Part shown: positions 1-64,000 of the stretch, piece after piece
Position numbering within the stretch: position 1 is the first letter of the stretch
Layout of the letters: each line of letters begins with the position of its first letter
Source: Actinomyces massiliensis 4401292
Lineage (GTDB): Bacteria; Actinomycetota; Actinomycetes; Actinomycetales; Actinomycetaceae
Reading direction: 5' to 3'
DNA: 64,000 nt
NCBI RefSeq assembly: GCF_000269805.1
Contig: NZ_JH711481.1
Coordinates: 980,569-1,044,568, forward strand
Notes under the pieces: generated by a model
What the model saw: the letters and a program-made list of their open reading frames with translations, nothing else
What the model was told of the DNA's origin: nothing
Database searches by the model: none
Program-made: the position numbers and the translations under genes

Positions 1-345
1 AATGTGATCAATTCAATAAATGGGGTTGGCGGTTTGGTTGAAGAGTTTCAGAAGCCTCTTGGGCTCGGAATCGAAGGTGCTTCATCGAAGAATATGCCGA
101 AGAATATGGCGCTGCGAGATGCTATTCGCGATCCTCAACAGCTCAAGTGTGCCGGTATTGACTTGGCGAAAGGTGCAGGGAAGTGTGCGATGTTTGCTGC
201 CGAGGCTTTCGCTGTGACTGTAGTCGGGACGGCGCTATTGGCTCGCGTTGGCGCCGAGGATGATATGGATGGTGAGGATGATGGGGAGGCGTCTGTGGAA
301 GGTGGTGATGAGGAGATGTTTGGTCGTGAAATCATCGAAGAGTAA
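1..345 (+). CDS. Hypothetical protein, probably 3' part of a gene cut by the window edge
   Basis: The reading frame is open to the left edge and ends at a TAA at 343-345. The first possible start inside the window is a GTG at position 4, but nothing upstream can be judged, so this may be only the C-terminal part. About 113 residues are visible: a hydrophobic stretch near residues 60-80 (AAEAFAVTVVGTALLARVG), then a very acidic Asp/Glu/Gly-rich tail. I recognise no family. Its base composition is lower in GC than the helicase-like gene that follows, hinting at an accessory gene. It is followed by about 420 bp without a gene that holds two different tandem repeats. Confidence 0.45.
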   Translation, partial: NVINSINGVGGLVEEFQKPLGLGIEGASSKNMPKNMALRDAIRDPQQLKCAGIDLAKGAGKCAMFAAEAFAVTVVGTALLARVGAEDDMDGEDDGEASVEGGDEEMFGREIIEE

Positions 346-443
346 TAAGAATGTTTGCGCCGCCGCTCTTCGGTTCGTGCTCGCATATTGGTTTGGCGGT
401 CTTTTCGCGTCCGCCGGCTGGTCTGCACCGCCCGGACTCGTCC

Positions 444-546
444 GACCGATTTCGAGCCGGAAGCGGACCGATCTCGATGCGGTTTGCGACCGATCTCGGC
501 GCGGAGTACGACCGATCTCGAGCCGGAAGTGGACCGATCTCGGCGG
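444..546 (+). repeat. 22-bp repeat array A (5 units)
   Basis: Five head-to-tail units start at 444, 466, 488, 510 and 532, an exact 22-bp period. Each unit is GACCGATCTCG followed by a variable part around CGGA. The first core has one change (GACCGATTTCG) and the last unit ends right after the core. The core contains a 4+4 bp inverted repeat, CCGA-TC-TCGG. The array sits in the gap before the helicase-like gene. The same family recurs at seven other places in the window. Confidence 0.9.
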
Positions 547-555
547 CTTTGGGGC

Positions 556-640
556 GCGCGTCCGCTCGCATCCTGCGCGTCCGCTCGCATCCTGCGCGTC
601 CGCTCGCCTTCTGCGCCATCTGCGCGTCCGCTCGCGTCCT
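556..640 (+). repeat. 19-bp tandem repeat next to array A
   Basis: Four copies of a 19-bp unit beginning GCGCGTCCGCTCGC start at 556, 575, 594 and 622; the last two are separated by a 9-bp partial copy. The repeat is unrelated to the 22-bp family and was seen only here. Together with array A it fills most of the gap 346-765; no coding sequence is supported in that gap. Confidence 0.8.
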
Positions 641-765
641 GCGCCGCCCGAGTGCTGCGCATAGTTGCGCATAGTGCTGCATCTCCCAATATCCCAGCGG
701 GACAGGTGCGACCCGCCCCGGAGCGTCTGCGCCCTTCGGCGCCCTCCTGCCGATATGTTGGGGAT

Positions 766-3700
766 ATGACGCCTTCACTCTTCTCATTCGGACGCAGCCG
801 GCGTCGCGCGAGCGACCCGCCGGCTCAGCCCGAAGGCGTTGCGGCATCCACTCCGTCGCCGCCCGAACCCAGCGAGGAGCCGGAGCCGCCCGCCGAGCCC
901 CCGGCGCCCCCGGTGTCCCCGGAGCGCCGTGCACTGGTGGAGAACGCCTTGACCGCCTGGCGCGACGAGCTCATCGACCTCGGGGGAGCCTCGAGTCTGG
1001 ATGACATCTCGTTGCTCGACGCCGTTGTGGATCTCACGAACGCCCACCCCTCCGGGCTGGCGCAGCTCTACGCCGGGCGCCCCACGCACCTGGGCAATCT
1101 CGTGCGCGAGCGCGAAGCCCTGGGGCAGGCCCGTCAGAGCCTGAAGGACGTCGCGGGGCACACGGATCTGCTGGCCCGCCAGTTCGGCGTCGCCCCCGTC
1201 TATCTCGCCATCGGCGTGGCGACCTGGACCGAGACCGTTCCGGCCGATGAGCCGGAGCCGCAGCTGTCCTTCCCCTTCACGCCGCGCTCTCGAGGCGCTG
1301 ATGCGGCGGGCGGCTCCGACTCCGATCCGGCCGGCCCGGTGAGCCCCGCCGCCCCGAGCCCGACGACTCCGGCCAGCCCCGCGAGCCCGGCGACTCCGAC
1401 CAGCCCGGCCAGCCCATCAAGCCCCGCCGCCCCGAGCCCGGCGAGCGCGGACGCCGGCATGTCCGCCTCCCGCCGCGCCGCCAGGGCCGCGCAGTACGAC
1501 AGCGCCTCCAGCAGCCGAATGATCGTGCGCAATGTCAACGCCCCCGTGCTGCTGCGCCCCGTGCGACTGTCCAGCGCCACCGCGGAGGCCTCGCTCACCC
1601 TGGACCCGTCCATCGAGGTCAACCCGGTGCTCATTCGGGCACTGCACCGCTACGGCTCGACCACCGATGTCGAGGCCATCGCGCACGCCGCCCTGTCCGC
1701 CGAGGGCTTCACCCCGCGGGCCGCGCTGGCGCGCATCGGGGGCCTGGGGCGGGAGTACCTTCCCGGCTTCGAGATGCACGAGCGCCTCGTCGTGGGCGCC
1801 TTCGTCCACCCGGGTCAGGCACTCGTGGAGGACTTCGACGCCACCATCGAGCGCGCCCGCACCTCCGCGCTCGTCGCCGCGCTCGCCGGGGACGAGATCG
1901 CCCGCGAAGCGCTCGACGTCGAGCTGCCCGCCTCCCGAGCCGAGGACCGCGCCCCCGAGGCCGAGCGCGGCGCCGGCGATCTCGATCCCGCGCAGCTCGA
2001 CGCCGTCGAGGCCGTCGGCTCGGGCGCCTCGCTGCTGCTGGACGCCCCTCCCGGATCCGACGTCGCCGCGTCCCTGGCCGCCGTCGCCGCCGACGCCGCC
2101 GCCTCGGGCCGCACCGTGCTGCATGTGCCCGCCACCAGCGCCGACGGGCACGCCGTCGCGGATGCGCTGCGCGACCTGGGCCTGGGCGACATCGTGCTGG
2201 ACCTGACCGAGGACGCCGCCTGGCGCCGTCACGCGGGCGAGGGCATCAAGGAGGCGCTCGGCGTCGTCCCGCCCGACCTCGACGTCGCCGCCATCGTCGA
2301 TATGCGCGAGCGCCTGATGTCCGTGCGCACGCGCCTGACCCGCTACGTCGGGGCGCTCCACCAGCGCCGCGAGCCCTGGGGGGTCTCCGCCTACGACGCC
2401 CTGCAGAAGCTCGCCGACCTCACTACCGGGCGCGTGCGCGCCCGCACCAAGGAGCGGGTCGCGCCCGGGCGCCTCGAACGCCTCGACGACTCCGGGCGCG
2501 CCCGTGCCGTGGCACTCCTGACCCGCGCTCACATGCTGGGCGTCTTCTCCCCGCGGACCAGGGCGTCGGCCTGGAACGGCATCTCGATCACCGATATCGA
2601 CGAGGCCACCGACGTGCTCGCGCAGCTGGCCCGGCTCGCCGATGACCTGCTGCCGACCGTTCAGCGGCACATCGAGGAGGCCGCCGAGGGGACCGGTCTG
2701 ACCCCCGCCTCCACTCTCGCCGACTGGTGCGAGCAGCTCGACATGCTCGACGGCGTGCGCGACTCCCTCGACATCTTCATCCCCGAGGTCTTCGAGCGCT
2801 CCGCCGCCGACCTGGTCATCGCCACGGCCTCCAGGCGGTGGCGCGAGGAGCGCGACATCGAGATGAGCTCCTCGACCCGTCGCCGCTTCATCAGGCAGGC
2901 CAAGGACCTGGTGCGCCCCGGGCGCGATGTGAGCGACCTGCACGCGGAACTGGTCAAGGTCCAGCAGCGCCGCGAGATCTGGCGCCGCCACGATCCCGAC
3001 GGCGGCTGGCCCACCCTGCCGCCCGGACTGGACGAGATGAAGGCGGTGGCCGCCCGGGCCCGGCGGGCCGTCGCCGAGGTCCAGCCCGTGCTCGGGCGTG
3101 CGCAGGACTCCCCGGAGCTGATGAGCATGCCTCTGGGTGACCTCGAGACCCGTGCGCGCGACCTGGCCGACGACGACACCACGGCCCAGATCCTTCCCGA
3201 GCTCGGCCGTCTCACGACGCAGCTCGACGAGCTGGGCCTGGTGCCGCTGGCCGAGGACCTGGCCGACCGGGCGATCGACTCGGGTCAGATCGAGGATGAG
3301 CTCACCTACTGCTGGTGGTCCTCGCTGCTGGCTCAGATCCTGCGCGACGACTCCGCCCTGGGCGGGCTCGATGTGCACGCCCTCAATGACCTGGCCGACT
3401 CGCTGCGCGAGCTGGACGCCGCCCAGGCCGACTCCCTGGCGGCGCCCGTGGCCCACGCCTGCGCCGGTCGGGTGCGGGCCGCCATTGAGGCGGACAAGGA
3501 GGATGCGCGCGAGCTGTACCGCGCCCTGTCCCGCGACGACGGCGTGCCGCTGCGCGACATCATCGCCGCTCACCGCGTCGCCATGGTGGCCAAGCCGGTG
3601 TGGATCGTTCCGCCTACGCTCGTTCCCCAGGTGCTGAGCCCGGAGGCCGTCGTCGACCTGGCGGTCCTGGATGCGAGCGCCCACATGCCGGTCGCGCAGG

Positions 3701-5259
3701 TGATGCCGGCCTTCGTGCGGGCCGAGCAGGTCCTGGTCGTGGGGGATCCGCGGCGGGCGACCACCGGCCTGGCCGCCGAGCTCGGGCCGCTGCTGCCCAG
3801 CGTCACTCTGCCCACCGGTCGCAACACGCTGGATTCGAGGATCGCCGCCTTCCTGGCGACCAACGGCTACGAGGGCGTCGTCGAGGCCGTGCCCGCCCCG
3901 CCGGGCACCTCCAATCTCTCCCTCGAGCTCGTCGACGGGCGCGGCATGCCGGCCCCCGGGGAGATGGCCGTGGAGTCGGTGCCGACCGAGGTCGATCGCG
4001 TCGTCGACCTGGTCATCGACCATGCGCTGAGCCACCCCGAGAGATCCCTGGCGGTCGTGGCGCTCAACTCCAGGCACGCCGAGGAGATACGCAGGGCCAC
4101 GGCCAACGCCGCAGCCGGGTCCGCGGCCCTGGACGAGTTTTTCGCGGCGGGGATCGCCGAGCCCTTCGTCGTCGTGGACCTGTCCGAGGCGCGCTCGCTG
4201 CGCCGGGACCACGCCATCATCTCCGTCGGCTACGCCAAGACGCCGCACGGCCGGACCATTCACAGCTTCGGTGCCGTCTCCCAGGCCGGGGGAATGGTGG
4301 GGCTCGTGGAGGCGCTGTGCGTCTCCCGCAATCGAGCGCAGGTCGTCTCCTGCCTGGGACCCGACGACCTCGATCCCGAGCGGCTGCATGCTCCGGGGGC
4401 CAGGCTGCTGCGCGAGGTGCTGCTGCGCGCCTCGGGGTCGGACGCCGTGGAGGTCGAGGACGCCGCAACGCCCGATCGGCTCCTGGTGGACCTCGCCGAG
4501 CACCTGTGGCGCAAGGGCCTGGAGGTGGTGCCCCGCTACGGCGTGCCCGGCGGCCCTCACATCCCCCTGGCCATCGGCCACCCCGACTACCCCGGCGAGC
4601 TGTTCGTGGCGGTGCTGACCGACGACGACGCCTATGTGGCCGAGCCGAGCCTGCGGCGTCGTGACCGTCACTGGGTGGAGCGCCTCCAGCACCGAGGATG
4701 GCTGGTGCACACGGCGTTCTCGGCCGGCGTCTTCGTGGACCCCGAGGCCGAGGCACGGCGGGTCGAGGCCCTGGTGCTGTCGGTCCTCACCGAGCGCTCC
4801 GCGGCGGAGCAGGCGCCCCCCGAGCCGCAGATTCCGGCGCACCTGGAGGAGACGGCGTCACCGCCCCCGCCCAGGAGTCCGGATGATACGGAGGAGGTGG
4901 CACCGCCCCCGCCCATCACAGGCGGCGGAGATGGCAGAGCCGGCTCAGACCGTGCAGACGGTACAGAGCGCGGGGACGACCGGCTGAGGATGAACGAGAC
5001 GAGTGACCGGATGGGGCCGGAGATGTCCGCCCCGACTGTCGGTCCCCGTCGGGCTCAGCGGCCTCCGATCGCCGAGGGCCTGCCGTTGCAGGCGTACTCC
5101 GACGACCAGCTCGACGACATGATGGTGTGGATACGCTCCGATGGCGTGCAGCGCGATGAGCAGACCGAGGTCGAGGAGCTGCGGGCGGCGCTCGCGCTGA
5201 CGCGCAACGGCGCAGGCATCAGTGCCGTGCTGTCCAATGCGGTGCGGCGAACCCGGTGA
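766..5259 (+). CDS. Large degenerate superfamily-1 helicase-like protein with C-terminal Vsr-like nuclease domain
   Basis: A 1497-residue protein. The frame is open further upstream, but that part reads through repeat DNA; the ATG at 766 is preferred because a TATGTT hexamer ends 6 nt before it (leaderless geometry). The order of motifs follows actinobacterial AAA/DEAD-like helicases of the DUF4011/RecD2-related group. A Pro/Ala/Ser-rich linker lies around residues 195-235. Around residue 426 the Walker A region reads DAPPGSDVAAS instead of GPPGTGKS; around 963 the Walker B region reads DLAVLDASAH; GDPRR lies near 993; a late motif with PHGRTIHSFG follows. The last 250 residues contain a block (VPRYGVPGG ... 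HPDYPGELFVAVLTDDD ... RRDRHWVERLQHRGW) like the Vsr/DUF559 nuclease fold. Both nucleotide-binding motifs lack the usual Lys and Glu, so ATPase activity is doubtful. The stop overlaps the next start (GTGA). Confidence 0.8.
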   Translation: MTPSLFSFGRSRRRASDPPAQPEGVAASTPSPPEPSEEPEPPAEPPAPPVSPERRALVENALTAWRDELIDLGGASSLDDISLLDAVVDLTNAHPSGLAQLYAGRPTHLGNLVREREALGQARQSLKDVAGHTDLLARQFGVAPVYLAIGVATWTETVPADEPEPQLSFPFTPRSRGADAAGGSDSDPAGPVSPAAPSPTTPASPASPATPTSPASPSSPAAPSPASADAGMSASRRAARAAQYDSASSSRMIVRNVNAPVLLRPVRLSSATAEASLTLDPSIEVNPVLIRALHRYGSTTDVEAIAHAALSAEGFTPRAALARIGGLGREYLPGFEMHERLVVGAFVHPGQALVEDFDATIERARTSALVAALAGDEIAREALDVELPASRAEDRAPEAERGAGDLDPAQLDAVEAVGSGASLLLDAPPGSDVAASLAAVAADAAASGRTVLHVPATSADGHAVADALRDLGLGDIVLDLTEDAAWRRHAGEGIKEALGVVPPDLDVAAIVDMRERLMSVRTRLTRYVGALHQRREPWGVSAYDALQKLADLTTGRVRARTKERVAPGRLERLDDSGRARAVALLTRAHMLGVFSPRTRASAWNGISITDIDEATDVLAQLARLADDLLPTVQRHIEEAAEGTGLTPASTLADWCEQLDMLDGVRDSLDIFIPEVFERSAADLVIATASRRWREERDIEMSSSTRRRFIRQAKDLVRPGRDVSDLHAELVKVQQRREIWRRHDPDGGWPTLPPGLDEMKAVAARARRAVAEVQPVLGRAQDSPELMSMPLGDLETRARDLADDDTTAQILPELGRLTTQLDELGLVPLAEDLADRAIDSGQIEDELTYCWWSSLLAQILRDDSALGGLDVHALNDLADSLRELDAAQADSLAAPVAHACAGRVRAAIEADKEDARELYRALSRDDGVPLRDIIAAHRVAMVAKPVWIVPPTLVPQVLSPEAVVDLAVLDASAHMPVAQVMPAFVRAEQVLVVGDPRRATTGLAAELGPLLPSVTLPTGRNTLDSRIAAFLATNGYEGVVEAVPAPPGTSNLSLELVDGRGMPAPGEMAVESVPTEVDRVVDLVIDHALSHPERSLAVVALNSRHAEEIRRATANAAAGSAALDEFFAAGIAEPFVVVDLSEARSLRRDHAIISVGYAKTPHGRTIHSFGAVSQAGGMVGLVEALCVSRNRAQVVSCLGPDDLDPERLHAPGARLLREVLLRASGSDAVEVEDAATPDRLLVDLAEHLWRKGLEVVPRYGVPGGPHIPLAIGHPDYPGELFVAVLTDDDAYVAEPSLRRRDRHWVERLQHRGWLVHTAFSAGVFVDPEAEARRVEALVLSVLTERSAAEQAPPEPQIPAHLEETASPPPPRSPDDTEEVAPPPPITGGGDGRAGSDRADGTERGDDRLRMNETSDRMGPEMSAPTVGPRRAQRPPIAEGLPLQAYSDDQLDDMMVWIRSDGVQRDEQTEVEELRAALALTRNGAGISAVLSNAVRRTR

Positions 5260-5480
5260 GCGCTCGACGGCGTGCGGTGGCGCTCTCGCCGCAGGACCGG
5301 GAGCGGATCGCGCGCGGTGAACTCCCGGAGGCGGACGCCGAGGTCGAGCGCCGTCGGGGTCTCGATGCTCTGACGGATGCGCTCGCGCGAGACGGCGGGG
5401 CGCTCGGGCCGCAGGACGACGGCGGTGCGATCGCCAACGACGCCCGACTCCTGCGCGAGGTTCCCCCGCACTGGGGCTGA
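5256..5480 (+). CDS. Small conserved-looking protein coupled to the helicase-like gene
   Basis: A 74-residue, charged, probably cytoplasmic protein (begins MSARRRAVALSPQDRERI). Its GTG start overlaps the stop of the preceding large gene in a GTGA arrangement, which argues for translational coupling and for a real gene. I recognise no domain. A partner or accessory role for the helicase-like protein is inferred from position only. It ends convergently with the tetR-type gene 16 bp away. Confidence 0.6.
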   Translation: MSARRRAVALSPQDRERIARGELPEADAEVERRRGLDALTDALARDGGALGPQDDGGAIANDARLLREVPPHWG

Positions 5481-5495
5481 TCGCCGGATTCTCAG

Positions 5496-6233
5496 TCAGC
5501 CTGCGGCGGCGCGGACGAGCGGTTCTGAAGGCGCAGAAGATGCACTGGGACCGGCCGAATCAGCCGAATCGGCATGCGCATCGTCGTCCGCATTCTGGGT
5601 GGCGTGGGTGGGCGGCACCGCCGGGACGCCGTGCTCCGGGATGTCCGCGCCCACCGCGCGCAGCACGAAGGTGTCCAGGGCCTCGAGGTAGGCGGTGCGG
5701 GCGGTCGGCTCCGTCGGCGTCGGGCGCCCGCCCATGACGCAGGCGTGCACGAGCGGGATGACCTGAGCCGGGTCCTGGGGCGGGATCGCCTCGGTGGCGA
5801 CGGCGTCGGTGAGGATCTGGGCGAGCATCTGCGCCATGAGTCCGGCATGTGCGCGCAGACGACCGGCCGTTCCGCGCGAGACCGAGTTCGCCAGCGGGCC
5901 GGTGGAGGGGAAGTGGAAGTGCCGTTTGAGCAGGGCCTGCTGGCGCACGTAGACGCGCAACCTGTCGATGGGATCCTCGACGCCGGCCAGCGAGGCGGAG
6001 AGCTCTTCGGCATAGCGGGCCGTCTCATGCTCCATGAACGCCAGGAGGAGATCCTCCTTGTCCGCGAAGTGGTTGTAGACCGCGGTGCGCCCGACACCGG
6101 CGTGCGCGGCGACGTCCGACAGGGTGATCTTGTCGAAGGAGTGCTTGGCCATCAGCTCCGCGAGGGCGTCGAACAGGGCGGTCCGTGTTCGTTCGCGGTG
6201 CTCGGCGAGTGAACTTCCCATGATCTTCGGCAT
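5496..6233 (-). CDS. TetR/AcrR family transcriptional regulator
   Basis: A 245-residue protein. Residues 10-60 form a typical TetR DNA-binding domain (ALFDALAELMAKHSFDKITL, then a helix-turn-helix ending VGRTAVYNHFADKEDLL). The C-terminal ligand-binding half is not assignable to a ligand class, and the last 40 residues are a low-complexity Ala/Asp/Ser tail. The start at 6233 has a TAGGGT hexamer 6 nt upstream. A DtxR/IdeR-like sequence overlaps that hexamer. The regulated target is not obvious, since the neighbours are transcribed independently. Confidence 0.9.
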   Translation of the reverse strand: MPKIMGSSLAEHRERTRTALFDALAELMAKHSFDKITLSDVAAHAGVGRTAVYNHFADKEDLLLAFMEHETARYAEELSASLAGVEDPIDRLRVYVRQQALLKRHFHFPSTGPLANSVSRGTAGRLRAHAGLMAQMLAQILTDAVATEAIPPQDPAQVIPLVHACVMGGRPTPTEPTARTAYLEALDTFVLRAVGADIPEHGVPAVPPTHATQNADDDAHADSADSAGPSASSAPSEPLVRAAAG

Positions 6234-6251
6234 GAGGCCACCCTAACCTAC
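6233..6251 (-). promoter_or_regulatory. Candidate DtxR/IdeR iron box over the tetR-type promoter
   Basis: Read on the minus strand the site is GTAGGTTAGGGTGGCCTCA, matching the DtxR/IdeR consensus TTAGGTTAGGCTAACCTAA at 14 of 19 positions, including an uninterrupted TAGGTTAGG. It covers the -10-like TAGGGT, so binding would block transcription. The assignment is inference from the consensus alone. Confidence 0.35.
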
Positions 6252-6293
6252 GAGGTGACGGAATCGCGATAACCGTCATAAAGGAGGTGCTCT

Positions 6294-6797
6294 TCATGAT
6301 GCCGCAGTGGCTGCGGCGCGGATCGCCGCCAGAATGGGCAGGTCGGCCGGCAGCCAGGGCAGCGAATCGAGCTCCTCCCATGCGACCCATCGCACCGACT
6401 CGTGCGCGGCGCCGGCTTGCGGACGACTGTCCGGGACGGTCGGCTCCGCGAGCCACACGCGCATCCGATACCCGTGCAGGACGGGCCAGGCGGGGGCGTC
6501 GTCGTCGGGGAAGTCCTGGGCGCGATGGGCGGCGCCGGGTGCTGGGGCCGCCACGGCCAGGTCGTGGGGCGGACGAACCTCGTCTCCGAGGGTGACGACC
6601 AGGTCGAGCTCTTCGGCCAGCTCGCGGATCAGGGCCCGGGTCGGCGTCTCACCCGGCTCGACCTTGCCGCCGGGCAGCTCGTACTGGCCGGCGTGCTCGG
6701 CCGGGTAGGAGCGGGCTGCGCACAGCATGGCGGTGGGGCGGACCAGGGAATCCACGACGGCGGCGGCCACGACGAGCCGCGAGGAACGGGCGGTCAT
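6294..6797 (-). CDS. Nudix hydrolase (MutT-like, 8-oxo-dGTPase type)
   Basis: A 167-residue protein starting MTARSSRLVVAAAVV. A longer frame reaches 6905, but the ATG at 6797 has a TAGAGT hexamer 7 nt upstream and is the start at which family similarity begins. The Nudix box is complete (GKVEPGE ... RELAEEL), matching G-x5-E-x7-REUxEExGU. Small MutT-type enzymes hydrolyse oxidised or non-canonical nucleoside triphosphates; the exact substrate cannot be read from sequence. It is divergent from the M50-like gene at 6914. Confidence 0.85.
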   Translation of the reverse strand: MTARSSRLVVAAAVVDSLVRPTAMLCAARSYPAEHAGQYELPGGKVEPGETPTRALIRELAEELDLVVTLGDEVRPPHDLAVAAPAPGAAHRAQDFPDDDAPAWPVLHGYRMRVWLAEPTVPDSRPQAGAAHESVRWVAWEELDSLPWLPADLPILAAIRAAATAAS

Positions 6798-6913
6798 GCC
6801 AGGCACTCTAGCGCCGCTGCCTCCAGTGTCATGCGTCGAGATCGGAAGCAGGAGGCGTTGGAAAACAGCTGGAGCACAGCCGCAGACAACCCGGATCTGG
6901 CACACTTCCCGCC

Positions 6914-7648
6914 GTGAACATCGACTGGAGCTCCTGGTGGTCCGACACCCTCACTCGCCCCCTGTCCAATGTCGCCTCGGGGCAGCGCGCCCTGTGGATC
7001 GCTCTGGCGGTTCTAGCGCTGGTGCTGGCCTTCCCGACGGCGCGGCGCTGGGGGCGCACTCTGGTCACCATCGTGCATGAGGCCGCGCATGCCGGAGCCG
7101 GCATGCTCGTGGGCCGCAAGTTCAAGGGCTTCGTCGTGGAGAAGAACCTCGCCGGTCATGCCGTGACCGCGGGCAGGGAACGCGGCCCCGGGCGCGTCTT
7201 CACGACGTGGGCGGGCTACCCGGCTCCCGCGGTGCTCGGCGCCGTCGTGACCCTGGCCGCCCTGGGAGGGTGGAGCGGCCTTGTCCTCCTCCTGGCCGCA
7301 GTGGCACTCGTCGTGCTCCTGGTCATGTCCCGCTCGGTGCGCACGGTGCTCCTGGTCGCGCTCGTCGGGGGACTCGTGTTCGCCCTGTGGTGGTGGGGGG
7401 ACGCCCTGGCCGGCATCCCACTGCGCGCCGGCGTCGTCGCGGGAGTCGGACTGGCGCTGCTCGTGGGCGCTTGGGATTCTCTGCGCGATGTGGCCGCCTC
7501 GCGGGACAATGCGCAGGATCATCGTGCACTCGCGGCGCTCACCGGGGTGCCCGCCGGCCTGTGGCTGGTCACCTGGTTCCTCGTCGATGCCGCCGCGACC
7601 GGCGTGGTGGCGTGGAGCATATGGGCGGCACTGACGGCACTGACGTGA
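6914..7648 (+). CDS. M50B-like membrane peptidase family protein
   Basis: A 244-residue integral membrane protein with a GTG start and 5-6 predicted membrane segments. Near residue 56 it carries HEAAH (within TIVHEAAHAGAG), the zinc-binding HExxH motif of M50 site-2-type peptidases, placed after the first hydrophobic segment as in actinobacterial peptidase M50B-like proteins. A second metal ligand (the usual C-terminal Asp motif) is not obvious, so catalytic activity is uncertain. CACACT lies 7 nt before the start, consistent with a leaderless transcript. It stands alone between divergent and convergent neighbours. Confidence 0.75.
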   Translation: MNIDWSSWWSDTLTRPLSNVASGQRALWIALAVLALVLAFPTARRWGRTLVTIVHEAAHAGAGMLVGRKFKGFVVEKNLAGHAVTAGRERGPGRVFTTWAGYPAPAVLGAVVTLAALGGWSGLVLLLAAVALVVLLVMSRSVRTVLLVALVGGLVFALWWWGDALAGIPLRAGVVAGVGLALLVGAWDSLRDVAASRDNAQDHRALAALTGVPAGLWLVTWFLVDAAATGVVAWSIWAALTALT

Positions 7649-7759
7649 GAGCCGAATGCGCCGGTGCCGCGCTGCCCGGCGGCCTCGTCGAGGGGCGTCC
7701 CGGCCCGGGGCCGGCTGACTCGGCAACCGGCTAACTCAGCGGCTCAGCGAATCAGCGAA

Positions 7760-8132
7760 TCAGTAACCCGCGTCGATGATCTCCTGCTCCCACGAGTGCA
7801 GGAGGGCGTCCGCCGCGTCGAGGCGACGCCGCTGCTCGGCGATCTGGTCGCCCAGTTCGGCCAGGAGTGCCCGAGCCCGCTTGATGCGCTCCTCGGCGCT
7901 GTCGGGCTCCTTGGCGGTGAGCATGCGACGGATCTGCTGAAGGGGGAAGCCGACGCCGCGCATGGTGACGACGATGTCAAGCTGGTCGAGCGTGGCCTGG
8001 TTGTAGCGGCGACGCCCGCCGGCGTCGCGCGGGATCGGGGGGGAGCAGGCCGGCGGACTCGTAGTAGCGCAGCGTCTCGATGCTCACGCCCGCCTGCGCG
8101 GCTGCCGCGCCGATGCCTACTTCCGCATCCAT
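7760..8132 (-). pseudogene. MerR family regulator, frameshifted in a run of seven G
   Basis: The N-terminal half (MDAEVGIGAAAAQAGVSIET, then LRYYESAGLLPP) is a MerR helix-turn-helix. The C-terminal half (MRGVGFPLQQIRRML ... LDAADALLHSWEQEI) is the MerR hinge and dimerisation helix, but in another frame. The frames switch at a run of seven G at 8037-8043 (plus strand). With six G the protein would read continuously through PIPRDAGGRRRYNQ, the expected MerR wing. It could be a sequencing or assembly error, a true pseudogene or a slippage-prone switch. The start overlaps the end of the upstream membrane-protein gene by 16 bp, so the two form an operon. Confidence 0.8.
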
Positions 8133-8476
8133 CCGAGGTACCACAGCGCCATGATGCCGGAGGCGAGCACTGCGCGGACTCCGTGGTGCAGCCAGACATT
8201 GCCCCCCTCGACCAGGGAGCCGTACAGGATCGGGGCGATCGAGCCCAGCACCAGCCCGATGACGACTGTGACGTGATGGCGCTTCAGAGCGCCCACCACC
8301 AGGCAGGCGGCGGCTGCCGCGAAGCAGAGGGCCGGAGCCGCCAGGGCGAGGGGCGCTACCGGATTCAGCGGAATGACGACTCCGAGAGCCGCCAGGAGCG
8401 CATTGAGCGCCGCATAGGACAGGACGAGGATGATCGAGACGACTGCGATGACTGGGTGACGAGACTGCATACGCAT
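8117..8476 (-). CDS. Small four-helix membrane protein upstream of merR-type gene
   Basis: A 119-residue protein (MRMQSRHPVIAVVSIILVLS) with four predicted membrane segments and a short cytoplasmic C-terminus (WYLGWMRK). The frame continues to 8665 but without a membrane-protein-like or conserved N-terminus, so the ATG at 8476 (or 8470) is preferred. I recognise no family. It overlaps the MerR-type gene, and MerR-regulated small membrane proteins are common, so joint regulation is inferred. Confidence 0.6.
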   Translation of the reverse strand: MRMQSRHPVIAVVSIILVLSYAALNALLAALGVVIPLNPVAPLALAAPALCFAAAAACLVVGALKRHHVTVVIGLVLGSIAPILYGSLVEGGNVWLHHGVRAVLASGIMALWYLGWMRK

Positions 8477-8673
8477 GCGAGTAGTCAACAACCTGAAGCG
8501 CGCACGAGGTCCAGGACACGGGCGGTCGGGCGCCACGACGGCGCGCGTGCGCCCGATACGCTGGGGCCACTCCGAATCGTCGACGCACACAGTCACACAC
8601 AAGCCACTCAGTACTCGTCTCAAGTACTCATCGCCACTCACCGCCACTCGTCCGACCTCACCCAAGGAGCATC

Positions 8674-9066
8674 ATGATCGGTCCAGCCAACGTTCTCGCC
8701 CGCGGCCTCCTGGCCGGCGTCTTCGTCGTCGGCGGCATCAACCAGATCAAGGGCGCACACCTTCTCGCCGACAAGGTCGAGGCCGCCAAGGAGGAGTACG
8801 GCGTCGTCCTCGATGTGGCGGGGGAGGACCTGGTCAGGCTCAATGGCGCGGGCATGGCGCTGGCCGGCGGGGCGCTCGCCCTGGGCATCGCCCCGCGTCT
8901 GTCGGCGGCCGCCCTCATCGGCCTGCTCGTTCCGACGACGATCGTCGGCCACCCCTTCTGGAAGATCGAGGACAAGGCCAAGCGCCGTACAGCGGTCACG
9001 GGAACTCTCAACAACGCCGCCATCATCGGGGGCCTGATGCTCGTGCGCGCCAGGCGCAAGCGCTGA
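8674..9066 (+). CDS. DoxX family membrane protein
   Basis: A 130-residue protein with three to four membrane segments. The N-terminal signature ARGLLAGVFVVGGINQIKG and the later ALGIAPRLSAAALIGLLVPT-like block are typical of DoxX/SURF4-type proteins. An AAGGAG-like ribosome site (ccaaggagcatc) precedes the ATG. In actinobacteria DoxX relatives are linked to redox homeostasis, but no precise function is established here. It is a single gene followed by a tRNA gene on the opposite strand. Confidence 0.8.
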   Translation: MIGPANVLARGLLAGVFVVGGINQIKGAHLLADKVEAAKEEYGVVLDVAGEDLVRLNGAGMALAGGALALGIAPRLSAAALIGLLVPTTIVGHPFWKIEDKAKRRTAVTGTLNNAAIIGGLMLVRARRKR

Positions 9067-9133
9067 TGCCACTGGGCGAACTGGGGGAACCGGGGGAAAG
9101 CTAGAGAAACGGGCCCGCATTGGCCCTCGTCCG

Positions 9134-9204
9134 AGCGGGTGACGGGAATCGAACCCGCGCTGTCAGCTTGGGAAGCTGAAGTTCTACCATTGAACTACAC
9201 CCGC
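9134..9204 (-). tRNA. tRNA-Gly (anticodon CCC)
   Basis: On the minus strand the acceptor stem GCGGGTG pairs with CACCCGC. The D arm has GTTCAATGGTAGAAC, and the anticodon stem CAGCT/AGCTG encloses the loop TTCCCAA, giving anticodon CCC. The T arm carries GGTTCGATTCC. The discriminator base is T and no CCA is encoded. All cloverleaf elements pair. Confidence 0.95.
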
Positions 9205-9393
9205 GCTCACCTGCTGTGAGGTGCTGGAGCAGCATACCTCATGCGGCCCCGGACTTGAAAACGTGTCCAATCCGGCTTCCGGAATACTGGTCCCCGTCCG
9301 CTTATCATGGAAATTCGGATAACGAACCCGCTAACCTTGGACCCCGGGCCGTCTCAGTCGGACGGCTCTTCCCCGAAATCTGAGAGGCCCTAG

Positions 9394-9945
9394 ATGAGCA
9401 ACGCGTACGACCCCTCCGGATACCCGCAGGCGGCTCCCATGGGCGGTGCGCCTGGCGCCGACGGCGGCCAGGCGGTGGCTCCCTACTCGGCTCAGAGCCC
9501 CTATGCCTCTGCGGCGTCGGGCGCCCAGCCGGGCTACCAGCAGCCCGGTTATCAGCAGCCGGGCTTCGACCAGGCCGGTTATCAGCAACCCGGCTATCAG
9601 CAGCCCGGCTATCAGCAGGATCCCGGGTTCGACCCCAACCAGATGGGCTATCAGCAGCCAGTCGCCTACTACGACCAGAAGTCCAAGCTCGCCGCCGGTC
9701 TGTTCGGGATCTTCTTCGGCTCTCTCGGCGTCCACAACTTCTACCTGGGCTACACCAACAAGGCCGTTGGCCAGCTGGTGGGGACCATCGTCGGCTACAT
9801 CCTGTGCATCATCTTCATCGGCTTCTTCATCGTCGTGGGCATCCAGATCTGGGCACTGGTCGAGGGCATCTTGATCCTGAGCGCGCAGCCCGGCTCGCAG
9901 CCCTGGGGCGTGGACGCGCGCGGAGTGCCCCTGTCGTCCAACTGA
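9394..9945 (+). CDS. TM2 domain protein with Gly-Tyr-Gln-Gln-Pro repeat N-terminus
   Basis: A 183-residue protein. Residues 1-90 are low complexity with repeated GYQQP units (at least seven, some as GFDQA or GYQQD). Residues 95-165 form the TM2 domain: two membrane helices with the signature FFGSLGVHNFYLGYTNKA. TM2 proteins are widespread small membrane proteins without an agreed bacterial function. A second TM2 protein lies at 56850. The leader contains a short hairpin (9348-9366) and no good ribosome site other than GAGAGG. Confidence 0.85.
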   Translation: MSNAYDPSGYPQAAPMGGAPGADGGQAVAPYSAQSPYASAASGAQPGYQQPGYQQPGFDQAGYQQPGYQQPGYQQDPGFDPNQMGYQQPVAYYDQKSKLAAGLFGIFFGSLGVHNFYLGYTNKAVGQLVGTIVGYILCIIFIGFFIVVGIQIWALVEGILILSAQPGSQPWGVDARGVPLSSN

Positions 9946-10054
9946 GCGACGCTGAGATGCGGTTCGTGCGCGTCCACGGACGCGCACGAACCCATCCGAA
10001 CTGTTCTGGGCCGTCACTCACTAGGTCTCTGGTCCCTCTGGCACAATCGGCCTC

Positions 10055-10732
10055 GTGCTCCTCTCCGACCGCGACATCCGCGCCGAGCTCGACGCCGGCC
10101 GCGTCATACTCGACCCCTATGATCCCGACATGGTCCAACCAGCCTCGATCGATGTGCGGCTGGACCGCTGGTTCCGTCTGTTCGACAACCACCGGTACCC
10201 GGTGATCGACCCGGCGGTCGAGCAGGACGGGCTCACCCACCTCGTCGATGTCGGTCCCGACGATCCCTTCGTCCTCCACCCCGGGGAGTTCGTCCTCGGC
10301 GCCACCTATGAGAGCGTCGCCCTTCCCGACGACGTCGCCGCCCGCCTGGAGGGCAAGTCCAGCCTGGGGCGCCTGGGCCTGCTGACGCACTCCACCGCCG
10401 GATTCATCGACCCCGGCTTCACCGGGCACGTCACCCTTGAGCTGAGCAACACCGCCACCATGCCCATCAAACTGTGGCCGGGAATGAAGGTCGGCCAGCT
10501 CTGCTTCTTCCGCCTGTCCAGCCCCGCGGCGGCTCCCTACGGCTCCGGCGCGCACGGTTCGCGGTACCAGGGGCAGCGCGGTCCGACGGCATCCCGTGGC
10601 CACCTGTCATTCCACCGGATCCGCATAGAGGACCCGGGGACGTCGGCTGCTGAGGGCGCTTGCGGCTCCCATGGTACTCACGGTGCCCAGCACGATGACG
10701 CGGCCTCCACCGGAACTGAGGAGCAGGCATGA
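10055..10732 (+). CDS. dcd: dCTP deaminase
   Basis: A 225-residue protein with a GTG start. It converts dCTP to dUTP or, in the bifunctional actinobacterial type, directly to dUMP. Conserved features are MLLSDRDI at the N-terminus, [29 protein letters not shown], and [12 protein letters not shown], which contains the catalytic Glu. The first 190 residues match the family's usual length of about 190; the last 35 are a low-complexity extension. CACAAT lies 7 nt before the start. The stop overlaps the next gene (ATGA), implying coupling. Confidence 0.95.
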
Positions 10733-12276
10733 CGAGTCATCGGGCCGGCGGCGCATCCCGTCGAGCCGGCGGTACGAGCCACCGGGCCGACGCCCCGTCC
10801 CCTCAGGCCGGCGCTCCGTCTCGCCGGGCTGATGCCCCGTCCCGTCGGGCTGACGCCCCGACCCGCCGCTCCATGGCGTCCCGACGGGCCGATGCCCCGG
10901 CCCGTCGAACCGATGTCCCGGCCCGCCGGTCCGGCGACGCATCTCGCCGGGCCGCCGAACCGGGCCGTCGGGCCGCCGCCCCCGCTGAGGACGTCGGGGC
11001 CGTGGGCCGTCGCAGTGCGGGCCGTGCGGACGGCGGCTCCGCCCACGAGGCGCGTGGTACGGGCCGCCGTGCGCGCAGTTCCGCCCACCAGGCCGGCGGC
11101 CAGCAGGCGACCTCCCTGGCTGTGAGCAGCGCCCAGGCGGCCGCGCCCACCCTCACCATAGGCTCAGGCGACCTCGCCCTGTCCCTGCCCTCCGAGACCG
11201 GCACCTTCTCGGCCGTCGGCGCCCTGCCCGTAGGGCGCGTCGACACCCGTCACCTGCTGGTGCTGGGTGAGGACATCACCGCCGACGAGGTCGAGGCCCT
11301 CGCCCTGTCCCAGGACTTGCACTCCGGGTGGGTGGGCGCTTCACGGCTCCAACTCCTGCCCGGCGCCGAACTCCAGGGGCCCTGGAAGCTGGATGCCGAA
11401 CTGCGGAATCTGTTCGACCTTCCGCCCTGGGCGGCGCAGATCATGCTGCTGGAGTGCGAGCCGGTGCGCTCCGGACCCCTGCCCGCCGCGCTGACCGGCA
11501 TCGATGCGTTATCGGACGCCTTCCCATTGGCCCAGCCCACCGGTACCGAGCTCATCGCTCTGACCCGTCTGCGGGCCATTGCGCGACGTCTGGCTGGAGC
11601 ACTGCGTTTGGCGGGAGATCCCGAGGTCCGCGGGGGCAAGCCGCGTCCCGTGCTCCTGACCCCCGATCCGGAGACGTCCATATCCCTGACCGTCTACGCG
11701 CCCGTGTGGATCGCGCCGGACGCAGCCGCGACGCTCGTCGGCAGCGTCGCCCCCGGCGCCCGCCTGCGCATGGACGCCATGAGCATCTTCGGTCCCGGCG
11801 GCTTGGAGGCCGTCGGGCAGGAGGCTCTGGAACGGCTCGTGGCCACCATCGGTGAGGACGTCCTGGACGAGGCCTGGCGCCGGGCCGAGAAGCAGCGGCG
11901 CGAAGTGGGGCAGTTGGAGGATCGCGCCCTGGCCTCGGGAGAGACGATCGAGGAGATGCGCGACGGTTACGCCGTCGTCGCCGACGTCGACCCCGACAGC
12001 TCCGGCAAGGGCACGATCGAGGTGCGGGTCCTGGGTACCGACGAGATGCCCCTTGCGGTGCGCGGTGAGCCATGGGCCTCCGGGGGCGTGGTCTCCTATG
12101 GCGTGGTCTGGCTGCCACGCGATCCCGCCGATGTGCACAGCGAGTCGATCTCCCGGGTGGGGCGGCGCGCCCGTACCGCTGCCCGTGAGTGCATCGAGCG
12201 GATCGCCCAGGTGATCGCCACCGCTGCGCATGGGGCCGCGGTCGATGACGACGGGTTCCTCGTCGCCCTGAACTGA
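10729..12276 (+). CDS. Unknown protein with long Arg/Ala-rich repeat N-terminus, coupled to dcd
   Basis: A 515-residue protein whose ATG overlaps the dcd stop. Residues 1-125 are built from imperfect SRRADAP-like heptads and are strongly basic, likely disordered and able to bind nucleic acid or acidic partners. Residues 140-515 look globular with no membrane segment or signal peptide (starting near [16 protein letters not shown]); I cannot place them in a family. The repeat coding DNA is itself a degenerate tandem repeat of about 21 bp. A role with dCTP deaminase is suggested only by the overlap. Confidence 0.6.
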
Positions 12277-12384
12277 GTAGCGGCTTTTGGGGCGGGCGCC
12301 GCCATACCGGTGCTGCGCTCTTCCCGGCTCTTCCCGGGCTCCCGGGCTCGTGCCCGCGCGAGTGCCCCGGCCGGTTCGTCGGAT

Positions 12385-13179
12385 CTAGGCGGAGGGGCGC
12401 CGGAGCTCGCGCGGCTGTCGCGGTACGCCGTCGCCGGCGCGAGGGGTCAGCCGGTCCTCCTGTGTCCGCGCGGCGGCCTCGTCCCACGTCCAGGCTGTGA
12501 AGGCGGCTGCCGACTCCAGGGAGCGCGACCAGGCGACGGGGTCGTCGCCGCGCTCGTGGCCCACGGACATGTAGTGACGCAGCAGGCCCGCGCAGGCGTG
12601 GGCATCGTCCAAGGCGCAGTGGTGGCTGCCGATCCGCACGCCCGCCGATTCGCAGCACGTCACCAGGCGCCGTGACGGGGTGGTGATATAGCTGCGGGCG
12701 AGCTCCATGGTGCACACCCGCGGGATGCGCGCTCCACGGTTCAGGCGGCCGAGCGCGCCCAGCGCTTGGGTGAGGAAACCGACGTCGAAGCGGGCGTTGT
12801 GGGCCACGACGGCGCGGCCGGCGAGATCGCGCACGAGCAGGTCGGCGATCTCCGGCAGCGCCGGGGCGCCGATGAGATCCTCGGCGACGAGCCCGTGGAT
12901 GAAGGTGGGACCCACGTCCACGCTCGCACCGGGATCCACCAGCGTGCTCCAGCTGCGCTGCGTGGCGCCGTCGGGGTCCAGGAGCACGATGCCGACCTCG
13001 ATGATCGAGTCCGCGGCGGGCGACAGTCCCGTGGTCTCCAGGTCGATGACCGCGTAGCCCACCTCGGCGGTGCTCATCGGCCCCGACGCGGTTGCCGGCG
13101 TCGCGGTGTCCGGCGTCATGGTGGCCGGGGCGGGCGCGAGCGGGCGCAGCGTGCGGCCGGGGCGATGGTAGAAGGGCAT
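12385..13179 (-). CDS. DEDDh 3'-5' exonuclease (DnaQ-like)
   Basis: A 264-residue protein. Exo I motif VIDLETTGLSP, Exo II HNARFDVGFL and Exo III HHCALDDAHA give the full DEDDh catalytic set of DnaQ-type exonucleases. The family includes stand-alone epsilon-like proteins used in DNA repair and small-RNA turnover. The frame stays open to 13284, but the ATG at 13179 (MPFYHRPGR) is preferred, with TACGAT 8 nt upstream. There is a 50-residue C-terminal tail after the catalytic domain. It is divergent from the nitroreductase. Confidence 0.85.
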   Translation of the reverse strand: MPFYHRPGRTLRPLAPAPATMTPDTATPATASGPMSTAEVGYAVIDLETTGLSPAADSIIEVGIVLLDPDGATQRSWSTLVDPGASVDVGPTFIHGLVAEDLIGAPALPEIADLLVRDLAGRAVVAHNARFDVGFLTQALGALGRLNRGARIPRVCTMELARSYITTPSRRLVTCCESAGVRIGSHHCALDDAHACAGLLRHYMSVGHERGDDPVAWSRSLESAAAFTAWTWDEAAARTQEDRLTPRAGDGVPRQPRELRRPSA

Positions 13180-13298
13180 CGGGCGGCATCGTATCGGCCC
13201 CATCGGTCCTGCGCTGGCCCCGCCGTCGAGGTCTTCACCTGGTGAGGCGACCAGATGCGCCAACCACGCCCCGGCATCGATCATCTAGGCTCCCAGTC

Positions 13299-14117
13299 AT
13301 GACTGACGACACGCCTGCGGCGCCCGTGCCCTCCGCCGCCCTGCGCACTCCCGCCACGACTCCTGTGACCAACTCGACAATCGCGGCCCAGCTCGCCCAC
13401 CGCACCATCCGCGCCTACACCGACGAACCTGTTGGCGAGGACGCGGTCGCCACGCTCCTCGATGTCGCCCGCCACTCGGCTACCGCCTCCTTCCAGCAGC
13501 AGGTGACGGTCATCCGCGTGCTCGACCCCGCCGTGCGCGAGCAGCTGCATCTCGCCTCCGGTCAGCCCTACGTCGGCGGAGATCGCGGTGAGCTCTTCGT
13601 CTTCGTGGTGGATCTGCACCGCAACGCCGTCCTGCGCGAGCGCGCCGGCGCCCCGCTCGAGCCCCTCGAGCGCACCTCCCTGTTCCTCAGCGGTGTCGAG
13701 GATGCCGTGATTGCGGCTCAGAACGTTGTTGTGGCGGCTGAATCCCTCGGGCTCGGCACCACCTATCTCGGCTCGATCATCGGCGACGTCCGGCGTGTCA
13801 TCAGGGCTCTTCGGCTGCCCACGCGCACCTACCCGATCCTTGGCCTGCTCGTCGGCCATCCTGCTCAGGACCCCCAGTACAAGCCCCGCCTGCCGCGCGA
13901 GATCGTGGTGGGGACGGACGCCTACCCGCAGTTCGAGGAGCATGCCGACGCGGTGGCGGTCTACGACGCCGAGGTCGAGCAGTACTACGACCTGCGCGAC
14001 ACCTCCAGGAGGGTGGACTCGTTCTCCGCCCAGATCGCCCGGACGCTGGGGCAGGGGGCGGCGTCCCAGGCACCGGTCATGGAGGTGCTTCACGAGCAGC
14101 TCCTGTGCCTGAGCTGA
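13299..14117 (+). CDS. NADPH-dependent nitroreductase / flavin oxidoreductase (NfsA-FRP type)
   Basis: A 272-residue protein starting MTDDTPAAPVP; the longer upstream frame is rejected because TAGGCT lies 7 nt before this ATG. Conserved FMN-binding features are HRTIRAYTDEPV at the N-terminus, ARHSATASFQQQ, and ESLGLGTTYLGSI with LVGHPAQDPQYKPRLP, the signature of the NfsA/FRP branch of nitroreductases. Such enzymes reduce nitro compounds, quinones or FMN with NADPH. It is followed 7 bp later by a serine hydrolase gene, probably the same transcript. Confidence 0.85.
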   Translation: MTDDTPAAPVPSAALRTPATTPVTNSTIAAQLAHRTIRAYTDEPVGEDAVATLLDVARHSATASFQQQVTVIRVLDPAVREQLHLASGQPYVGGDRGELFVFVVDLHRNAVLRERAGAPLEPLERTSLFLSGVEDAVIAAQNVVVAAESLGLGTTYLGSIIGDVRRVIRALRLPTRTYPILGLLVGHPAQDPQYKPRLPREIVVGTDAYPQFEEHADAVAVYDAEVEQYYDLRDTSRRVDSFSAQIARTLGQGAASQAPVMEVLHEQLLCLS

Positions 14118-14124
14118 ACCGATC

Positions 14125-15111
14125 ATGACGCGGGTCTCCATGTTGTCCACTTCTCCGACGCCGATCACAGGCGGGGCCGCGCTCGCGGCGCTGCCCGCGC
14201 TCGCCCAGTTCGACTTCCCCGTGGCGATGATCGCCTCTGAGCTGACCGTGGATGGGCGCGTGCGCACGCTGGTCGAGGCGGGGCAGATCGATGAAGTCTT
14301 CCCGTTCGCCTCGGTGACCAAGCCGATTGTGGCCTGGAGTGCGCTGGTCGCCGTGGAACGTGGTCTGCTCGACCTGGATGCCCCGGCTGGGGCGGGCACG
14401 GCGCATAGCGCGGCTGGGGCGGGCACGGCGCATAACGCAGTTGGGGCGGGCACGGCGTCTGGCTCAACCCGGGCGATGCTGCCGGGCGCCACGGTGCGCC
14501 ATCTGCTGGCGCACGCCAGCGGCATCGCCTTCGATTCCGATGCCGTCCTGGCCGCCCCCGGAACGCGGAGGATCTACTCCAACCGGGGCATCGAGATCCT
14601 TGGCGAGCGGCTCCAGGAGGCGACGGCGACGCCTCTTGAGCGGTGGGTCGAGACGACGGTGCTGGAGCCCCTGGGCATGTCCAGTGTGCTTGTACCGGGC
14701 TCGCCCGCGCACTCGGGCGAGGGCACTGCCCGCGACCTCGCCGTCTTCGCCGGTGAACTCGCAGCGCCACGGCTGATCAGCGCGAGCCTGGCGGCGGAGG
14801 CCACATCGGTCGTGTTCCCAGGTCTTGACGGCGTGCTGCCCGGCTACGGCAGGCAGGCGCCCAACGACTTCGGACTGGGCGTGGAGGTGCGCGGCCACAA
14901 GCACCCGCATTGGACGGGGAGGGCCGGCAGTCCGACTACCTTCGGGCATTTCGGCCAGTCGGGCTCTTTCATCTGGGTGGACCCGGAGGCCCGACGGCAG
15001 GCGGTCTTCCTGGGGGAACGGCGCTTCGCCGCCGTGCACAAGGATATCTGGCCCGATCTGTGTGACCAGATCCTCGCCCTTGAGGCGCCGGATTCCGCGG
15101 TTAACGGTTAA
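14125..15111 (+). CDS. Serine hydrolase, beta-lactamase / class C PBP-like
   Basis: A 328-residue protein without a clear signal peptide. Catalytic motifs are SVTK (SxxK) near residue 71, YSN (YxN) near 152 and HFGQSG near 275 in place of KTG, the pattern of class C beta-lactamase-related esterases and DD-peptidases. Between the first and second motifs is an inserted 27-bp tandem repeat (14386-14459), encoding AGAGTAHSA, AGAGTAHNA and VGAGTASGS. The missing signal peptide points to a cytoplasmic esterase-like enzyme. Substrate unknown. Confidence 0.8.
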   Translation: MTRVSMLSTSPTPITGGAALAALPALAQFDFPVAMIASELTVDGRVRTLVEAGQIDEVFPFASVTKPIVAWSALVAVERGLLDLDAPAGAGTAHSAAGAGTAHNAVGAGTASGSTRAMLPGATVRHLLAHASGIAFDSDAVLAAPGTRRIYSNRGIEILGERLQEATATPLERWVETTVLEPLGMSSVLVPGSPAHSGEGTARDLAVFAGELAAPRLISASLAAEATSVVFPGLDGVLPGYGRQAPNDFGLGVEVRGHKHPHWTGRAGSPTTFGHFGQSGSFIWVDPEARRQAVFLGERRFAAVHKDIWPDLCDQILALEAPDSAVNG

Positions 15112-15478
15112 CAGTCACGCCTCGGTGGTCCGCCGTGAGTCTGAGCGCTGAGGCTGCGCGAGACGTGTCGTTGTCCAGCTCCCGCCGGCGTTGGAGGTGG
15201 AGTGGAATGGTTCGAATCGTGACACCGCAGGCTCGGCCGGAGGCCGGTGACCCGCACACTCGATGACGACCTGCTGCGAGCAGAACCGCGGAATCATGCG
15301 GAAACCAATCGTCAGAGATGGTCGATGCGATGCTCCCATGTGCGCAGACCCCCTGGTATGCACACGGGAGCGCGGCGATCGATCGCAACTTCCGGTAAGG
15401 AATCCCATGATTTCAAGGGAAAGTCGTATTCCGCGTCGCGGACGAGAGCAAACGATGGCAAACGAGGGCGGTAAGGCG
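15112..15478. other. Intergenic stretch without recognisable feature
   Basis: This 367-bp gap lies between two convergent genes. I see no convincing coding frame, RNA gene or repeat family member. A short tRNA-T-arm-like string near 15208 has no matching acceptor or anticodon arm. Confidence 0.5.
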
Positions 15479-16297
15479 TCAGGCGAGATCGATGATGACG
15501 GGCACATGGTCGGAGGCGCCCTTGCCCTTGCGCTCGTCGCGGTCGATGGCCGCGCTCGATACGCGCGCGGCCAGGGCCGGTGAGGCGTAGGCGAAGTCGA
15601 TGCGCATGCCCTCGTTCTTGGGGAAGCGCAGCTTCTGGTAGTCCCAGTAGGTGTAGTTGGTGACGCGCTCGCGGGTCACCTCGTGCATGCCCACCCCTTC
15701 GAAGGCCGCGAAGGCCTCCCGCTCCGGGGCCGAGACGTGGGTGGCGCCCTCGAAGGCCCCCATGTCCCACACGTCCTCGTCCCGCGGCGCCACGTTCCAG
15801 TCGCCAACCAGCGCCAGGGGCAGGGAGGGATCGGCCTCCAGCCAGGCACCGGCCGCGGCCCGCAGAGCTTCCAGCCACTCCAACTTGTAGGCGTAGTGAG
15901 GGTGGGTGAGTTCCCGGCCGTTGGGCACGTACAGGCTCCACAGTCGTACCGGGCGCGCACCCTCGGTCGAGTCCGCCCCGCCCACCGTGGCCCCCAGGGC
16001 GCGGGCCTCCACCACCGGCTCGGCATCGGGCTTGGCCGCCCAGGCGGGCTGGCCCGGGAAGGAGGTGACGACGTCGTCGATCCCCACCCGTGAGGCGATC
16101 GCCACCCCGTTCCACTGGTTCAGGCCATGAACCGCCAGCTCATAGCCCGCGGCCTCGAAGGGGGCGCGGGGGAACTGGTCGGGGCGGCACTTGATCTCCT
16201 GCATGGCCAGCGCATCAATGTTCGCGCGCTCCAGGAAAGCCAGGATGCGGTCGACGCGGGTACGGACGGAGTTCACGTTCCAGGTGGCCAGGCGCAT
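15479..16297 (-). CDS. xthA: Exodeoxyribonuclease III (AP endonuclease)
   Basis: A 272-residue protein of the ExoIII/APE1 family, which cuts DNA at abasic sites and removes 3' blocks. Motifs in order: ATWNVNSVRTR, MQEIKCRPDQ (metal-binding Glu), NGVAIASR, SLYVPNGRE, VGDWNVAPRD, the C-terminal Tyr/Trp-rich block NYTYWDYQ, and GMRIDFAYAS with the final SDHVPV His. The length equals the family norm. The start at 16297 is the first ATG giving the family N-terminus (MRLATWNV); the frame upstream runs through repeat array B and is not coding. Confidence 0.95.
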   Translation of the reverse strand: MRLATWNVNSVRTRVDRILAFLERANIDALAMQEIKCRPDQFPRAPFEAAGYELAVHGLNQWNGVAIASRVGIDDVVTSFPGQPAWAAKPDAEPVVEARALGATVGGADSTEGARPVRLWSLYVPNGRELTHPHYAYKLEWLEALRAAAGAWLEADPSLPLALVGDWNVAPRDEDVWDMGAFEGATHVSAPEREAFAAFEGVGMHEVTRERVTNYTYWDYQKLRFPKNEGMRIDFAYASPALAARVSSAAIDRDERKGKGASDHVPVIIDLA

Positions 16298-16340
16298 GAC
16301 TGCCAAGGGTAGTGGGGGAGGCCGGAGGGTGGGGCTGAGA

Positions 16341-16422
16341 GACCGATCTCGATGCGGAAGCGGACCGATCTCGACGCGGGTTGCGACCGATCTCGAGCCG
16401 GAGTACGACCGATCTCGGCGGG
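16341..16422 (+). repeat. 22-bp repeat array B (4 units)
   Basis: Units start at 16341, 16363, 16385 and 16407. All cores are GACCGATCTCG, with third-element variants GAT, GAC, GAG and CGG before the CGGA-like part. The array lies in the divergent gap between xthA and the SDR gene, upstream of both. Confidence 0.9.
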
Positions 16423-16502
16423 GCTGGCTATGAGGCTTGCGGGCATGCGGCACGCGGGGCGCGGTCGCGCGAGGCGGCCTTCGGGCTCGCTAGGCTCCTG
16501 CT

Positions 16503-17348
16503 ATGGGAACCGCATTGATCACCGGCGCCACGTCCGGAATCGGGCTCGAGCTGGCGTGGCAGCTGGCGGAGGACCACCATGACCTGGTTCTGGTGGCGCG
16601 CAGCCGGGAGAGCCTGACCGCCGTGGCCGAGCAGCTCTGTCAGGTCGCCGGCGTCGGCGTCGAGGTGCTGCCCGCGGATCTGTCGACGTCCGAGGGTTTG
16701 AGCGCTGTCGCCGAGCGCCTGCGGCTGGAGCCCACCGTGGCGCGTGCGACGGCTTCGCCCGAGAGCCTCCGGGCGACCGAGGTCGCCGCCCGCCCCATCG
16801 ACCTGCTCGTCAACAATGCGGGGTTCGCCGTCGGCCAGAGCTTCATCGGCGGCGATCTGGGTCAGGAGCGCCGCGCTCTGGCCGTCATGGTGAGTGCGGT
16901 CATGGAGCTCACGCACGCGGCATTGCCCGGCATGGTGGCGCGCGGGCACGGCGCCATCCTCAACGTCTCCAGCGTCACGGCGCTGACGGCCATGGGGACC
17001 TATGCCGCCCACAAGGCCTGGGTGCGGACGTTCACCGAGGGGCTCGTCTCGGAGCTGCGCGGCACGGGGGTGACGGCGACTGTGGTCAATCCGGGCCTGA
17101 CCCGCACCGAGTTCCACGAGCGGGCCGGCATGGACGAGACGGCGTGGCCCGACCTCGCCTGGCTGCGGGCCGAGGACGTGGCGAGCGCCGCCCTGGACGC
17201 CGTACGCAGGGGGCAGGTCATCTGCACGCCGAGTGTGCGCTACCGGGCCGCCAACGCTGCGCTGCGAGCGGCCCCGCGCTGGTTCGTGCGTCGTGTGGCC
17301 GGGCACGGCAGCATGCGCGCGCGGTACTCACGAGGTGCTGAGGAGTAG
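16503..17348 (+). CDS. Short-chain dehydrogenase/reductase
   Basis: A 281-residue classical SDR. The cofactor loop TGATSGIG is at residues 8-15, the NNAG motif near 105, the catalytic Ser in NVSSVTAL, and then YAAHKAW supplies the YxxxK pair. PG near residue 200 precedes the substrate-binding segment. The arrangement fits NADP(H)-dependent reductases of the DltE/YqjQ type, often acting on lipid-like or unknown carbonyl substrates. TAGGCT lies 6 nt before the ATG. The gene stands alone and its substrate is unknown. Confidence 0.85.
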
Positions 17349-17469
17349 TGCCGGCCCAGCCGATGCTCGCCTTCTCGCGCGGGTGCGATGGCTTGAGCTC
17401 CGGCTGGAGCACATAAAAAGGTCCTTTATCTCACTGGCGGCCGGATCCATCAAATGCCATGATAAGTCC

Positions 17470-17967
17470 ATGGCATCCATCACCTTCCAAGGTTCTCCTG
17501 TTCATTCCATCGGCGAGCTGCCCGCTGTCGGCTCGTCCGCCCCGGCCTTCGAGCTGGTCGGCGCCGACCTCGGCCCGGTGTCCTCCGAGGCTCTGTCCGG
17601 CCGTCGCGTTGTGCTCAACATCTTCCCCTCGGTGGACACCGGCGTGTGCGCCACGAGCGTGCGCGAGTTCAACAAGCGCGCGGCCGGGCTCGAGAACACG
17701 ACCGTCGTCTGCGTCTCCAAGGACCTGCCTTTCGCTCAGGCCCGCTTCTGCGGCGCCGAGGGGCTCGACGACGTCGTCACCGCATCGGCCTTCCGCTCCA
17801 GCTTCGGCGAGGACTACGGCGTCACCATGACCGATGGCCCGCTCGCCGGTCTGCTCTCGCGCGCCGTCGTCGTGCTCGATGCCGATGGCACGGTTCTCCA
17901 CGTCCAGCAGGTTCCCGAGATCGCGGAGGAACCCGACTACGAGGCGGCTGTCGCCGCTCTGTCCTGA
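17470..17967 (+). CDS. tpx: Thiol peroxidase (atypical 2-Cys peroxiredoxin)
   Basis: A 165-residue protein, the usual Tpx length. It reduces hydroperoxides using thioredoxin. The peroxidatic cysteine is in [15 protein letters not shown] (family signature PSxDTxxCxxxxR) and the resolving cysteine is in ARFCGAEG, 34 residues later as in Tpx. The N-terminus [19 protein letters not shown] is also characteristic. The frame is open from 17233, but CATGAT lies 6 nt before the ATG at 17470 and the family N-terminus starts there. Confidence 0.95.
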
Positions 17968-18002
17968 CTCGTCCCGAGGACGGTCGAGGCCCGCACGGGC
18001 AC

Positions 18003-18052
18003 GGCGGTCCGGGCTGCTGGCGCGAGTGCTCTTGCCGGCGACCCGGACCGCC
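18003..18052 (+). terminator. Hairpin after tpx
   Basis: GGCGGTCCGGG at 18003-18013 pairs perfectly with CCCGGACCGCC at 18042-18052, with a smaller inner stem in the loop. There is no clear T run, so a terminator role is inferred from position just past the tpx stop. Confidence 0.4.
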
Positions 18053-18218
18053 TTCTGCGTCGACAGCCCCTGCTCGACGCGCAGGCGGGAGTGATGTGGG
18101 TCGCATGTTTTCTCGGTTTTAATGACGCTTTGTGTTATCCTTGGAGTGTCCGGTCTGCGTGCTCTCAATGACGATGCGCGGCACGACCGTGGCGGGAGCC
18201 GGTGCGAAGGAGGGCCGC

Positions 18219-18716
18219 ATGAGACGTCTCATCATGTCGCTGTGGCGCGACTTCACGCATGCCTTCTCCGGATGGTCGGGGATCGTCCTGGCGGCGCTGC
18301 TGGGCGTCGTCCTGGGAGTAGGCCTGTTCACGGTGCAGTACTCGGGCGTCACCGACTACCTCGGCGACGACCCCGCCACCTGCGCGAACTGCCACGCCAT
18401 GCGCGAGCAGTACGAGGGCTGGCAGAAGGGCAGCCACCATGACGTTGCCACTTGCAACTCCTGTCACGCGCCGCACGACGGCATCGTCCACAAGTACATC
18501 AACAAGGCGGACAACGGTTTCTGGCACTCGTTGAAGTTCACGTTCCAGAACTACCCGGAGAACATCCAGATCCGCGAGCACAATCGCGAGATCACCGAGG
18601 CCGCCTGTCTCTACTGCCACGCCGACTACGTGGACCAGGCCGTGAACAGCTCGACTCACAAGGGAGAGACGGTGTCGTGCATCCACTGCCACGACGGCGT
18701 CGGGCACGAGAGGTGA
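18219..18716 (+). CDS. nrfH: NrfH-type tetraheme cytochrome c quinol dehydrogenase
   Basis: A 165-residue membrane-anchored cytochrome of the NapC/NirT family. It takes electrons from menaquinol and passes them to NrfA at the outer face of the membrane. One N-terminal helix (IVLAALLGVVLGVGLFTVQY) is followed by four CxxCH heme sites: CANCH at 55, CNSCH at 79, CLYCH at 130 and CIHCH at 154. Start: the ATG at 18219 behind GGAGGG; the frame is open upstream but lacks a ribosome site. It begins a seven-gene cluster with very short gaps. Confidence 0.93.
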   Translation: MRRLIMSLWRDFTHAFSGWSGIVLAALLGVVLGVGLFTVQYSGVTDYLGDDPATCANCHAMREQYEGWQKGSHHDVATCNSCHAPHDGIVHKYINKADNGFWHSLKFTFQNYPENIQIREHNREITEAACLYCHADYVDQAVNSSTHKGETVSCIHCHDGVGHER

Positions 18717-18722
18717 TGTGCG

Positions 18723-20330
18723 ATGAGTGGTAAGAACGATCAGAACGCCAAGAACGGTGCTGATCGCGAGGAACTCGCCATCGACGTGGAGGACTTGGAG
18801 GACCTCGACGACATCAAGGACCCCGACGACCCCGACGACCCCGACGACGCCGAGGAGGGCGCTCGCCGTGCCGGGAGGCGCGGGAAGCGCAGGAGTCGTA
18901 CCCGGTGGGTCGGGCCGCGCAAGCGGTGGGTGCCGATCGCCGTCCTCGTCGTCGTCGCCATCGGGTCGGCGGCACTGACCTGGCTGCTGACCACGATCTT
19001 CGAGCACAAGCAGGAGGCGAAGTCCCCCTTCACCCAGGTCGTTCAGCTGACCGACACGACCTATGACCCGGCCGTGTGGGGGCAGAACTTCCCCATCCAG
19101 TACGAGCAGTACAAGAAGACCCGCGAGGACACCGACGGCGACTTCGTCGAGGTCGAGCCGACCGACGACGACCCGCGCGACTACCACACGACCTCCCGCA
19201 TCGACATGGAGACCAGGGCGCAGCGGATGTGGCGCGGCTACGCCTTCGCGATCGACTACACCGAGCCCCGCGGCCACGAGTGGGCGCTCGAGGACCAGAA
19301 GAACACCAAGCGCAACAAGCCCCCCTTCAAGCAGCCCGGCACCTGCCTGAACTGCCACGCCTCGATGCCCGAGGTCTACGACGCGCTGGGCAACGGCGAC
19401 CGCGAGGCCGGGTTCGATGCCATGAACGCGATGAGCTACGACGAGGCCGTCCAGCACGCCTCCTCGTCCATCGCCTGCATCGACTGCCACGACCCCCAGA
19501 CCATGGAGCTGACGATCACCCGCCCGGCGTTCGTGGAGGGCATCAAGCAGGCCAAGGCCGCCGAGGGCGTCCCCGACTACGACGTCAACCGCGACGCCAC
19601 CAACCAGGAGATGCGCACCTACGTGTGCGCGCAGTGCCACGTCGAGTACTACTTCGCCGGCGAGGGCAAGACCCTGACCTTCCCGTGGAAGAACGGCCTG
19701 ACCGTCTACGACGCGATGAACTATTACGACGAGGTCGGCTGGACCGACTTCACCCACGAGGAGAGCGGCGCTCCGGCGCTCAAGGCGCAGCACCCCGACT
19801 TCGAGACCTGGTCGCAGGGCATCCACGCGGCCAACGGCGTCACCTGCGCCGACTGCCACATGCCGTACAACCGCGAGGGTGCGGCGAAGGTCTCGAATCA
19901 CCAGATCATGAGCCCGATGGCCGACGACGACACGATCAACGCCTCCTGCCTCACCTGCCACCACTCGAGCGCCTCTGAGATGAGAGAACGTGTCGAGGGC
20001 ATTCAGAGCCGTTGGCAGAGCTCGCTGGACGTGAGCTTCACGGCGCTCGATGCGCTGATCACCGACATCACCGCGGCTGCCGATAACGGCACGGCCACCG
20101 AGGAGCAGCTGACGTCGGCCCGCGACTACCAGCGCAAGGCCCAGTTCGTCGTTGACTACTCCTTCTCCGAGAACGGGCGCGGGTTCCACGCCCCGGCGTA
20201 CTCGATCTCGATCCTCAACCAGGCGACCGACTGGGCGCGCTCCGGCCAGCTGGTGCTGCGCGGGGTCGAGGTCGACAACGGCGTCGCCCCCGCCGTCCAG
20301 GAACAGCACCTGCCGCGTGGTGAGAAGTGA
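18723..20330 (+). CDS. nrfA: Pentaheme cytochrome c nitrite reductase, CXXCH variant
   Basis: A 535-residue protein reducing nitrite to ammonium outside the membrane. Residues 1-60 are cytoplasmic and unusually acidic (several DDP units), followed by an uncleaved anchor helix at about 69-93. Five heme sites are CLNCH at 208, CIDCH at 252, CAQCH at 302, CADCH at 375 and CLTCH at 409. The first replaces the CXXCK that most NrfA use at the catalytic heme. Likely active-site residues are the Tyr in VEYYFAG and the His in QHPDFETWSQGIH. It starts 6 bp after nrfH. Confidence 0.93.
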   Translation: MSGKNDQNAKNGADREELAIDVEDLEDLDDIKDPDDPDDPDDAEEGARRAGRRGKRRSRTRWVGPRKRWVPIAVLVVVAIGSAALTWLLTTIFEHKQEAKSPFTQVVQLTDTTYDPAVWGQNFPIQYEQYKKTREDTDGDFVEVEPTDDDPRDYHTTSRIDMETRAQRMWRGYAFAIDYTEPRGHEWALEDQKNTKRNKPPFKQPGTCLNCHASMPEVYDALGNGDREAGFDAMNAMSYDEAVQHASSSIACIDCHDPQTMELTITRPAFVEGIKQAKAAEGVPDYDVNRDATNQEMRTYVCAQCHVEYYFAGEGKTLTFPWKNGLTVYDAMNYYDEVGWTDFTHEESGAPALKAQHPDFETWSQGIHAANGVTCADCHMPYNREGAAKVSNHQIMSPMADDDTINASCLTCHHSSASEMRERVEGIQSRWQSSLDVSFTALDALITDITAAADNGTATEEQLTSARDYQRKAQFVVDYSFSENGRGFHAPAYSISILNQATDWARSGQLVLRGVEVDNGVAPAVQEQHLPRGEK

Positions 20331-20364
20331 TGGGAGCGGGCGCGCAGGGGAGTGGTGCGAGGCG

Positions 20365-21372
20365 ATGACGCCTGAGGGAAGCGGAACGGACCGCGAGGAG
20401 CTCGAGGCCTTCCTCGCCACCGCCCCGGAGCATCTCAAGGGCTGGGCCGGCGAGCAGCTGGCCCGGCTCGAGGCCCAGGGCGGCCCCGGTGAGGCTGCAG
20501 AAGCAGAAGCAGAGCTCGAGGCAGAAGCAGAGCCGAGGCGCTCCGACGGCGAGGACGGCGACGGCGGGCGGAAGGAGGCCGACGTCGAGGGGCCGTCCGA
20601 CGACGAGCAGGAGGCCGACGTCGAGGACCTGCTGGACGATGATGAGGAGCGGGCCGCGCCCACGCGGGCCTCTCGGGACGCGAATAATCGCCGGCGCCCG
20701 GCGTCGAGGCTGCAGCAGAGGACCGGCGTCTCCCGGGTGAACCTGGTGCTGGTCATGCTCCTGGCCGCCGCCGCAGTCATCATCGTCAGGCAGATGGGGC
20801 TGATAGGGGCCACGGGGTCGAGCGAGGCCGGTGGCCAGATGACCGTGCCGGCCAATCACCCGATGGTGGGCGCCAGCGCCGACCCCTCCGCCATGGCGCA
20901 GATGGACCAGGCCGAGCCGGTCGACACCGACCTGGAGGCCGAGTTGAAGGCCGAGGCCGAGGCGGACTCCACCAACGTCTCGGCCCGCCAGCAGCTGGGC
21001 GTGATGTACCTCAAGGCGGACCTGTACCAGGACGCGATCACGTGGCTCCAGCAGATCCTCGACACCGACCCCGACAACCTCGACGCACTCCTGGCCATCG
21101 GCAGCGCGGAGTACCAGTCGAGCCAGTACGATGCCGCGGAGAAGCACTGGCGGCGCGTGACCGAGCTGGACTCCAGCGTCGCCGAGCCCTGGTACAACCT
21201 GGGGTTCCTCTACATGGCCAAGACCCCTCCGGAGACCGGGCGCGCGACCGAGTGCTGGAACAAGGTGCTCGAGATCGCCCCGGACTCTGACCTGGCGGCG
21301 GGCGTGCGCACTCACCTGAACCGCATCTCCTCCTCTCCCACGGCCGCACCCGCAGCCCCGACCGGAGGGTAG
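20365..21372 (+). CDS. Membrane-anchored TPR protein, NrfG/CcmI-like
   Basis: A 335-residue protein. The first 130 residues are acidic and low complexity, then one helix (VNLVLVMLLAAAAVIIV), then about three TPR units between residues 215 and 320 (LGVMYLKADLYQDAITWLQQ and two following). Position between nrfA and ccdA suggests a chaperone holding apocytochromes for heme attachment, as NrfG or the CcmH/CcmI TPR domain does; this is inference. The frame opens upstream inside nrfA, but the ATG at 20365 follows a GGTGCGAGG ribosome-site-like sequence. 34 bp separate it from nrfA. Confidence 0.8.
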   Translation: MTPEGSGTDREELEAFLATAPEHLKGWAGEQLARLEAQGGPGEAAEAEAELEAEAEPRRSDGEDGDGGRKEADVEGPSDDEQEADVEDLLDDDEERAAPTRASRDANNRRRPASRLQQRTGVSRVNLVLVMLLAAAAVIIVRQMGLIGATGSSEAGGQMTVPANHPMVGASADPSAMAQMDQAEPVDTDLEAELKAEAEADSTNVSARQQLGVMYLKADLYQDAITWLQQILDTDPDNLDALLAIGSAEYQSSQYDAAEKHWRRVTELDSSVAEPWYNLGFLYMAKTPPETGRATECWNKVLEIAPDSDLAAGVRTHLNRISSSPTAAPAAPTGG

Positions 21373-21376
21373 ATGC

Positions 21377-22066
21377 ATGGAGATCACGCTTCCGGTGGCC
21401 CTGATCGCAGGACTCGTCTCCTTCGCCTCGCCCTGCTTCCTCCCCATCGTCCCGGCCTTCGTCGGCCAGCTCGTAGGCGCTGGGCCCCAGCGGATGAGCG
21501 GACGCGCGGCCCTGGGCAACGCGCTGTGCTTCGTCGCGGGGTTCTCCGCGGTCTTCATCGCCCTGTGGGCCTCCATCGGCCTGATCGGGTGGTCGCTGGG
21601 CCCTTACTCGGTCTACGTCCGGATCGCCGGCGGAGCCGCTCTAGTCCTCATGGGCCTGCACGTGGCGGGGATCCTGAGTATCAGCCCGCTCAACGGCCTG
21701 GCCCGCGCCCCCATGCCGCAGGGAGGCGCGTCGCCCTTGCGCGCCGGGGTGATGGGCGTGGTCTTCGCAGCGGGCTGGACCCCGTGCATCGGGCCGATCC
21801 TCAGCGGCATCATCGCCCTGGCGACCATGAGCGCCACGGCCTGGTCGGGCGTCTCCCTCATGGTCGCCTACTGCCTGGGGCTGGGCCTGCCCATCGTCGC
21901 GGTCGCCCTCGGGTCCGCGCAGGTCACCAGGCGCTTCGACTGGTTCCGGCGTCATCACGTCGGGGTCTCGCTGGCGAGCGGAGGCCTGCTGGTGGTCGTC
22001 GGTTTTCTCATGATCGCCAACCTGCTCCCCAGGCTGGCCGGTATGGTCCCGGCTCTCGGGATCTGA
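21377..22066 (+). CDS. ccdA: Cytochrome c biogenesis thiol-disulfide carrier CcdA
   Basis: A 229-residue membrane protein with six predicted helices. It moves reducing equivalents across the membrane to keep apocytochrome heme-site cysteines reduced. The two redox cysteines lie in SFASPCFLPIVPAF in helix 1 and AGWTPCIGPILSG in helix 4, the diagnostic CcdA/DsbD-beta pattern. It starts 4 bp after the TPR gene and is followed 13 bp later by resB. Confidence 0.92.
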   Translation: MEITLPVALIAGLVSFASPCFLPIVPAFVGQLVGAGPQRMSGRAALGNALCFVAGFSAVFIALWASIGLIGWSLGPYSVYVRIAGGAALVLMGLHVAGILSISPLNGLARAPMPQGGASPLRAGVMGVVFAAGWTPCIGPILSGIIALATMSATAWSGVSLMVAYCLGLGLPIVAVALGSAQVTRRFDWFRRHHVGVSLASGGLLVVVGFLMIANLLPRLAGMVPALGI

Positions 22067-22079
22067 GGAGAGGTAACGG

Positions 22080-23630
22080 ATGAGCAACGACACCGAGCCT
22101 CGAGCTCCCCGGACGGACGGCGCCGCCCCGGTGGACGGCCTCGACGACCAGGCCGCACTCTCCCCGGGGCAGGTCCTGATGCAGGTGTACGCCTTCTTCT
22201 ACAAGAAGTCCGTCGGCCTGGTCCTCCTCCTGCTGACGGGGCTGCTCTCGCTGCTGGGCGTGCTCTTCGCACAGATGCCGTCCGACCTCAAGAACGACCC
22301 GCAGGCCACCGCCCGATGGCTGGAGCAGGCGCGGCAGGTCTACGGCGGTTGGACCGACGTCCTCCACAAGGCCGGCGTCTTCCACATGTTCTCCTCGGTC
22401 CCGTTCCTGATCGTGATGGGGCTGCTCGCCGTGTCGATCATCGCGTGCACCGTGCACCGGCTTCCGATCATCTGGCGAGCCGCACGCCACCCCCGCATCA
22501 GGGTGACGACGCGGTTCTTCGACCGCGCCCGGCTCCGCTCCCGCTTCACCGCCCCGATCGGCGCCGAGAAGGCGTTCGAGATCGTATGCGCCGACGCCCG
22601 CAGGCACCGCATGCGGGTGATCACCCATGACAGGGGCCCCGGTCGCAACGCCTACATCGACCGCTTCCGCTGGGGACCATTCGGCACCGTTCTCGCTCAC
22701 ACCGCCTTCGTGATCATCATGGCCGGCTTCGTCGTCTCGTCCCTCACCGGCTTCCGCGACCAGCAGTTCACGCTGACCGTCGGCTATCCCAAGGAGGTCG
22801 GTCACGGCACCACCCTGACGGCCGAGGCCAAGGGCTTCCAGGACACCTACTACGACGACGGCTCCCCCAAGGACTACGTCGCCGACCTGGTGGTCTACGA
22901 CGACGGCCGTCAGGTGGCCGGCCGGCAGGTGCGGGTCAACTCCCCCCTGTCCTACGACGGCGTCATGTTCCACCAGGCCTACTTCGGCGTCGCCGCCGTC
23001 CTGAGCATCACCGACTCATCCGGCACCGAGGTCTTTCACGACGGCGTCGCCCTGGAGCGGACCACCAAGGACAAGAAGCTCATCTATGGCCGTACCACTC
23101 TGCCCGACGGCAACACGCTCTTCGTCGTCGGGTCGGCCTCGGGCCAGACCGATACCGGCATCGAGCCCGGTCAGGTGGGGATCGAGATCTACGAGGGCGA
23201 CGCCGGCGATCCCATCGACCGGACCACGCTCGACACGGGGGTTCCGACGTCCCTGGGGGGATACACCTTCACTTTCGAGCGGGAGCAGCAGTTCACCGGG
23301 ATGACCGTCAGGAGGGACCCGGGAACCGGGATCGTGTGGCTCGGGTTCCTCCTGCTGTTCGTCGGCACCTGCATGACGATGCTCGCCAGGCACCGGCGGA
23401 TGTGGGTGCGGGTGACCCGGACCGACGACGGGACCCTGGTCCAGATGGCCTCGCCGGACCGGCAGGACTCCGGGTTCACCAGGTTCTTCACGGACATGGC
23501 TGTGCGCGTCAGCAGCGACATGAGCGCTGCGGCCGGCGAGGCTCGCGGGGGCGACGACGCCGGCGAGAACGAGAGAAGCGATGAGAGAGACACGGCTCGC
23601 ACCCACGAGAGGAACACCGCCGATGATTGA
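22080..23630 (+). CDS. resB: Cytochrome c biogenesis protein ResB (System II)
   Basis: A 516-residue ResB/CcsB1-type protein. Three N-terminal helices span residues 35-230 (KSVGLVLLLLTGLLSLLGVL, FHMFSSVPFLIVMGLLAVS, FGTVLAHTAFVIIMAGF), followed by a large extracytoplasmic domain and a fourth helix (WLGFLLLFVGTCMTML). With CcsA it forms the heme export and attachment complex. Its end overlaps the ccsA start by 8 bp. The last 45 residues are a charged, low-complexity tail. Confidence 0.92.
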   Translation: MSNDTEPRAPRTDGAAPVDGLDDQAALSPGQVLMQVYAFFYKKSVGLVLLLLTGLLSLLGVLFAQMPSDLKNDPQATARWLEQARQVYGGWTDVLHKAGVFHMFSSVPFLIVMGLLAVSIIACTVHRLPIIWRAARHPRIRVTTRFFDRARLRSRFTAPIGAEKAFEIVCADARRHRMRVITHDRGPGRNAYIDRFRWGPFGTVLAHTAFVIIMAGFVVSSLTGFRDQQFTLTVGYPKEVGHGTTLTAEAKGFQDTYYDDGSPKDYVADLVVYDDGRQVAGRQVRVNSPLSYDGVMFHQAYFGVAAVLSITDSSGTEVFHDGVALERTTKDKKLIYGRTTLPDGNTLFVVGSASGQTDTGIEPGQVGIEIYEGDAGDPIDRTTLDTGVPTSLGGYTFTFEREQQFTGMTVRRDPGTGIVWLGFLLLFVGTCMTMLARHRRMWVRVTRTDDGTLVQMASPDRQDSGFTRFFTDMAVRVSSDMSAAAGEARGGDDAGENERSDERDTARTHERNTADD

Positions 23631-24552
23631 GTACTCCCAAGCCCTCCTGCTCATCACCACGACACTCGTCGCCGTTTCCACGATCGCCTACCTGGGCGCC
23701 TTCTTCGCGGTCCGGATGTCGGTGAGGGGAGCGGGCCCCGCCGCGGCCACCGCCGGGCAGACCGGAACGGTGATCATCAACACCGGCGACGGCGACCGGG
23801 TCGTGTCGGTGACCGGAGGCGTCCACCGCGCCCCGATCAAGCGGTTCACGGTCACCTGGTGGGCCGCCAAGTCGACGCAGATGAGCCTGGTGCTGCTGAC
23901 CGGGTCGCTGGTCGCCCGCACGATCGCCACCGGCCACATGCCCTTCTCGAACCACTACGAGTTCGCCATCTCCTTCGCCTGGGGCATGATCCTCGCCCAG
24001 GTGTACTTCGAGTGGCGCTACCGGGTGCGCACCGTGTCGATCATCGTGCTGCCGGTGATCCTGGCGATGCTCATCTACGCCTCCACGCTGTCCTACCAGC
24101 CGAGCCCGCTCATGCCGGCGCTGCAGAACTCCCCGCTGCTCACTCTGCACGTGCTCACCGCCTCGATCGGCTACGGCGCGTCGGTGGTCTCCTTCGCGGC
24201 CGCGCTCATGTACCTGCTCGCGCCCCACGTGAGGTGGAAGGGCTGGCCCAGGGAGGAGGTGCTCGACGACCTCGGCTACAAGGCCACGGTGGTCACCTTC
24301 CCCATGCTGACGCTCATGCTCATTCTGGGGGCGATCTGGGGCAATGTCGCCTGGGGGCGCTACTGGGGCTGGGATCCCAAGGAGACCGCCGCCCTGGTCA
24401 CCTGGCTGATCTACGGCGCCTACCTGCATGCGCGGGTGACACGCGGCTGGCGCGGGTCGAGGTCGGCGTGGCTTCTCATCCTCGGCTTCTGCGCCGTCAT
24501 CTTCACCTACCTGGGCAATCTTTTCTTCGGAGGTCTGCACTCCTATGCCTGA
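23623..24552 (+). CDS. ccsA: Cytochrome c heme lyase subunit CcsA (also called CcsB or ResC)
   Basis: A 309-residue membrane protein with eight predicted helices. The heme-binding tryptophan-rich motif is WGNVAWGRYWGWDPKETAAL (canonical WGxxWxxYWxWDPKE). Conserved histidines flank it (ANHYEF-like SNHYEFAIS and TLHVLTA). The frame opens earlier, but the ATG at 23623 overlapping the resB stop gives the family N-terminus. It overlaps the downstream thioredoxin gene by 8 bp, so the complex is translated in series. Confidence 0.93.
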   Translation: MIEYSQALLLITTTLVAVSTIAYLGAFFAVRMSVRGAGPAAATAGQTGTVIINTGDGDRVVSVTGGVHRAPIKRFTVTWWAAKSTQMSLVLLTGSLVARTIATGHMPFSNHYEFAISFAWGMILAQVYFEWRYRVRTVSIIVLPVILAMLIYASTLSYQPSPLMPALQNSPLLTLHVLTASIGYGASVVSFAAALMYLLAPHVRWKGWPREEVLDDLGYKATVVTFPMLTLMLILGAIWGNVAWGRYWGWDPKETAALVTWLIYGAYLHARVTRGWRGSRSAWLLILGFCAVIFTYLGNLFFGGLHSYA

Positions 24553-25276
24553 TCTGCCCGAGCCCGACGGGCCCGCTGAGCCCGATAAGGTCGACAAGGT
24601 TGGCGAGTCTGCTGAGCCCGATAAGGTCGACAAGGTTGGCGAGTCTGCTGAGCCCGACGAGGCCGGGCCTGTCGACGAGCCCGCCTGGCGGGCCCGCCTG
24701 CGCCGCTCCGGCTTCGGCCAGATCGCCGTCGTCCTGGTGACGTCCTTCGCCATCGCCATCACGGCCTGGTGGGTGGTCAGGCCGTCCGCGACCGAGGAGC
24801 CCCGCGCCGAGACGGCCGTCGTCACCCAGGTGGACATCGAGGGGGTCCAGAGTGCGCCGGTGGCGGGGGACGCGGCCCCCGCCTTCGAGGGAGCCGACAT
24901 CAAGGGCGGGCCCGTATCGCTGGCCCAGATGCGGGGAAAGCCAGTGTGGCTCATGTTCGTCGCCACCTGGTGCACGGGCTGCCGCACCGAGATGCCCGAC
25001 GTCAAGGACGCCGTCGCCGCCTACGGAGACGACATCCAGCTCGTCGTCGTCTACACCGGGGAGAGCGTCTCCACCGTGCGCTCCTACGCCGATCGCGTCG
25101 GCAACGACTTCACCCAGGTGGCCGATGAGAGCCAGGCGATCTCCGCCTCGTACGGAGTCATGGGCGTGCCTTCGCACGTCTTCATCGACGCCGACGGCGT
25201 CGTCCACCAGGTGCAGGTCGGCCTGCTGTCCTCCGACCAGATGGCCCGGGCGATCGAGGAGGTCAAGGCTGGCTGA
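24545..25276 (+). CDS. Membrane-anchored thioredoxin-like protein (ResA/CcmG type)
   Basis: A 243-residue protein. Residues 1-45 hold two exact copies of a 12-residue acidic unit (EPDKVDKVGESA; 36-bp DNA repeat at 24578-24649). One helix follows (IAVVLVTSFAIAITAWWVV), then an extracytoplasmic thioredoxin fold with the active site WCTGC near residue 149 and cis-proline in GVPSHVFI. It probably receives electrons from CcdA and reduces apocytochrome cysteines. It closes the nrf cluster. Confidence 0.88.
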   Translation: MPDLPEPDGPAEPDKVDKVGESAEPDKVDKVGESAEPDEAGPVDEPAWRARLRRSGFGQIAVVLVTSFAIAITAWWVVRPSATEEPRAETAVVTQVDIEGVQSAPVAGDAAPAFEGADIKGGPVSLAQMRGKPVWLMFVATWCTGCRTEMPDVKDAVAAYGDDIQLVVVYTGESVSTVRSYADRVGNDFTQVADESQAISASYGVMGVPSHVFIDADGVVHQVQVGLLSSDQMARAIEEVKAG

Positions 25277-25286
25277 GCCCCCGCAT

Positions 25287-25319
25287 CGACATCGGTCCGG
25301 TTCGGCGCCGAGATCGATC
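25287..25319 (-). repeat. Decayed two-unit relic of the 22-bp repeat
   Basis: Two imperfect cores, CGACATCGGTC at 25287 and CGAGATCGATC at 25309, lie exactly 22 bp apart in the minus orientation, upstream of pyrE. Each differs from the consensus by one base in the 11-bp core. Confidence 0.6.
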
Positions 25320-25382
25320 CGAAGCGCCCGCGGAGCCTCGTAGTCCCACCCGCTCCGGGATGCAATCATCTAGCCTGGTGGC

Positions 25383-25952
25383 GTGACAACGAACGACTCC
25401 CCGCGCGCCCGCCTCGCCCAACTCGTCGCCGACCTCGCCGTCGTGCGCGGCAGGGTCACCCTGGCCTCCGGCGTCGAATCCGATTTCTACGTCGATATGC
25501 GCCGAGCGACCCTGCACCGCAGCGCCGCTCCTCTCATCGGCCATGTCATGCTCGACATGCTCGAGGAGGCCGGTCTGAGCACGGATGACGTCGACGCCGT
25601 CGGGGGTTTGACCATGGGGGCGGATCCGGTGGCCACCGCCATGCTCCACGCCGCCGCGTCGCGCGGCCTGGGGCTCGACGCCTTCGTCGTGCGCAAGGCC
25701 GTTAAGGATCACGGTATGAGGCGCCGCATCGAGGGGCCGGAGGTCGTCGGTCGCCGCGTGGTCGTCCTGGAGGACACCTCGACCACCGGCGGCTCTCCGC
25801 TGGAGGCGGTCGAGGCGCTGCGCGAGGCCGGCGCGAACGTGCTGGCCGTGGCCGTCGTCGTCGATCGCGATACCGGCGCGCGCGAGCGCATTGAGGCAGC
25901 GGGCCTGCCCTACCACGCCGCGCTGGGACTGGCCGACCTGGGGCTGGGTTGA
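25383..25952 (+). CDS. pyrE: Orotate phosphoribosyltransferase
   Basis: A 189-residue protein that joins orotate to PRPP to make OMP in pyrimidine synthesis. The PRPP motif is VVVLEDTSTTGGS near residues 122-134, and the substrate-side features are VESDFYVDMR and GGLTMGADPVATA. The GTG at 25383 has TAGCCT 6 nt upstream, suggesting a leaderless transcript. No other pyr genes are adjacent. Confidence 0.93.
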   Translation: MTTNDSPRARLAQLVADLAVVRGRVTLASGVESDFYVDMRRATLHRSAAPLIGHVMLDMLEEAGLSTDDVDAVGGLTMGADPVATAMLHAAASRGLGLDAFVVRKAVKDHGMRRRIEGPEVVGRRVVVLEDTSTTGGSPLEAVEALREAGANVLAVAVVVDRDTGARERIEAAGLPYHAALGLADLGLG

Positions 25953-26112
25953 GCCGCTTCGCCCGGTTCTGTCCAGTTCGGAGGCATAGCGCCATTCCCG
26001 ACGACGGCGGTAGAGCAGGGATTCGCATGGTTTCAAGGACAGCGGTCATGTCTCGAGCCCACTCGCCGCTCCTAAACCGCCGTGATGGACAGGGGCGGGC
26101 AGAAGCGCAATC

Positions 26113-26877
26113 ATGACGCACAACAGCAGCCGGTTCCGCGCGCAGCAACCGGCGAGTGCCGACGATCCGGGGGACGCCGCCGATCTTCCCGAGGGGGAGC
26201 ACCGGACTGAGAGCCGAGTCCGGCTCAGCCCGCTGGATCGTGATGCCCCGGCCGACCGGCGCGAGACCGGCGTGGGTCCCTGGCCCGGCGGCCCCGAGGC
26301 GTGGCCGATCGATCCCCGTTACGCCCCCGAGCTCCTGGCGGAAGGAGACCGGCGCAATGTCGTCGATCGCTACCGCTACTGGAGCGTCGAGGCGATCCGC
26401 GCCGATCTCGCCTCCCGCGCGCACCCGCTGCACGTGGCCATCGAGAACGTCAGCCAGGACCTCAATATCGGCTCGATCGTGCGCACCGCCAACGCCTTCA
26501 ACGTCGCCGGCGTCCATATCATCGGCCGACGCCGCTGGAACAAGCGCGGCGCCATGGTCACCAACCGCTACCTCGATGTGCGCCATCACCCCGAGCCCGA
26601 CGAGCTGCTCGCCTGGGCCTCCGGGGCGGGCTACGAGGCCATCGCCATCGACAACGGCCCCGGTTCGCGGCCGTTGGAGGGCGAGCCCCTGCCCGAGCGC
26701 TGCCTCATGGTCTTCGGAAGCGAGGGGGAGGGGATCGGACCGGCGCTGCTCGCGGGGTGCTCCCGTCTGCTGCGCATCGGCCAGTACGGCTCCACGCGCT
26801 CCATCAATGTGGCTGCCGCCGCCGCTGTCGCCATGCACGCATGGATACTCCAGCACGGCGGCCCGGCTCCGGATTGA
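26113..26877 (+). CDS. SpoU/TrmH family RNA 2'-O-methyltransferase
   Basis: A 254-residue protein. The first 90 residues are variable and hydrophilic. The SPOUT domain carries IENVSQDLNIGSIVRTANAF (motif 1 with the catalytic Arg), VFGSEGEGIGPAL (motif 2) and QYGSTRSINVAAAAAVAM (motif 3), forming the trefoil-knot SAM site. It methylates a ribose in tRNA or rRNA; the target cannot be read from sequence. Confidence 0.9.
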   Translation: MTHNSSRFRAQQPASADDPGDAADLPEGEHRTESRVRLSPLDRDAPADRRETGVGPWPGGPEAWPIDPRYAPELLAEGDRRNVVDRYRYWSVEAIRADLASRAHPLHVAIENVSQDLNIGSIVRTANAFNVAGVHIIGRRRWNKRGAMVTNRYLDVRHHPEPDELLAWASGAGYEAIAIDNGPGSRPLEGEPLPERCLMVFGSEGEGIGPALLAGCSRLLRIGQYGSTRSINVAAAAAVAMHAWILQHGGPAPD

Positions 26878-26977
26878 GGCTGAGGCTGAAGCTGAAGCGC
26901 AGAACCGGGCTGCGCGGTCCCGGTCGGCGACCGCCCACGAGACATCGAGGCGTCATCAATCGGAAGTGATGGAGTGA

Positions 26978-27793
26978 TCAGGGCCGGTCATGCGCGCCGA
27001 GACTGTGCCGGTAGGAGCTCGGCGCGAACCCCAGCACGCGCCGGAAGTCGGCGCTCAAATGGGCGTGATCGGAGTACCCCAGGTCGGCCGCCACGTGGGC
27101 GACGGTCAGGTCGGGCTCCTCGCGCAGACGCCTGGCGGCCTCCTGCAGCCGGTACCGGCGGATGACGGCCAGCGGGGCCAGTCCGATGAAGCGCTGGGCG
27201 AGACGCTGGACGCCGCGCACCGAGATCCCCAGGCGCTCGGCCACCTGCGGGACCCTGACGATCGTGCGGTCGGAGGCGATCAGGTCCTCCATGGCATTGG
27301 CCAGGGCCCCGTCCTGACTGGGAGCCGGGAGGCGCGCGGCCGCCCACTGCCCCAACTCCCGGGCTGCGCACCGGCGGCCGGCCCTCTCCTCGGCGCGGCT
27401 CATGGCATTGGCGACGGCGAGATGCAGATCGGGCTCGTCCAGAACCAGCTGATCGTCCTGGATGAGGCGCGGATCGGAGTGCAGGTGGGCCAGCGCGGCG
27501 GGCCGCAGCAGGGCGCCGACGGCCCAGCCGGTCCCGCTCAAGTCGCGGTGAGAGACCCGGGTGGCCGGACCCGCCAGGATGACGCCGTCGGGTTCGACGA
27601 CGAGGTTCGAGGCAGGGAAGGGCAGGATCTCCTGCCGGGAGACAATGCCCTCGGGCAGGCTCCAGCGCGGGATCCACAGCCAGCGGATGAGGTCCTCCAG
27701 ACCCGTCGGCGCGGGTTCGCGGTGGAAGGTCGGCAGCCGGCGCGGGTAGAGGATGCCGCGCCCGTCCTCCAGCTCGACCGTGCTGCCGATCAT
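26978..27793 (-). CDS. AraC family transcriptional regulator
   Basis: A 271-residue protein. The N-terminal 150 residues resemble the DUF6597-type sensor domain (YPRRLPTFHREPAPT; AGPATRVSHRDLSG). The C-terminal AraC DNA-binding domain has both helix-turn-helices: VPQVAERLGISVRGVQRLAQ and VAHVAADLGYSDHAHLSADF followed by FRRVLGFAPSSYR. The start at 27793 follows GGGGAG; a longer frame is open upstream. It is divergent from a VOC protein gene, a common regulator-target pair. Confidence 0.85.
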   Translation of the reverse strand: MIGSTVELEDGRGILYPRRLPTFHREPAPTGLEDLIRWLWIPRWSLPEGIVSRQEILPFPASNLVVEPDGVILAGPATRVSHRDLSGTGWAVGALLRPAALAHLHSDPRLIQDDQLVLDEPDLHLAVANAMSRAEERAGRRCAARELGQWAAARLPAPSQDGALANAMEDLIASDRTIVRVPQVAERLGISVRGVQRLAQRFIGLAPLAVIRRYRLQEAARRLREEPDLTVAHVAADLGYSDHAHLSADFRRVLGFAPSSYRHSLGAHDRP

Positions 27794-27910
27794 GCGCTCC
27801 CCGGTGCTCCTGTTACTCCTGCACTGCTCACTACTGCTGTGCGATTCGGGCGCCTGAACCTGTCGCGAATCTTCAAGTCCGACGCGCCCGCCCCAGCCTA
27901 CGGTCGATCC

Positions 27911-28483
27911 ATGGATGACAACGCTTCGCAACGCGCTCAGGATGTGGATGGCTCCGCACTCGGCGTCTCCGGCCGGCACACCACTGACGGCATCCCCCAC
28001 GGCTCGACGAGCCTGACCCCCTTCCTGGTCATCGAACGGGCGGGAGAGGCCATCGACTTCTACACGGAGGTCTTCGGCGCCCGCCTGGTGGACGCCACCC
28101 GCATCGACGGCGCCGTGGTGCACGCCGAACTGGACCTGGGCAACGGCAAGTTCCAACTCGGCGAGCCCAGCCCCGCCTTCGGCACGGTGCCCGCCCCCGG
28201 CGGTGAGGGCGCCTGCTACTCCCTCGGCCTGTACTGCGCCGACGTCGATGGCGTCTTCAGCCGTGCCGTCGCGGCCGGGGCGACGGTGCGCGAGGCCCCG
28301 GCCACCTTCGTCTCCGGCGACCGTTACGCCTCGGTGCGCGATCCTTTCGGGGTGCGCTGGACCATCATGTCCCGTGTGGAGGACCTGTCCGAGGCCGAGA
28401 GCGCGCGACGGGTCGAGCAGTGGGCGACTGAGCAGATGGCTGAAACTCGGGAACTCGGGAACTCAGCCGAAACGGGACCATGA
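27911..28483 (+). CDS. VOC (glyoxalase/bleomycin-resistance fold) family protein
   Basis: A 190-residue protein; the first 35 residues are variable. The VOC domain spans residues 38-160 (TPFLVIERAGEAIDFYTEVF at its start, DPFGVRWTIMSRVED at its end), as in PhnB/YdeE-like proteins. Metal ligands are not obvious. TACGGT lies 6 nt before the ATG at 27911. The frame is open far upstream, but that part is antisense to the AraC gene. Function unknown; regulation by the divergent AraC protein is inferred. Confidence 0.8.
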   Translation: MDDNASQRAQDVDGSALGVSGRHTTDGIPHGSTSLTPFLVIERAGEAIDFYTEVFGARLVDATRIDGAVVHAELDLGNGKFQLGEPSPAFGTVPAPGGEGACYSLGLYCADVDGVFSRAVAAGATVREAPATFVSGDRYASVRDPFGVRWTIMSRVEDLSEAESARRVEQWATEQMAETRELGNSAETGP

Positions 28484-28562
28484 TCCGGTACACGGTCTCT
28501 CCGATCCGTGGAACAATCAGTCTCACACCACTGCCCATTCACTGACTATCAGGAGGCACTCA

Positions 28563-29612
28563 GTGGCTATTGCAACCCCGGAGTCCTACGCCGACATGCT
28601 CGATCGCGCGAAGGCCGGCAAGTACGCCATCCCCGCGATCAACGTCACCTCGTCGCAGACTCTCTCCGCCGCTCTCAAGGGCTTCGCCGATGCCGAGTCC
28701 GACGGCATCGTCCAGGTCTCCAACGGTGGTGCCGCGTACTGGTCCGGCTCGTCCCGCGCCGATCGCGTCAAGGGCTCACTCGCCCTGTCCGCCTACGCCT
28801 ACTCGGTGGCCGACCTCTACCCGGGCGTCGTCGCCCTTCACACCGACCACTGCCCGCGCAAGCTTGTCGACACCTGGCTCAAGCCACTCCTTGAGATTGA
28901 GATCGAGCAGGCCAGGCGTGGCGAGCCCACCGCCTTCCAGTCCCACATGTGGGACGGTTCCGCCGAGACGCTCAAGGACAACATTGAGATCGCCGTCGAG
29001 CTGCTGGCGATGAGCAAGAAGGCCAACACCATTCTCGAGATCGAGATCGGCGCCGTCGGTGGTGAGGAGGACGGCATCAAGGGTGAGGAGAACGCCAACC
29101 TCTACACCACGGCCGACGACGCCTGGGCCGCCGTCGAGGCCCTCGGCCTGGGTGAGAACGGCCGCTACACCACGGCGCTGACCTTCGGCAACGTGCACGG
29201 CGCCTACAAGCCCGGCCACGTCAAGCTCCGCCCCGAGCTCCTCGGCGAGATCCAGGACGAGGTCGCCAAGCGCCTCGGCGACCGCCTGGCCACCAAGGTG
29301 GGGGACAAGTCCTCCCCGTTCGACCTGGTCATGCACGGCGGATCCGGCTCCACCGCCGAGGAGATCGCCACGGCCGTGCGCAACGGCGTCATCAAGATGA
29401 ACGTGGACACCGACACCCAGTACGCCTTCACGCGTCCGGTCGCCGACCACATGCTCAAGCAGTACGACGGCGTCCTCAAGATCGACGGCGAGGTCGGCAA
29501 CAAGAAGGCCTACGACCCGCGCGCCTGGGGCAAGGCTGCCGAGAACGGCATGGCCGCCCGCGTCGTCGAGGCTTGCGAGCGTCTCGGCTCCGTCGGCTCC
29601 GCCAAGCGCTGA
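28563..29612 (+). CDS. fbaA: Class II fructose-bisphosphate aldolase
   Basis: A 349-residue glycolytic and gluconeogenic enzyme. A strong AGGAGG precedes the GTG at 28563. Zinc and substrate features are HTDHCPRKL (catalytic Asp and zinc His), EIEIGAVGGEEDG, TFGNVHGAYKPG (zinc His), MHGGSGSTAEEI and KMNVDTDTQYAF. Length and motifs match the long class IIA type of actinobacteria. A large hairpin element begins 11 bp after the stop and may also end the transcript. Confidence 0.96.
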   Translation: MAIATPESYADMLDRAKAGKYAIPAINVTSSQTLSAALKGFADAESDGIVQVSNGGAAYWSGSSRADRVKGSLALSAYAYSVADLYPGVVALHTDHCPRKLVDTWLKPLLEIEIEQARRGEPTAFQSHMWDGSAETLKDNIEIAVELLAMSKKANTILEIEIGAVGGEEDGIKGEENANLYTTADDAWAAVEALGLGENGRYTTALTFGNVHGAYKPGHVKLRPELLGEIQDEVAKRLGDRLATKVGDKSSPFDLVMHGGSGSTAEEIATAVRNGVIKMNVDTDTQYAFTRPVADHMLKQYDGVLKIDGEVGNKKAYDPRAWGKAAENGMAARVVEACERLGSVGSAKR

Positions 29613-29623
29613 GGCCGGCCGCA

Positions 29624-29692
29624 TCGAGATAGACATTTTCGGACGAGGTAGACGGTGATACCGTCGATCTCGTCCGAAAATGTCTATCTCGA
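29624..29692. repeat. Long hairpin element, copy 1
   Basis: TCGAGATAGACATTTTCGGA plus the next four bases (29624-29647) pair perfectly with 29669-29692. The stem continues inward to 29660 with one G-T pair and one A-G mismatch, leaving a 3-base loop. A second copy at 55028-55094 shares the outline, with base changes matched on both arms. It lies between fbaA and the PH-like gene. Confidence 0.92.
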
Positions 29693-29715
29693 CACTTGTC
29701 ACATGGGGGTGGGGT

Positions 29716-30882
29716 GTGAGAACGACTCTGAGGACGGGCGGGGCCGACGGGCCCCGGCTGGAGCTGCATCGTTCGACCGGCTCCAGGATCGCGGCCCTGG
29801 TGCTCCTCGTCCTTGCCCTGCTCCTCCTGGGTGTTATGGGCCTGCGCGCCTTCTCCGGTCCCTTCAACCAGGACAGCCGGGACTCGTTCTGGATGGTCGC
29901 CATCTACCTCGCGGCTCCCATGGCGCTGCTGGCGATCAATATGCTCCGACGCCGGACGGTGCTCAGCGCGCGCGGCATTGAGATGCGCCGCCTGCTGTGG
30001 ACCGAGCGCCGGCCGTGGCCGGCGACGCCGTCGGGCTTGACGCTCTCCGCGCACATGCTCAACGGCCGGGTCGGTGGGAACCGGATTGAGTGGTACCGGC
30101 TGGCGCTGGTTGACGGCATGCCGGGTGAGCTCGTCAGGCTGCCGGGATGCGTCTTCACCGGGATAGGGCGGTTCAACCGCGACGTCTCGGACCAGGCGCG
30201 CATGGCCCTGAAGGACATATGGGAGTGTGCACAGCGGCAGGGATGGATCGTCTCGGACCCGCGAACCGTCGCAGTGGACCCGAGACTGGTGGAGGCGCGG
30301 GCGGCTGCGTCTGCGGCACGGGTGGCGAGTCGTCCACTGGCCTACCGTGCGCCCGCCTGGCGCCGGAGCTGGGAGTACCTGTGCGACAGGGGGCTGTTCC
30401 TCGTCTGCCTGGGCGTGTTCCTCATCATGCTCGGGGTCACGTTCCTGGTCGCCCCCGGCCCTGAGACCCCGAGTGCATTCCACGCGGTGCTCCTCCTACT
30501 GGGGGCGCTGGTGACTCTGGGCTGGGCCGCGAGAAGGCTGAGCCCGTACCTGCGCGCAACGGTCGTCGACCGCGAGGGGATCCGCGCCGGCGGGAAGCGT
30601 CTCGAATGGCCGCAGTCCCGCTCCGACCTGTATGTGGCCGGCGGCCAGGTGGTCCTGGTCTCCTATGACGGATATGCGTGCCCGCTGCCGGGCACCGGTG
30701 GCCTGCACCCGGACCTCGAGCGGCGCGAGGCGGTGGCCGCGGCGCAGTGCGAGGAGATCTGGTGCTGGGGCTTGGCCCACGGGGTCGTCGGCGGCGGGCA
30801 CTACGTTCGCCTGAGGCAGGCCGACGCTCAGCGCGAGCGCGAGATCTTCGAGGCGCGCGCCGGCATGGCCCGGCGGCGCTGA
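29716..30882 (+). CDS. Membrane protein with PH-like domain features
   Basis: About 388 residues with two pairs of membrane helices (IAALVLLVLALLLLGVMGL and MVAIYLAAPMALLAI; then FLVCLGVFLIMLGVTFLV and LLLLGALVTLGW). Each pair is followed by a soluble segment with the VLSARGIEMRRLLW and VVDREGIRAGGKRLEW pattern seen in bacterial PH-domain proteins, so it looks like an internal duplication. The frame opens at an ATG at 29680 inside hairpin element 1; the GTG at 29716 is preferred, but the start is uncertain. Function unknown. Confidence 0.65.
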   Translation: MRTTLRTGGADGPRLELHRSTGSRIAALVLLVLALLLLGVMGLRAFSGPFNQDSRDSFWMVAIYLAAPMALLAINMLRRRTVLSARGIEMRRLLWTERRPWPATPSGLTLSAHMLNGRVGGNRIEWYRLALVDGMPGELVRLPGCVFTGIGRFNRDVSDQARMALKDIWECAQRQGWIVSDPRTVAVDPRLVEARAAASAARVASRPLAYRAPAWRRSWEYLCDRGLFLVCLGVFLIMLGVTFLVAPGPETPSAFHAVLLLLGALVTLGWAARRLSPYLRATVVDREGIRAGGKRLEWPQSRSDLYVAGGQVVLVSYDGYACPLPGTGGLHPDLERREAVAAAQCEEIWCWGLAHGVVGGGHYVRLRQADAQREREIFEARAGMARRR

Positions 30883-31125
30883 GGCCCGAGAACCTCGTAT
30901 GTGCGACGGGGTCCAAGCGGCGGCTCCGGCGTGTCCATACACGAGTCCGGTGACAAGCCCGCCTTGCTGTCGGAGTGATTGCAGGTCGCACCGGTCGTCA
31001 CGTCGGGAGTCGAGGGCTTGCGGCTCGGGCCCGCTCGCAACCCGCCCACGAGCCTCCTGCTCTTCGGTAGACTGATATGCGGCGCGGATGCCTCCCGCGT
31101 CGTCATCACAACAGGGGAGAAGCCC

Positions 31126-32412
31126 ATGCCAGCCGTCGTCGTTGTCGGGACCCAGTGGGGGGACGAGGGGAAGGGCAAGGCGACCGACCAGCTCGGCCAG
31201 GACGTCGACTACGTCGTCAAGTTCAATGGCGGCAACAATGCCGGACATACCGTCGTCATCGATGGCGAGGCGTTCGCCTTCCACCTCCTGCCCGCGGGCG
31301 TGCTCACCCCCGGCGTCACGCCCATGATCGGCAACGGCGTGGTCGTGGACCTGGAGGTGCTCTTCAGCGAGATCGCCGAGATCGAGGCGCGCGGCCGGGA
31401 CGCCTCATCCTTGCGCATCTCCGCCGGCGCGCACCTCATCCCCTCCTACAACCGGGTGCTGGACCGCACCATCGAGCGCTTCCTCGGCTCCCGTCAGCTC
31501 GGCACCACCGGTCGCGGTATCGGACCCACCTATGCGGACAAGATGAACCGCGTGGGTCTGCGCATCCAGGACCTCTTCGACGAGTCGATCCTGCGTCAGA
31601 AGGTCCATTCCGCGCTCGACCAGAAGAACGGTCTCTTCCTCAAGGTCTTCAATCGGCCGGCCATCGACCCCGATGAGGTCGCCGACGAGCTGCTCTCCTA
31701 CGCCGATCGCGTGCGCCCCATGGTCGTCGACTGCTCCCTGGTCCTCAACGACGCGCTGGACGCCGGCAGGACCGTCCTGTTCGAGGCCGGTCAGGCGACG
31801 ATGCTGGACATCGACCACGGCACCTACCCCTTCGTCACCTCCTCCAACCCCACCGCCGGCGGCGCCTGCACCGGCACCGGCGTGGGCCCGACCCGCATCG
31901 ACTCCGTCATCGGCGTCGTCAAGGCGTACACGACTCGCGTGGGGGAGGGACCCTTCCCCACTGAGCTGGACGGCGCCATGGGTGAGCGCCTGCGTTCCGA
32001 GGGCGGCGAGTACGGCGTCACCACCGGGCGGCCGCGCCGTTGCGGCTGGCACGACGCCGTCGTCACCCGCTACGCCGCCCGCGTCAACGGGCTCACCGAC
32101 CTGGTGATGACCAAGCTCGACGTCCTGACCGGCCACGAGACCATCCCGGTGTGCGTGGCCTACGACGTCGATGGCGTGCGCACCGACGAGATGCCGCTGA
32201 CCCAGACCGACTTCCACCATGCCGAGCCGATCTACGAGGAACTGCCCGGCTGGGCCGAGGACATCACCGGCGTGCGCGCCTTCTCCGATCTCCCGCAGGC
32301 CGCCCAGGACTATGTGACGCGCATCGAGGAGCTCGCCCGCACGCGGGTTTCCGCCATCGGCGTGGGGCCGGGGCGCGAGGCCACCATCGTGCGCCACCCG
32401 CTGCTGGGTTGA
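31126..32412 (+). CDS. purA: Adenylosuccinate synthetase
   Basis: A 428-residue enzyme making adenylosuccinate from IMP and aspartate. The GTP loop GDEGKGK is near residues 12-18 ([15 protein letters not shown]), the IMP-site block is [28 protein letters not shown] follows, and the aspartate loop is [11 protein letters not shown]. The length is the family norm. The ATG at 31126 follows GGGGAGAAG. The other pur genes lie 15-28 kb away. Confidence 0.97.
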
Positions 32413-32673
32413 CCGGACCGGCTGAGCTGGCTCTGCCGGTTGGGCTGACCGGGCTGGCTGGGCCGACTCTGCTGATCTCGCAGGGTTCGGCTGGCGCGCT
32501 GCTGGGCTTTCGGCGTCATGATCCATGTCGTGGCGCATATCATGTGCGTTGGCCTGCCAGGGGTCACGGAGCGCGCTTTCGCAGCGGCCGTCATGCGGCG
32601 GATTTTCAACGTTTCCGGGCGTTCTTAAGTGCTTCGTATGGATTATGACGGGTTCGTGTGCGTCGATTTATAT

Positions 32674-32692
32674 GCAGGTTAGACTCGCCTAG
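32674..32692 (+). promoter_or_regulatory. Candidate DtxR/IdeR iron box upstream of efeU
   Basis: The site GCAGGTTAGACTCGCCTAG matches the DtxR/IdeR consensus TTAGGTTAGGCTAACCTAA at 13 of 19 positions, with the half-sites AGGTTAG and CCTA intact. It lies just after a TATATG-like -10 and 43 bp before the efeU start, as expected for iron-dependent repression. The rest of the 322-bp gap 32413-32734 holds only a GC-rich imperfect repeat of CTGGCT-like units. Confidence 0.5.
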
Positions 32693-32734
32693 CCCGCGAT
32701 TTGCTGGCTCTTCATCACTGGTGGAAGCGAGTCC

Positions 32735-33595
32735 ATGTTCCTGGCCAATCTCCTCATCGCACTGCGAGAGAGTCTCGAGGCCGCGCTCGTCGTCGGCATC
32801 ATCGCCGCCTACCTCGTCAAGGCCGAGCGCCGCGATGTCTTCCCCAAGCTGTGGCTCGGTGTGGGGCTCGCCGCCCTTCTGCCCCTGGCTCTGGGCGCCG
32901 TCCTGACCTGGGGCCCCCAGACCCTGACATTCCAGGCCCAGGAGATCATCGGCGGCGTCCTGTCCCTGGTGGCCGTCGGCCTCGTCACCTGGATGATCCT
33001 GTGGATGGGGCGCAACTCTCGTGAGCTCAAGGGCGAGATCGGTGACGCCCTGAGCAACGCCCTCGGTGTCGGCTACTCCGGCTGGGGCGTGGTGTGGATC
33101 GCGATCGTCGCCGTCGGCCGCGAGGGCATGGAGACCGCCCTGTTCATCTGGGCCACCGTGAAATCCTCCATCGAGAAGAACACGGCCGCCACCACGGCGG
33201 GCGTCGTCGTCGGACTCATCCTCGGGGCGGCCCTGGGCTGGGCGATCTACGCCGGAGCGGTGCGCTTCAACCTGTCCCGCTTCTTCACGATCTCGGGATA
33301 CTTCCTCGTCGTCGTGGCGGCCGGCATCGTCTCCTACGGCGTCGGCGATCTTCAGGAGGCCGGCGTCATCCCCGGCGTCACCAATCACGCCTACAACTTC
33401 TCGTCCTTGGTGACCGCCCCCGCCGTCAATTGGCTCTACGCGCTGCTCTCCGCCATGTTCCAGCTCAATGCCAACCCCACGGTCCTCCAGGTCATCGCCT
33501 GGTGGGCCTACCTGATCCCCGTGCTCTTCATCTTCTACCGAATCTCCTCTTTCCGTCCGGTCACCTCCTCCTCTACTCGAAAGGCTCAGGCATGA
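32735..33595 (+). CDS. efeU: EfeU iron permease
   Basis: A 286-residue FTR1-family protein with seven predicted helices. The two iron-channel motifs are LRESLEAALVV in helix 1 (RExxE) and GREGMETALFI in helix 4. It imports iron across the membrane together with EfeO and EfeB. It overlaps efeO by the ATGA arrangement, and an iron box lies upstream. Confidence 0.95.
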   Translation: MFLANLLIALRESLEAALVVGIIAAYLVKAERRDVFPKLWLGVGLAALLPLALGAVLTWGPQTLTFQAQEIIGGVLSLVAVGLVTWMILWMGRNSRELKGEIGDALSNALGVGYSGWGVVWIAIVAVGREGMETALFIWATVKSSIEKNTAATTAGVVVGLILGAALGWAIYAGAVRFNLSRFFTISGYFLVVVAAGIVSYGVGDLQEAGVIPGVTNHAYNFSSLVTAPAVNWLYALLSAMFQLNANPTVLQVIAWWAYLIPVLFIFYRISSFRPVTSSSTRKAQA

Positions 33596-34923
33596 CCCGC
33601 TCCACTCGACTCCTCGTCGGCGCAACCGTGTTGCCGCTCGCGGGCGCTCTCGCGCTGGCCGGCTGCACGCCCAACACGTCCTCCGGGGGCTCAGGGACCG
33701 CCGCTGCGGGCGCCCCCATCGCCGTGACCATCACCGACGACGGCTGCCAGGTGTCCAGCAATTCCTTCCCCTCCGGTGTGGTCACCTTCAACATCACCAA
33801 CGAGGGCACTGTCCCCAACGAGTTCGAGGTCCTTACCGAGGACCAGCTGCAGATCGTCTCCGAGCGGGAGAACATCGGTCCCGGCTCCAGCGCCGACCTT
33901 CAGGTCGCCATGGCCGAGGGCACCTACTACTCCGCCTGCAAGCCCAACATGGTGGGCGACCTCGTCGGCTCGACCCAGCTGACCGTCACCCCGGGCGAGT
34001 CCGTCGAGCTGTCCGCCGATGACAAGGAGGCCGAGGACCAGGCCGTCACGAACTACACGTCCTACGTCAAGGATCAGGCCGGTCAGCTCAAGACCGCCAC
34101 CGAGGAGTTCACCCAGGCCTACGTGTCCGGGGACACCGAGAAGGCCAAGCAGCTCTACCCCCTGGCCCGTCAGCACTACGAGCGCATCGAGCCCAGTGCC
34201 GGTGAGAAGTTCGGCATTCAGGAGGCCGGCGACATCGACGCCGCCATCGACGTGCGCATCCAGGACCTGGCCGCTGACGCCGGCAAGGAGGTCACCGATC
34301 CCGAGGTGCTGGCCTCGTGGACCGGCTGGCACCGCATTGAGGCCGACCTCTTCTCCGAGGAGGGGTCCCCCTTCAAGTTCTCCTCCGATGAGGACCGCAA
34401 GGCATCCGCGGACCAGCTCAACAGCGATACCGACAACCTCTACAAGCTCGTCTACGGCGAGATCGACGCCGCCGGCGGGGGCAAGTTCGAGCTCAGCATC
34501 GAGGATGTCGTCACCGGCGCCTCCGACCTGATCAACGAGGTCGCCAGTACGAAGATCGTCGGTGAGGAGGAGACCTTCTCCCACACCGACCTGTACGACT
34601 TCCAGGCCAATGTCGAGGGCGCCCGGGTGGCCTACGGCAACGTCAAGGACCTCGTATCCAAGAAGGACCAGGCCCTGGCGGACAAGATCGAGCGCCAGTT
34701 CTCCGATGTGGAGAAGCAGATCTCCGACCAGTCCACCGGCGAGACCGACGACGGTGTGACCACCTACAAGTCCTACGAGACCATCGCCACGGTTCAGAAG
34801 GACGCCGGCGAGGCGCCCGCCGACAGCGATTACACCGAGGTCCAGAAGAACTTCTCCACGAGCGTCAATGCTCTGGGTAAGTCTCTGGGCGACATCCTCG
34901 GCACGGTTCTATCCTCCTCCTGA
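33592..34923 (+). CDS. efeO: EfeO, iron-binding lipoprotein with cupredoxin and M75 domains
   Basis: A 443-residue lipoprotein with signal peptide and lipobox LALAGC at about residue 24. The N-terminal cupredoxin-like domain (about 40-135) is followed by a long imelysin/M75 domain with the typical AYVSGDTEKAKQLYPLARQH block and the metal-binding HxxE in GWHRIEADLF. It captures iron outside the membrane and delivers it to EfeU. The ATG at 33592 overlaps the efeU stop. A GC-rich hairpin follows the stop. Confidence 0.95.
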   Translation: MTRSTRLLVGATVLPLAGALALAGCTPNTSSGGSGTAAAGAPIAVTITDDGCQVSSNSFPSGVVTFNITNEGTVPNEFEVLTEDQLQIVSERENIGPGSSADLQVAMAEGTYYSACKPNMVGDLVGSTQLTVTPGESVELSADDKEAEDQAVTNYTSYVKDQAGQLKTATEEFTQAYVSGDTEKAKQLYPLARQHYERIEPSAGEKFGIQEAGDIDAAIDVRIQDLAADAGKEVTDPEVLASWTGWHRIEADLFSEEGSPFKFSSDEDRKASADQLNSDTDNLYKLVYGEIDAAGGGKFELSIEDVVTGASDLINEVASTKIVGEEETFSHTDLYDFQANVEGARVAYGNVKDLVSKKDQALADKIERQFSDVEKQISDQSTGETDDGVTTYKSYETIATVQKDAGEAPADSDYTEVQKNFSTSVNALGKSLGDILGTVLSSS

Positions 34924-34933
34924 GGCAGGGCTG

Positions 34934-34968
34934 GTGGGGCGGGCGGCGCAGGACGTCGCCCGCCCCAC
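34934..34968 (+). terminator. GC-rich hairpin between efeO and efeB
   Basis: GTGGGGCGGGCG at 34934-34945 pairs perfectly with CGCCCGCCCCAC at 34957-34968. There is no T run. In this position it may lower efeB expression relative to efeUO or protect the upstream mRNA end. The following stretch to 35096 is rich in short AGCAGCTATC/AGTAGATA repeats. Confidence 0.5.
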
Positions 34969-35096
34969 TGCGCCTTAGCATGTCTTAAGGTGCCTTCACG
35001 TCCCGCCAGTGCAGCAGCTATCAGCAGCTATCAGTAGATATTTCAGTAGATAACAGCAGCCATCACTAGCCATCACTTCAGTGTCAGGAGCTCAGC

Positions 35097-36524
35097 GTGA
35101 CCAGCAAGCCGACCTCGCCCGACGACGGCACCACCGACCGCGACCCCGCGGAGCGGGAGACGCCGTCGGAGGAGCCTGCGGAGCAGGCGTCGTCGTCGGG
35201 TTCCGCCGCTCCGGAGGCCGGGAAAGGGGGCGGGGCCGTTTCGCGCCGGCGCGTCTTCGGGACTGCGGGCATATCCGCCGCCGTGGCGGGGCTGGCCGGT
35301 CTTGCGGGTGGTTATGCGCTGGGTCGTGAGGGTGCCGAGGAGCCCGAGACCGACTCCATCGCCCTGACCTACCCTTTCCGTGGGGATCATCAGGCCGGCA
35401 TCCTGACACCCGCCCAGGACAACCTCTTCCTCGCGGCCTTCGATGTGGCCCAGGGCGCCTCGGCCGCCGAGCTCAAGGCCCTGCTGACGGACTGGACGAC
35501 GGCCTCGGAGCAGATGTGCGCGGGGGAGCTGGTGGGGGGCGAGCCCAACGCCAACGAGCAGGCGGCCCCGCGCGACACCGGGGAGACCTGGGGCTACAAG
35601 CCCAACGGCCTGACCATCACCTTCGGTTTCGGCGCGAGCCTCTTCGCCGGCCCCGATGGCGAGGATCGCTTCGGGATCAAGGACAAGATGCCGGCCCTCC
35701 TGGCCACCGGCATGCCCCGCTACCGGGGCGACCAGCTGCGCGACGAGTGGACCGACGGCGACATCATCGTGCAGGCCTGCTCCAACGACCCCCAGGTCTG
35801 CGCGCATGCCGTGCGCAACCTTGCCCGGATCGGCCTGGGCACCACGACCGTGCGCTGGAGCCAGGCGGGCTACGGGCGCACCTCATCGACGTCGATCAAG
35901 CAGGAGACTCCCCGCAATCTCTTCGGCTTCAAGGACGGGACCAACAACATCAAGGAGGAGGACCCCGCCAGCGAGCTCAACGAGCACCTGTGGGTCCAGG
36001 ATGGCGATGACGGCGGCGACTGGCTCTCCGGCGGCTCCTACCTCATGGCTCGGCGCATTCACATGACCGCGGAGATATGGGACAACCTGCGTCTTCGCGA
36101 GCAGCAGGAGACCTTCGGGCGCGACAAGCGCTACGGCGCCCCTCTGAGCCATCCGAACCCCACGAGTCCCAAGGACGAGTTCATCCCCGCGGATTATGAG
36201 GCGACCGGCGATAACGGCAAGCCGCTCATCCCCACCGACGCCCATATCGCCGTCGTCGCTCCGGAGCAGAACTCCGGGAGGAGAATGCTGCGGCGCTCCT
36301 ACAACTTCACCGATGGCTACAACACGCTGGGCCTTTTCCAGACCGGGCTCATGTTCATCGCCTTCGTGCGGGACCCGGCCGCCAACTTCTTCCCGATCCT
36401 GTCGCGCATGACCCAGAACGACGCCCTGATGGAGTACCTCCAGACCCAGGGGTCGGGCATGTATGTGGTTCCTGCGGGAGTGGGCAAGGCCGACAGCATG
36501 ATCGGCCAGCGGCTCTTCGAGTGA
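35097..36524 (+). CDS. efeB: EfeB, Tat-exported DyP-type heme peroxidase
   Basis: A 475-residue protein. A 48-residue acidic pre-sequence precedes a twin-arginine signal (SRRRVFGTAG, then Ala/Gly-rich hydrophobic core). DyP features are the GxxDG motif in LFGFKDGTNNIKEED, the proximal heme His in the C-terminal half, and MARRIHMTAEIWD. It oxidises ferrous iron or acts on heme in the Efe system. GTG start behind CAGGAG; 173 bp separate it from efeO. Confidence 0.93.
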   Translation: MTSKPTSPDDGTTDRDPAERETPSEEPAEQASSSGSAAPEAGKGGGAVSRRRVFGTAGISAAVAGLAGLAGGYALGREGAEEPETDSIALTYPFRGDHQAGILTPAQDNLFLAAFDVAQGASAAELKALLTDWTTASEQMCAGELVGGEPNANEQAAPRDTGETWGYKPNGLTITFGFGASLFAGPDGEDRFGIKDKMPALLATGMPRYRGDQLRDEWTDGDIIVQACSNDPQVCAHAVRNLARIGLGTTTVRWSQAGYGRTSSTSIKQETPRNLFGFKDGTNNIKEEDPASELNEHLWVQDGDDGGDWLSGGSYLMARRIHMTAEIWDNLRLREQQETFGRDKRYGAPLSHPNPTSPKDEFIPADYEATGDNGKPLIPTDAHIAVVAPEQNSGRRMLRRSYNFTDGYNTLGLFQTGLMFIAFVRDPAANFFPILSRMTQNDALMEYLQTQGSGMYVVPAGVGKADSMIGQRLFE

Positions 36525-36568
36525 GGCCTGAACGATCGCTGCTTCTTCGCCCGTAGACGACGGTGAGG

Positions 36569-36614
36569 CGATGGCGGCCCGGAGCCCCTAAGTCGGGGCT
36601 CCGGGCCGCCATCG
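36569..36614. terminator. Perfect 20-bp hairpin, bidirectional terminator candidate
   Basis: CGATGGCGGCCCGGAGCCCC at 36569-36588 pairs without mismatch with 36595-36614 around a TAAGTC loop. It sits between the convergent ends of efeB and an LppM-domain gene, so it can stop transcription from both sides. Confidence 0.7.
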
Positions 36615-36643
36615 TGAGTGGAGCGGTGCTGCTGAATGCGTGA

Positions 36644-37357
36644 TCAGTTCTGATTGTGGGAGGAGTGCGGCTGCTGCTCCGGCTCGGCCGATTTCGGCGT
36701 GAGGCCGGAGCGCTTCTTCTTGCGCGCTCTCAGTACGACGGCGAGCACGATGCCGATCCCGATCACGGCGGCGACGCCGGCGCCGATGAACCACGCCAGG
36801 GGCTGGCTCGGGGAGTCATCGCCCGTGGCCGTGACCGTCGCGTCGCTACCGAGTGCGGTCCAGATAGCACTGTTCCCGTCGGTCTTGCCGCCCGAGTCCG
36901 CCTGTGTGGCTTTGCCCGGGAAGTTCACCGTCAGGGTGGCGTCCTTGAAGTCCCCATTCGGCGACGCCGAGAAGGTGAAGCTGCCGTCCTCGTCGTCGTG
37001 GCTCAGCGACCAGACGACCATCGAGGTGTCGTCGGGTGAGAGATCTGTCGCTGATATCTTGCATGCCGGCTCCCCATCCTGATCGATCTGCTCGACGGCG
37101 GTCGGGACCGCGCTCTCGATGGTGGGGAAGTTCTCCTTCTTGCAGAACTGAGCGAAGTCCTCACCTGACAGGCCGGCGGCCGTGATGGTCTCGACGACGT
37201 CGACCGTGTCCTTCTCATGGATCGTGAACTCGTAGTTCACTTTCAGCTGCGGATCCAGCATGTCGGCCGTGGAGGTCGGTGCATTGCAGGTCAGGGTGAG
37301 CGCGCATAGGGCGATCGCTGCGGGAGCGGTGCGGAGCGTGCGTGCAAGGGATCTCAT
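36644..37357 (-). CDS. LppM-domain surface protein, paralog 1
   Basis: A 237-residue protein with signal peptide (TAPAAIALCALTLTCNAPTS), an extracytoplasmic LppM-like domain ending in LTVNFPGKATQADSGGKTDG followed by IWT, one C-terminal helix (FIGAGVAAVIGIGIVLAVVL) and a basic cytoplasmic tail (RARKKKR). The FPGK...G...W block is the hallmark of the family named after mycobacterial LppM, a lipoprotein affecting phagocytosis. TAAACT lies 6 nt before the ATG. It is the end member of a tandem group of five. Confidence 0.75.
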   Translation of the reverse strand: MRSLARTLRTAPAAIALCALTLTCNAPTSTADMLDPQLKVNYEFTIHEKDTVDVVETITAAGLSGEDFAQFCKKENFPTIESAVPTAVEQIDQDGEPACKISATDLSPDDTSMVVWSLSHDDEDGSFTFSASPNGDFKDATLTVNFPGKATQADSGGKTDGNSAIWTALGSDATVTATGDDSPSQPLAWFIGAGVAAVIGIGIVLAVVLRARKKKRSGLTPKSAEPEQQPHSSHNQN

Positions 37358-37455
37358 GCCCGCAGTTTATGACGCTCTCTGAGTGGGGCAATCCGCCGAC
37401 TCACCCACGGTTCAGGACGAGCCCAGTACTGGCGGCGTACCCGGCTCAAGTTGGC

Positions 37456-38364
37456 TTAGTACTGGCCGTTGGGGTTGTAGGGCGGCTGCCCCGGCTGGGT
37501 GTAGTCGGGCGCGGGGGCGGGGGCCGCCTGTCCGGGCTGGACGTAGTTGGGCGCCGCCTGACCCGGCTGGGTGTAGACGGGCTGGGTGTAGACGGGCTGC
37601 TGCGCCCCGGGCTGTCCAGGCTGGGCGTAACCGGGGGCCATGCCCGGGGCCATCATGGGGGCGCCCGCGTAGACCGGCTGCTGCTTCTTGCGCACAACGA
37701 GGAGGTAGTAGGACAGCCCGCCCGCGATTGCCAGGACCACCAGGACGGCGAGGCCGATGATGAGATAGGGCGTGCTGTGGTCGGCCCCCACGGCCTCAAT
37801 GGTCTTGGTCTCGTCCTCTGCGTGCTTCCATGTGGCGGTATTCCCCGAACGAGTGCCATCGCCGGAGACCCGCGACACCTTGCCCGGGAAGGTTATCGAG
37901 ACCTCCGCCTTGTCGTAGTACTCGAAGGATGAGTCCCCCGTGTACGTGAATTCGCCGTCATCGTGCTCGATCGTTCCGCCGTTGAAATCATTCTTGAACT
38001 GCTTGAGGGTCATCCCCTTTAGTTTCACCGTGCAGGTGTCGTTGCTCGAGTCCATGTCCGCCTGGACTTTAACGTTGGAATCGAAATTCTTCTGGATTTT
38101 ATCGGCGTCGCAGTCTGACGAGCTGATGGATGAGCTTGTGAGCGAGGCCGTCGCGTCGACGGTGCTCTTCTTGGAGATCTCGGCCTCGAGGCTGAAGGAG
38201 GAGCTGAGCGAGGAGTCGGACGTGCTGGTGCCGATCGAGAAGGGCGCGACTGCGGTGGGCGAGGCGGCGGCACGTGGGGTGGCGCCGGAGAAGGCGAAGA
38301 CGAGAGAGGCCGTGACTGCAGCTGCTGCTGCAGCGAACTGGCGGGGAGAGCGGGGGGCATGCAT
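37456..38364 (-). CDS. LppM-domain surface protein with Pro/Gln/Tyr-rich tail, paralog 2
   Basis: A 302-residue protein: signal peptide, LppM-like domain (ISITFPGKVSRVSGDG-like block EVSITFPGKVSRV, then NTATWKH), helix (YLIIGLAVLVVLAIAGGLSYYLL) and a cytoplasmic tail of YTQPGQ-type repeats. Cysteines in SSSDCDADKIQKNF and NDTCTVKL probably form a disulfide. The start at 38364 (MHAPRSPRQF) has TAGACT 8 nt upstream; the longer frame to 38481 is less likely. It shares a 52-bp identical DNA stretch with paralog 4. Confidence 0.78.
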   Translation of the reverse strand: MHAPRSPRQFAAAAAAVTASLVFAFSGATPRAAASPTAVAPFSIGTSTSDSSLSSSFSLEAEISKKSTVDATASLTSSSISSSDCDADKIQKNFDSNVKVQADMDSSNDTCTVKLKGMTLKQFKNDFNGGTIEHDDGEFTYTGDSSFEYYDKAEVSITFPGKVSRVSGDGTRSGNTATWKHAEDETKTIEAVGADHSTPYLIIGLAVLVVLAIAGGLSYYLLVVRKKQQPVYAGAPMMAPGMAPGYAQPGQPGAQQPVYTQPVYTQPGQAAPNYVQPGQAAPAPAPDYTQPGQPPYNPNGQY

Positions 38365-38499
38365 GGTTCCGCAGTCTACGGGATGGAGGCAGGAGGTTTG
38401 TAGCATGGCCGGATTGCTTGCCGTCTCCGTGTGGCCGTATCTGCGGGCGATCTGCGAGGGGTTGAGGGGGTGGTGGAGCATGCGCGGGAGCGCCCGCGT

Positions 38500-39423
38500 T
38501 CAGTCGCGAGTGGTCCGCTCCGAGGGGCCATCGGGCTGAGCGTCGTCTGTCGGCTGCGCTTCTGACTGGTGGGGCTGGATGCGTTCCGGCGGCTCGTACA
38601 TGGTCGCCGGTGCGGTGTCGGTGGACGGCGCATCCTTCTTCCTGCGCATGACGAGCATGTAGGAGAATGTCGCGCCTGCGACTGCGAGCACTGCCAGTGC
38701 GCCGAGCGTGATGGTCTGGAGGGATGAAGGGGCGCCGATGCCTGTGGGAGCCGCAGCACTCTCGGCGCCCCTGGCCTTGAGCGCGACATTCTCCGTTTCG
38801 ACGTGCTCCCATGTGGCGGTACGTGCGGAAAGCGTTCCATTCCCGGACGCTTGCGTGGCCTTTCCGGGGAAAGTTACCGAGATGTCCAGGTTGTGAATAT
38901 ATTTAGGGATGGGGTAGTTGTACGTGATAGTGCCGTCATTGTGCTCCACCCTTCCGCCATGGAACTCGTTCTCGAATTGCTCCGGCGTCATTCCTTCGAT
39001 GGTGGCCGTACAGGTTTGAGTATCTGTGCGATGTGTCTTTTTTCCGCTCGTATGAGTCGTGTTTTTATCGCCCGTACTGATATTGACATCCGAGGTGAAG
39101 TTCTTCTTGAATGTGTCGGCATCGCAGTGCACTGTGGTCGAGAGGTGGTACGTGGCTTCAACTGAGGCGTCGATAGTACCGTCCTCGGCGATCTCGATGG
39201 AGATGAACGTGGAGATCTCTCCCTGGTTGAAAGAACCGATAATAGAGGGTGCCTGAGATGGAGATGGCGATGGATTGAATGTGGGCCTCGTGGGAGTGGG
39301 CGAGGGTCCGTTGGGTCTGGGGGATGGGGCGGCGGTGCCGAGAAGAGCGACGGCGATGAGGGCTGCGGCCACGGTCGTCGTGAGCCTGCGGAGGCGATGA
39401 GAGACCTTCATGCCTTCGTACAT
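38500..39423 (-). CDS. LppM-domain surface protein, paralog 3
   Basis: A 307-residue protein: signal peptide (RLTTTVAAALIAVALLGTAA), a Pro/Ser/Thr-rich wall-spanning-like stretch, the LppM-like domain (VHCDADTFKKNF, TCTATIEGMTPEQFENEF, ISVTFPGKATQASGNG, TATWEHV), helix (ITLGALAVLAVAGATFSYML) and an Asp/Pro-rich tail. An ATG at 39411 is an alternative start. Part of its coding DNA is clearly lower in GC than the housekeeping genes nearby. It lacks the YTQPGQ tail repeats of paralogs 2 and 4. Confidence 0.75.
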   Translation of the reverse strand: MYEGMKVSHRLRRLTTTVAAALIAVALLGTAAPSPRPNGPSPTPTRPTFNPSPSPSQAPSIIGSFNQGEISTFISIEIAEDGTIDASVEATYHLSTTVHCDADTFKKNFTSDVNISTGDKNTTHTSGKKTHRTDTQTCTATIEGMTPEQFENEFHGGRVEHNDGTITYNYPIPKYIHNLDISVTFPGKATQASGNGTLSARTATWEHVETENVALKARGAESAAAPTGIGAPSSLQTITLGALAVLAVAGATFSYMLVMRRKKDAPSTDTAPATMYEPPERIQPHQSEAQPTDDAQPDGPSERTTRD

Positions 39424-39527
39424 TATGGCCGGTCGCGATTTTTAGGGATGGGCTGAAGTGCCCCATCTATCCTCCGCCTGCGCGACCGTCGTATAGCGAG
39501 CTCTCCGCTTCAATTCAGCCTCAGCGT

Positions 39528-40409
39528 TCAGTAGGGGGCGCCAGGGGAGGACTGCTGTCCCGGCCAAGGCTGGTTCGGCGGGCCGGGCTGTTGTGGTGCG
39601 CCCGGCTGGGTGTAGCCGGGTTGCTGTGGGCCTGGCTGTGGCGGGCCCTGCACACCCGGCTGTGGGAAACCGGGGTGAGCCGGTTGGGCGTATCCGGGCT
39701 GGGGCATCTGGGGGTGCATCTGAGGGTGGCTGTAAGGGCCGACCGTGCCGGTGCCGAATGGTTCGAGTGATCGCTTCTTCTGCCGGGTCGTCAGTGCAAT
39801 GGCGAGTATGACGCCGCCTCCGATGAGGATGACAGCGATGACGCCGATGGTGATCCATAGCCAGGGCAGTCCCGGAGAGTCCTTGCCCGTGGCCTCGAGG
39901 CTCCCGGTCTCTCTCTCGACGTGCTTCCATGTGGCGGTATTCCCCGAACGAGTGCCATCGCCGGAGACCCGTGAGACCTTGCCCGGGAAGGTTACCGAGA
40001 CTTCGACGCTGTCGTATGCGAAAGGATCTGATGTATAAGTGAAGGAGCCGTTATCGTGCTCGATATTGCCATTGAAATAGTCGTTGAACTGAGTGATGCT
40101 CATATTGGTGATGCTAAACGTGCATACCTTGTTCGCGGAGTCCAGGTCGGCCTGCACGTCGACACTGGAGTCGAAATTAGTGGCGATAAGATCGGCGTCG
40201 CAATATGACGAATCCATATAGTCGGCCTCGGCTGTTCCATGCGCATTGACGATGCTGCTCTTGGTGACCTCGATGGAGACGGTGTAAGAGGTTTGCGAAG
40301 GAGTCTTCGCGCGGGCCGCGGGTGAGAATCCGACTGCCCCGATGGCGACCATGGCGAGGGTCGTGACGGCTGCGAGGCGGTGCAGACTGGTGAGGAGGGG
40401 AGGACGCAT
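39528..40409 (-). CDS. LppM-domain surface protein with Pro/Gln/Gly-rich tail, paralog 4
   Basis: A 293-residue protein: signal peptide (LAAVTTLAMVAIGAVGFSPA), LppM-like domain (SSYCDADLIATNF, KVCTFSITNMSITQFNDYF, VEVSVTFPGKVSRVSGDG, NTATWKHV), helix (LWITIGVIAVILIGGGVILA) and a tail of GYAQP/GFPQP/GYTQP repeats. TAGGCT lies 7 nt before the ATG. The C-terminal half is closest to paralog 2. Confidence 0.78.
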   Translation of the reverse strand: MRPPLLTSLHRLAAVTTLAMVAIGAVGFSPAARAKTPSQTSYTVSIEVTKSSIVNAHGTAEADYMDSSYCDADLIATNFDSSVDVQADLDSANKVCTFSITNMSITQFNDYFNGNIEHDNGSFTYTSDPFAYDSVEVSVTFPGKVSRVSGDGTRSGNTATWKHVERETGSLEATGKDSPGLPWLWITIGVIAVILIGGGVILAIALTTRQKKRSLEPFGTGTVGPYSHPQMHPQMPQPGYAQPAHPGFPQPGVQGPPQPGPQQPGYTQPGAPQQPGPPNQPWPGQQSSPGAPY

Positions 40410-40637
40410 GTCGGTGAGCCTATGAACAAGAGGGCGGAATCGCTGTAGATGAGTAGATGATAGGCGATTCGGTGATTCAGTGGCTCGCCGCCTCGGAGGC
40501 CCCCTGTCAGGCGCCGCTGATCCTGGGTGGTCGCCGCAGCGCTGCGGGTGGGCGTGGGTGGGCGCCGGCAGTGCTTCAGCGCCGGCTGTGCCGCTGTCGA
40601 TGCTGCCCGACTGCTGACCGGCTTCTGCCCGGATTAA

Positions 40638-40799
40638 CTACTGATCAGGGTGAACGGTATTCGGCGCCGATTGGCCCGCCGAAGCGCCTGATCCGGATTC
40701 CTTCTTGCGGGATCTCGATATGAAGGCAAACGCGATGCCGCCTCCGATGGCGATCACGCAGAGGACGACCATGAGGACGATGATATGCAGCAACATCAT
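40638..40799 (-). CDS. Orphan 53-residue membrane peptide, likely relic tail of an LppM-type gene
   Basis: A short frame from ATG 40799 to TAG at 40638-40640. It starts MMLLHIIVLMVVLCVIAIGG, forms one hydrophobic helix (about residues 3-27), then RSRKKESGSGASAG and a polar end. The helix plus basic stop-transfer and polar tail is what the LppM-domain paralogs on either side have at their C-termini, but the extracytoplasmic domain is absent. It has no good ribosome site. It may be a small single-pass protein or the remnant of a sixth paralog. Confidence 0.45.
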   Translation of the reverse strand: MMLLHIIVLMVVLCVIAIGGGIAFAFISRSRKKESGSGASAGQSAPNTVHPDQ

Positions 40800-40919
40800 G
40801 GCGCAAACGATACGGATCGGCGGGCTCGCAAGGAGCCCGGTGAGCCGGGGAAGTTTATGGGCAGTTCATGGACGAGCCACCCGAAACCGTTCGCGCGGGC
40901 TTCGGAATGCCTGCGCCAG

Positions 40920-41000
40920 GACCGATCTCGGTGCGGAAGTGGACCGATCTCGACGCGGAGTGCGACCGATCTCGGTGCGGATTACGACCGATCTCGGCGT
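40920..41000 (+). repeat. 22-bp repeat array C (4 units), invading a gene end
   Basis: Units start at 40920, 40942, 40964 and 40986. The array covers the 3' end of the LppM-type lipoprotein gene on the opposite strand and supplies its stop codon. Confidence 0.9.
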
Positions 41001-41692
41001 CGGCGTCGGCGCAGGATGATCGCCGCGCCCACCGCGAGTCCGGCGAGCACCGCAACCGCCACGAGCCCGGCGATCCACAGCCCGAAGCGGTCGATGAAGC
41101 TCAATCCCTCGTTCGGCGTCGCGTAGCCCGACGCGGTGACACCGTTGACGAGACTGTCGGCGCCGTCCCAGGTGGCGGTGCGCCCCGAGATGCTCCCGCC
41201 GCCGGCGTCGATGACCGCGCCCGGGAAGGTGACCGACAGGTGGGCGTCGGTGCCGATCGGCTCGGATGTGGAGGCGGCGCCATCGGGGTCCCCGGCGCCG
41301 GTATCGATGGGGGCGAGAGTGACGATGTAGCGGTCGCCGTCGCGCGAGACGAGCGGGACGGTGCCGGCGGCCTCGGCCTCATCGGCGTCGGGGATCTTGA
41401 CGGCCGTAACCTTGACCTCGCAGCCGACCCCCTCCTCGTCGTCGGCCGAGCCGATGCGGGTGGATGTGACGTCGGCGCCCTCCGAGGCGCCCACGAGAGA
41501 CGGATCCGCGTAGTCTTGGCAATCGGTGTCCTCGGTCAGCAGCGAACCGGTCGTGTCGCGCATGACGAGAGTGGCGTCGTAGGTGTCGGAGGCGTCGATG
41601 GTCATGTCCATGTTGGCGGTGCAGGCGGACAGGCCGAGCGACGCGGTCGCGACCAGGGCGGCGATCTGGGCGGTGCGGCGTCGGATCTTCAC
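40982..41692 (-). CDS. LppM-domain lipoprotein, paralog 5
   Basis: A 236-residue protein. Unlike its paralogs it has a lipobox (LGLSAC) and so is probably lipid-anchored as well as having a C-terminal helix (LWIAGLVAVAVLAGLAVGAA). The LppM block reads LSVTFPGAVIDAGGG ... GRTATWDGA. GTG at 41692 with TAGCGT 7 nt upstream; the longer frame to 41926 lacks a signal-like start. The last residues (RRRRRRDRS) and the TAA come from repeat array C, so the original C-terminus may have been replaced. Confidence 0.75.
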   Translation of the reverse strand: MKIRRRTAQIAALVATASLGLSACTANMDMTIDASDTYDATLVMRDTTGSLLTEDTDCQDYADPSLVGASEGADVTSTRIGSADDEEGVGCEVKVTAVKIPDADEAEAAGTVPLVSRDGDRYIVTLAPIDTGAGDPDGAASTSEPIGTDAHLSVTFPGAVIDAGGGSISGRTATWDGADSLVNGVTASGYATPNEGLSFIDRFGLWIAGLVAVAVLAGLAVGAAIILRRRRRRDRS

Positions 41693-41889
41693 ACCAGCGA
41701 CGCTACACGTGACGCCATATGACGCCACACCGAACCATGAGGAGCCAGATGTGTCCGGAAACACGGGGCGGATGTGGCGGATGTGGTGAATGTGACATCG
41801 GTGGGACCTAAGGGGCGTGACCGGGGATGGGCCGTTGGGAGAGGATTGGAGGCGACAGCATGAGTCACAAGCCAAGGAGAGGGACTTAC

Positions 41890-43737
<1,848 letters not shown>

Positions 43738-43821
43738 TAGGCCTGAGCCCATGAGGGCTGGCTCTCCGATCCGGCTGACCGCCTGATCGGGCCGGCCCGA
43801 GCCTCGGGCCGCGAGCCGATA

Positions 43822-43858
43822 ACGGCGCCCGGTTGCCCCTGCGGCGACTGGGCGCCGT
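43822..43858 (+). terminator. Hairpin after pckG
   Basis: ACGGCGCCC at 43822-43830 pairs perfectly with GGGCGCCGT at 43850-43858; short T-containing sequence follows. Likely transcription end for pckG. Confidence 0.5.
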
Positions 43859-43993
43859 CGTCTATCTCGAGTCGACTTTCCGGCCCTCATCGGTCCCCGT
43901 CCGGGCCGTTGTGTCACAGATCGGGACAAACAACGATGCGCCGCCGAATACTGCGAGGTAAAACGTTGGAATGAAGCGGTTTCTAATCGCGGT

Positions 43994-44905
43994 TCAGCGT
44001 ACGAAAGCGCTATTTGTCCCGGTTTTGGACATGTTGAGCCCTGCGAGGCGGCTCCGGGCGTGCAGAAGCTCTGGCACCTCCAGGGCGATTCGCCTCGCCT
44101 TGACATCCTGACGGGTGAATCGGGCTACGCGGTAGCCCTGACGGATCAGCTCGCGATCGCGGCGACGATCAAGCCCGAATTGGAATTCGTCCTCGTGGTA
44201 GGTGTAGCCGTCGAGCTCCAGAACCAGCCATCCGTTCGCGACGATATCGACCTCCCCCACATGCGGGATCATCACGCCGTCTTCGAAGGGAACTCCTGCT
44301 TCGTGCAGCTGAAGACGCGCGAGCGTCTCCAACGGGGAGCGGGCTCGAGGGCTGGCGAGCGCAAGACGCTCGAGGGCGAGTTTCGAATCAGGACCGCGCA
44401 GCAGCGCGTTGACGTCGGCTGCCAAGATGTGCTCCTGGCGAAGCGCGGCGTCGCAAGCCATGAGCGGCGCGGCCGTGCTCCGGCTGCAGCGCAGGTAGCG
44501 TGCAAGCGCGAGTGCGATAGGTGCGACAGGATATTCGGTCGGTGTCGGCAGCTCCAGCGATCGCTCGACGTGCAGTGTCTCCCGGCTGATGGGCGCGAAG
44601 CCCTCGCGGTGCGGAACGGCGAGGTGGACGTGCTGACCGCGCTCGGGATGCGGGTAACCGTAGTATTCGGCTGCCTGTTGACAGGTGATGACGCCGCCGT
44701 GGATGCGGGCCAGGACCACGGGAGGGTCTGTCCGCGGCAGACTCACCACGCCGTGCGGGTGGGCCGCCAGCTCGCCGGCTTCCACGAGGCGCTTGAGATG
44801 TCGCCTTTCGGTGCGGGTGAGGTTGAGGTCTCGCACTCGGACTGCTCCATAGCAGCCGCGCACGCAGGCAAGAATTTCATCGTCTATGACGCTCATGCAT
44901 GTCAT
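43994..44905 (-). CDS. AbiEi-like wHTH protein with DUF559/Vsr-like nuclease domain
   Basis: A 303-residue protein. The N-terminal 100 residues look like the AbiEi antitoxin-type winged helix plus linker (RDLNLTRTERRHLKRLVEAG; GVITCQQAAEYYGYPHPERG). The C-terminal 90 residues carry the PD-(D/E)xK-like pattern GEVDIVANGWLVLELDGYTY ... DRRRDRELIRQGYRVARFTR seen in DUF559/Vsr-type proteins. This architecture is common in actinobacterial genomes and its function is unknown; no AbiEii-type toxin gene is adjacent. The ATG at 44896 is an alternative start. Confidence 0.7.
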   Translation of the reverse strand: MTCMSVIDDEILACVRGCYGAVRVRDLNLTRTERRHLKRLVEAGELAAHPHGVVSLPRTDPPVVLARIHGGVITCQQAAEYYGYPHPERGQHVHLAVPHREGFAPISRETLHVERSLELPTPTEYPVAPIALALARYLRCSRSTAAPLMACDAALRQEHILAADVNALLRGPDSKLALERLALASPRARSPLETLARLQLHEAGVPFEDGVMIPHVGEVDIVANGWLVLELDGYTYHEDEFQFGLDRRRDRELIRQGYRVARFTRQDVKARRIALEVPELLHARSRLAGLNMSKTGTNSAFVR

Positions 44906-45216
44906 GATGCGTGTCGCTCTTTTTCATGGTCGGCCACCTCGAAGGGCCTGTGGAAAACACTACTGATTCCTGATGCAGAGCGGTCTTGTGGAGCCTGGTA
45001 AGCGTACATAGGTTCGAGTGAGTGGTCTGTTGAGCATTTTTTGGACAGTGGGTCGCTTGATGCTATGTGGATAGGGGTGAAAGCTTGGTTCCAGGCTGCT
45101 TGTTCTGCGAGGCGGTGTTCCTGTTCAATCTTGATGGGGCTGCGGTACCTCAGGGCTGAGCAGAGACGTATGCGACCGTATTCCAGTTCGATCCAGGAGG
45201 TAATATCCCGGATCTC
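44902..45216 (-). pseudogene. Remnant of IS3-family transposase OrfB (C-terminal end)
   Basis: Minus-strand translation gives IRDITSWIELEYGRIRLCSA then LRYRSPIKIEQEHRLAEQAA, closely following the end of IS3-family integrase-type transposases (ITxWIExxYxRxRxHSALxYxSPxxFE). The rest of OrfB upstream is missing: the frame is closed at 45268-45270. The frame runs past the usual end to a TGA at 44902-44904, overlapping the first codon of the neighbouring gene. No intact catalytic DDE residues remain. Confidence 0.75.
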
Positions 45217-45562
45217 CTTACCCCGAGTTGGGGTACCACTATCCGATTGGCTCTCGTATTTTATTCTTCAGGGTAAGGGTGGACGACTCTGTCCAGGTTT
45301 TATCCGAGCATGCCCCGTCTTGTCAGTGGAAGCGGATGCTGTATTCAATTGTGGGGCCATTCGGAATTTTACTGGCGGACCCTGGTCCGAATGAAAGATG
45401 GTCTCCTCTCTTCTGCGGGGCATTAGCGCGCGGCCATTCTTTTCTTTGCTGTACGGATTTCAATGATTCCGGTCCTATCCGGACATCATATCTTGAACTG
45501 GCTATTTTCAGGTAGTAGCACGTCAGGGGCAAGGCGTAGGACTTCGCGAGTGCCGCGGTGGG

Positions 45563-45631
45563 CTAGTCCTTCCAGATCGCCTTGAAGACCACTCGTTCCT
45601 TGAACTCGCTACTGAAACTCCGCGCCACCAT
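45563..45631 (-). pseudogene. Remnant of IS3-family OrfA (N-terminal end)
   Basis: A 22-codon frame starting at ATG 45631 reads MVARSFSSEFKERVVFKAIW and then stops at a TAG. It matches the start of IS3-type OrfA helix-turn-helix proteins (xRxYSxEFKERVVxxxxE). With the OrfB remnant at 44902-45216 in the same orientation, this marks a decayed element with most of the centre deleted or scrambled (about 730 bp left instead of about 1.3 kb). The DNA between 45217 and 45562 has no recognisable gene. Confidence 0.6.
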
Positions 45632-45718
45632 GAGTCAATCTCAACTCGCTTTTGAACGCATTTTCTCTGACGCCGCCCGAGAAGCATCAAGCACTCTAGA
45701 CTTTCTCAGGACGTGCGG

Positions 45719-45724
45719 TATAGT
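45719..45724 (+). promoter_or_regulatory. -10 hexamer of a leaderless promoter
   Basis: TATAGT lies 6 nt before the ATG at 45731, with TAGACT as a weak -35 16 nt upstream. The expected transcription start is the A of the ATG, so the mRNA would be leaderless. Confidence 0.55.
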
Positions 45725-45730
45725 GTTCAT

Positions 45731-46339
45731 ATGTCACATGATTCCCTGGAGATGACACATTCCGATCGTTGTTCGTGCCCCTATTGCCAGACTGCGTCTA
45801 TGCATTCATGTGGCGAGAGGCAATCATGTGAGCCTGTAGTTAGAAGAGGCGATTCTCAAGAAGATCATCTGAAGATAGATGACATGCGGCAGAATGAGAA
45901 TCACAGTGAATATAGAACATATTCAGAGACGAAGCCCGTAGTCGCATCGCCGGCGAAAATGTTTCGTATAGCCTTACTTTCCTCTTTATCTGTGTTTATA
46001 AGCTTCGTTATGATCGGCACCCTAGTTGCCTACGGTAAAGATGGCTTAAACTCGGGAGGAGTAGCAGCTTTCATTAAACAAATAGCCGATCATAATTTCA
46101 GGAACTCTGTACTTAGCGTGCAAGCAATCGTAGCGAGTGTGGATGTGGCGCTCGTGGTGATATCTTGGAAAAAGTTCGGACGTCCAGAGGACGGAGAGCC
46201 AATCCAGCTTCGTATCTGGTTGAGCAGGGTTCTTGAAGACGCTCGACGAGAGACGGCTACCGCGTTCATCATGATTATTCTGGCGATGGTTACTGGAGGC
46301 CTTTTTTCTCGTATTAGGCTAGCATTCTCGGTCAGATGA
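45731..46339 (+). CDS. Unrecognised membrane protein, N-terminal half of a split family
   Basis: A 202-residue protein in lower-GC DNA. Residues 10-35 are cysteine-rich (CSCPYC, then two more Cys), possibly metal-binding; three helices follow (MFRIALLSSLSVFISFVMIG; SVLSVQAIVASVDVALVVIS; ATAFIMIILAMVTGGLF). The segment AFIKQIADHNFRNSV ... LRIWLSRVLEDARRETATAF aligns with KFLKVAKGGNFPVNN ... WGPWLRRVIDEAHREKVTRV of the 522-residue protein at 49135. A GTG at 45713 is an alternative start. The stop overlaps the next gene (ATGA). No known family recognised. Confidence 0.7.
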   Translation: MSHDSLEMTHSDRCSCPYCQTASMHSCGERQSCEPVVRRGDSQEDHLKIDDMRQNENHSEYRTYSETKPVVASPAKMFRIALLSSLSVFISFVMIGTLVAYGKDGLNSGGVAAFIKQIADHNFRNSVLSVQAIVASVDVALVVISWKKFGRPEDGEPIQLRIWLSRVLEDARRETATAFIMIILAMVTGGLFSRIRLAFSVR

Positions 46340-47394
46340 GCGCCGGTGGGCTAGTCGGTGGCGATTCCATCATTGGAGCTGCTCTGGTTGCTGTCTTTAT
46401 TGCGATCGCGGTACTTCCTTCGATTGTGCGAGTAAGTGGTAACGAGACTTTGAGTGGATATGCGAGCCTCGTGAAATCTGTCACCTGCTTGCCTCGGAGG
46501 AGAATTGAAGTGTTTCAATATGCGCGAGACAAGGTTGCCATGTCAAAGTGGAAAAAGTTTGGGTGGCTGGTATATCTTTGGGTGGCGTGTACGTTGCCTA
46601 CGGTGCTCTCCTGGGGAATCCTGATGTGGGAGAAGTGGGGTTCATTGACATTGCTGCTTCTGATCACCTTATTGCTAGTAATGGGGGCCCTTGCGGGTGC
46701 GGTCATATACTGGACCTTTGCGTTTGTGAGTAGCGCCGTCCGTGAAGATTATCTTCGCACTTTTTGCTTAGGCTTAATTTTGGTCTTTGACGCTATTGTG
46801 CTCATTTCTTTTGGGTGTCTTTCTTGGGCTTTCTGGCGAGACGAATATATTACTATCGGAGAGGCGTTTGGAGTCTTCTTCGGGAGTGTTTATTGGGTTC
46901 TTCTGTTCTTGTTGTTTACGATATTCTGGTGGCGCGTACCGATACTTCATAGACTTGGTAGAATGTACTACACAAAAGCAATCGATGACCTTATTGAGGA
47001 GTATAAGGAAAGTTCTGAACTGGCGGGATCGGCGTACGTTCAGTCTAAATACTCTGGCTATCTTGAGGATATGGAGGCGATAGCTAGTGTCCTTGCTCCT
47101 GAATCTGCGATCATCCATAGAGTTGGCGGGAGAGGGGGTCGTTTAAGGTCTAGGAGATGGTGGCGGCGATGCTTTACGAAGTGGTGGGATCTTTGTGCAG
47201 AAATAAAAGTTCCCGCAGAGTGGGGTTCTCCTGCATTGACGCAGGATGCTCTGGATAAGAATCTGCGAAGGCGGCTTGAACAAGATTTCGGAGTCACCTT
47301 TTGCGGAAGTGGAGGAGCGGTTTCGGAACCGGGGAAGATAATCCGACTGCTCAATCCTGCAGATGCGTGGCATATGCGCAGTGCGCTGGAGTGA
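46336..47394 (+). CDS. Unrecognised membrane protein, C-terminal half of the split family
   Basis: A 352-residue protein with about six helices and a cytoplasmic C-terminal domain of 150 residues. Its N-terminus (DSIIGAALVAVFIAIAVLPS then IVRVSGNETLSGYASL) aligns with DSAILMIFLVIFYIVVASLP then AVVSGSENVGISGYAYAL in the middle of the protein at 49135. So this gene and the one before it together equal one full-length paralog. The C-terminal domain contains Trp/Arg-rich RRWWRRCFTKWWD, comparable with PPWYRCLFGKRCRR in the paralog. Coupled to the previous gene by ATGA. Confidence 0.7.
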   Translation: MSAGGLVGGDSIIGAALVAVFIAIAVLPSIVRVSGNETLSGYASLVKSVTCLPRRRIEVFQYARDKVAMSKWKKFGWLVYLWVACTLPTVLSWGILMWEKWGSLTLLLLITLLLVMGALAGAVIYWTFAFVSSAVREDYLRTFCLGLILVFDAIVLISFGCLSWAFWRDEYITIGEAFGVFFGSVYWVLLFLLFTIFWWRVPILHRLGRMYYTKAIDDLIEEYKESSELAGSAYVQSKYSGYLEDMEAIASVLAPESAIIHRVGGRGGRLRSRRWWRRCFTKWWDLCAEIKVPAEWGSPALTQDALDKNLRRRLEQDFGVTFCGSGGAVSEPGKIIRLLNPADAWHMRSALE

Positions 47395-47486
47395 GTGATA
47401 GACGTTTAGTGTGCTTTCCAGCATGGGTGGCAGTGAGCGTATGTCGTCGAGAATCATGTTCGCCAGCCGAATCCGGCCCGCCACTG

Positions 47487-47568
47487 AACCGATTTCGGTG
47501 CGAAGTACGACCGATCTCGAGCCGGAGATTGACCGATCTCAGCGCGGAACTCGACCGATCTCGGTGAG
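47487..47568 (+). repeat. 22-bp repeat array D (4 units)
   Basis: Units start at 47487 (core AACCGATTTCGG), 47509, 47531 (core GACCGATCTCAG) and 47553. More substitutions are present than in arrays E and G. It lies between the membrane-protein pair and purD, ending 56 bp before the purD -10. Confidence 0.85.
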
Positions 47569-47635
47569 GTCGCTGCATGAAACGTGCAAAACTGCTGAGA
47601 GCGCACGTAGAGGGACATCCCGGTAGGGTTGAGAC

Positions 47636-48916
47636 GTGAAGATCTTGCTTCTCGGTGCAGGCGCGCGAGAGCACGCCTTGGCTCGTTGCCTCGCCTCCGC
47701 CCCAGCCACCAGTGAACTCGTCGTCGCTCCCGGTAACCCGGGGACCGCTGCGATCGCCACCAATCTCGCCATCGACCCGGCCAGTCCCGTGGAGGTCGTC
47801 GAGCTCGCCACACAGATGGATGCCGACCTCGTCGTCGTCGGCCCGGAGGCCCCGCTCGTGGCGGGCGTGGCCGACGCTGTGCGCGAGGCCGGCATCCCCG
47901 TCTTCGGCCCCGGAGCCGAGGCCGCCCGCCTCGAGGGCTCCAAGGCCTTCGCCAAGGACGTCATGGCGGCCGCGGGCGTGCCCACCGCCGAGGCGGTCGC
48001 GTGCACCACGGAGGAGGAGCTGTCGGCGGCCCTTGATCGCTTCGGAGCGCCATACGTGGTCAAGGACGACGGCTTGGCCGCCGGCAAGGGCGTGGTCGTC
48101 ACCTCCGACCGTGCCGCCGCCATGGACCACGGCATGGCCTGCCTGGCCAAGGAGCGGGAGCAGCTGCAGCCCGATGCGCCCGAGAGCGCCGTCCTCGTCG
48201 AGGAATACCTCGACGGCCCGGAGGCCTCCATGTTCTGCGTGTGCGACGGCGCCACCGCCCGCCCGCTGGCCCCCGCCCAGGACTTCAAGCGCCTGGCCGA
48301 CGGCGACGCCGGCCCCAACACCGGCGGCATGGGCGCATACTCGCCGCTGACCTGGGCTCCCGAGGATCTGGCCGAGCAGGTCGTGCGCGACATCGCCCAG
48401 CCCGTCGTCGATGAGATGGCCCGGCGCGGCACCGCCTTTATCGGCCTGCTCTACTGCGGGCTGGCACTGACCGGCAACGGCCTGCGCGTGGTCGAGTTCA
48501 ATGTGCGCTTCGGCGACCCTGAGACCCAGGCCGTCCTGGCGCGCCTGACCTCCTCCCTGCCCGACCTGCTCCACAGCGCCGCCACCGGGCGTCTCACCGA
48601 GGCGCCCGAACCGACATGGTCCGAGCAGGCCGCCGTCGACGTCGTCCTGGCCGCCCCCGGCTACCCCGGCACCGTGACCACCGGCGGGAGCATTACCGGC
48701 ATTGAGGAGGCCGAGGCCCTGCCCGACGTTCACGTCCTGCATGCCGGCACCGGCCTCGACGACGACGGCCACCTGATCGCCTCCGGCGGGCGCGTGCTGT
48801 CCGTGGTGGCGCTCGCGCCGAGCGTGGCGGAGGCCCGCGCTCGCGCCTATGAGGCGATCGAGCGGATCAACCTCGACGGCGCCCAGTACCGCACCGACAT
48901 CGCCGCCGAGCACTGA
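47636..48916 (+). CDS. purD: Phosphoribosylamine-glycine ligase (GARS)
   Basis: A 426-residue ATP-grasp enzyme for step 2 of purine synthesis. Features are ILLLGAGAREHALA at the N-terminus, the N-domain block VVVGPEAPLVAGVAD, the ATP-grasp core PYVVKDDGLAAGKGVVV, and FKRLADGDAGPNTGGMGAYS with VVEFNVRFGDPETQAVL supplying metal ligands. The GTG at 47636 has TAGGGT 6 nt upstream. It is flanked on both sides by the unrecognised membrane-protein family. Confidence 0.97.
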   Translation: MKILLLGAGAREHALARCLASAPATSELVVAPGNPGTAAIATNLAIDPASPVEVVELATQMDADLVVVGPEAPLVAGVADAVREAGIPVFGPGAEAARLEGSKAFAKDVMAAAGVPTAEAVACTTEEELSAALDRFGAPYVVKDDGLAAGKGVVVTSDRAAAMDHGMACLAKEREQLQPDAPESAVLVEEYLDGPEASMFCVCDGATARPLAPAQDFKRLADGDAGPNTGGMGAYSPLTWAPEDLAEQVVRDIAQPVVDEMARRGTAFIGLLYCGLALTGNGLRVVEFNVRFGDPETQAVLARLTSSLPDLLHSAATGRLTEAPEPTWSEQAAVDVVLAAPGYPGTVTTGGSITGIEEAEALPDVHVLHAGTGLDDDGHLIASGGRVLSVVALAPSVAEARARAYEAIERINLDGAQYRTDIAAEH

Positions 48917-49122
48917 GCCGGGAGGTGGTCGCGCCGGAACAGCGCCGACGGTAAGCCGCGAAGATCTCTCCGCCCAACTCGCTCGGCGCTCCGGATCTGG
49001 TGCGGTGAGGCTGCTCGGGCTAGCCGCGTCTCAGTGTCTCCTTGGGGATCGTCAAGGTATTTCTCGAGCGATTCTGACCGTCACGCATGCGCTGGCCGTG
49101 AGAAGAATTTCGGTGCCGGCGT

Positions 49123-49128
49123 TATGGT
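49123..49128 (+). promoter_or_regulatory. -10 hexamer of a leaderless promoter
   Basis: TATGGT followed by six bases (GGATGC) and the ATG at 49135. The geometry is the same as at 45719 upstream of the homologous split pair. Confidence 0.55.
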
Positions 49129-49134
49129 GGATGC

Positions 49135-50703
49135 ATGTGCGACACGGAAGTGGGCAATAACGAGGGCGAGCCCCATGGTGGGGCGAAGAGCGAGATGCGT
49201 CCGTTCATGGGGCGAGAAGTGGCGCCGAGAAAAGAGGCTCGCGTCTCCTTTAATATCGGCTGGATCTCGGTCATGGTGCTGCTGTGCGCTTTCCTCTACG
49301 TATGGATCCGCTTCGGTTTTGGGGATTCCCTGAAAACGCCGGACGAGTTCTCGATGGAAAAGTTTTTGAAGGTAGCCAAGGGTGGCAATTTCCCTGTGAA
49401 TAATTATACTGCCTCGCTGGTGGCATTCGTCTCGGGATTCGCCGCCCTGGCTCTGACCCTGGCGATGCGGGCGTGGGTCCATCGTGAGATCCCAGAGCAG
49501 GACCGGCATTGGGGGCCGTGGTTGAGGAGAGTCATTGACGAGGCTCATCGCGAAAAGGTCACACGTGTCCTTCTGGTCATCTTGGCTGTCGCCTGCGGAG
49601 AGGCCGTCATTGCGAACGGCTACTACCTGTGGAAGAAGGGGGTTCGCGACGACAGCGCGATTCTAATGATCTTCCTCGTAATCTTCTATATCGTCGTAGC
49701 GTCCCTGCCGGCGGTCGTCAGTGGCAGTGAAAATGTGGGAATTAGTGGCTACGCCTATGCTTTACAGCGTGTCGCCAGGATCGAAAGCTATGCGTACTCG
49801 CTTCCTGTCGAGTTCGGAATTTCGCAGCGGGAAGGCGTGTATGAGCGCAAGCGGGTTCGTGGCGACCCTCATTCGGATCGAGGAAAACTATGCGGCGCTA
49901 CTGACGCATTTAAAAGAATTCTCGGCCTGGAGTCGTGGTTCTCGTGGAGATCGTTGGCTCAGTTTGCTCTTGTGGCTCTCCCTGGGTTTGGCTTTATTGT
50001 GGTTGGTCTGCTTGCCGGTGCGATATGGGGGCGCGGGGGGATCGTATTACTTTTCGTTCTCGCGGGAATTTTGACCCTCGCTAATTCTCTATTTTCTGAA
50101 TGCCTTCGTGGTCAGATTTTCTCAGCTGCTGTTGATGGATATCGCGGAGGCGGGTCGGTTCCCAGTTTGCGGATGTCGGGTTTCTTGGTAGTGCTGTGGA
50201 TTCTTGTGTGGGAGCTTACTGAAGGCTCTCTGGTGATGACTTTCTATGCAGCTGGTGTGAATCTTCTATCAGCGTCAGGATGGTGGCCTTGGATCTTGGC
50301 GATACAATTCATCCTGACTGTGGTCGTGCCGTTGGTCTGGGGCGTCCTGGTGTGGAATACTGTAAGGGCTCGGAGGCCAGCCTTCCATCTTTCTCATTTT
50401 CGTCGGGTCGTCTTGGAGAAGTGCGATCGCAATGTTGAGTTGTTCGAGGAGTTCGATCCCATCGAAAGTGAAGTAGATTGGAGAGACCTGGCTGTGGTCG
50501 CGAACTTGGTTGCCGCCAACGAGCTATATGTCGAGCGACGTGTTTCTTCGCCGCCGTGGTATCGCTGCCTGTTCGGCAAGAGGTGCAGGCGGGCAGAAAA
50601 TCATAAGACTGATCTACGTATCGGGCTGAGAGATCTCGTGGAAGGCGCGTTGAAGCATCCGCTTCCGAAGGTTCAGGTTGATCGCTCCTCCGGAGGTAGC
50701 TGA
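49135..50703 (+). CDS. Unrecognised membrane protein, fused full-length paralog of the 45731/46336 pair
   Basis: A 522-residue protein with about eight helices and a cytoplasmic C-terminal domain of 140 residues. Order: soluble N-terminus, helix (ISVMVLLCAFLYVWIRFGF), conserved FLKVAKGGNFPVNN, helix, WLRRVIDEAHREKV, helices, SGSENVGISGYAYAL, further helices, C-terminal domain ending near KHPLPKVQVDRSS. Both halves of the split pair align to it in order. I know no family for it. Base composition is lower in GC than the purD and purC genes around it. No ribosome site; leaderless start inferred. Confidence 0.7.
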   Translation: MCDTEVGNNEGEPHGGAKSEMRPFMGREVAPRKEARVSFNIGWISVMVLLCAFLYVWIRFGFGDSLKTPDEFSMEKFLKVAKGGNFPVNNYTASLVAFVSGFAALALTLAMRAWVHREIPEQDRHWGPWLRRVIDEAHREKVTRVLLVILAVACGEAVIANGYYLWKKGVRDDSAILMIFLVIFYIVVASLPAVVSGSENVGISGYAYALQRVARIESYAYSLPVEFGISQREGVYERKRVRGDPHSDRGKLCGATDAFKRILGLESWFSWRSLAQFALVALPGFGFIVVGLLAGAIWGRGGIVLLFVLAGILTLANSLFSECLRGQIFSAAVDGYRGGGSVPSLRMSGFLVVLWILVWELTEGSLVMTFYAAGVNLLSASGWWPWILAIQFILTVVVPLVWGVLVWNTVRARRPAFHLSHFRRVVLEKCDRNVELFEEFDPIESEVDWRDLAVVANLVAANELYVERRVSSPPWYRCLFGKRCRRAENHKTDLRIGLRDLVEGALKHPLPKVQVDRSSGGS

Positions 50704-50924
50704 TTCTTCAGAAAACGCTGTTCAGCTTCTTTGTATATGTCTGGAAGAAGGGTATTCGAATTGATGGTGTCTCTGCGGCAGTACTGAGGACGGGTCATAT
50801 TGCGGACTGGCGTGATCATGCGATGGGAGCATGACGCGCGTGATATGCGTCGTCCCATTATTGGCGCCGGTCTAATCCTGCTCGCAGTGGGGCGAGCTCC
50901 CGCGCCCGGTGGCAAGATGGATGC

Positions 50925-51836
50925 ATGACCGCTTCCGCCCTGCCCCCGGCCCCCGAGATCCCCGGCTGGATGCACCACTCCAGCGGCAAGGTCCGCGATG
51001 CCTACATTCCCGCTCCCGATGGTCCCTGGGCCGGGCAGAACGTTCTCCTCGTCGTCGCCTCGGACCGCATCAGCGCCTACGACCACATCCTGGCCACTCC
51101 TATCCCGGACAAGGGCAAGGTGCTCACGGCCCTGAGCGCCTGGTGGTTCGAGCAGCTCGCCGACATCATCCCCAACCACCTCGTCAGTCTCGACGTCCCC
51201 GCAGCTGTTGCCGGCCGCGCGATGGTGTGCCGTCGCCTGACCATGTACCCCGTCGAGTGCGTGGCCCGCGGCTACCTCACCGGTTCGGGCCTGGTCGAAT
51301 ACCGCGAGAACCAGTCCGTGTGCGGCATCCCCCTGCTGGGAGGACTCAGGGAGGCGTCAAGGCTCGCGGATCCGATCTTCACCCCCGCCGCGAAGGCCGC
51401 ACTCGGCGACCATGACGAGAACGTCTCCTTCGAACGGGTCGCCGACATGGTCGGCCCTCAGGCAGCGGCCTCGCTGCGGGACGCCACCCTTGACCTGTAC
51501 TCGCGGGCCGCCGACATCGCGCGCGAGCGCGGCATCATCCTGGCCGACACCAAGTTCGAGTTCGGCGCCGGCCCGGACGGCGAACTCGTTCTGGGCGATG
51601 AGGTCCTGACCCCGGATTCCTCTCGCTTCTGGCCCGCCGACCAGTGGACACCCGGGCGAGTCACCCCCTCCTTCGATAAGCAGTACGTGCGCGACTGGCT
51701 CACCTCGCCCGCCTCCGGCTGGGACCGCTCCTCGGGACAGGAGCCGCCCGCCCTGCCCGCAGACGTCGTCGAGCGCACCCGGGCCCGCTATCTGGAGGCG
51801 TACGAGCACTTGACCGGTACACCGCTGGCGGTGTGA
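50925..51836 (+). CDS. purC: SAICAR synthetase
   Basis: A 303-residue enzyme joining CAIR and aspartate in purine synthesis; this is the longer actinobacterial type. Conserved features are [10 protein letters not shown] (ATP loop), [42 protein letters not shown] and FWPADQW with [17 protein letters not shown] lies 6 nt before the ATG. The gap upstream (50704-50924) has no recognisable feature. It is followed 7 bp later by a membrane-protein gene. Confidence 0.97.
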
Positions 51837-51843
51837 GGCTCCG

Positions 51844-52494
51844 ATGGTCTCTCCCGGCTCCGCGGATCAGATGGGCCAGACCGCCTCGCAACCGAAGATT
51901 GCGCGGGCTTTCCGCCCCGGTCCGGGGTTCGTCGTCCTCCTCGTCGTCGCTGCTCTGGTCATCGTGTTGGCGCTTGCGGCGGCCATCGCAGCAGCGCTCG
52001 GCGCCCATGGAGTCTCCGGCATCCTGGGAGGCCTCGCGCTGGTGCTGGTCGGCGGGGGCCTGCTCGCCACGCTGCGCGTGCCGGCTCGCTCCCTCGTCGT
52101 CAATGCGCCCCGCCTGCGGCTGGAGCGCAATCGTGCGCGCGTGGCCCGGCGCCGCGCCCGCGGCAGCGCTGAGGACGGGCGGGCCGCCTCCGTCGAGCAA
52201 CAGGGGGCGGCGCCTCCCGGGCGCGACCTCGCCGTCCCTTTGACAGTCCCCGGCACCGACATCGCCATCCCGGAATCCACCGGCCGACGAGAGCTGACCG
52301 CTCTCGATACCGCCTCCGGCCCGTTCTCGGCCGCGTTAGCGGCCACCGCGATCGGACGGGCGGCGGACGAGCGCCTGGCCGGGACGACGACGGGGGAGGC
52401 CCTCGCCCGCGTGGCGCAGCTGTTGGCCGGATCTTTCGGATTCCTCCTGGTGGCGCTGGGGATGGCCTCCATTCTGCGGCAGGTGCTCTCATGA
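51844..52494 (+). CDS. Unknown membrane protein between purC and purS (first of two)
   Basis: A 216-residue protein with two helices near the N-terminus (VVLLVVAALVIVLALAAAIA and GILGGLALVLVGGGLLATL), a basic loop rich in Arg, and one helix at the C-terminus (LAGSFGFLLVALGMASIL). I recognise no family. It starts 7 bp after purC and overlaps the next gene by ATGA. The operon position is the only clue to its role. Confidence 0.6.
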   Translation: MVSPGSADQMGQTASQPKIARAFRPGPGFVVLLVVAALVIVLALAAAIAAALGAHGVSGILGGLALVLVGGGLLATLRVPARSLVVNAPRLRLERNRARVARRRARGSAEDGRAASVEQQGAAPPGRDLAVPLTVPGTDIAIPESTGRRELTALDTASGPFSAALAATAIGRAADERLAGTTTGEALARVAQLLAGSFGFLLVALGMASILRQVLS

Positions 52495-53306
52495 CGCCGC
52501 CACTGGGCCGGGACCGGCGCCCGCCGTCCGAGCGCGGCCCCGTCGACTGGGGAGTGGGGCGCGGTGCCGCGGCAGGCGGGCCGACGCCGGGGCAGCGGGC
52601 GAGAACCCCCTGGCCGGTGGCCGTGCGGCGACAGCGCCTGGCGGGGATCGCCTTCGCCCTGATCGGGCTGGCCCTGGCGACCTGGTCGGCGATGAATCTG
52701 GCGACCAACGCCGAGGCCGGACGCCTGTGGATCCCGCCATGGCTCGTCGTGGTCCTGATGGGGGCGGGACTCGTCTCCGCCGCCGGGTACCTGGCATGGG
52801 CCGGCGGCACCGCGGTGCGCGGAGAGGCCGAACGCTGGACGCCGACCGTCCTGGACGCGGCCGCCGGCCTGACCGTGGGGACGGTCGACGTCACCGATAC
52901 CCGACGCCTTCTGGCCGCTTCCGATGACGCCGCAGCACGCCAGTCACTGCCCGCCGCTGAACACGTCGAGCACGCCGAGCGCGAGGGCCGGGGGCGGGGC
53001 CGCCAGGACGGCCGGGGAGGGCCGGGCAGCCTGAGCGGGTCGGGCGGTTCGAGCGGCCCGGATTCGCCGCGGGTGGCGCTGGACTCCGGGCCGAAGCCGA
53101 TCATGGGCAGCTCGACCCTCGACCAGTCCGTGCACGCTCCCGCGGGCGTGGCCGGCGCCGTCGGCGGATTCATGCTTGCGGCGGCAGTCGTGTGCGCGAT
53201 TCTCGCCCTAGCGCTCGGCCCGGTGTGGCTGCTGGGCACGGTGTCTCTGGCGATCGGGGGTGTCCTGGCCATGCGCCTGGCCGGCGACTGGCTCGGGTAC
53301 GCCTGA
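52491..53306 (+). CDS. Unknown membrane protein between purC and purS (second of two)
   Basis: A 271-residue protein with four predicted helices arranged as two pairs separated by a Gly/Ser/Arg-rich cytoplasmic linker of about 100 residues (RLAGIAFALIGLALATWSAM; LVVVLMGAGLVSAAGYLAWA; then VGGFMLAAAVVCAILALALG; GTVSLAIGGVLAMRLAG). I recognise no family. It is coupled to the previous gene by the ATGA overlap, so the two likely work together. Confidence 0.6.
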   Translation: MTPPLGRDRRPPSERGPVDWGVGRGAAAGGPTPGQRARTPWPVAVRRQRLAGIAFALIGLALATWSAMNLATNAEAGRLWIPPWLVVVLMGAGLVSAAGYLAWAGGTAVRGEAERWTPTVLDAAAGLTVGTVDVTDTRRLLAASDDAAARQSLPAAEHVEHAEREGRGRGRQDGRGGPGSLSGSGGSSGPDSPRVALDSGPKPIMGSSTLDQSVHAPAGVAGAVGGFMLAAAVVCAILALALGPVWLLGTVSLAIGGVLAMRLAGDWLGYA

Positions 53307-53474
53307 CGGACGGGGAGCGCCCCTGGCGGAGCGCGGGCGCGCTGTCCCGGATACCGGAGTGCGGCCGGCCATCCCGGCGGACGGGGCTGCTCGGACGCAG
53401 CGCCGGCCTACCGGGTATTCTGCGTTCCGGACGCTCTCCACCCCGCACTCTCCACCCCGTATCCAGGAGGACCG

Positions 53475-53732
53475 ATGGGACGCATCGTCGTCGAGGTCAT
53501 GCCCAAGCCGGAGATCCTTGACCCCCAGGGCAAGGCAGTCGTGGGGAGTCTCCCGCGCCTCGGATTCGATCAGTTCACCGGCGTGCGCCAGGGCCGTCGT
53601 TTCGAGCTGACCGTCGACGGCCCGGTCACCGATGCCCACCTCGCCGCTGCCGCCGAGGCCGCCTCGACGCTCCTGTCCAACCCGATCATCGAGGACGTCG
53701 TCTCCGTGCGCGCCGATGAGGAGACCCGATGA
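53475..53732 (+). CDS. purS: FGAM synthase subunit PurS
   Basis: An 85-residue protein, the usual PurS length, bridging PurQ and PurL in the FGAM synthase complex. Conserved parts are [17 protein letters not shown] and [22 protein letters not shown] lies before the ATG at 53475. Its end overlaps the purQ start (ATGA). Confidence 0.95.
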
Positions 53733-54427
53733 CTCGCATCGGCGTCATCACCTTCCCCGGCACTCTCGACGACGTCGACGCCGCTCGCGCCGTGCATCTG
53801 GCCGGCGCCGAGCCCGTGGCCCTGTGGCACAAGGACGCCGACCTCAAGGGCGTCGATGCCGTGGTCGTCCCCGGGGGCTTCTCCTACGGCGACTATCTGC
53901 GCTGCGGCGCCATCGCCCGATTCGCCCCCGTCATGAACGAGGTGGTGGAGGCGGCGGGCAAGGGCATGCCCGTACTCGGCATCTGCAACGGCTTCCAGAT
54001 TCTGGCCGAGGCGCACCTGCTGCCCGGAGCGCTCCTGCGCAACGACCACCAGAAGTTCGTCTGCCGCGAGCAGCGCCTGCGCGTCGAATCGACGACGACG
54101 GCCTGGACCGGCCTGTTCGAGGAGGGCGAGGCGATCACCGTTCCGCTCAAGAACATGGAGGGCAACTTCATCGCCGCCCCCCAGGAGCTCGACCGCCTCG
54201 AGGGCGAGGGCCTTGTCGTCTTCCGGTACGTCGGCTGGAACCCCAACGGATCCGCCCGCGACATAGCCGGTGTGCGCAATGAGCGCGGAAACGTCGTCGG
54301 GCTCATGCCGCACCCCGAGCACGCCGTCGAGCCCGGTTTCGGGCCCGACTCCGCCGCGGGTCCGCGCACCGGCGTGGACGGCCTACGGCTCTTCCAGTCC
54401 GCCATCAGCTCGCTGGTGGGCGCCTGA
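53729..54427 (+). CDS. purQ: FGAM synthase glutaminase subunit PurQ
   Basis: A 232-residue class I glutamine amidotransferase releasing ammonia for PurL. The nucleophile Cys is in [11 protein letters not shown] near residue 86, and the His-Glu pair is in [11 protein letters not shown]. The N-terminus [19 protein letters not shown] and [16 protein letters not shown] are characteristic. purL is not next but 3.2 kb downstream. Confidence 0.96.
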
Positions 54428-54603
54428 CGCCCGAGGTCTGCTGAGGCCGACGCCTCCTGACGTCTGCGGGGCCTGTGCGCCCCCGTGCGTTGGGGTGTGC
54501 TGTCCGTGGGCGGCATCAGTCCGCGTGGGGCGGGCGTTCCCCTCGTGCGTCAGGGTGTGTTGCCGCCAGGTGCGCCTATGACTGTGAATGGCGCCCCCTA
54601 CCT

Positions 54604-54977
54604 TGTGGAGAACCTTCCGGGGCTGTGGGTAACTGTGGACAACGGGGGAGAGACGCCTTTGCCGTCGGCGAACGACGGAGGTGCCGGTGTGCTGACGCAG
54701 AGTCGCCGAAGATCACGATTGGATAACAGCAAAAGCGCGCTGTGGAGCGGATTTTCTCTCGCCTCGTTACGTCCGACAAGCGGATCGGCGCATACTACCA
54801 ACGATTTGACGGCGGTGGCATTGCGAGTTAGAGGGATGCGGAGTGGCGCGCTGGTCGATTGGAAAGTCACCCACTGTGGTTTATGTGTCTGTCCATCGAG
54901 TGTCAGTGGCGACAGCTGCGTGGCGATGCCGCTCGGCGTTCAATGTGCACAAGCCTGTGGATACAACGTGTGGATAA
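54604..54977 (+). other. Cluster of DnaA-box-like sequences in a gene-free region
   Basis: The gap 54428-55227 holds no convincing gene. Within it, five TGTGGnnAA-like strings lie in the same orientation: 54604 (TGTGGAGAA), 54624 (TGTGGGTAA), 54634 (TGTGGACAA), 54956 (TGTGGATAC) and 54969 (TGTGGATAA). The last is an exact DnaA box (complement of TTATCCACA). The region is less GC-rich than its surroundings. Neither dnaA nor dnaN is nearby, so this is not evidently the chromosomal origin. Confidence 0.4.
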
Positions 54978-55027
54978 CGGTCTCGTCGTCGAGGCGGCAG
55001 TATCGACGGAGGTTTCTCTTCATGCGT

Positions 55028-55094
55028 CGAGATGGACATTTTGGGATGAGACCGACGGTGCCACCGTCGGTCTCATCCCAAAATGTCCATCTCG
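55028..55094. repeat. Long hairpin element, copy 2
   Basis: A perfect 33-bp inverted repeat: 55028-55060 (starting CGAGATGGACATTTTGGGAT) pairs with 55062-55094 around a single base. It has the same layout as the element at 29624-29692, with matched changes on both arms. It lies between purQ and the 3' end of the TreT-like gene. Confidence 0.95.
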
Positions 55095-55227
55095 TCAGGG
55101 TGTCGGGCGGGCTCGAGTGGGCTGTGAGGGGAGCCTCTCCCGTCCGCCGCGATCGTCAGACTCCGCAGCGCAGCCCCGCACATTCAGCCGCCCCGTGGCG
55201 CGGCATCAACCAATCGGCGAGGACCGT

Positions 55228-56658
55228 CTAGTCCTTGCGGAGCTCCAGGGCTCGATCGATGGCGCCGACGACTTCGCACAGGTGGCGGTCGGGCAGGAAT
55301 TCGCGTCGCACGGACTCGTGCGCGGCCGTTCCCATCTCGCGCGCCCTCTGTGGGAAGCGCAGCAGGTCGGCGGCGGACTCGGCCCATGCGCGCGCATCGG
55401 TCGGATCGACCAGGGCGCCGTCGACGCCGTCTGCGATCTGGTCCTGGATGCCTCCGACCGCGGAGGCCACCACGGCCGCCTTCTTCCACATCGCCTCCGC
55501 CACGGGCAGGCCGAAGGCCTCCACGAGCGAGCGCTGGGTGACGACGTCGGCGACGCGCTGGACGGCGTTGACCACCGTCGCATTGATCTCCCGGTCGTGC
55601 GTGGGCACCGCCGCTATGTGGACCCGGCCCGCCACCGAGTCCGGCAGGAGGTCCCAGCGGTCGAGCACCTCGCCGAGGACCTCTGCCGAGTCGTCGTCGC
55701 GGCCCGGGTCGGGGTCCGGGCCGACGATCAGCAGATGCGCATCGTCGGGCAGGGCGTCGAGATTCGAGACGAAGGCGTCGATGAGCTCCTTGGCTCCCTT
55801 GAGCCGATCCCAGCGCCCCACCTGCACGATCGTGCGCACCCCCGTCGGGACCGGCAGTCCCGCGCCGGCCAGGGAGGGCATCTGCCGGATCGCGTCGGGG
55901 CGGCCGTCCTCGTGCACGAAGGGGATCGCATCGAAGGGCGGCTCGCCGGCGAAGATCCCCGCCAGGCGCGCCACGGACCAGGCCTCGTCCAGGTCCAGGA
56001 CCCGGTTCTTGGGGGAGTCGGGGTTGATCGAGGGCTTGACGACGGTGCAGCGCTCCGGCTCGATGAAGGGCGGGCGGTACTCCTCGCGGGAGACGACCAC
56101 CAGGTCGACGTCCTCCAGGTACCGATCGAGGAAGGCCCAGGCGCGCTCGGCCTCCTCGCCTCCCTGGCCTCCCCCCAGGTGGCAGCGCCAGATGACGGTG
56201 GCGCCGGCGCGTCGGAAGGCTTTCGCCAGGCCGGCGGTGGGCGGGTCGTGGAGGATGACGACATCGCCCTCGCGGACCTCATCGACGACGTTGTCGGCAT
56301 TCGACGACAGCACGTGCTCGTAGAGGTCCCGCTGCTTGTCGCCGAGTTTGCCGCCGTCGCCTCGGTCGCCGTGGATGCCCGCGTGCAGGCGCGCCGCCAC
56401 GCGCTCGAAGTCCGCGGGTGCGTCCAGGGTGAGCCAGCGCGCGTCCACGCCCAGGCCGAGTGCGTAGCCCACCAGGGGGCCGATCGTCTCCGCGGGCCCG
56501 GCGCCCGCCGTGGTCGACGGCGTCACCGTCCACACGGTGCGCCCTTCGAGCAGGAGGCGGGCGGCATCCACGCTACCCTTGAGGCGGTGGCCGGCCACCT
56601 CGTCCAGGTGGCTCTCGAGCTCCAGGATGGGCAGGGGGGCTACGTCGATACTTCTCAT
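55228..56658 (-). CDS. TreT-like retaining glycosyltransferase (GT4), putative trehalose synthase
   Basis: A 476-residue GT-B fold protein. Features matching trehalose glycosyltransferring synthases (TreT) are GLGVDARWLTL, VVILHDPPTAGL, ATVIWRCHLGG, CTVVKPSINPDSPKNRVL, TIVQVGRWDRLKGAKELIDA, and the donor-site block QRSLVEAFGLPVAEAMWKKA with AVGGIQDQI. TreT forms trehalose from NDP-glucose and glucose; the preferred substrate here is inferred. The ATG at 56658 is chosen because the family N-terminus begins there. Confidence 0.75.
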   Translation of the reverse strand: MRSIDVAPLPILELESHLDEVAGHRLKGSVDAARLLLEGRTVWTVTPSTTAGAGPAETIGPLVGYALGLGVDARWLTLDAPADFERVAARLHAGIHGDRGDGGKLGDKQRDLYEHVLSSNADNVVDEVREGDVVILHDPPTAGLAKAFRRAGATVIWRCHLGGGQGGEEAERAWAFLDRYLEDVDLVVVSREEYRPPFIEPERCTVVKPSINPDSPKNRVLDLDEAWSVARLAGIFAGEPPFDAIPFVHEDGRPDAIRQMPSLAGAGLPVPTGVRTIVQVGRWDRLKGAKELIDAFVSNLDALPDDAHLLIVGPDPDPGRDDDSAEVLGEVLDRWDLLPDSVAGRVHIAAVPTHDREINATVVNAVQRVADVVTQRSLVEAFGLPVAEAMWKKAAVVASAVGGIQDQIADGVDGALVDPTDARAWAESAADLLRFPQRAREMGTAAHESVRREFLPDRHLCEVVGAIDRALELRKD

Positions 56659-56849
56659 GAGCTGATCCTGCACCACATGCGTGTGATGCGAGGCACTTTC
56701 GAGTGTGGTGTGTCGCGTGATCTGAGGACTTCGCCCACATCTGCCCTCAGGGGAGGGCGACCGATGTTTGCGTTGAGTGCTTTGAGGAGTAATGATGCAG
56801 TGACATCCCAGGGCCGACTCCCGAGGCCCGCTATCACTGGAGGACCTGA

Positions 56850-57281
56850 ATGAGCACCCCATCCCCTTACGGCCAGCCCGGATACCCCGATCCCGGTCAG
56901 CAGCCCGGTTACCCCAACGCCGGCTACGGCCAGCCCGGATACGGCACCGGCGTCGCCCCCAAGTCCAAGGTAACCGCAGCGCTGCTGGCCTTCTTCCTCG
57001 GCGGAATTGGCGCCCACAACTTCTACCTCGGCCAGAAGGGCCGCGCGGTCGGGCACATTGTGCTTGCGGCCGCGGTCATTATCTTGTCGATCGTTTTCGT
57101 TGCCACGACGATGAATACGGCGATGGACGCTGCAGCTTCTGGTCGCCAGATTTCTGACTCCCAGGCCGGTGGCTTCGCCGGCGGGATGCTCCTCGTGTGG
57201 CTGATTGCCATCGTGAACAGCATCTGGGCCCTCGTCGAGTTCATCATGATCCTCGTCAACAAGGACGGCTCGCTCCAGTAA
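56850..57281 (+). CDS. TM2 domain protein
   Basis: A 143-residue protein. A Gly/Tyr/Pro/Gln-rich N-terminus (YGQPGYPDPGQQPGY) is followed by the TM2 domain with FFLGGIGAHNFYLGQKGRAV, a helix pair, and a third helix (GMLLVWLIAIVNSIWALVEF). It is a paralog of the protein at 9394, with fewer tail repeats. Function not known. A hairpin lies downstream. Confidence 0.85.
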   Translation: MSTPSPYGQPGYPDPGQQPGYPNAGYGQPGYGTGVAPKSKVTAALLAFFLGGIGAHNFYLGQKGRAVGHIVLAAAVIILSIVFVATTMNTAMDAAASGRQISDSQAGGFAGGMLLVWLIAIVNSIWALVEFIMILVNKDGSLQ

Positions 57282-57380
57282 GCTCATTAATCCCAGCAAG
57301 CAAGATGTTGTTGTCGGCCCCTGGCCTGGCTCTCTGGGATTGCCGAGCCCCACGGGCCTGGCCGGTGATAATTCGATGGT

Positions 57381-57426
57381 AATGGCGCGTGCCCGCAGCG
57401 GAATGCCTGCGCGGGTGCGCGCCATT
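57381..57426 (+). terminator. Hairpin after the TM2 gene
   Basis: AATGGCGCG at 57381-57389 pairs with CGCGCCATT at 57418-57426, extended by GCCCGC/GCGGGT-type pairing inside with two imperfect positions. The rest of the gap up to the purL start (57604) is GC-rich with short GGTGCCCGG and CGCCGTCTG direct repeats and no gene. Confidence 0.5.
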
Positions 57427-57603
57427 GCTGTGTTTCGGGGTGCCCGGGGTGCCCGGGGCGCCCGCGCCGTCTGTGGCCTCTATGCCGTCTGCGCCGTCTG
57501 CGCCATGCTCGCCGGATGAGTCGTGCCTGGCCGACGGTGCCCCGCGTCCTCGGCCCGGGTATCCTCGCGCATGGTCCCACTCCGCACCCACTCAGGAGCA
57601 TCC

Positions 57604-60042
57604 ATGGCCGTCGAGCCCACCGCGCCCACGACATCCGCGAGCTCTGCCGACAGTGCTGGCAGCACAGGTAGCGCCGGCCGGCCCCGGCCCGTCGAGCATC
57701 CAGATACCGTCGCCGACGCCGCCGCCACCCCCGAGCGTGAGATGCCCTATGCCGAGCTCGGGCTCAAGGACGACGAGTACGCCTCCATCAAGAGCTTGCT
57801 GGGTCGTCGTCCCACCAGCGCCGAACTCGCCATGTACTCCGTCATGTGGTCCGAGCACTGCTCCTACAAGTCCTCCAAGATCCACCTGCGCCAGTTCGGG
57901 GAGAAGACGACCCCCGAGATGCGTGAGCACCTGCTGGTGGGCATGGGTGAGAACGCCGGCGTCGTCGACATCGGGGACGGCTGGGCGGTCACCTACAAGG
58001 TCGAGTCCCACAACCACCCCAGTTATGTCGAGCCCTACCAGGGCGCTGCCACCGGTGTGGGCGGGATCGTGCGCGACATCATCTCCATGGGCGCGCGGCC
58101 CGTGGCCGTCATGGACCAGCTGCGCTTCGGCGCGCCCGAGCACCCGGACACCGCTCGCGTGGTCCACGGCGTCGTGGCCGGAGTGGGCGGCTACGGCAAC
58201 TGCCTGGGCCTGCCCAACATCGGCGGCGAGACCGAGTTCGACCCGTCCTACCAGGAGAATCCGCTGGTCAATGCCCTGTGCGTGGGCGTGCTGCGCCACG
58301 ACGACATCCACCTGGCCAACGCGAGCGGGACGGGCAACAAGGTGGTGCTCTTCGGCGCGCGCACCGGCGGGGACGGCATCGGCGGGGCCTCCATCCTGGC
58401 CTCGGAGTCCTTCGAGGACGGCATGCCCGCCAAGCGGCCGAGCGTCCAAGTGGGCGACCCCTTCATGGAGAAGGTCCTCATCGAGTGCTGCCTGGACCTG
58501 TTCGCGGGCGATCTCGTGCTCGGCATCCAGGACCTGGGGGCGGCCGGCATCTCCTGCGCCACCAGCGAGCTCGCCTCCAACGGCGACGGCGGCATGCACG
58601 TGGACCTCGAGAACGTCCTCCTGCGCGACCCCTCGCTGACGGCCGGCGAGATCCTCATGAGCGAGTCCCAGGAGCGCATGATGGCCGTCGTCGCCCCCGA
58701 CAAGCTGGACGCCTTCATGGAGGTCATCGACACGTGGGACGTCGAGGCCGCCGTCATCGGGGAGGTCAACGGCTCGGGGCGCCTGACCATCGACCACTTC
58801 GGGGAGCGGATCGTCGACGTCGACCCGCGCACCGTGGCCCACGAGGGCCCCACCTACGAGCGCTCCTACGCCCGCCCCGCCTGGCAGGACGCCCTCAACG
58901 AGGACACCACGGCCTCACTGGAGCGGCCCGGCACCGCCGCCGGGCTCGATGAGCAGGTGCGCGCCGTCGTCGCCAATCCCAACCAGGCCTCGCCCGCATG
59001 GGTCACCGACCAGTACGACCGCTTCGTGCGCGGGGGGACTGCCCTGGCCCAGCCCGACGACGCCGGCGTCATCCGCGTGGATGAGGAGACCGGCCGCGGC
59101 GTGGCCATCGCCACCGACGCCAACGGGCGCTTCACCAAGCTCGACCCGGCCGCCGGTGCCGCCCAGGCGCTGGCCGAGTCCTACCGAAACGTGTGCACCG
59201 TGGGCGCCCGGCCCCTGGCCGTCACCGATTGCCTCAACTTCGGCTCGCCGGAGGACCCCGACGCCATGTGGCAGCTCGTCGAGGCCATCACCGGCCTGGC
59301 CGACGCCTGCAAGACCATGGGTGTGCCCGTCACCGGCGGCAACGTCTCCCTGTACAACTCACACGGGAAGGTCAAGGGCAGGATCGACTCCTCCATCAAC
59401 CCCACGCCCGTCGTCGGGGTCCTCGGCGTCATGGAGGACGTGCGCCGCGCCAACCCGTCGGGCTGGTTCGAGGAGGGGCTGGCGATCGTCGCCCTGGGGG
59501 AGACCCGCGATGAGCTCGACGGCTCGGCCTGGGCGCGCGTCGTCCACGACCACCTCGGCGGCCAGCCCCCGCGCGTGGACCTGGAGGCCGAGATGGCGCT
59601 CGGGCGCGTACTGGTGGCCCTGAGCGAAGCCGACGGACCGGATGCGCCCGATGGCGGGCGGCTCGTGCGCGCCGCCCACGACTGCTCCGCCGGGGGGCTC
59701 ATTCAGACCCTGGTGGACGCCGTCCTGCGGCACGGGGTGGGGGCCAGCATCGACCTGACTCAGCTTCAGGGGCGCGACGACGTGGACGATTTCACGGCCC
59801 TGTTCTCCGAGTCCGGGGCGCGCGCACTGGTGGCGGTGCCCGAGTGGGCCGTGGAGGCCGTCGTTGCCGCGGCCGAGGCCGAGGACGTCGCCTGGGCGCG
59901 TCTGGGCACCACCGGCGGCGACATGCTGGTCGTCTCCGGTGGGGACGTCCTGTCCGATGGCGGGGCCGGGCGGCCTCTGGTGTTGGACCTGGCCGAGCTG
60001 CGCGAGGGCGCTGAGGCGACGCTGCCCGAGCTATTCGGCTGA
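57604..60042 (+). CDS. purL: FGAM synthase large subunit PurL
   Basis: An 812-residue enzyme of purine synthesis step 4; with separate PurS and PurQ it is the small-PurL type, slightly longer than the usual 740-770 residues owing to a variable N-terminus. Features are [87 protein letters not shown] precedes the ATG at 57604; an in-frame ATG at 57571 follows a TATCCT hexamer and is an alternative. Confidence 0.97.
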
Positions 60043-60052
60043 GCTGTTCGGC

Positions 60053-60062
60053 GGGGGGGGGG
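60053..60062 (+). repeat. Run of ten G just after purL
   Basis: An uninterrupted G10 tract starts 11 bp after the purL stop. Such a run is prone to slippage and to assembly error. Confidence 0.8.
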
Positions 60063-60078
60063 CATGGGGGCGTCATAC

Positions 60079-60288
60079 TCACAATCCCACCTCCCCCGCT
60101 CGGGCTCCGATGCTGCCCGGTACGGCGGCGAGGCGCATATTGCCGTTGATTGCTGACACGGTCGCGGTGGCTATGCGGGAGCGGTTGGAGCGATCAGAGG
60201 AGATGGCAAAGGCTGGGCGCAGGTAGCCGGGTTCTGAGCCGAGTGGATCGTCGAAGTCGATCCACCAGATCTCGCCGCGGGCTACTAC
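60079..60288 (-). pseudogene. Truncated MazF/PemK-type toxin
   Basis: Minus-strand translation reads VVARGEIWWIDFDDPLGSEP then GYLRPAFAISSDRSNRSRIA then TATVSAINGNMRLAAVPG, matching the first 60 residues of MazF endoribonucleases (RRGEIWWxDLxxPxGSEPGxRRPxLVVQSDxFNRSxIxT). The normal C-terminal half is absent: the frame stops at 60079 near the purL end. No start codon adjoins the conserved part; the frame upstream runs into a 9-bp repeat. No mazE-like gene is seen. Confidence 0.7.
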
Positions 60289-60289
60289 C

Positions 60290-60352
60290 CCCGCGCTCCC
60301 CGCGCTCCCTGCACTTCCCGCGCTCCCCGCGCTTCCCGCGCTTCCCGCGCTC
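60290..60352. repeat. 9-bp tandem repeat (7 units) before the mazF fragment
   Basis: Seven units of CCCGCGCTC/CCCGCGCTT (one diverged, CCTGCACTT) run from 60290 to 60352. On the minus strand they would encode Ser-Ala-Gly repeats fused to the mazF fragment. The gap 60043-60588 otherwise holds no intact gene. Confidence 0.85.
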
Positions 60353-60588
60353 CCGCTTGAATCAGTGCGCGCCCGGTGAGGGGTGCGTTCTCCTGGGGCG
60401 TGTCGTCCGCGAGGGCGTCGAGCACATGCTCCTGTGTTCGCTATCACTTCGCGATAGCGTGAAACTGGCGTCAATCGAAGGAGGTTCATCGAGGAGGTAT
60501 TGAGGAATATTCATTATTATTATTCAGGCCACGACCATCGGAATGATCAGATCCCATCACGTGCACTCGGCATCGGAAGGAATACCTG

Positions 60589-60759
60589 ATGAAAGCCCGA
60601 AAAAAAGGCCCGATCTCGATAGTCGCCGCTACTATTTTCTCACTGTCCGCAATTGTTGAGCCAGTTGGTGCTGCTCAGGCGAAGGATTCTGCTGACGCTA
60701 GCGTCGGAGGGCTCCCCGATAAGAGATATGATGGATTCATTGAGAGTGGGTGGAACTAA
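60589..60759 (+). CDS. Small secreted peptide
   Basis: A 56-residue frame preceded by GGAAGGA. It starts MKARKKGPISIVAATIFSLS with a basic n-region, hydrophobic core and likely signal-peptidase site after AAQA, leaving about 25 residues (KDSADASVGGLPDKRYDGFI then ESGWN). No family recognised. Its stop overlaps the next start (TAATG), which supports translation of both. It could be a peptide signal, a small effector or a leader. Confidence 0.55.
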   Translation: MKARKKGPISIVAATIFSLSAIVEPVGAAQAKDSADASVGGLPDKRYDGFIESGWN

Positions 60760-61145
60760 TGGGGGAACAACAGGATGTCGCACTGCGTGGAGCGATCGTT
60801 GCCGTTCTAGTGGTGCTCAATATGAGTGTCGTTTGCTTCTACGTGCTGTGGGAGGTGGCGGATACGATCGCTGTCAATCGCGTTGAGGAGCACGGTTTCG
60901 ATCCGCAGCAGCTGCTGCCTCACAATATTTTGTTCTGGCTCGCCGCGCAGGCTTCGCTGCTCAGCCTCCTGGCTCTTGATGTTCTTGCGATTGTCGCGTG
61001 GCGCCGACGGCGGCGTTGGCAGAAGCCGCAGACCGCCGTCAACGATTCGCCTGAGCCGGTGAGCCGGGTGGGCCAGCAGCGGGTCTCGGCGTCACCGCGG
61101 TCAGAGAGTGACCGGATCGGCAATCCTGAGCCGTCGATGCGCTGA
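60759..61145 (+). CDS. Small two-helix membrane protein coupled to the secreted peptide
   Basis: A 128-residue protein starting MGEQQDVALRGA at an ATG overlapping the upstream stop; a GTG at 60750 is an alternative. Two helices (IVAVLVVLNMSVVCFYVLWE; FWLAAQASLLSLLALDVLAI) flank an extracytoplasmic loop, followed by a basic RRRRRW motif and a Ser/Pro-rich cytoplasmic tail. No family recognised. Export, immunity or sensing of the 56-residue peptide is a guess from coupling only. A strong hairpin follows the stop. Confidence 0.55.
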   Translation: MGEQQDVALRGAIVAVLVVLNMSVVCFYVLWEVADTIAVNRVEEHGFDPQQLLPHNILFWLAAQASLLSLLALDVLAIVAWRRRRRWQKPQTAVNDSPEPVSRVGQQRVSASPRSESDRIGNPEPSMR

Positions 61146-61187
61146 GCCCTATCGGGGCCTACCGGGTGGCTCCCCACCAGTAGGGCC

Positions 61188-61228
61188 CCGCACGGACCGC
61201 CGGCGTCCGCCCCCGGCGGTCCGTGCGG
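61188..61228 (+). terminator. Perfect 16-bp hairpin after the small membrane protein
   Basis: CCGCACGGACCGCCGG at 61188-61203 pairs perfectly with 61213-61228 around a 9-base loop. A second, weaker hairpin (GGTGG/CCACC) lies just before it. No T run. The remaining gap to 61552 holds repeat array E. Confidence 0.55.
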
Positions 61229-61380
61229 TGCGCAGTCTTCGGAGTAGAGGTACGACCGGTATGCGGGGCTGCTCTTTCTGTCTGCTGGCGGTGGTGCGCT
61301 TGTGATTCTTCCTGCCGCCCGAGTCCCAGCTCTCACTCATACAGGGCTGGGGGCAATGTCACGGATTCGCTGCGGAACCG

Positions 61381-61484
61381 GACCGATCTCGGTGCGGATT
61401 ACGACCGATCTCGGGCCGGAGTTCGACCGATCTCGCGGCGGAATGCGACCGATTTCGGCGCGGAGTTCGACCGATCTCGGTGAA
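61381..61484 (+). repeat. 22-bp repeat array E (5 units)
   Basis: Units start at 61381, 61403, 61425, 61447 (core GACCGATTTCGG) and 61469, with a further diverged unit recognisable about 22 bp before the first. It lies upstream of the DUF3152 gene. Confidence 0.92.
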
Positions 61485-61552
61485 CGAGGAGGGCGGCTGG
61501 GACGGCTCATCGCAGCGGTCGCCTGCGGCGGACCTGTGCCTACTATGAAGTC

Positions 61553-62494
61553 ATGTGCCCGTCGTCCTCGCGGTCGCCGCGGCGGCCCGTCCGCTCGTCG
61601 TCGGCATCGACCGGCCGCTATCGCACGGATTCAGCGGATTCAGAAGCTCGCACCACCACCCGTATGTCTGGCGGAGGTGCGCGCCGGCGTCGTCGTCTCG
61701 TGCTGACCGAGCCGTGGAAGCTAATTCGCGCTCTCGTCATTCTCGTCGCCGTCGTCGCGCTCGTCGGCCTGGGCGCGCGCATGTGGGCCGGCCGTGGTGC
61801 GGGCGACCAGGCGGTCCCCGCGTCCACTCCGGGGCAGGAGCTGGCTGCGGACGCCGAGGCCCCGGCGTCCGCCGAGTCGGATGCCGAGGCCGGCACCGGG
61901 CCGTCGCAGACCCCCGCACCGCGGGTTGATGATCAAGGCTTCGCCCACAGCGACGTCGTCGGGGATGACACCTGGACGGTCGCCGACCCGGTGGCCCCGT
62001 CCCGGCCGGGTGCCGACACGGTTTACCACTACGTTCTCCGGGCTGAGAACGGCACCGATGTCGATGCGGCCGCCGCTGCCTCCGCGGTCGAGAGCGTTCT
62101 CAACGACGACCGCGGTTGGCGCACTGCCGAGGGGGTCTCCTTCGAGCAGGTCAGCGACCCCGATTCGGCGGACTTCGTCCTGTCCATCGCCACGCCGCCA
62201 ACGGCGGATGCGCTGTGCTCCCCGCTGGAGACGGCCAGCATGTGGAACTGCCGCAGCGAGGAGAACGTCGTCCTCAACTCCGACCGCTGGACTTACGGCA
62301 GCCCTACCTTCTCCAGCCTCGACGCCTATCACATCTATGTGATCAATCACGAGGTCGGGCATTTCCTCGGGCACGAGCACGAGTACTGCGCCGGCGCCGG
62401 CCTCAAGGCGCCCACCATGGCGCAGCAGAGTCGCACCCGCGATGGCGGCTGCACGGAGAACGGCTGGCCCACCGAGGATAACCAGGGCCCCTGA
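61553..62494 (+). CDS. DUF3152 zinc-metalloprotease-like protein
   Basis: A 313-residue protein with a basic N-terminus, one anchor helix (LIRALVILVAVVALVGLGAR), a Pro/Ala/Glu-rich linker and an extracytoplasmic DUF3152 domain (about 160-313): VYHYVLRAENGTDVDAAAAA, DDRGWRTAEGVSFEQV, VVLNSDRWTYGSPTF, then INHEVGHFLGHEHEYC with a zinc-type HExxHxxxxxH pattern, and MAQQSRTRDGGCTENGWP. Found throughout actinobacteria with unproven activity. TACTAT lies 6 nt before the ATG at 61553; an ATG at 61664 is an alternative. Confidence 0.8.
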   Translation: MCPSSSRSPRRPVRSSSASTGRYRTDSADSEARTTTRMSGGGARRRRRLVLTEPWKLIRALVILVAVVALVGLGARMWAGRGAGDQAVPASTPGQELAADAEAPASAESDAEAGTGPSQTPAPRVDDQGFAHSDVVGDDTWTVADPVAPSRPGADTVYHYVLRAENGTDVDAAAAASAVESVLNDDRGWRTAEGVSFEQVSDPDSADFVLSIATPPTADALCSPLETASMWNCRSEENVVLNSDRWTYGSPTFSSLDAYHIYVINHEVGHFLGHEHEYCAGAGLKAPTMAQQSRTRDGGCTENGWPTEDNQGP

Positions 62495-62546
62495 ACGGTT
62501 GCGACGGCCGCCCCCGACACGGCCGCCCCGGCTGCTGCGGCTGCTG

Positions 62547-62646
62547 CCGAGATCGGTCGAGTTCCGCGTCGAGATCGGCCCGCTTCCGGCTCGAGATCGG
62601 TCCAGTTTCGCGTCGAGATCGGTAGTATTTCGGCTCGAGATCGGTC
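62547..62646 (-). repeat. 22-bp repeat array F (5 units, reversed)
   Basis: Five cores (CGAGATCGGTC on the plus strand) end at 62558, 62580, 62602, 62624 and 62646. It is the only intact array in reverse orientation and faces array E across the DUF3152 gene. Confidence 0.92.
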
Positions 62647-62670
62647 GGAGCTGCCGCGGCCATTGGCTTG

Positions 62671-62700
62671 ATGCTCAGCATCATGAACGACATCATGATG
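62671..62700 (+). promoter_or_regulatory. Candidate operator of the vapB-vapC operon
   Basis: ATGCTCAGCAT is a palindrome, and CATCATGA occurs at 62679 and 62691, ending 25 bp before vapB. VapB-type antitoxins usually repress their own promoter through such paired sites. This is inference from layout. Confidence 0.35.
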
Positions 62701-62724
62701 TGCTGTTTGGTGTAGGGGGATGCT

Positions 62725-62922
62725 GTGCGCACGACGGTCACACTGGATGACGAGCTTGTTGACAAGGCTGCTGCTTTGACGGGGATCGAGGAGCGTTCCG
62801 CCTTGCTCCGTGAGGCGATGAAGGTGCTTGTTCGAGTCGAGAGCGCCCGTAGGCTCGCCGCTCTTGGAGGTGCGGATCCTCATGCCCAGGCGGCGCCGCG
62901 CCACCGGAATGCGCACGTGTGA
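62725..62922 (+). CDS. vapB: VapB-type antitoxin
   Basis: A 65-residue protein, GTG start behind AGGGGGA. The N-terminus RTTVTLDDELVDKAAALTGI with ALLREAMKVLV is the ribbon-helix-helix layout of the VapB family (type II toxin-antitoxin). The variable C-terminus (RRLAALGGADPHAQ) carries the usual toxin-binding ALGG motif. It appears intact and overlaps the vapC start by 4 bp. Confidence 0.8.
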   Translation: MRTTVTLDDELVDKAAALTGIEERSALLREAMKVLVRVESARRLAALGGADPHAQAAPRHRNAHV

Positions 62923-63240
62923 TCCTCGTCGACACCAACGTCTGGATCGATCACCTTCATGCGCGAGAACCGGTACTCGCCGCCATCCTTGAACAGGACG
63001 AAGCGGCGAGAGTTCCCGGGGGCGCTTGACGATATGAAGAGGTTTCGGCCTGTTGGCGACGGCGACGTGCGTTGGTTGGTCGAGAAGCGTCGGCTATGGG
63101 GGAAAGGTCTTTCTGCAGTGGATGCCCATCTGCTGGCGTCAGTCCTGAGCACGGCCGGTTCTCTGATGTGGACGCGGGAGAAGCGGCTTATGGCGGCGGC
63201 GCGTGAACTCGACGTGCTGTTCATCGAACGACCTGCGTGA
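62919..63240 (+). pseudogene. VapC PIN-domain toxin, broken by an internal deletion with frameshift
   Basis: The start (VILVDTNVWIDHLHAREPVL) has the first PIN-domain Asp, and the C-terminal part (DDMKRFRPVGD ... RLWGKGLSAVDAHLLASVL) has the later acidic residues, but they are in different frames. The junction lies near 62995, where LEQD jumps to KRREFPGALDD; the middle segment that normally carries the conserved Glu is missing. The RNase should be inactive while VapB remains. Confidence 0.75.
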
Positions 63241-63300
63241 CCGACGACAGCCGCAGCGCGGCGGGTGAGATCTGTCCGCCGTCGGCAATTGGGGGAGTGG

Positions 63301-63426
63301 GACCGATCTCGTGGCGGAAGCGGACCGATCTCGGCACGAAGTACGACCGATCTCGTGGCGGAAGCGGACCGATCTCGGCGCGGAGTGCGACCGATCTCGG
63401 CGCGGAGTGGGACCGATCTCGGTGAA
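63301..63426 (+). repeat. 22-bp repeat array G (6 units)
   Basis: The longest array: units start at 63301, 63323, 63345, 63367, 63389 and 63411, all with intact GACCGATCTCG cores; units 1 and 3 are identical over all 22 bases. It sits between the broken vapC and the phosphatidyltransferase gene. The remaining gap to 63575 holds nothing else I can name. Confidence 0.95.
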
Positions 63427-63575
63427 GGAGCGGCGAGGCTGTGAATATGCTTAGGGCGTGGGATCGAATCCCGCAGACCGGCTCCGGGTACGGCTCCCTC
63501 ATCACGGGGGAGGTGTCGGCATCGGAGAACTCGTCACCTACGGCAAATCCCCATCACATCTTGAGAAGGTTGATC

Positions 63576-64000
63576 GTGCCTCCCATACCTCCCACGCCCG
63601 CCGAATCCGTCTCCGTCTCCTCGGAATCTCCCTCCGGCCCTCCCGCCGAAGCCCGCATGTCGCGCCTGCTCGCCTGGGCCGTGCACGCATTCACCATGTC
63701 GGGACTGGTCTTCGCGACCCTGGCGGTGCTCTCCATGGTCCACAACGAGATCGGCTGGATGTGGGTGTGGCTCGCCATCGCTCTCGTGATCGACGGCATT
63801 GACGGCACCTTCGCCCGCGGCGCCCGCGTCAAGGAGGTCATTCCGTGGTTCGACGGCAGCGTCGTCGACATCGTCATCGACTACCTCACGTGGACCTTCA
63901 TTCCAGCGCTGTTCATGTACCTCTGGGTTCCGATGGGGCCGAAGCCGGTCGCCAGCACCCTGCTCGTCGTGATCCTGGTCTCCGCAATGTTCTGCTACGC
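63576..64000 (+). CDS. CDP-alcohol phosphatidyltransferase, phosphatidylcholine synthase-like (partial)
   Basis: The gene runs off the right edge; about 141 residues are visible. GTG start behind GAGAAGG. After a Pro/Ser-rich N-terminus come membrane helices and the CDP-alcohol motif, seen as DGIDGTFARGA followed by PWFDGSVVDIVIDYL (DGxxAR ... GxxxDxxxD pattern). The string VIPWFDGSVVDIVIDYLTWT is typical of phosphatidylcholine synthase (Pcs)-like enzymes, which condense CDP-diacylglycerol with choline; the substrate cannot be fixed from this part. Confidence 0.8.
   Translation, partial: MPPIPPTPAESVSVSSESPSGPPAEARMSRLLAWAVHAFTMSGLVFATLAVLSMVHNEIGWMWVWLAIALVIDGIDGTFARGARVKEVIPWFDGSVVDIVIDYLTWTFIPALFMYLWVPMGPKPVASTLLVVILVSAMFCY

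What the first reader, a model, noticed from the sequence alone, without database searches (positions are those of the whole stretch)
444..63426. Dispersed family of intergenic arrays with an exact 22-bp period
Seven intact arrays (444, 16341, 40920, 47487, 61381, 62547, 63301) with 4-6 units each, 33 in total, plus a decayed one at 25287. Every unit starts with the core GACCGATCTCG, then a variable part containing CGGA. The period is exactly 22 bp everywhere, about two helical turns, so cores lie on one face of DNA. All arrays are between genes or at gene ends. No known family (CRISPR, REP, ERIC, DnaA, parS) has this layout to my knowledge. Possible roles are a binding array for an unknown nucleoid or regulatory protein, or a spreading non-coding element.
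Basis: seen in the sequence. Interest (0 to 1): 0.9.

Follow-up and report, generated by a model that had tools for sequence, protein, structure and literature searches.

The report
Repeat arrays paired with nuclease-like gene
Short DNA arrays made of 22-letter units, scattered just behind genes in Actinomyces bacteria, look like the ends of an undescribed self-spreading element whose probable master copy carries one gene for a DNA-binding, nuclease-like protein.

Summary
In detail: 33 cores in seven intact arrays plus a decayed one, strict 22-bp period, 444 exact core pairs genome-wide. Searches found the family only in Actinomyces.

New: (1) intergenic regions with two arrays have them facing outward in 24 of 24 cases (own genome and sister species). 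(2) The outer end hugs stop codons: 61 of 161 arrays within 40 bp, against 10 for inner ends. (3) Orthologous palindromes keep cores but replace spacers on both arms. (4) One gene (AbiEi-like region, DUF559-like motifs) has a full-length relative in 21 of 49 genomes. Outward arrays bracket it closely in 16 of 21; none faces inward. Those arrays carry the genome's own core and period, also dispersed genome-wide where tested. The gene sits at four or more different loci.

Best reading: a mobile gene with terminal arrays, plus many gene-less derivatives; it works like REPIN/RAYT but with an unrelated protein (Y1 transposase: 0 of 49). Binding, cutting and movement are untested.

The parts
444..542 (+). 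array, 5 cores, 22-bp period; outer end to the right; the sequence just left of the window (C1:979218-980568) is withheld
16341..16417 (+). array, 4 cores, between an exo/endonuclease-phosphatase-family gene (minus strand, 43 bp) and a short-chain dehydrogenase gene (plus strand, 85 bp)
25287..25319 (-). decayed array, 2 cores, outer end 10 bp after the stop codon of a redoxin-family gene; A. gerencseriae and A. israelii have arrays in the same orientation here, A. israelii as an outward pair with a 323-bp centre
40920..40996 (+). array, 4 cores; the outer core forms the last codons of the LppM-domain gene 40982-41692 (minus strand); orthologous array in A. israelii
47487..47563 (+). array, 4 cores (first decayed), 114 bp before a phosphoribosylglycinamide synthetase gene; A. 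gerencseriae has an outward pair here with an array in the same orientation
61381..61479 (+). array, 5 cores, about 220 bp before a DUF3152 gene
62548..62646 (-). array, 5 cores, left arm of an outward-facing inverted pair; outer end 53 bp after the stop codon of the DUF3152 gene
63301..63421 (+). array, 6 cores, right arm of the outward-facing inverted pair
62647..63300 (.). centre of the pair (654 bp) with short ORFs that by eye look like remnants of an antitoxin/PIN-domain toxin pair (62725-62922 and 62919-63240); no family search was run on them

Best explanation
The arrays are the terminal, protein-binding ends of a family of mobile or formerly mobile elements of Actinomyces. The presumed complete form is about 1.3-2 kb: one gene between two outward-facing arrays. 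The gene codes a protein of about 360 residues with an AbiEi-like region (the DNA-binding antitoxin family) and a C-terminal region with DUF559 / restriction-endonuclease-like motifs. In this genome it lies at C1:1,112,435-1,113,520. The arrays in the window are gene-less derivatives: single arrays, palindromic pairs and pairs around other DNA. Proposed mechanism (inferred): the protein binds successive 22- or 23-bp units through its AbiEi-like part and nicks or cuts DNA at or near the array. Repair or strand transfer then places arrays next to 3' gene ends and terminators, and gene conversion from broken arrays makes spacers uniform within a genome while the bound core stays fixed. Shown: anatomy, outward pairing, stop-codon polarity, gene-array linkage, matching cores, different loci, spacer replacement. 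Inferred: binding, cutting, movement.
For: Full-length relatives (E<1e-40; my threshold, next value 2.8e-27) in 21 of 49 genomes. With a core chosen for each genome from its own flanks, outward arrays lie within 800 bp upstream and 300 bp downstream in 16 of 21, one side only in the other 5, and no inward array in 0 of 21; in two of the five (G000, G049) the second array is present farther off, 629 and 487 bp. Control: 3 of 608 own genes (>=100 aa) are bracketed by outward arrays within 700 bp, one of them this gene; in ten 20-kb stretches of G008/G010 the only 2 of 179 genes bracketed within 200 bp are this gene in each genome. Flanking cores and periods differ between genomes and match what is dispersed there: GCCGGTTTCG/22 bp in G034 (65 exact pairs genome-wide, at most 5 in any other genome); 23-bp type in G025 168, G043 44, G029 38, G014 24, G036 21; ACCGGTCTCG in G008, G010, G018 and the canonical core in G000, G011, G015. 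Different loci: between S17 and L14 genes in G008, G010, G018, G044; between a MoCF-domain and a MoaC gene in G025, G026, G036; beside a NUDIX/histidine-phosphatase gene in G000, G015 (G011, G049 by eye); beside a glycogen phosphorylase gene in G034. The S17-L14 gap is 1620-1685 nt in the four genomes with the gene and 323-1328 nt in the 21 of 30 loci where S17 was found within 1.5 kb. AbiEi profiles match 19 of 19 members (best 4e-10); DUF559 8 of 19 (best 2.5e-5), MTES_1575 REase 4 of 19 (best 1e-3) at E<=1. AbiEi proteins bind 23-bp repeats (PMC7319586, passages seen). Two-array regions outward in 24 of 24. Spacers replaced with flanks 89-93% identical: core 2-3 of 44, spacer 10-14 of 22 differences.
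Against: No binding, cleavage or movement was observed. No target-site duplication was seen by eye. DUF559 similarity is weak (8 of 19 members; own protein no Pfam hit at E<=5) and a PDB profile search found nothing (best E 0.57). No structure was predicted. Four genomes have arrays but no full-length gene: G012 (14; 10), G013 (13), G030 (9; 5), G007 (5 of the G034 type). Some gene copies have only one close array (G014, G040, G033). Distant paralogues occur in most genomes (matches in 45 of 49), so the family as a whole is not array-specific. The centres of own composite elements do not resemble the gene element. Arrays persist at orthologous sites, which also fits a host function (loci were chosen because they held arrays).
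Confidence: 0.6

Rival explanations
1. The AbiEi-like protein is an autoregulated DNA-binding regulator, and the dispersed arrays are its genomic sites with a host role at 3' gene ends, for example polar roadblocks against transcriptional read-through. The nuclease-like part would be secondary or inactive.
For: Outer ends within 40 bp of a facing stop codon in 61 of 161 arrays, inner ends in 10; single arrays between tandem genes have the outer end towards the stop in 41 and towards the start in 18 (p 0.004); arrays at the same place and orientation in sister species; C-rich tract outside the outer end (48% C against 35% after array-free stops); AbiEi proteins autoregulate through 23-bp repeats (PMC7319586, passages).
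Against: Does not explain the gene with its arrays at four or more loci, the 24 of 24 outward pairing that includes tandem and divergent contexts, or the spread of about 500-bp centres in one lineage (63 matches in G000, up to 93% identity; 30 in G015; 0 in G011). Arrays between divergent genes also exist.
Confidence: 0.22
2. The arrays act as nucleic-acid hairpins (bidirectional terminators or cruciforms), and the tandem units are only the stem.
For: In G008/G010, 18 aligned palindromes form 33-bp stems: 99.8% of cells paired, 14 pairs changed on both sides; many lie between convergent genes.
Against: Of 62 cells that depart from the commonest pair, 60 changed on both sides, one on one side (G-U) and one is unpaired; this points to copying of one arm from the other rather than slow RNA-type covariation. 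Twenty-four single arrays of the own genome fold no better than shuffles (mean z -0.13 and +0.56). In the own clade the arms mismatch in the spacers.
Confidence: 0.08
3. REP/REPIN elements moved by a RAYT (Y1 transposase).
For: Same ecology: many copies, extragenic, behind genes, inverted pairs (PMC3733652 abstract and passages, PMC3116915 abstract and one section).
Against: Y1_Tnp PF01797: 0 of 49 Actinomyces genomes, while the same search rings in 5 of 14 control genomes. The unit is not palindromic and the period is a strict direct 22 bp.
Confidence: 0.03
4. Passive tandem repeats copied by slippage and recombination; the gene is bracketed because arrays happen to be common.
For: Unit number varies between orthologous arrays.
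Against: 16 of 21 closely bracketed against 3 of 608 and 2 of 179 control genes, with matching cores that differ between genomes.
Confidence: 0.07

Closest known systems
REP / REPIN / BIME with RAYT (TnpA-REP)
   Same: Many dispersed extragenic copies behind genes; inverted doublets that can form hairpins; single-copy partner gene flanked by the repeats; gene-less copies outnumber it.
   Different: Unit not palindromic; head-to-tail 22- or 23-bp arrays; no Y1 transposase in 49 genomes; the partner resembles AbiEi plus DUF559. The tandem REP arrays described in PMC3116915 (section 12) have spacings of 72 and 112 bp.
AbiEi antitoxins (type IV AbiE systems)
   Same: AbiEi profiles match all 19 aligned members; AbiEi proteins bind 23-bp repeats before their own genes (PMC7319586, passages).
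   Different: No conserved toxin gene was seen beside this gene in the 13 neighbourhoods listed (by eye, families checked for ten neighbours); extra DUF559-like C-terminal region; arrays dispersed genome-wide.
IS elements with MITE derivatives
   Same: A gene with inverted ends and gene-less copies with the same ends.
   Different: Ends are tandem arrays; no known transposase family matched; no target-site duplication recognised.
Iterons and other tandem protein-binding arrays (recalled)
   Same: Direct repeats of about 22 bp, two helical turns.
   Different: Not one origin or promoter but dispersed behind genes, with an inverted partner.

Membership tests
REP/REPIN with RAYT | Y1 (RAYT) transposase gene | tested here: not met
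   PF01797: 0 of 49 genomes, control genomes 5 of 14
REP/REPIN with RAYT | 20-40 bp palindromic unit | tested here: not met
   24 single arrays fold no better than shuffles; unit is a direct repeat. Inverted pairs in G008/G010 do form stems
REP/REPIN with RAYT | many extragenic copies downstream of genes | tested here: met
   444 exact pairs; stop-codon proximity
REP/REPIN with RAYT | partner gene flanked by the repeats | tested here: met
   16 of 21 both sides within set distances, 0 of 21 inward, but a different protein
IS/MITE | recognised transposase | tested here: not met
   Pfam, NCBIfam and PADLOC scans of 19 members: no transposase
IS/MITE | target-site duplication | tested here: inconclusive
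   none seen by eye at outer ends; no closely related empty site was available
IS/MITE | same element at different loci | tested here: met
   gene with arrays at four or more loci
AbiE toxin-antitoxin | AbiEi-type protein | tested here: met
   19 of 19 members match AbiEi profiles; only 4 matches to Pfam AbiEi models at E<=1
AbiE toxin-antitoxin | adjacent AbiEii toxin gene | tested here: not met
   neighbours in 13 loci differ and none was recognised as such; small genes may be missed
CRISPR | repeat of 23 bp or more with unique spacers and cas genes | tested here: not met
   11-bp core, 11-bp constrained spacer with constant CGG and recurring modules; cas genes not searched
PD-(D/E)XK nuclease (DUF559) | conserved acidic and lysine motif in fold | tested here: inconclusive
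   invariant E240, D271, E282, K288 and weak family hits; no structure predicted

The most novel reading that the evidence does not exclude
A new class of bacterial mobile element: an AbiEi-like DNA-binding protein joined to a DUF559-type nuclease domain, bracketed by tandem 22/23-bp arrays, that seeds and homogenises its own binding arrays behind genes across the chromosome. Each species has its own core and period, a natural series of paired DNA-binding specificities.
Probability: 0.5. Interest if true: 0.88.

Novelty: new variant of a known kind. Interest (0 to 1): 0.75.

Why it matters
If right, REP-like repeat-and-gene partnerships arose at least twice from unrelated proteins, and a widespread, poorly understood protein type (AbiEi-like with DUF559) gains a DNA partner and a testable role. 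The varied cores and periods across Actinomyces give natural protein-DNA pairs for learning how these proteins read DNA. It also shows a short repeat that keeps its core while its spacers are replaced within a species, which makes gene conversion between short dispersed repeats testable.

Tried and rejected
RAYT, CRISPR, known RNA families (gathering threshold, window only) and viral origin (IMG/VR scan: 0) were tested and rejected. Gene cassettes carried between arrays: with one or more genes between neighbouring arrays the orientations are mixed (own 22: -+ 6, ++ 6, +- 6, -- 4; sister 25: -+ 9, ++ 8, -- 5, +- 3), so ordinary neighbours are not cargo. DNA-uptake-type single sites: only 4 single exact cores stood outside arrays in 464 kb. 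RNA folding of single arrays gave nothing. A lag test on 60-kb samples found no 22-bp signal in G014 and G034, yet both have arrays with other cores: that sample test was too weak. Comparing own composite centres with the gene element found no relation. PDB profile search found nothing.

Literature: ten searches listed no description of these arrays or of such a gene with arrays; from most papers I saw only the listing. Read: PMC3733652 (outline with abstract, passages), PMC3116915 (outline with abstract, section 12), PMC12306157 (passages), PMC7319586 (passages).

Limits: gene positions come from a gene finder I wrote, not a standard tool; arrays overlapping its genes (5 of 82 own, 8 of 92 sister) were dropped before the stop-codon counts. 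Loci L165-L184 were chosen mostly because they hold inverted pairs, so the 17 of 18 outward regions in G008/G010 are biased and left out of the 24 of 24; the one two-array region of G026 was '--'. In the alignment I used 18 of the 26 palindromes (those with exactly two units per arm and a 4-5 nt loop). In 'UP' and 'DOWN' are exchanged for loci on the minus strand (L215, L218, L220, L223, L224, L232); one search corrects this. could judge only plus-strand loci; one search repeats it for 30 loci (9 without S17 within 1.5 kb: the four with the insertion, and G023, G028, G036, G042, G048, unexplained).
Full report
1. The observation. The window holds seven intact arrays and one decayed array of an 11-bp core, GACCGATCTCG, repeated every 22 bp. 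The count of 33 cores is right. The chance expectation is about 4 core hits and 37 were found, 34 of them in arrays. In 864 kb of this genome (window plus 40 neighbouring stretches) there are 82 arrays of two or more cores; 247 of 254 core-to-core distances are exactly 22 bp. The whole genome has 444 exact core-N11-core pairs and none of the reversed pattern.

2. Where it occurs. The exact pair pattern occurs in 7 of 213 genomes of the family, all of one genus. With up to three mismatches 24 of 49 genomes of the genus have it, reversed control 0 in all. A three-core pattern in 396 genomes of the order found four Actinomyces genomes and five genomes elsewhere with a single hit each, probably chance. 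Viral contigs: none. Cores that have diverged further would be missed by these patterns, and some turned up later (point 6).

3. Anatomy. The unit is core (1-11), a variable triplet (12-14), CGG (15-17), and a variable five-base module (18-22). Positions covary within each module and hardly between them: among 263 spacers, 113 distinct. Beyond the last core the sequence usually reads GCG or a close variant, then becomes unique and purine-rich, that is C-rich in the sense of the adjacent gene. I call this the outer end. Gene calls come from a simple finder of my own. In the own genome and the sister loci the outer end lies within 40 bp of a facing stop codon in 61 of 161 arrays, the inner end in 10. 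When one intergenic region holds two arrays, they face outward in 13 of 13 own regions and 11 of 11 sister regions, in tandem and divergent as well as convergent contexts. G008/G010 give 17 of 18 but were partly chosen for inverted pairs, and the only such region in G026 is not outward. The centres range from 4 nt to about 700 nt. Many own pairs share a noncoding centre of about 500 bp, with 63 matches in the own genome (up to 93% identity), 30 in A. israelii and none in A. gerencseriae. So centres have multiplied within lineages.

4. Evolution. Arrays sit at the same places, in the same orientation, in related species, although unit numbers differ; the loci compared were chosen because they held arrays. 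At one locus G008 has an extra array around a small ORF that G010 lacks. In the related genomes G008 and G010 the core is GACCGGTCTCG and tight palindromes are common. At three orthologous palindromes whose flanks are 89-93% identical, cores differ at 2-3 of 44 positions and spacers at 10-14 of 22. In 18 such palindromes 60 cells differ on both sides of a pair, one on one side only, one is unpaired. The two arms are therefore kept identical by copying, and spacers are replaced within a genome. This suits DNA-level conversion better than slow RNA-type covariation. Single arrays do not fold as RNA better than shuffles.

5. The partner gene. Among ORFs lying between outward arrays, one protein appeared both in the own genome (C1:1,112,435-1,113,520) and in G010/G008; the two are 47% identical over 348 residues. 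A search of the genus gave a full-length relative in 21 of 49 genomes (one with an internal TGA, one in two pieces) and more distant relatives in most others, 45 of 49 in all. In 16 of 21 the gene is closely bracketed by outward arrays on both sides, typically 80-240 bp before the start and 17-93 bp after the stop. In none does an array face inward. The other five have one close array; in two of these the second array is farther away (G000 629 bp, with another gene between; G049 487 bp). Controls: 3 of 608 own genes, including this one, and in G008/G010 2 of 179 genes, both this gene.

6. The arrays match the gene, genome by genome. The bracketing arrays have different cores and periods in different species, for example GCCGGTTTCG at 22 bp in G034, ACCGAACTCG at 22 bp in G026 and a 23-bp type in G025, G029, G036, G043 and G014. 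The cores used were read from these flanks. An independent genome-wide check agrees where it was made: the G034 core pair occurs 65 times in G034 and at most 5 times elsewhere; the 23-bp pattern occurs 168 times in G025, 44 in G043, 38 in G029, 24 in G014, 21 in G036, 10 in G012, 5 in G030, 2 each in G040 and G026 and not in the other 40 genomes. Not checked genome-wide: G049, G035, G044, G028, G009. Arrays without the gene exist: G012, G013, G030, and five pairs in G007.

7. It moves, or has moved. The gene with its arrays lies between the S17 and L14 ribosomal genes in G008, G010, G018 and G044; between a MoCF-domain and a MoaC gene in G025, G026 and G036; next to a NUDIX/histidine-phosphatase gene in G000 and G015 (G011 and G049 by eye); next to glycogen phosphorylase in G034 (Pfam names for ten neighbours, others by eye). 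The S17-L14 gap is 1620-1685 nt with the gene and 323-1328 nt in the 21 of 30 other loci where S17 was found. In the occupied genomes the element lies just behind a hairpin that follows S17. No target-site duplication was recognised.

8. The protein. All 19 aligned members match AbiEi profiles of PADLOC (best 4e-10); DUF559 is matched by 8 and the MTES_1575 restriction-endonuclease model by 4 at E up to 1; one matches a DUF559 model of NCBIfam. Invariant residues include E240, D271, E282 and K288, which I read as a PD-(D/E)XK-like set; this is a reading, not a test. AbiEi proteins are winged-helix autoregulators that bind 23-bp repeats (PMC7319586, passages), close to the unit length here.

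9. Mechanism. I think the protein binds the units in series, acts on DNA at the array, and so spreads and homogenises arrays; single and paired arrays would be gene-less derivatives that gather behind genes because insertion there is tolerated or targeted. A host role at 3' ends is the strongest rival and is not exclusive.

10. Comparison. It works like REPIN/RAYT: a repeat family behind genes with inverted doublets and a partner gene flanked by the repeats. It is not a member: Y1 transposase is absent in 49 genomes, and the unit is a direct repeat, not a palindrome. I rate it a new variant of a known kind; the bolder reading, a new class of mobile element, is given separately.

Noticed in passing
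window 15283-15374 (C1:995851-995942): A copy of the CCCATGTGC...GCACATGGG hairpin from the centre of the own composite elements, here without arrays; short matches of this part occur alone at many places in G000 and G015.
   Followed up: partly
L128:11502-11576, L132:12122-12255: A different dispersed repeat of about 75-130 bp in G008 and G010, beside some arrays; many matches in both genomes.
   Followed up: no
window 556-645: A 19-bp tandem repeat (GCGCGTCCGCTCGCATCCT) directly behind the outer end of the array at 444.
   Followed up: no
G010 contigs C2, C7, C12, C19: Array matches start within 15-126 bases of contig ends, as if the assembly broke at these repeats.
   Followed up: no
L130:15665-15680, L133:3701-3716, L133:19241-19296, L172:1033-1088, L173:1038-1092, L180:1046-1101, L218 and L221 gene flanks: CCACAG/CTGTGG motifs resembling DnaA boxes (recalled) lie just inside the arrays of gene elements and of small elements in several genomes.
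   Followed up: partly
G007: Five array pairs with the core and spacers of G034 but no full-length partner gene.
   Followed up: no
C1:604410 and C1:680871 outer flanks: Two composite elements share about 20 bp of sequence outside the outer core (AGAAACAAAAYAAATGAGGCG), so the element may have an extended form.
   Followed up: no
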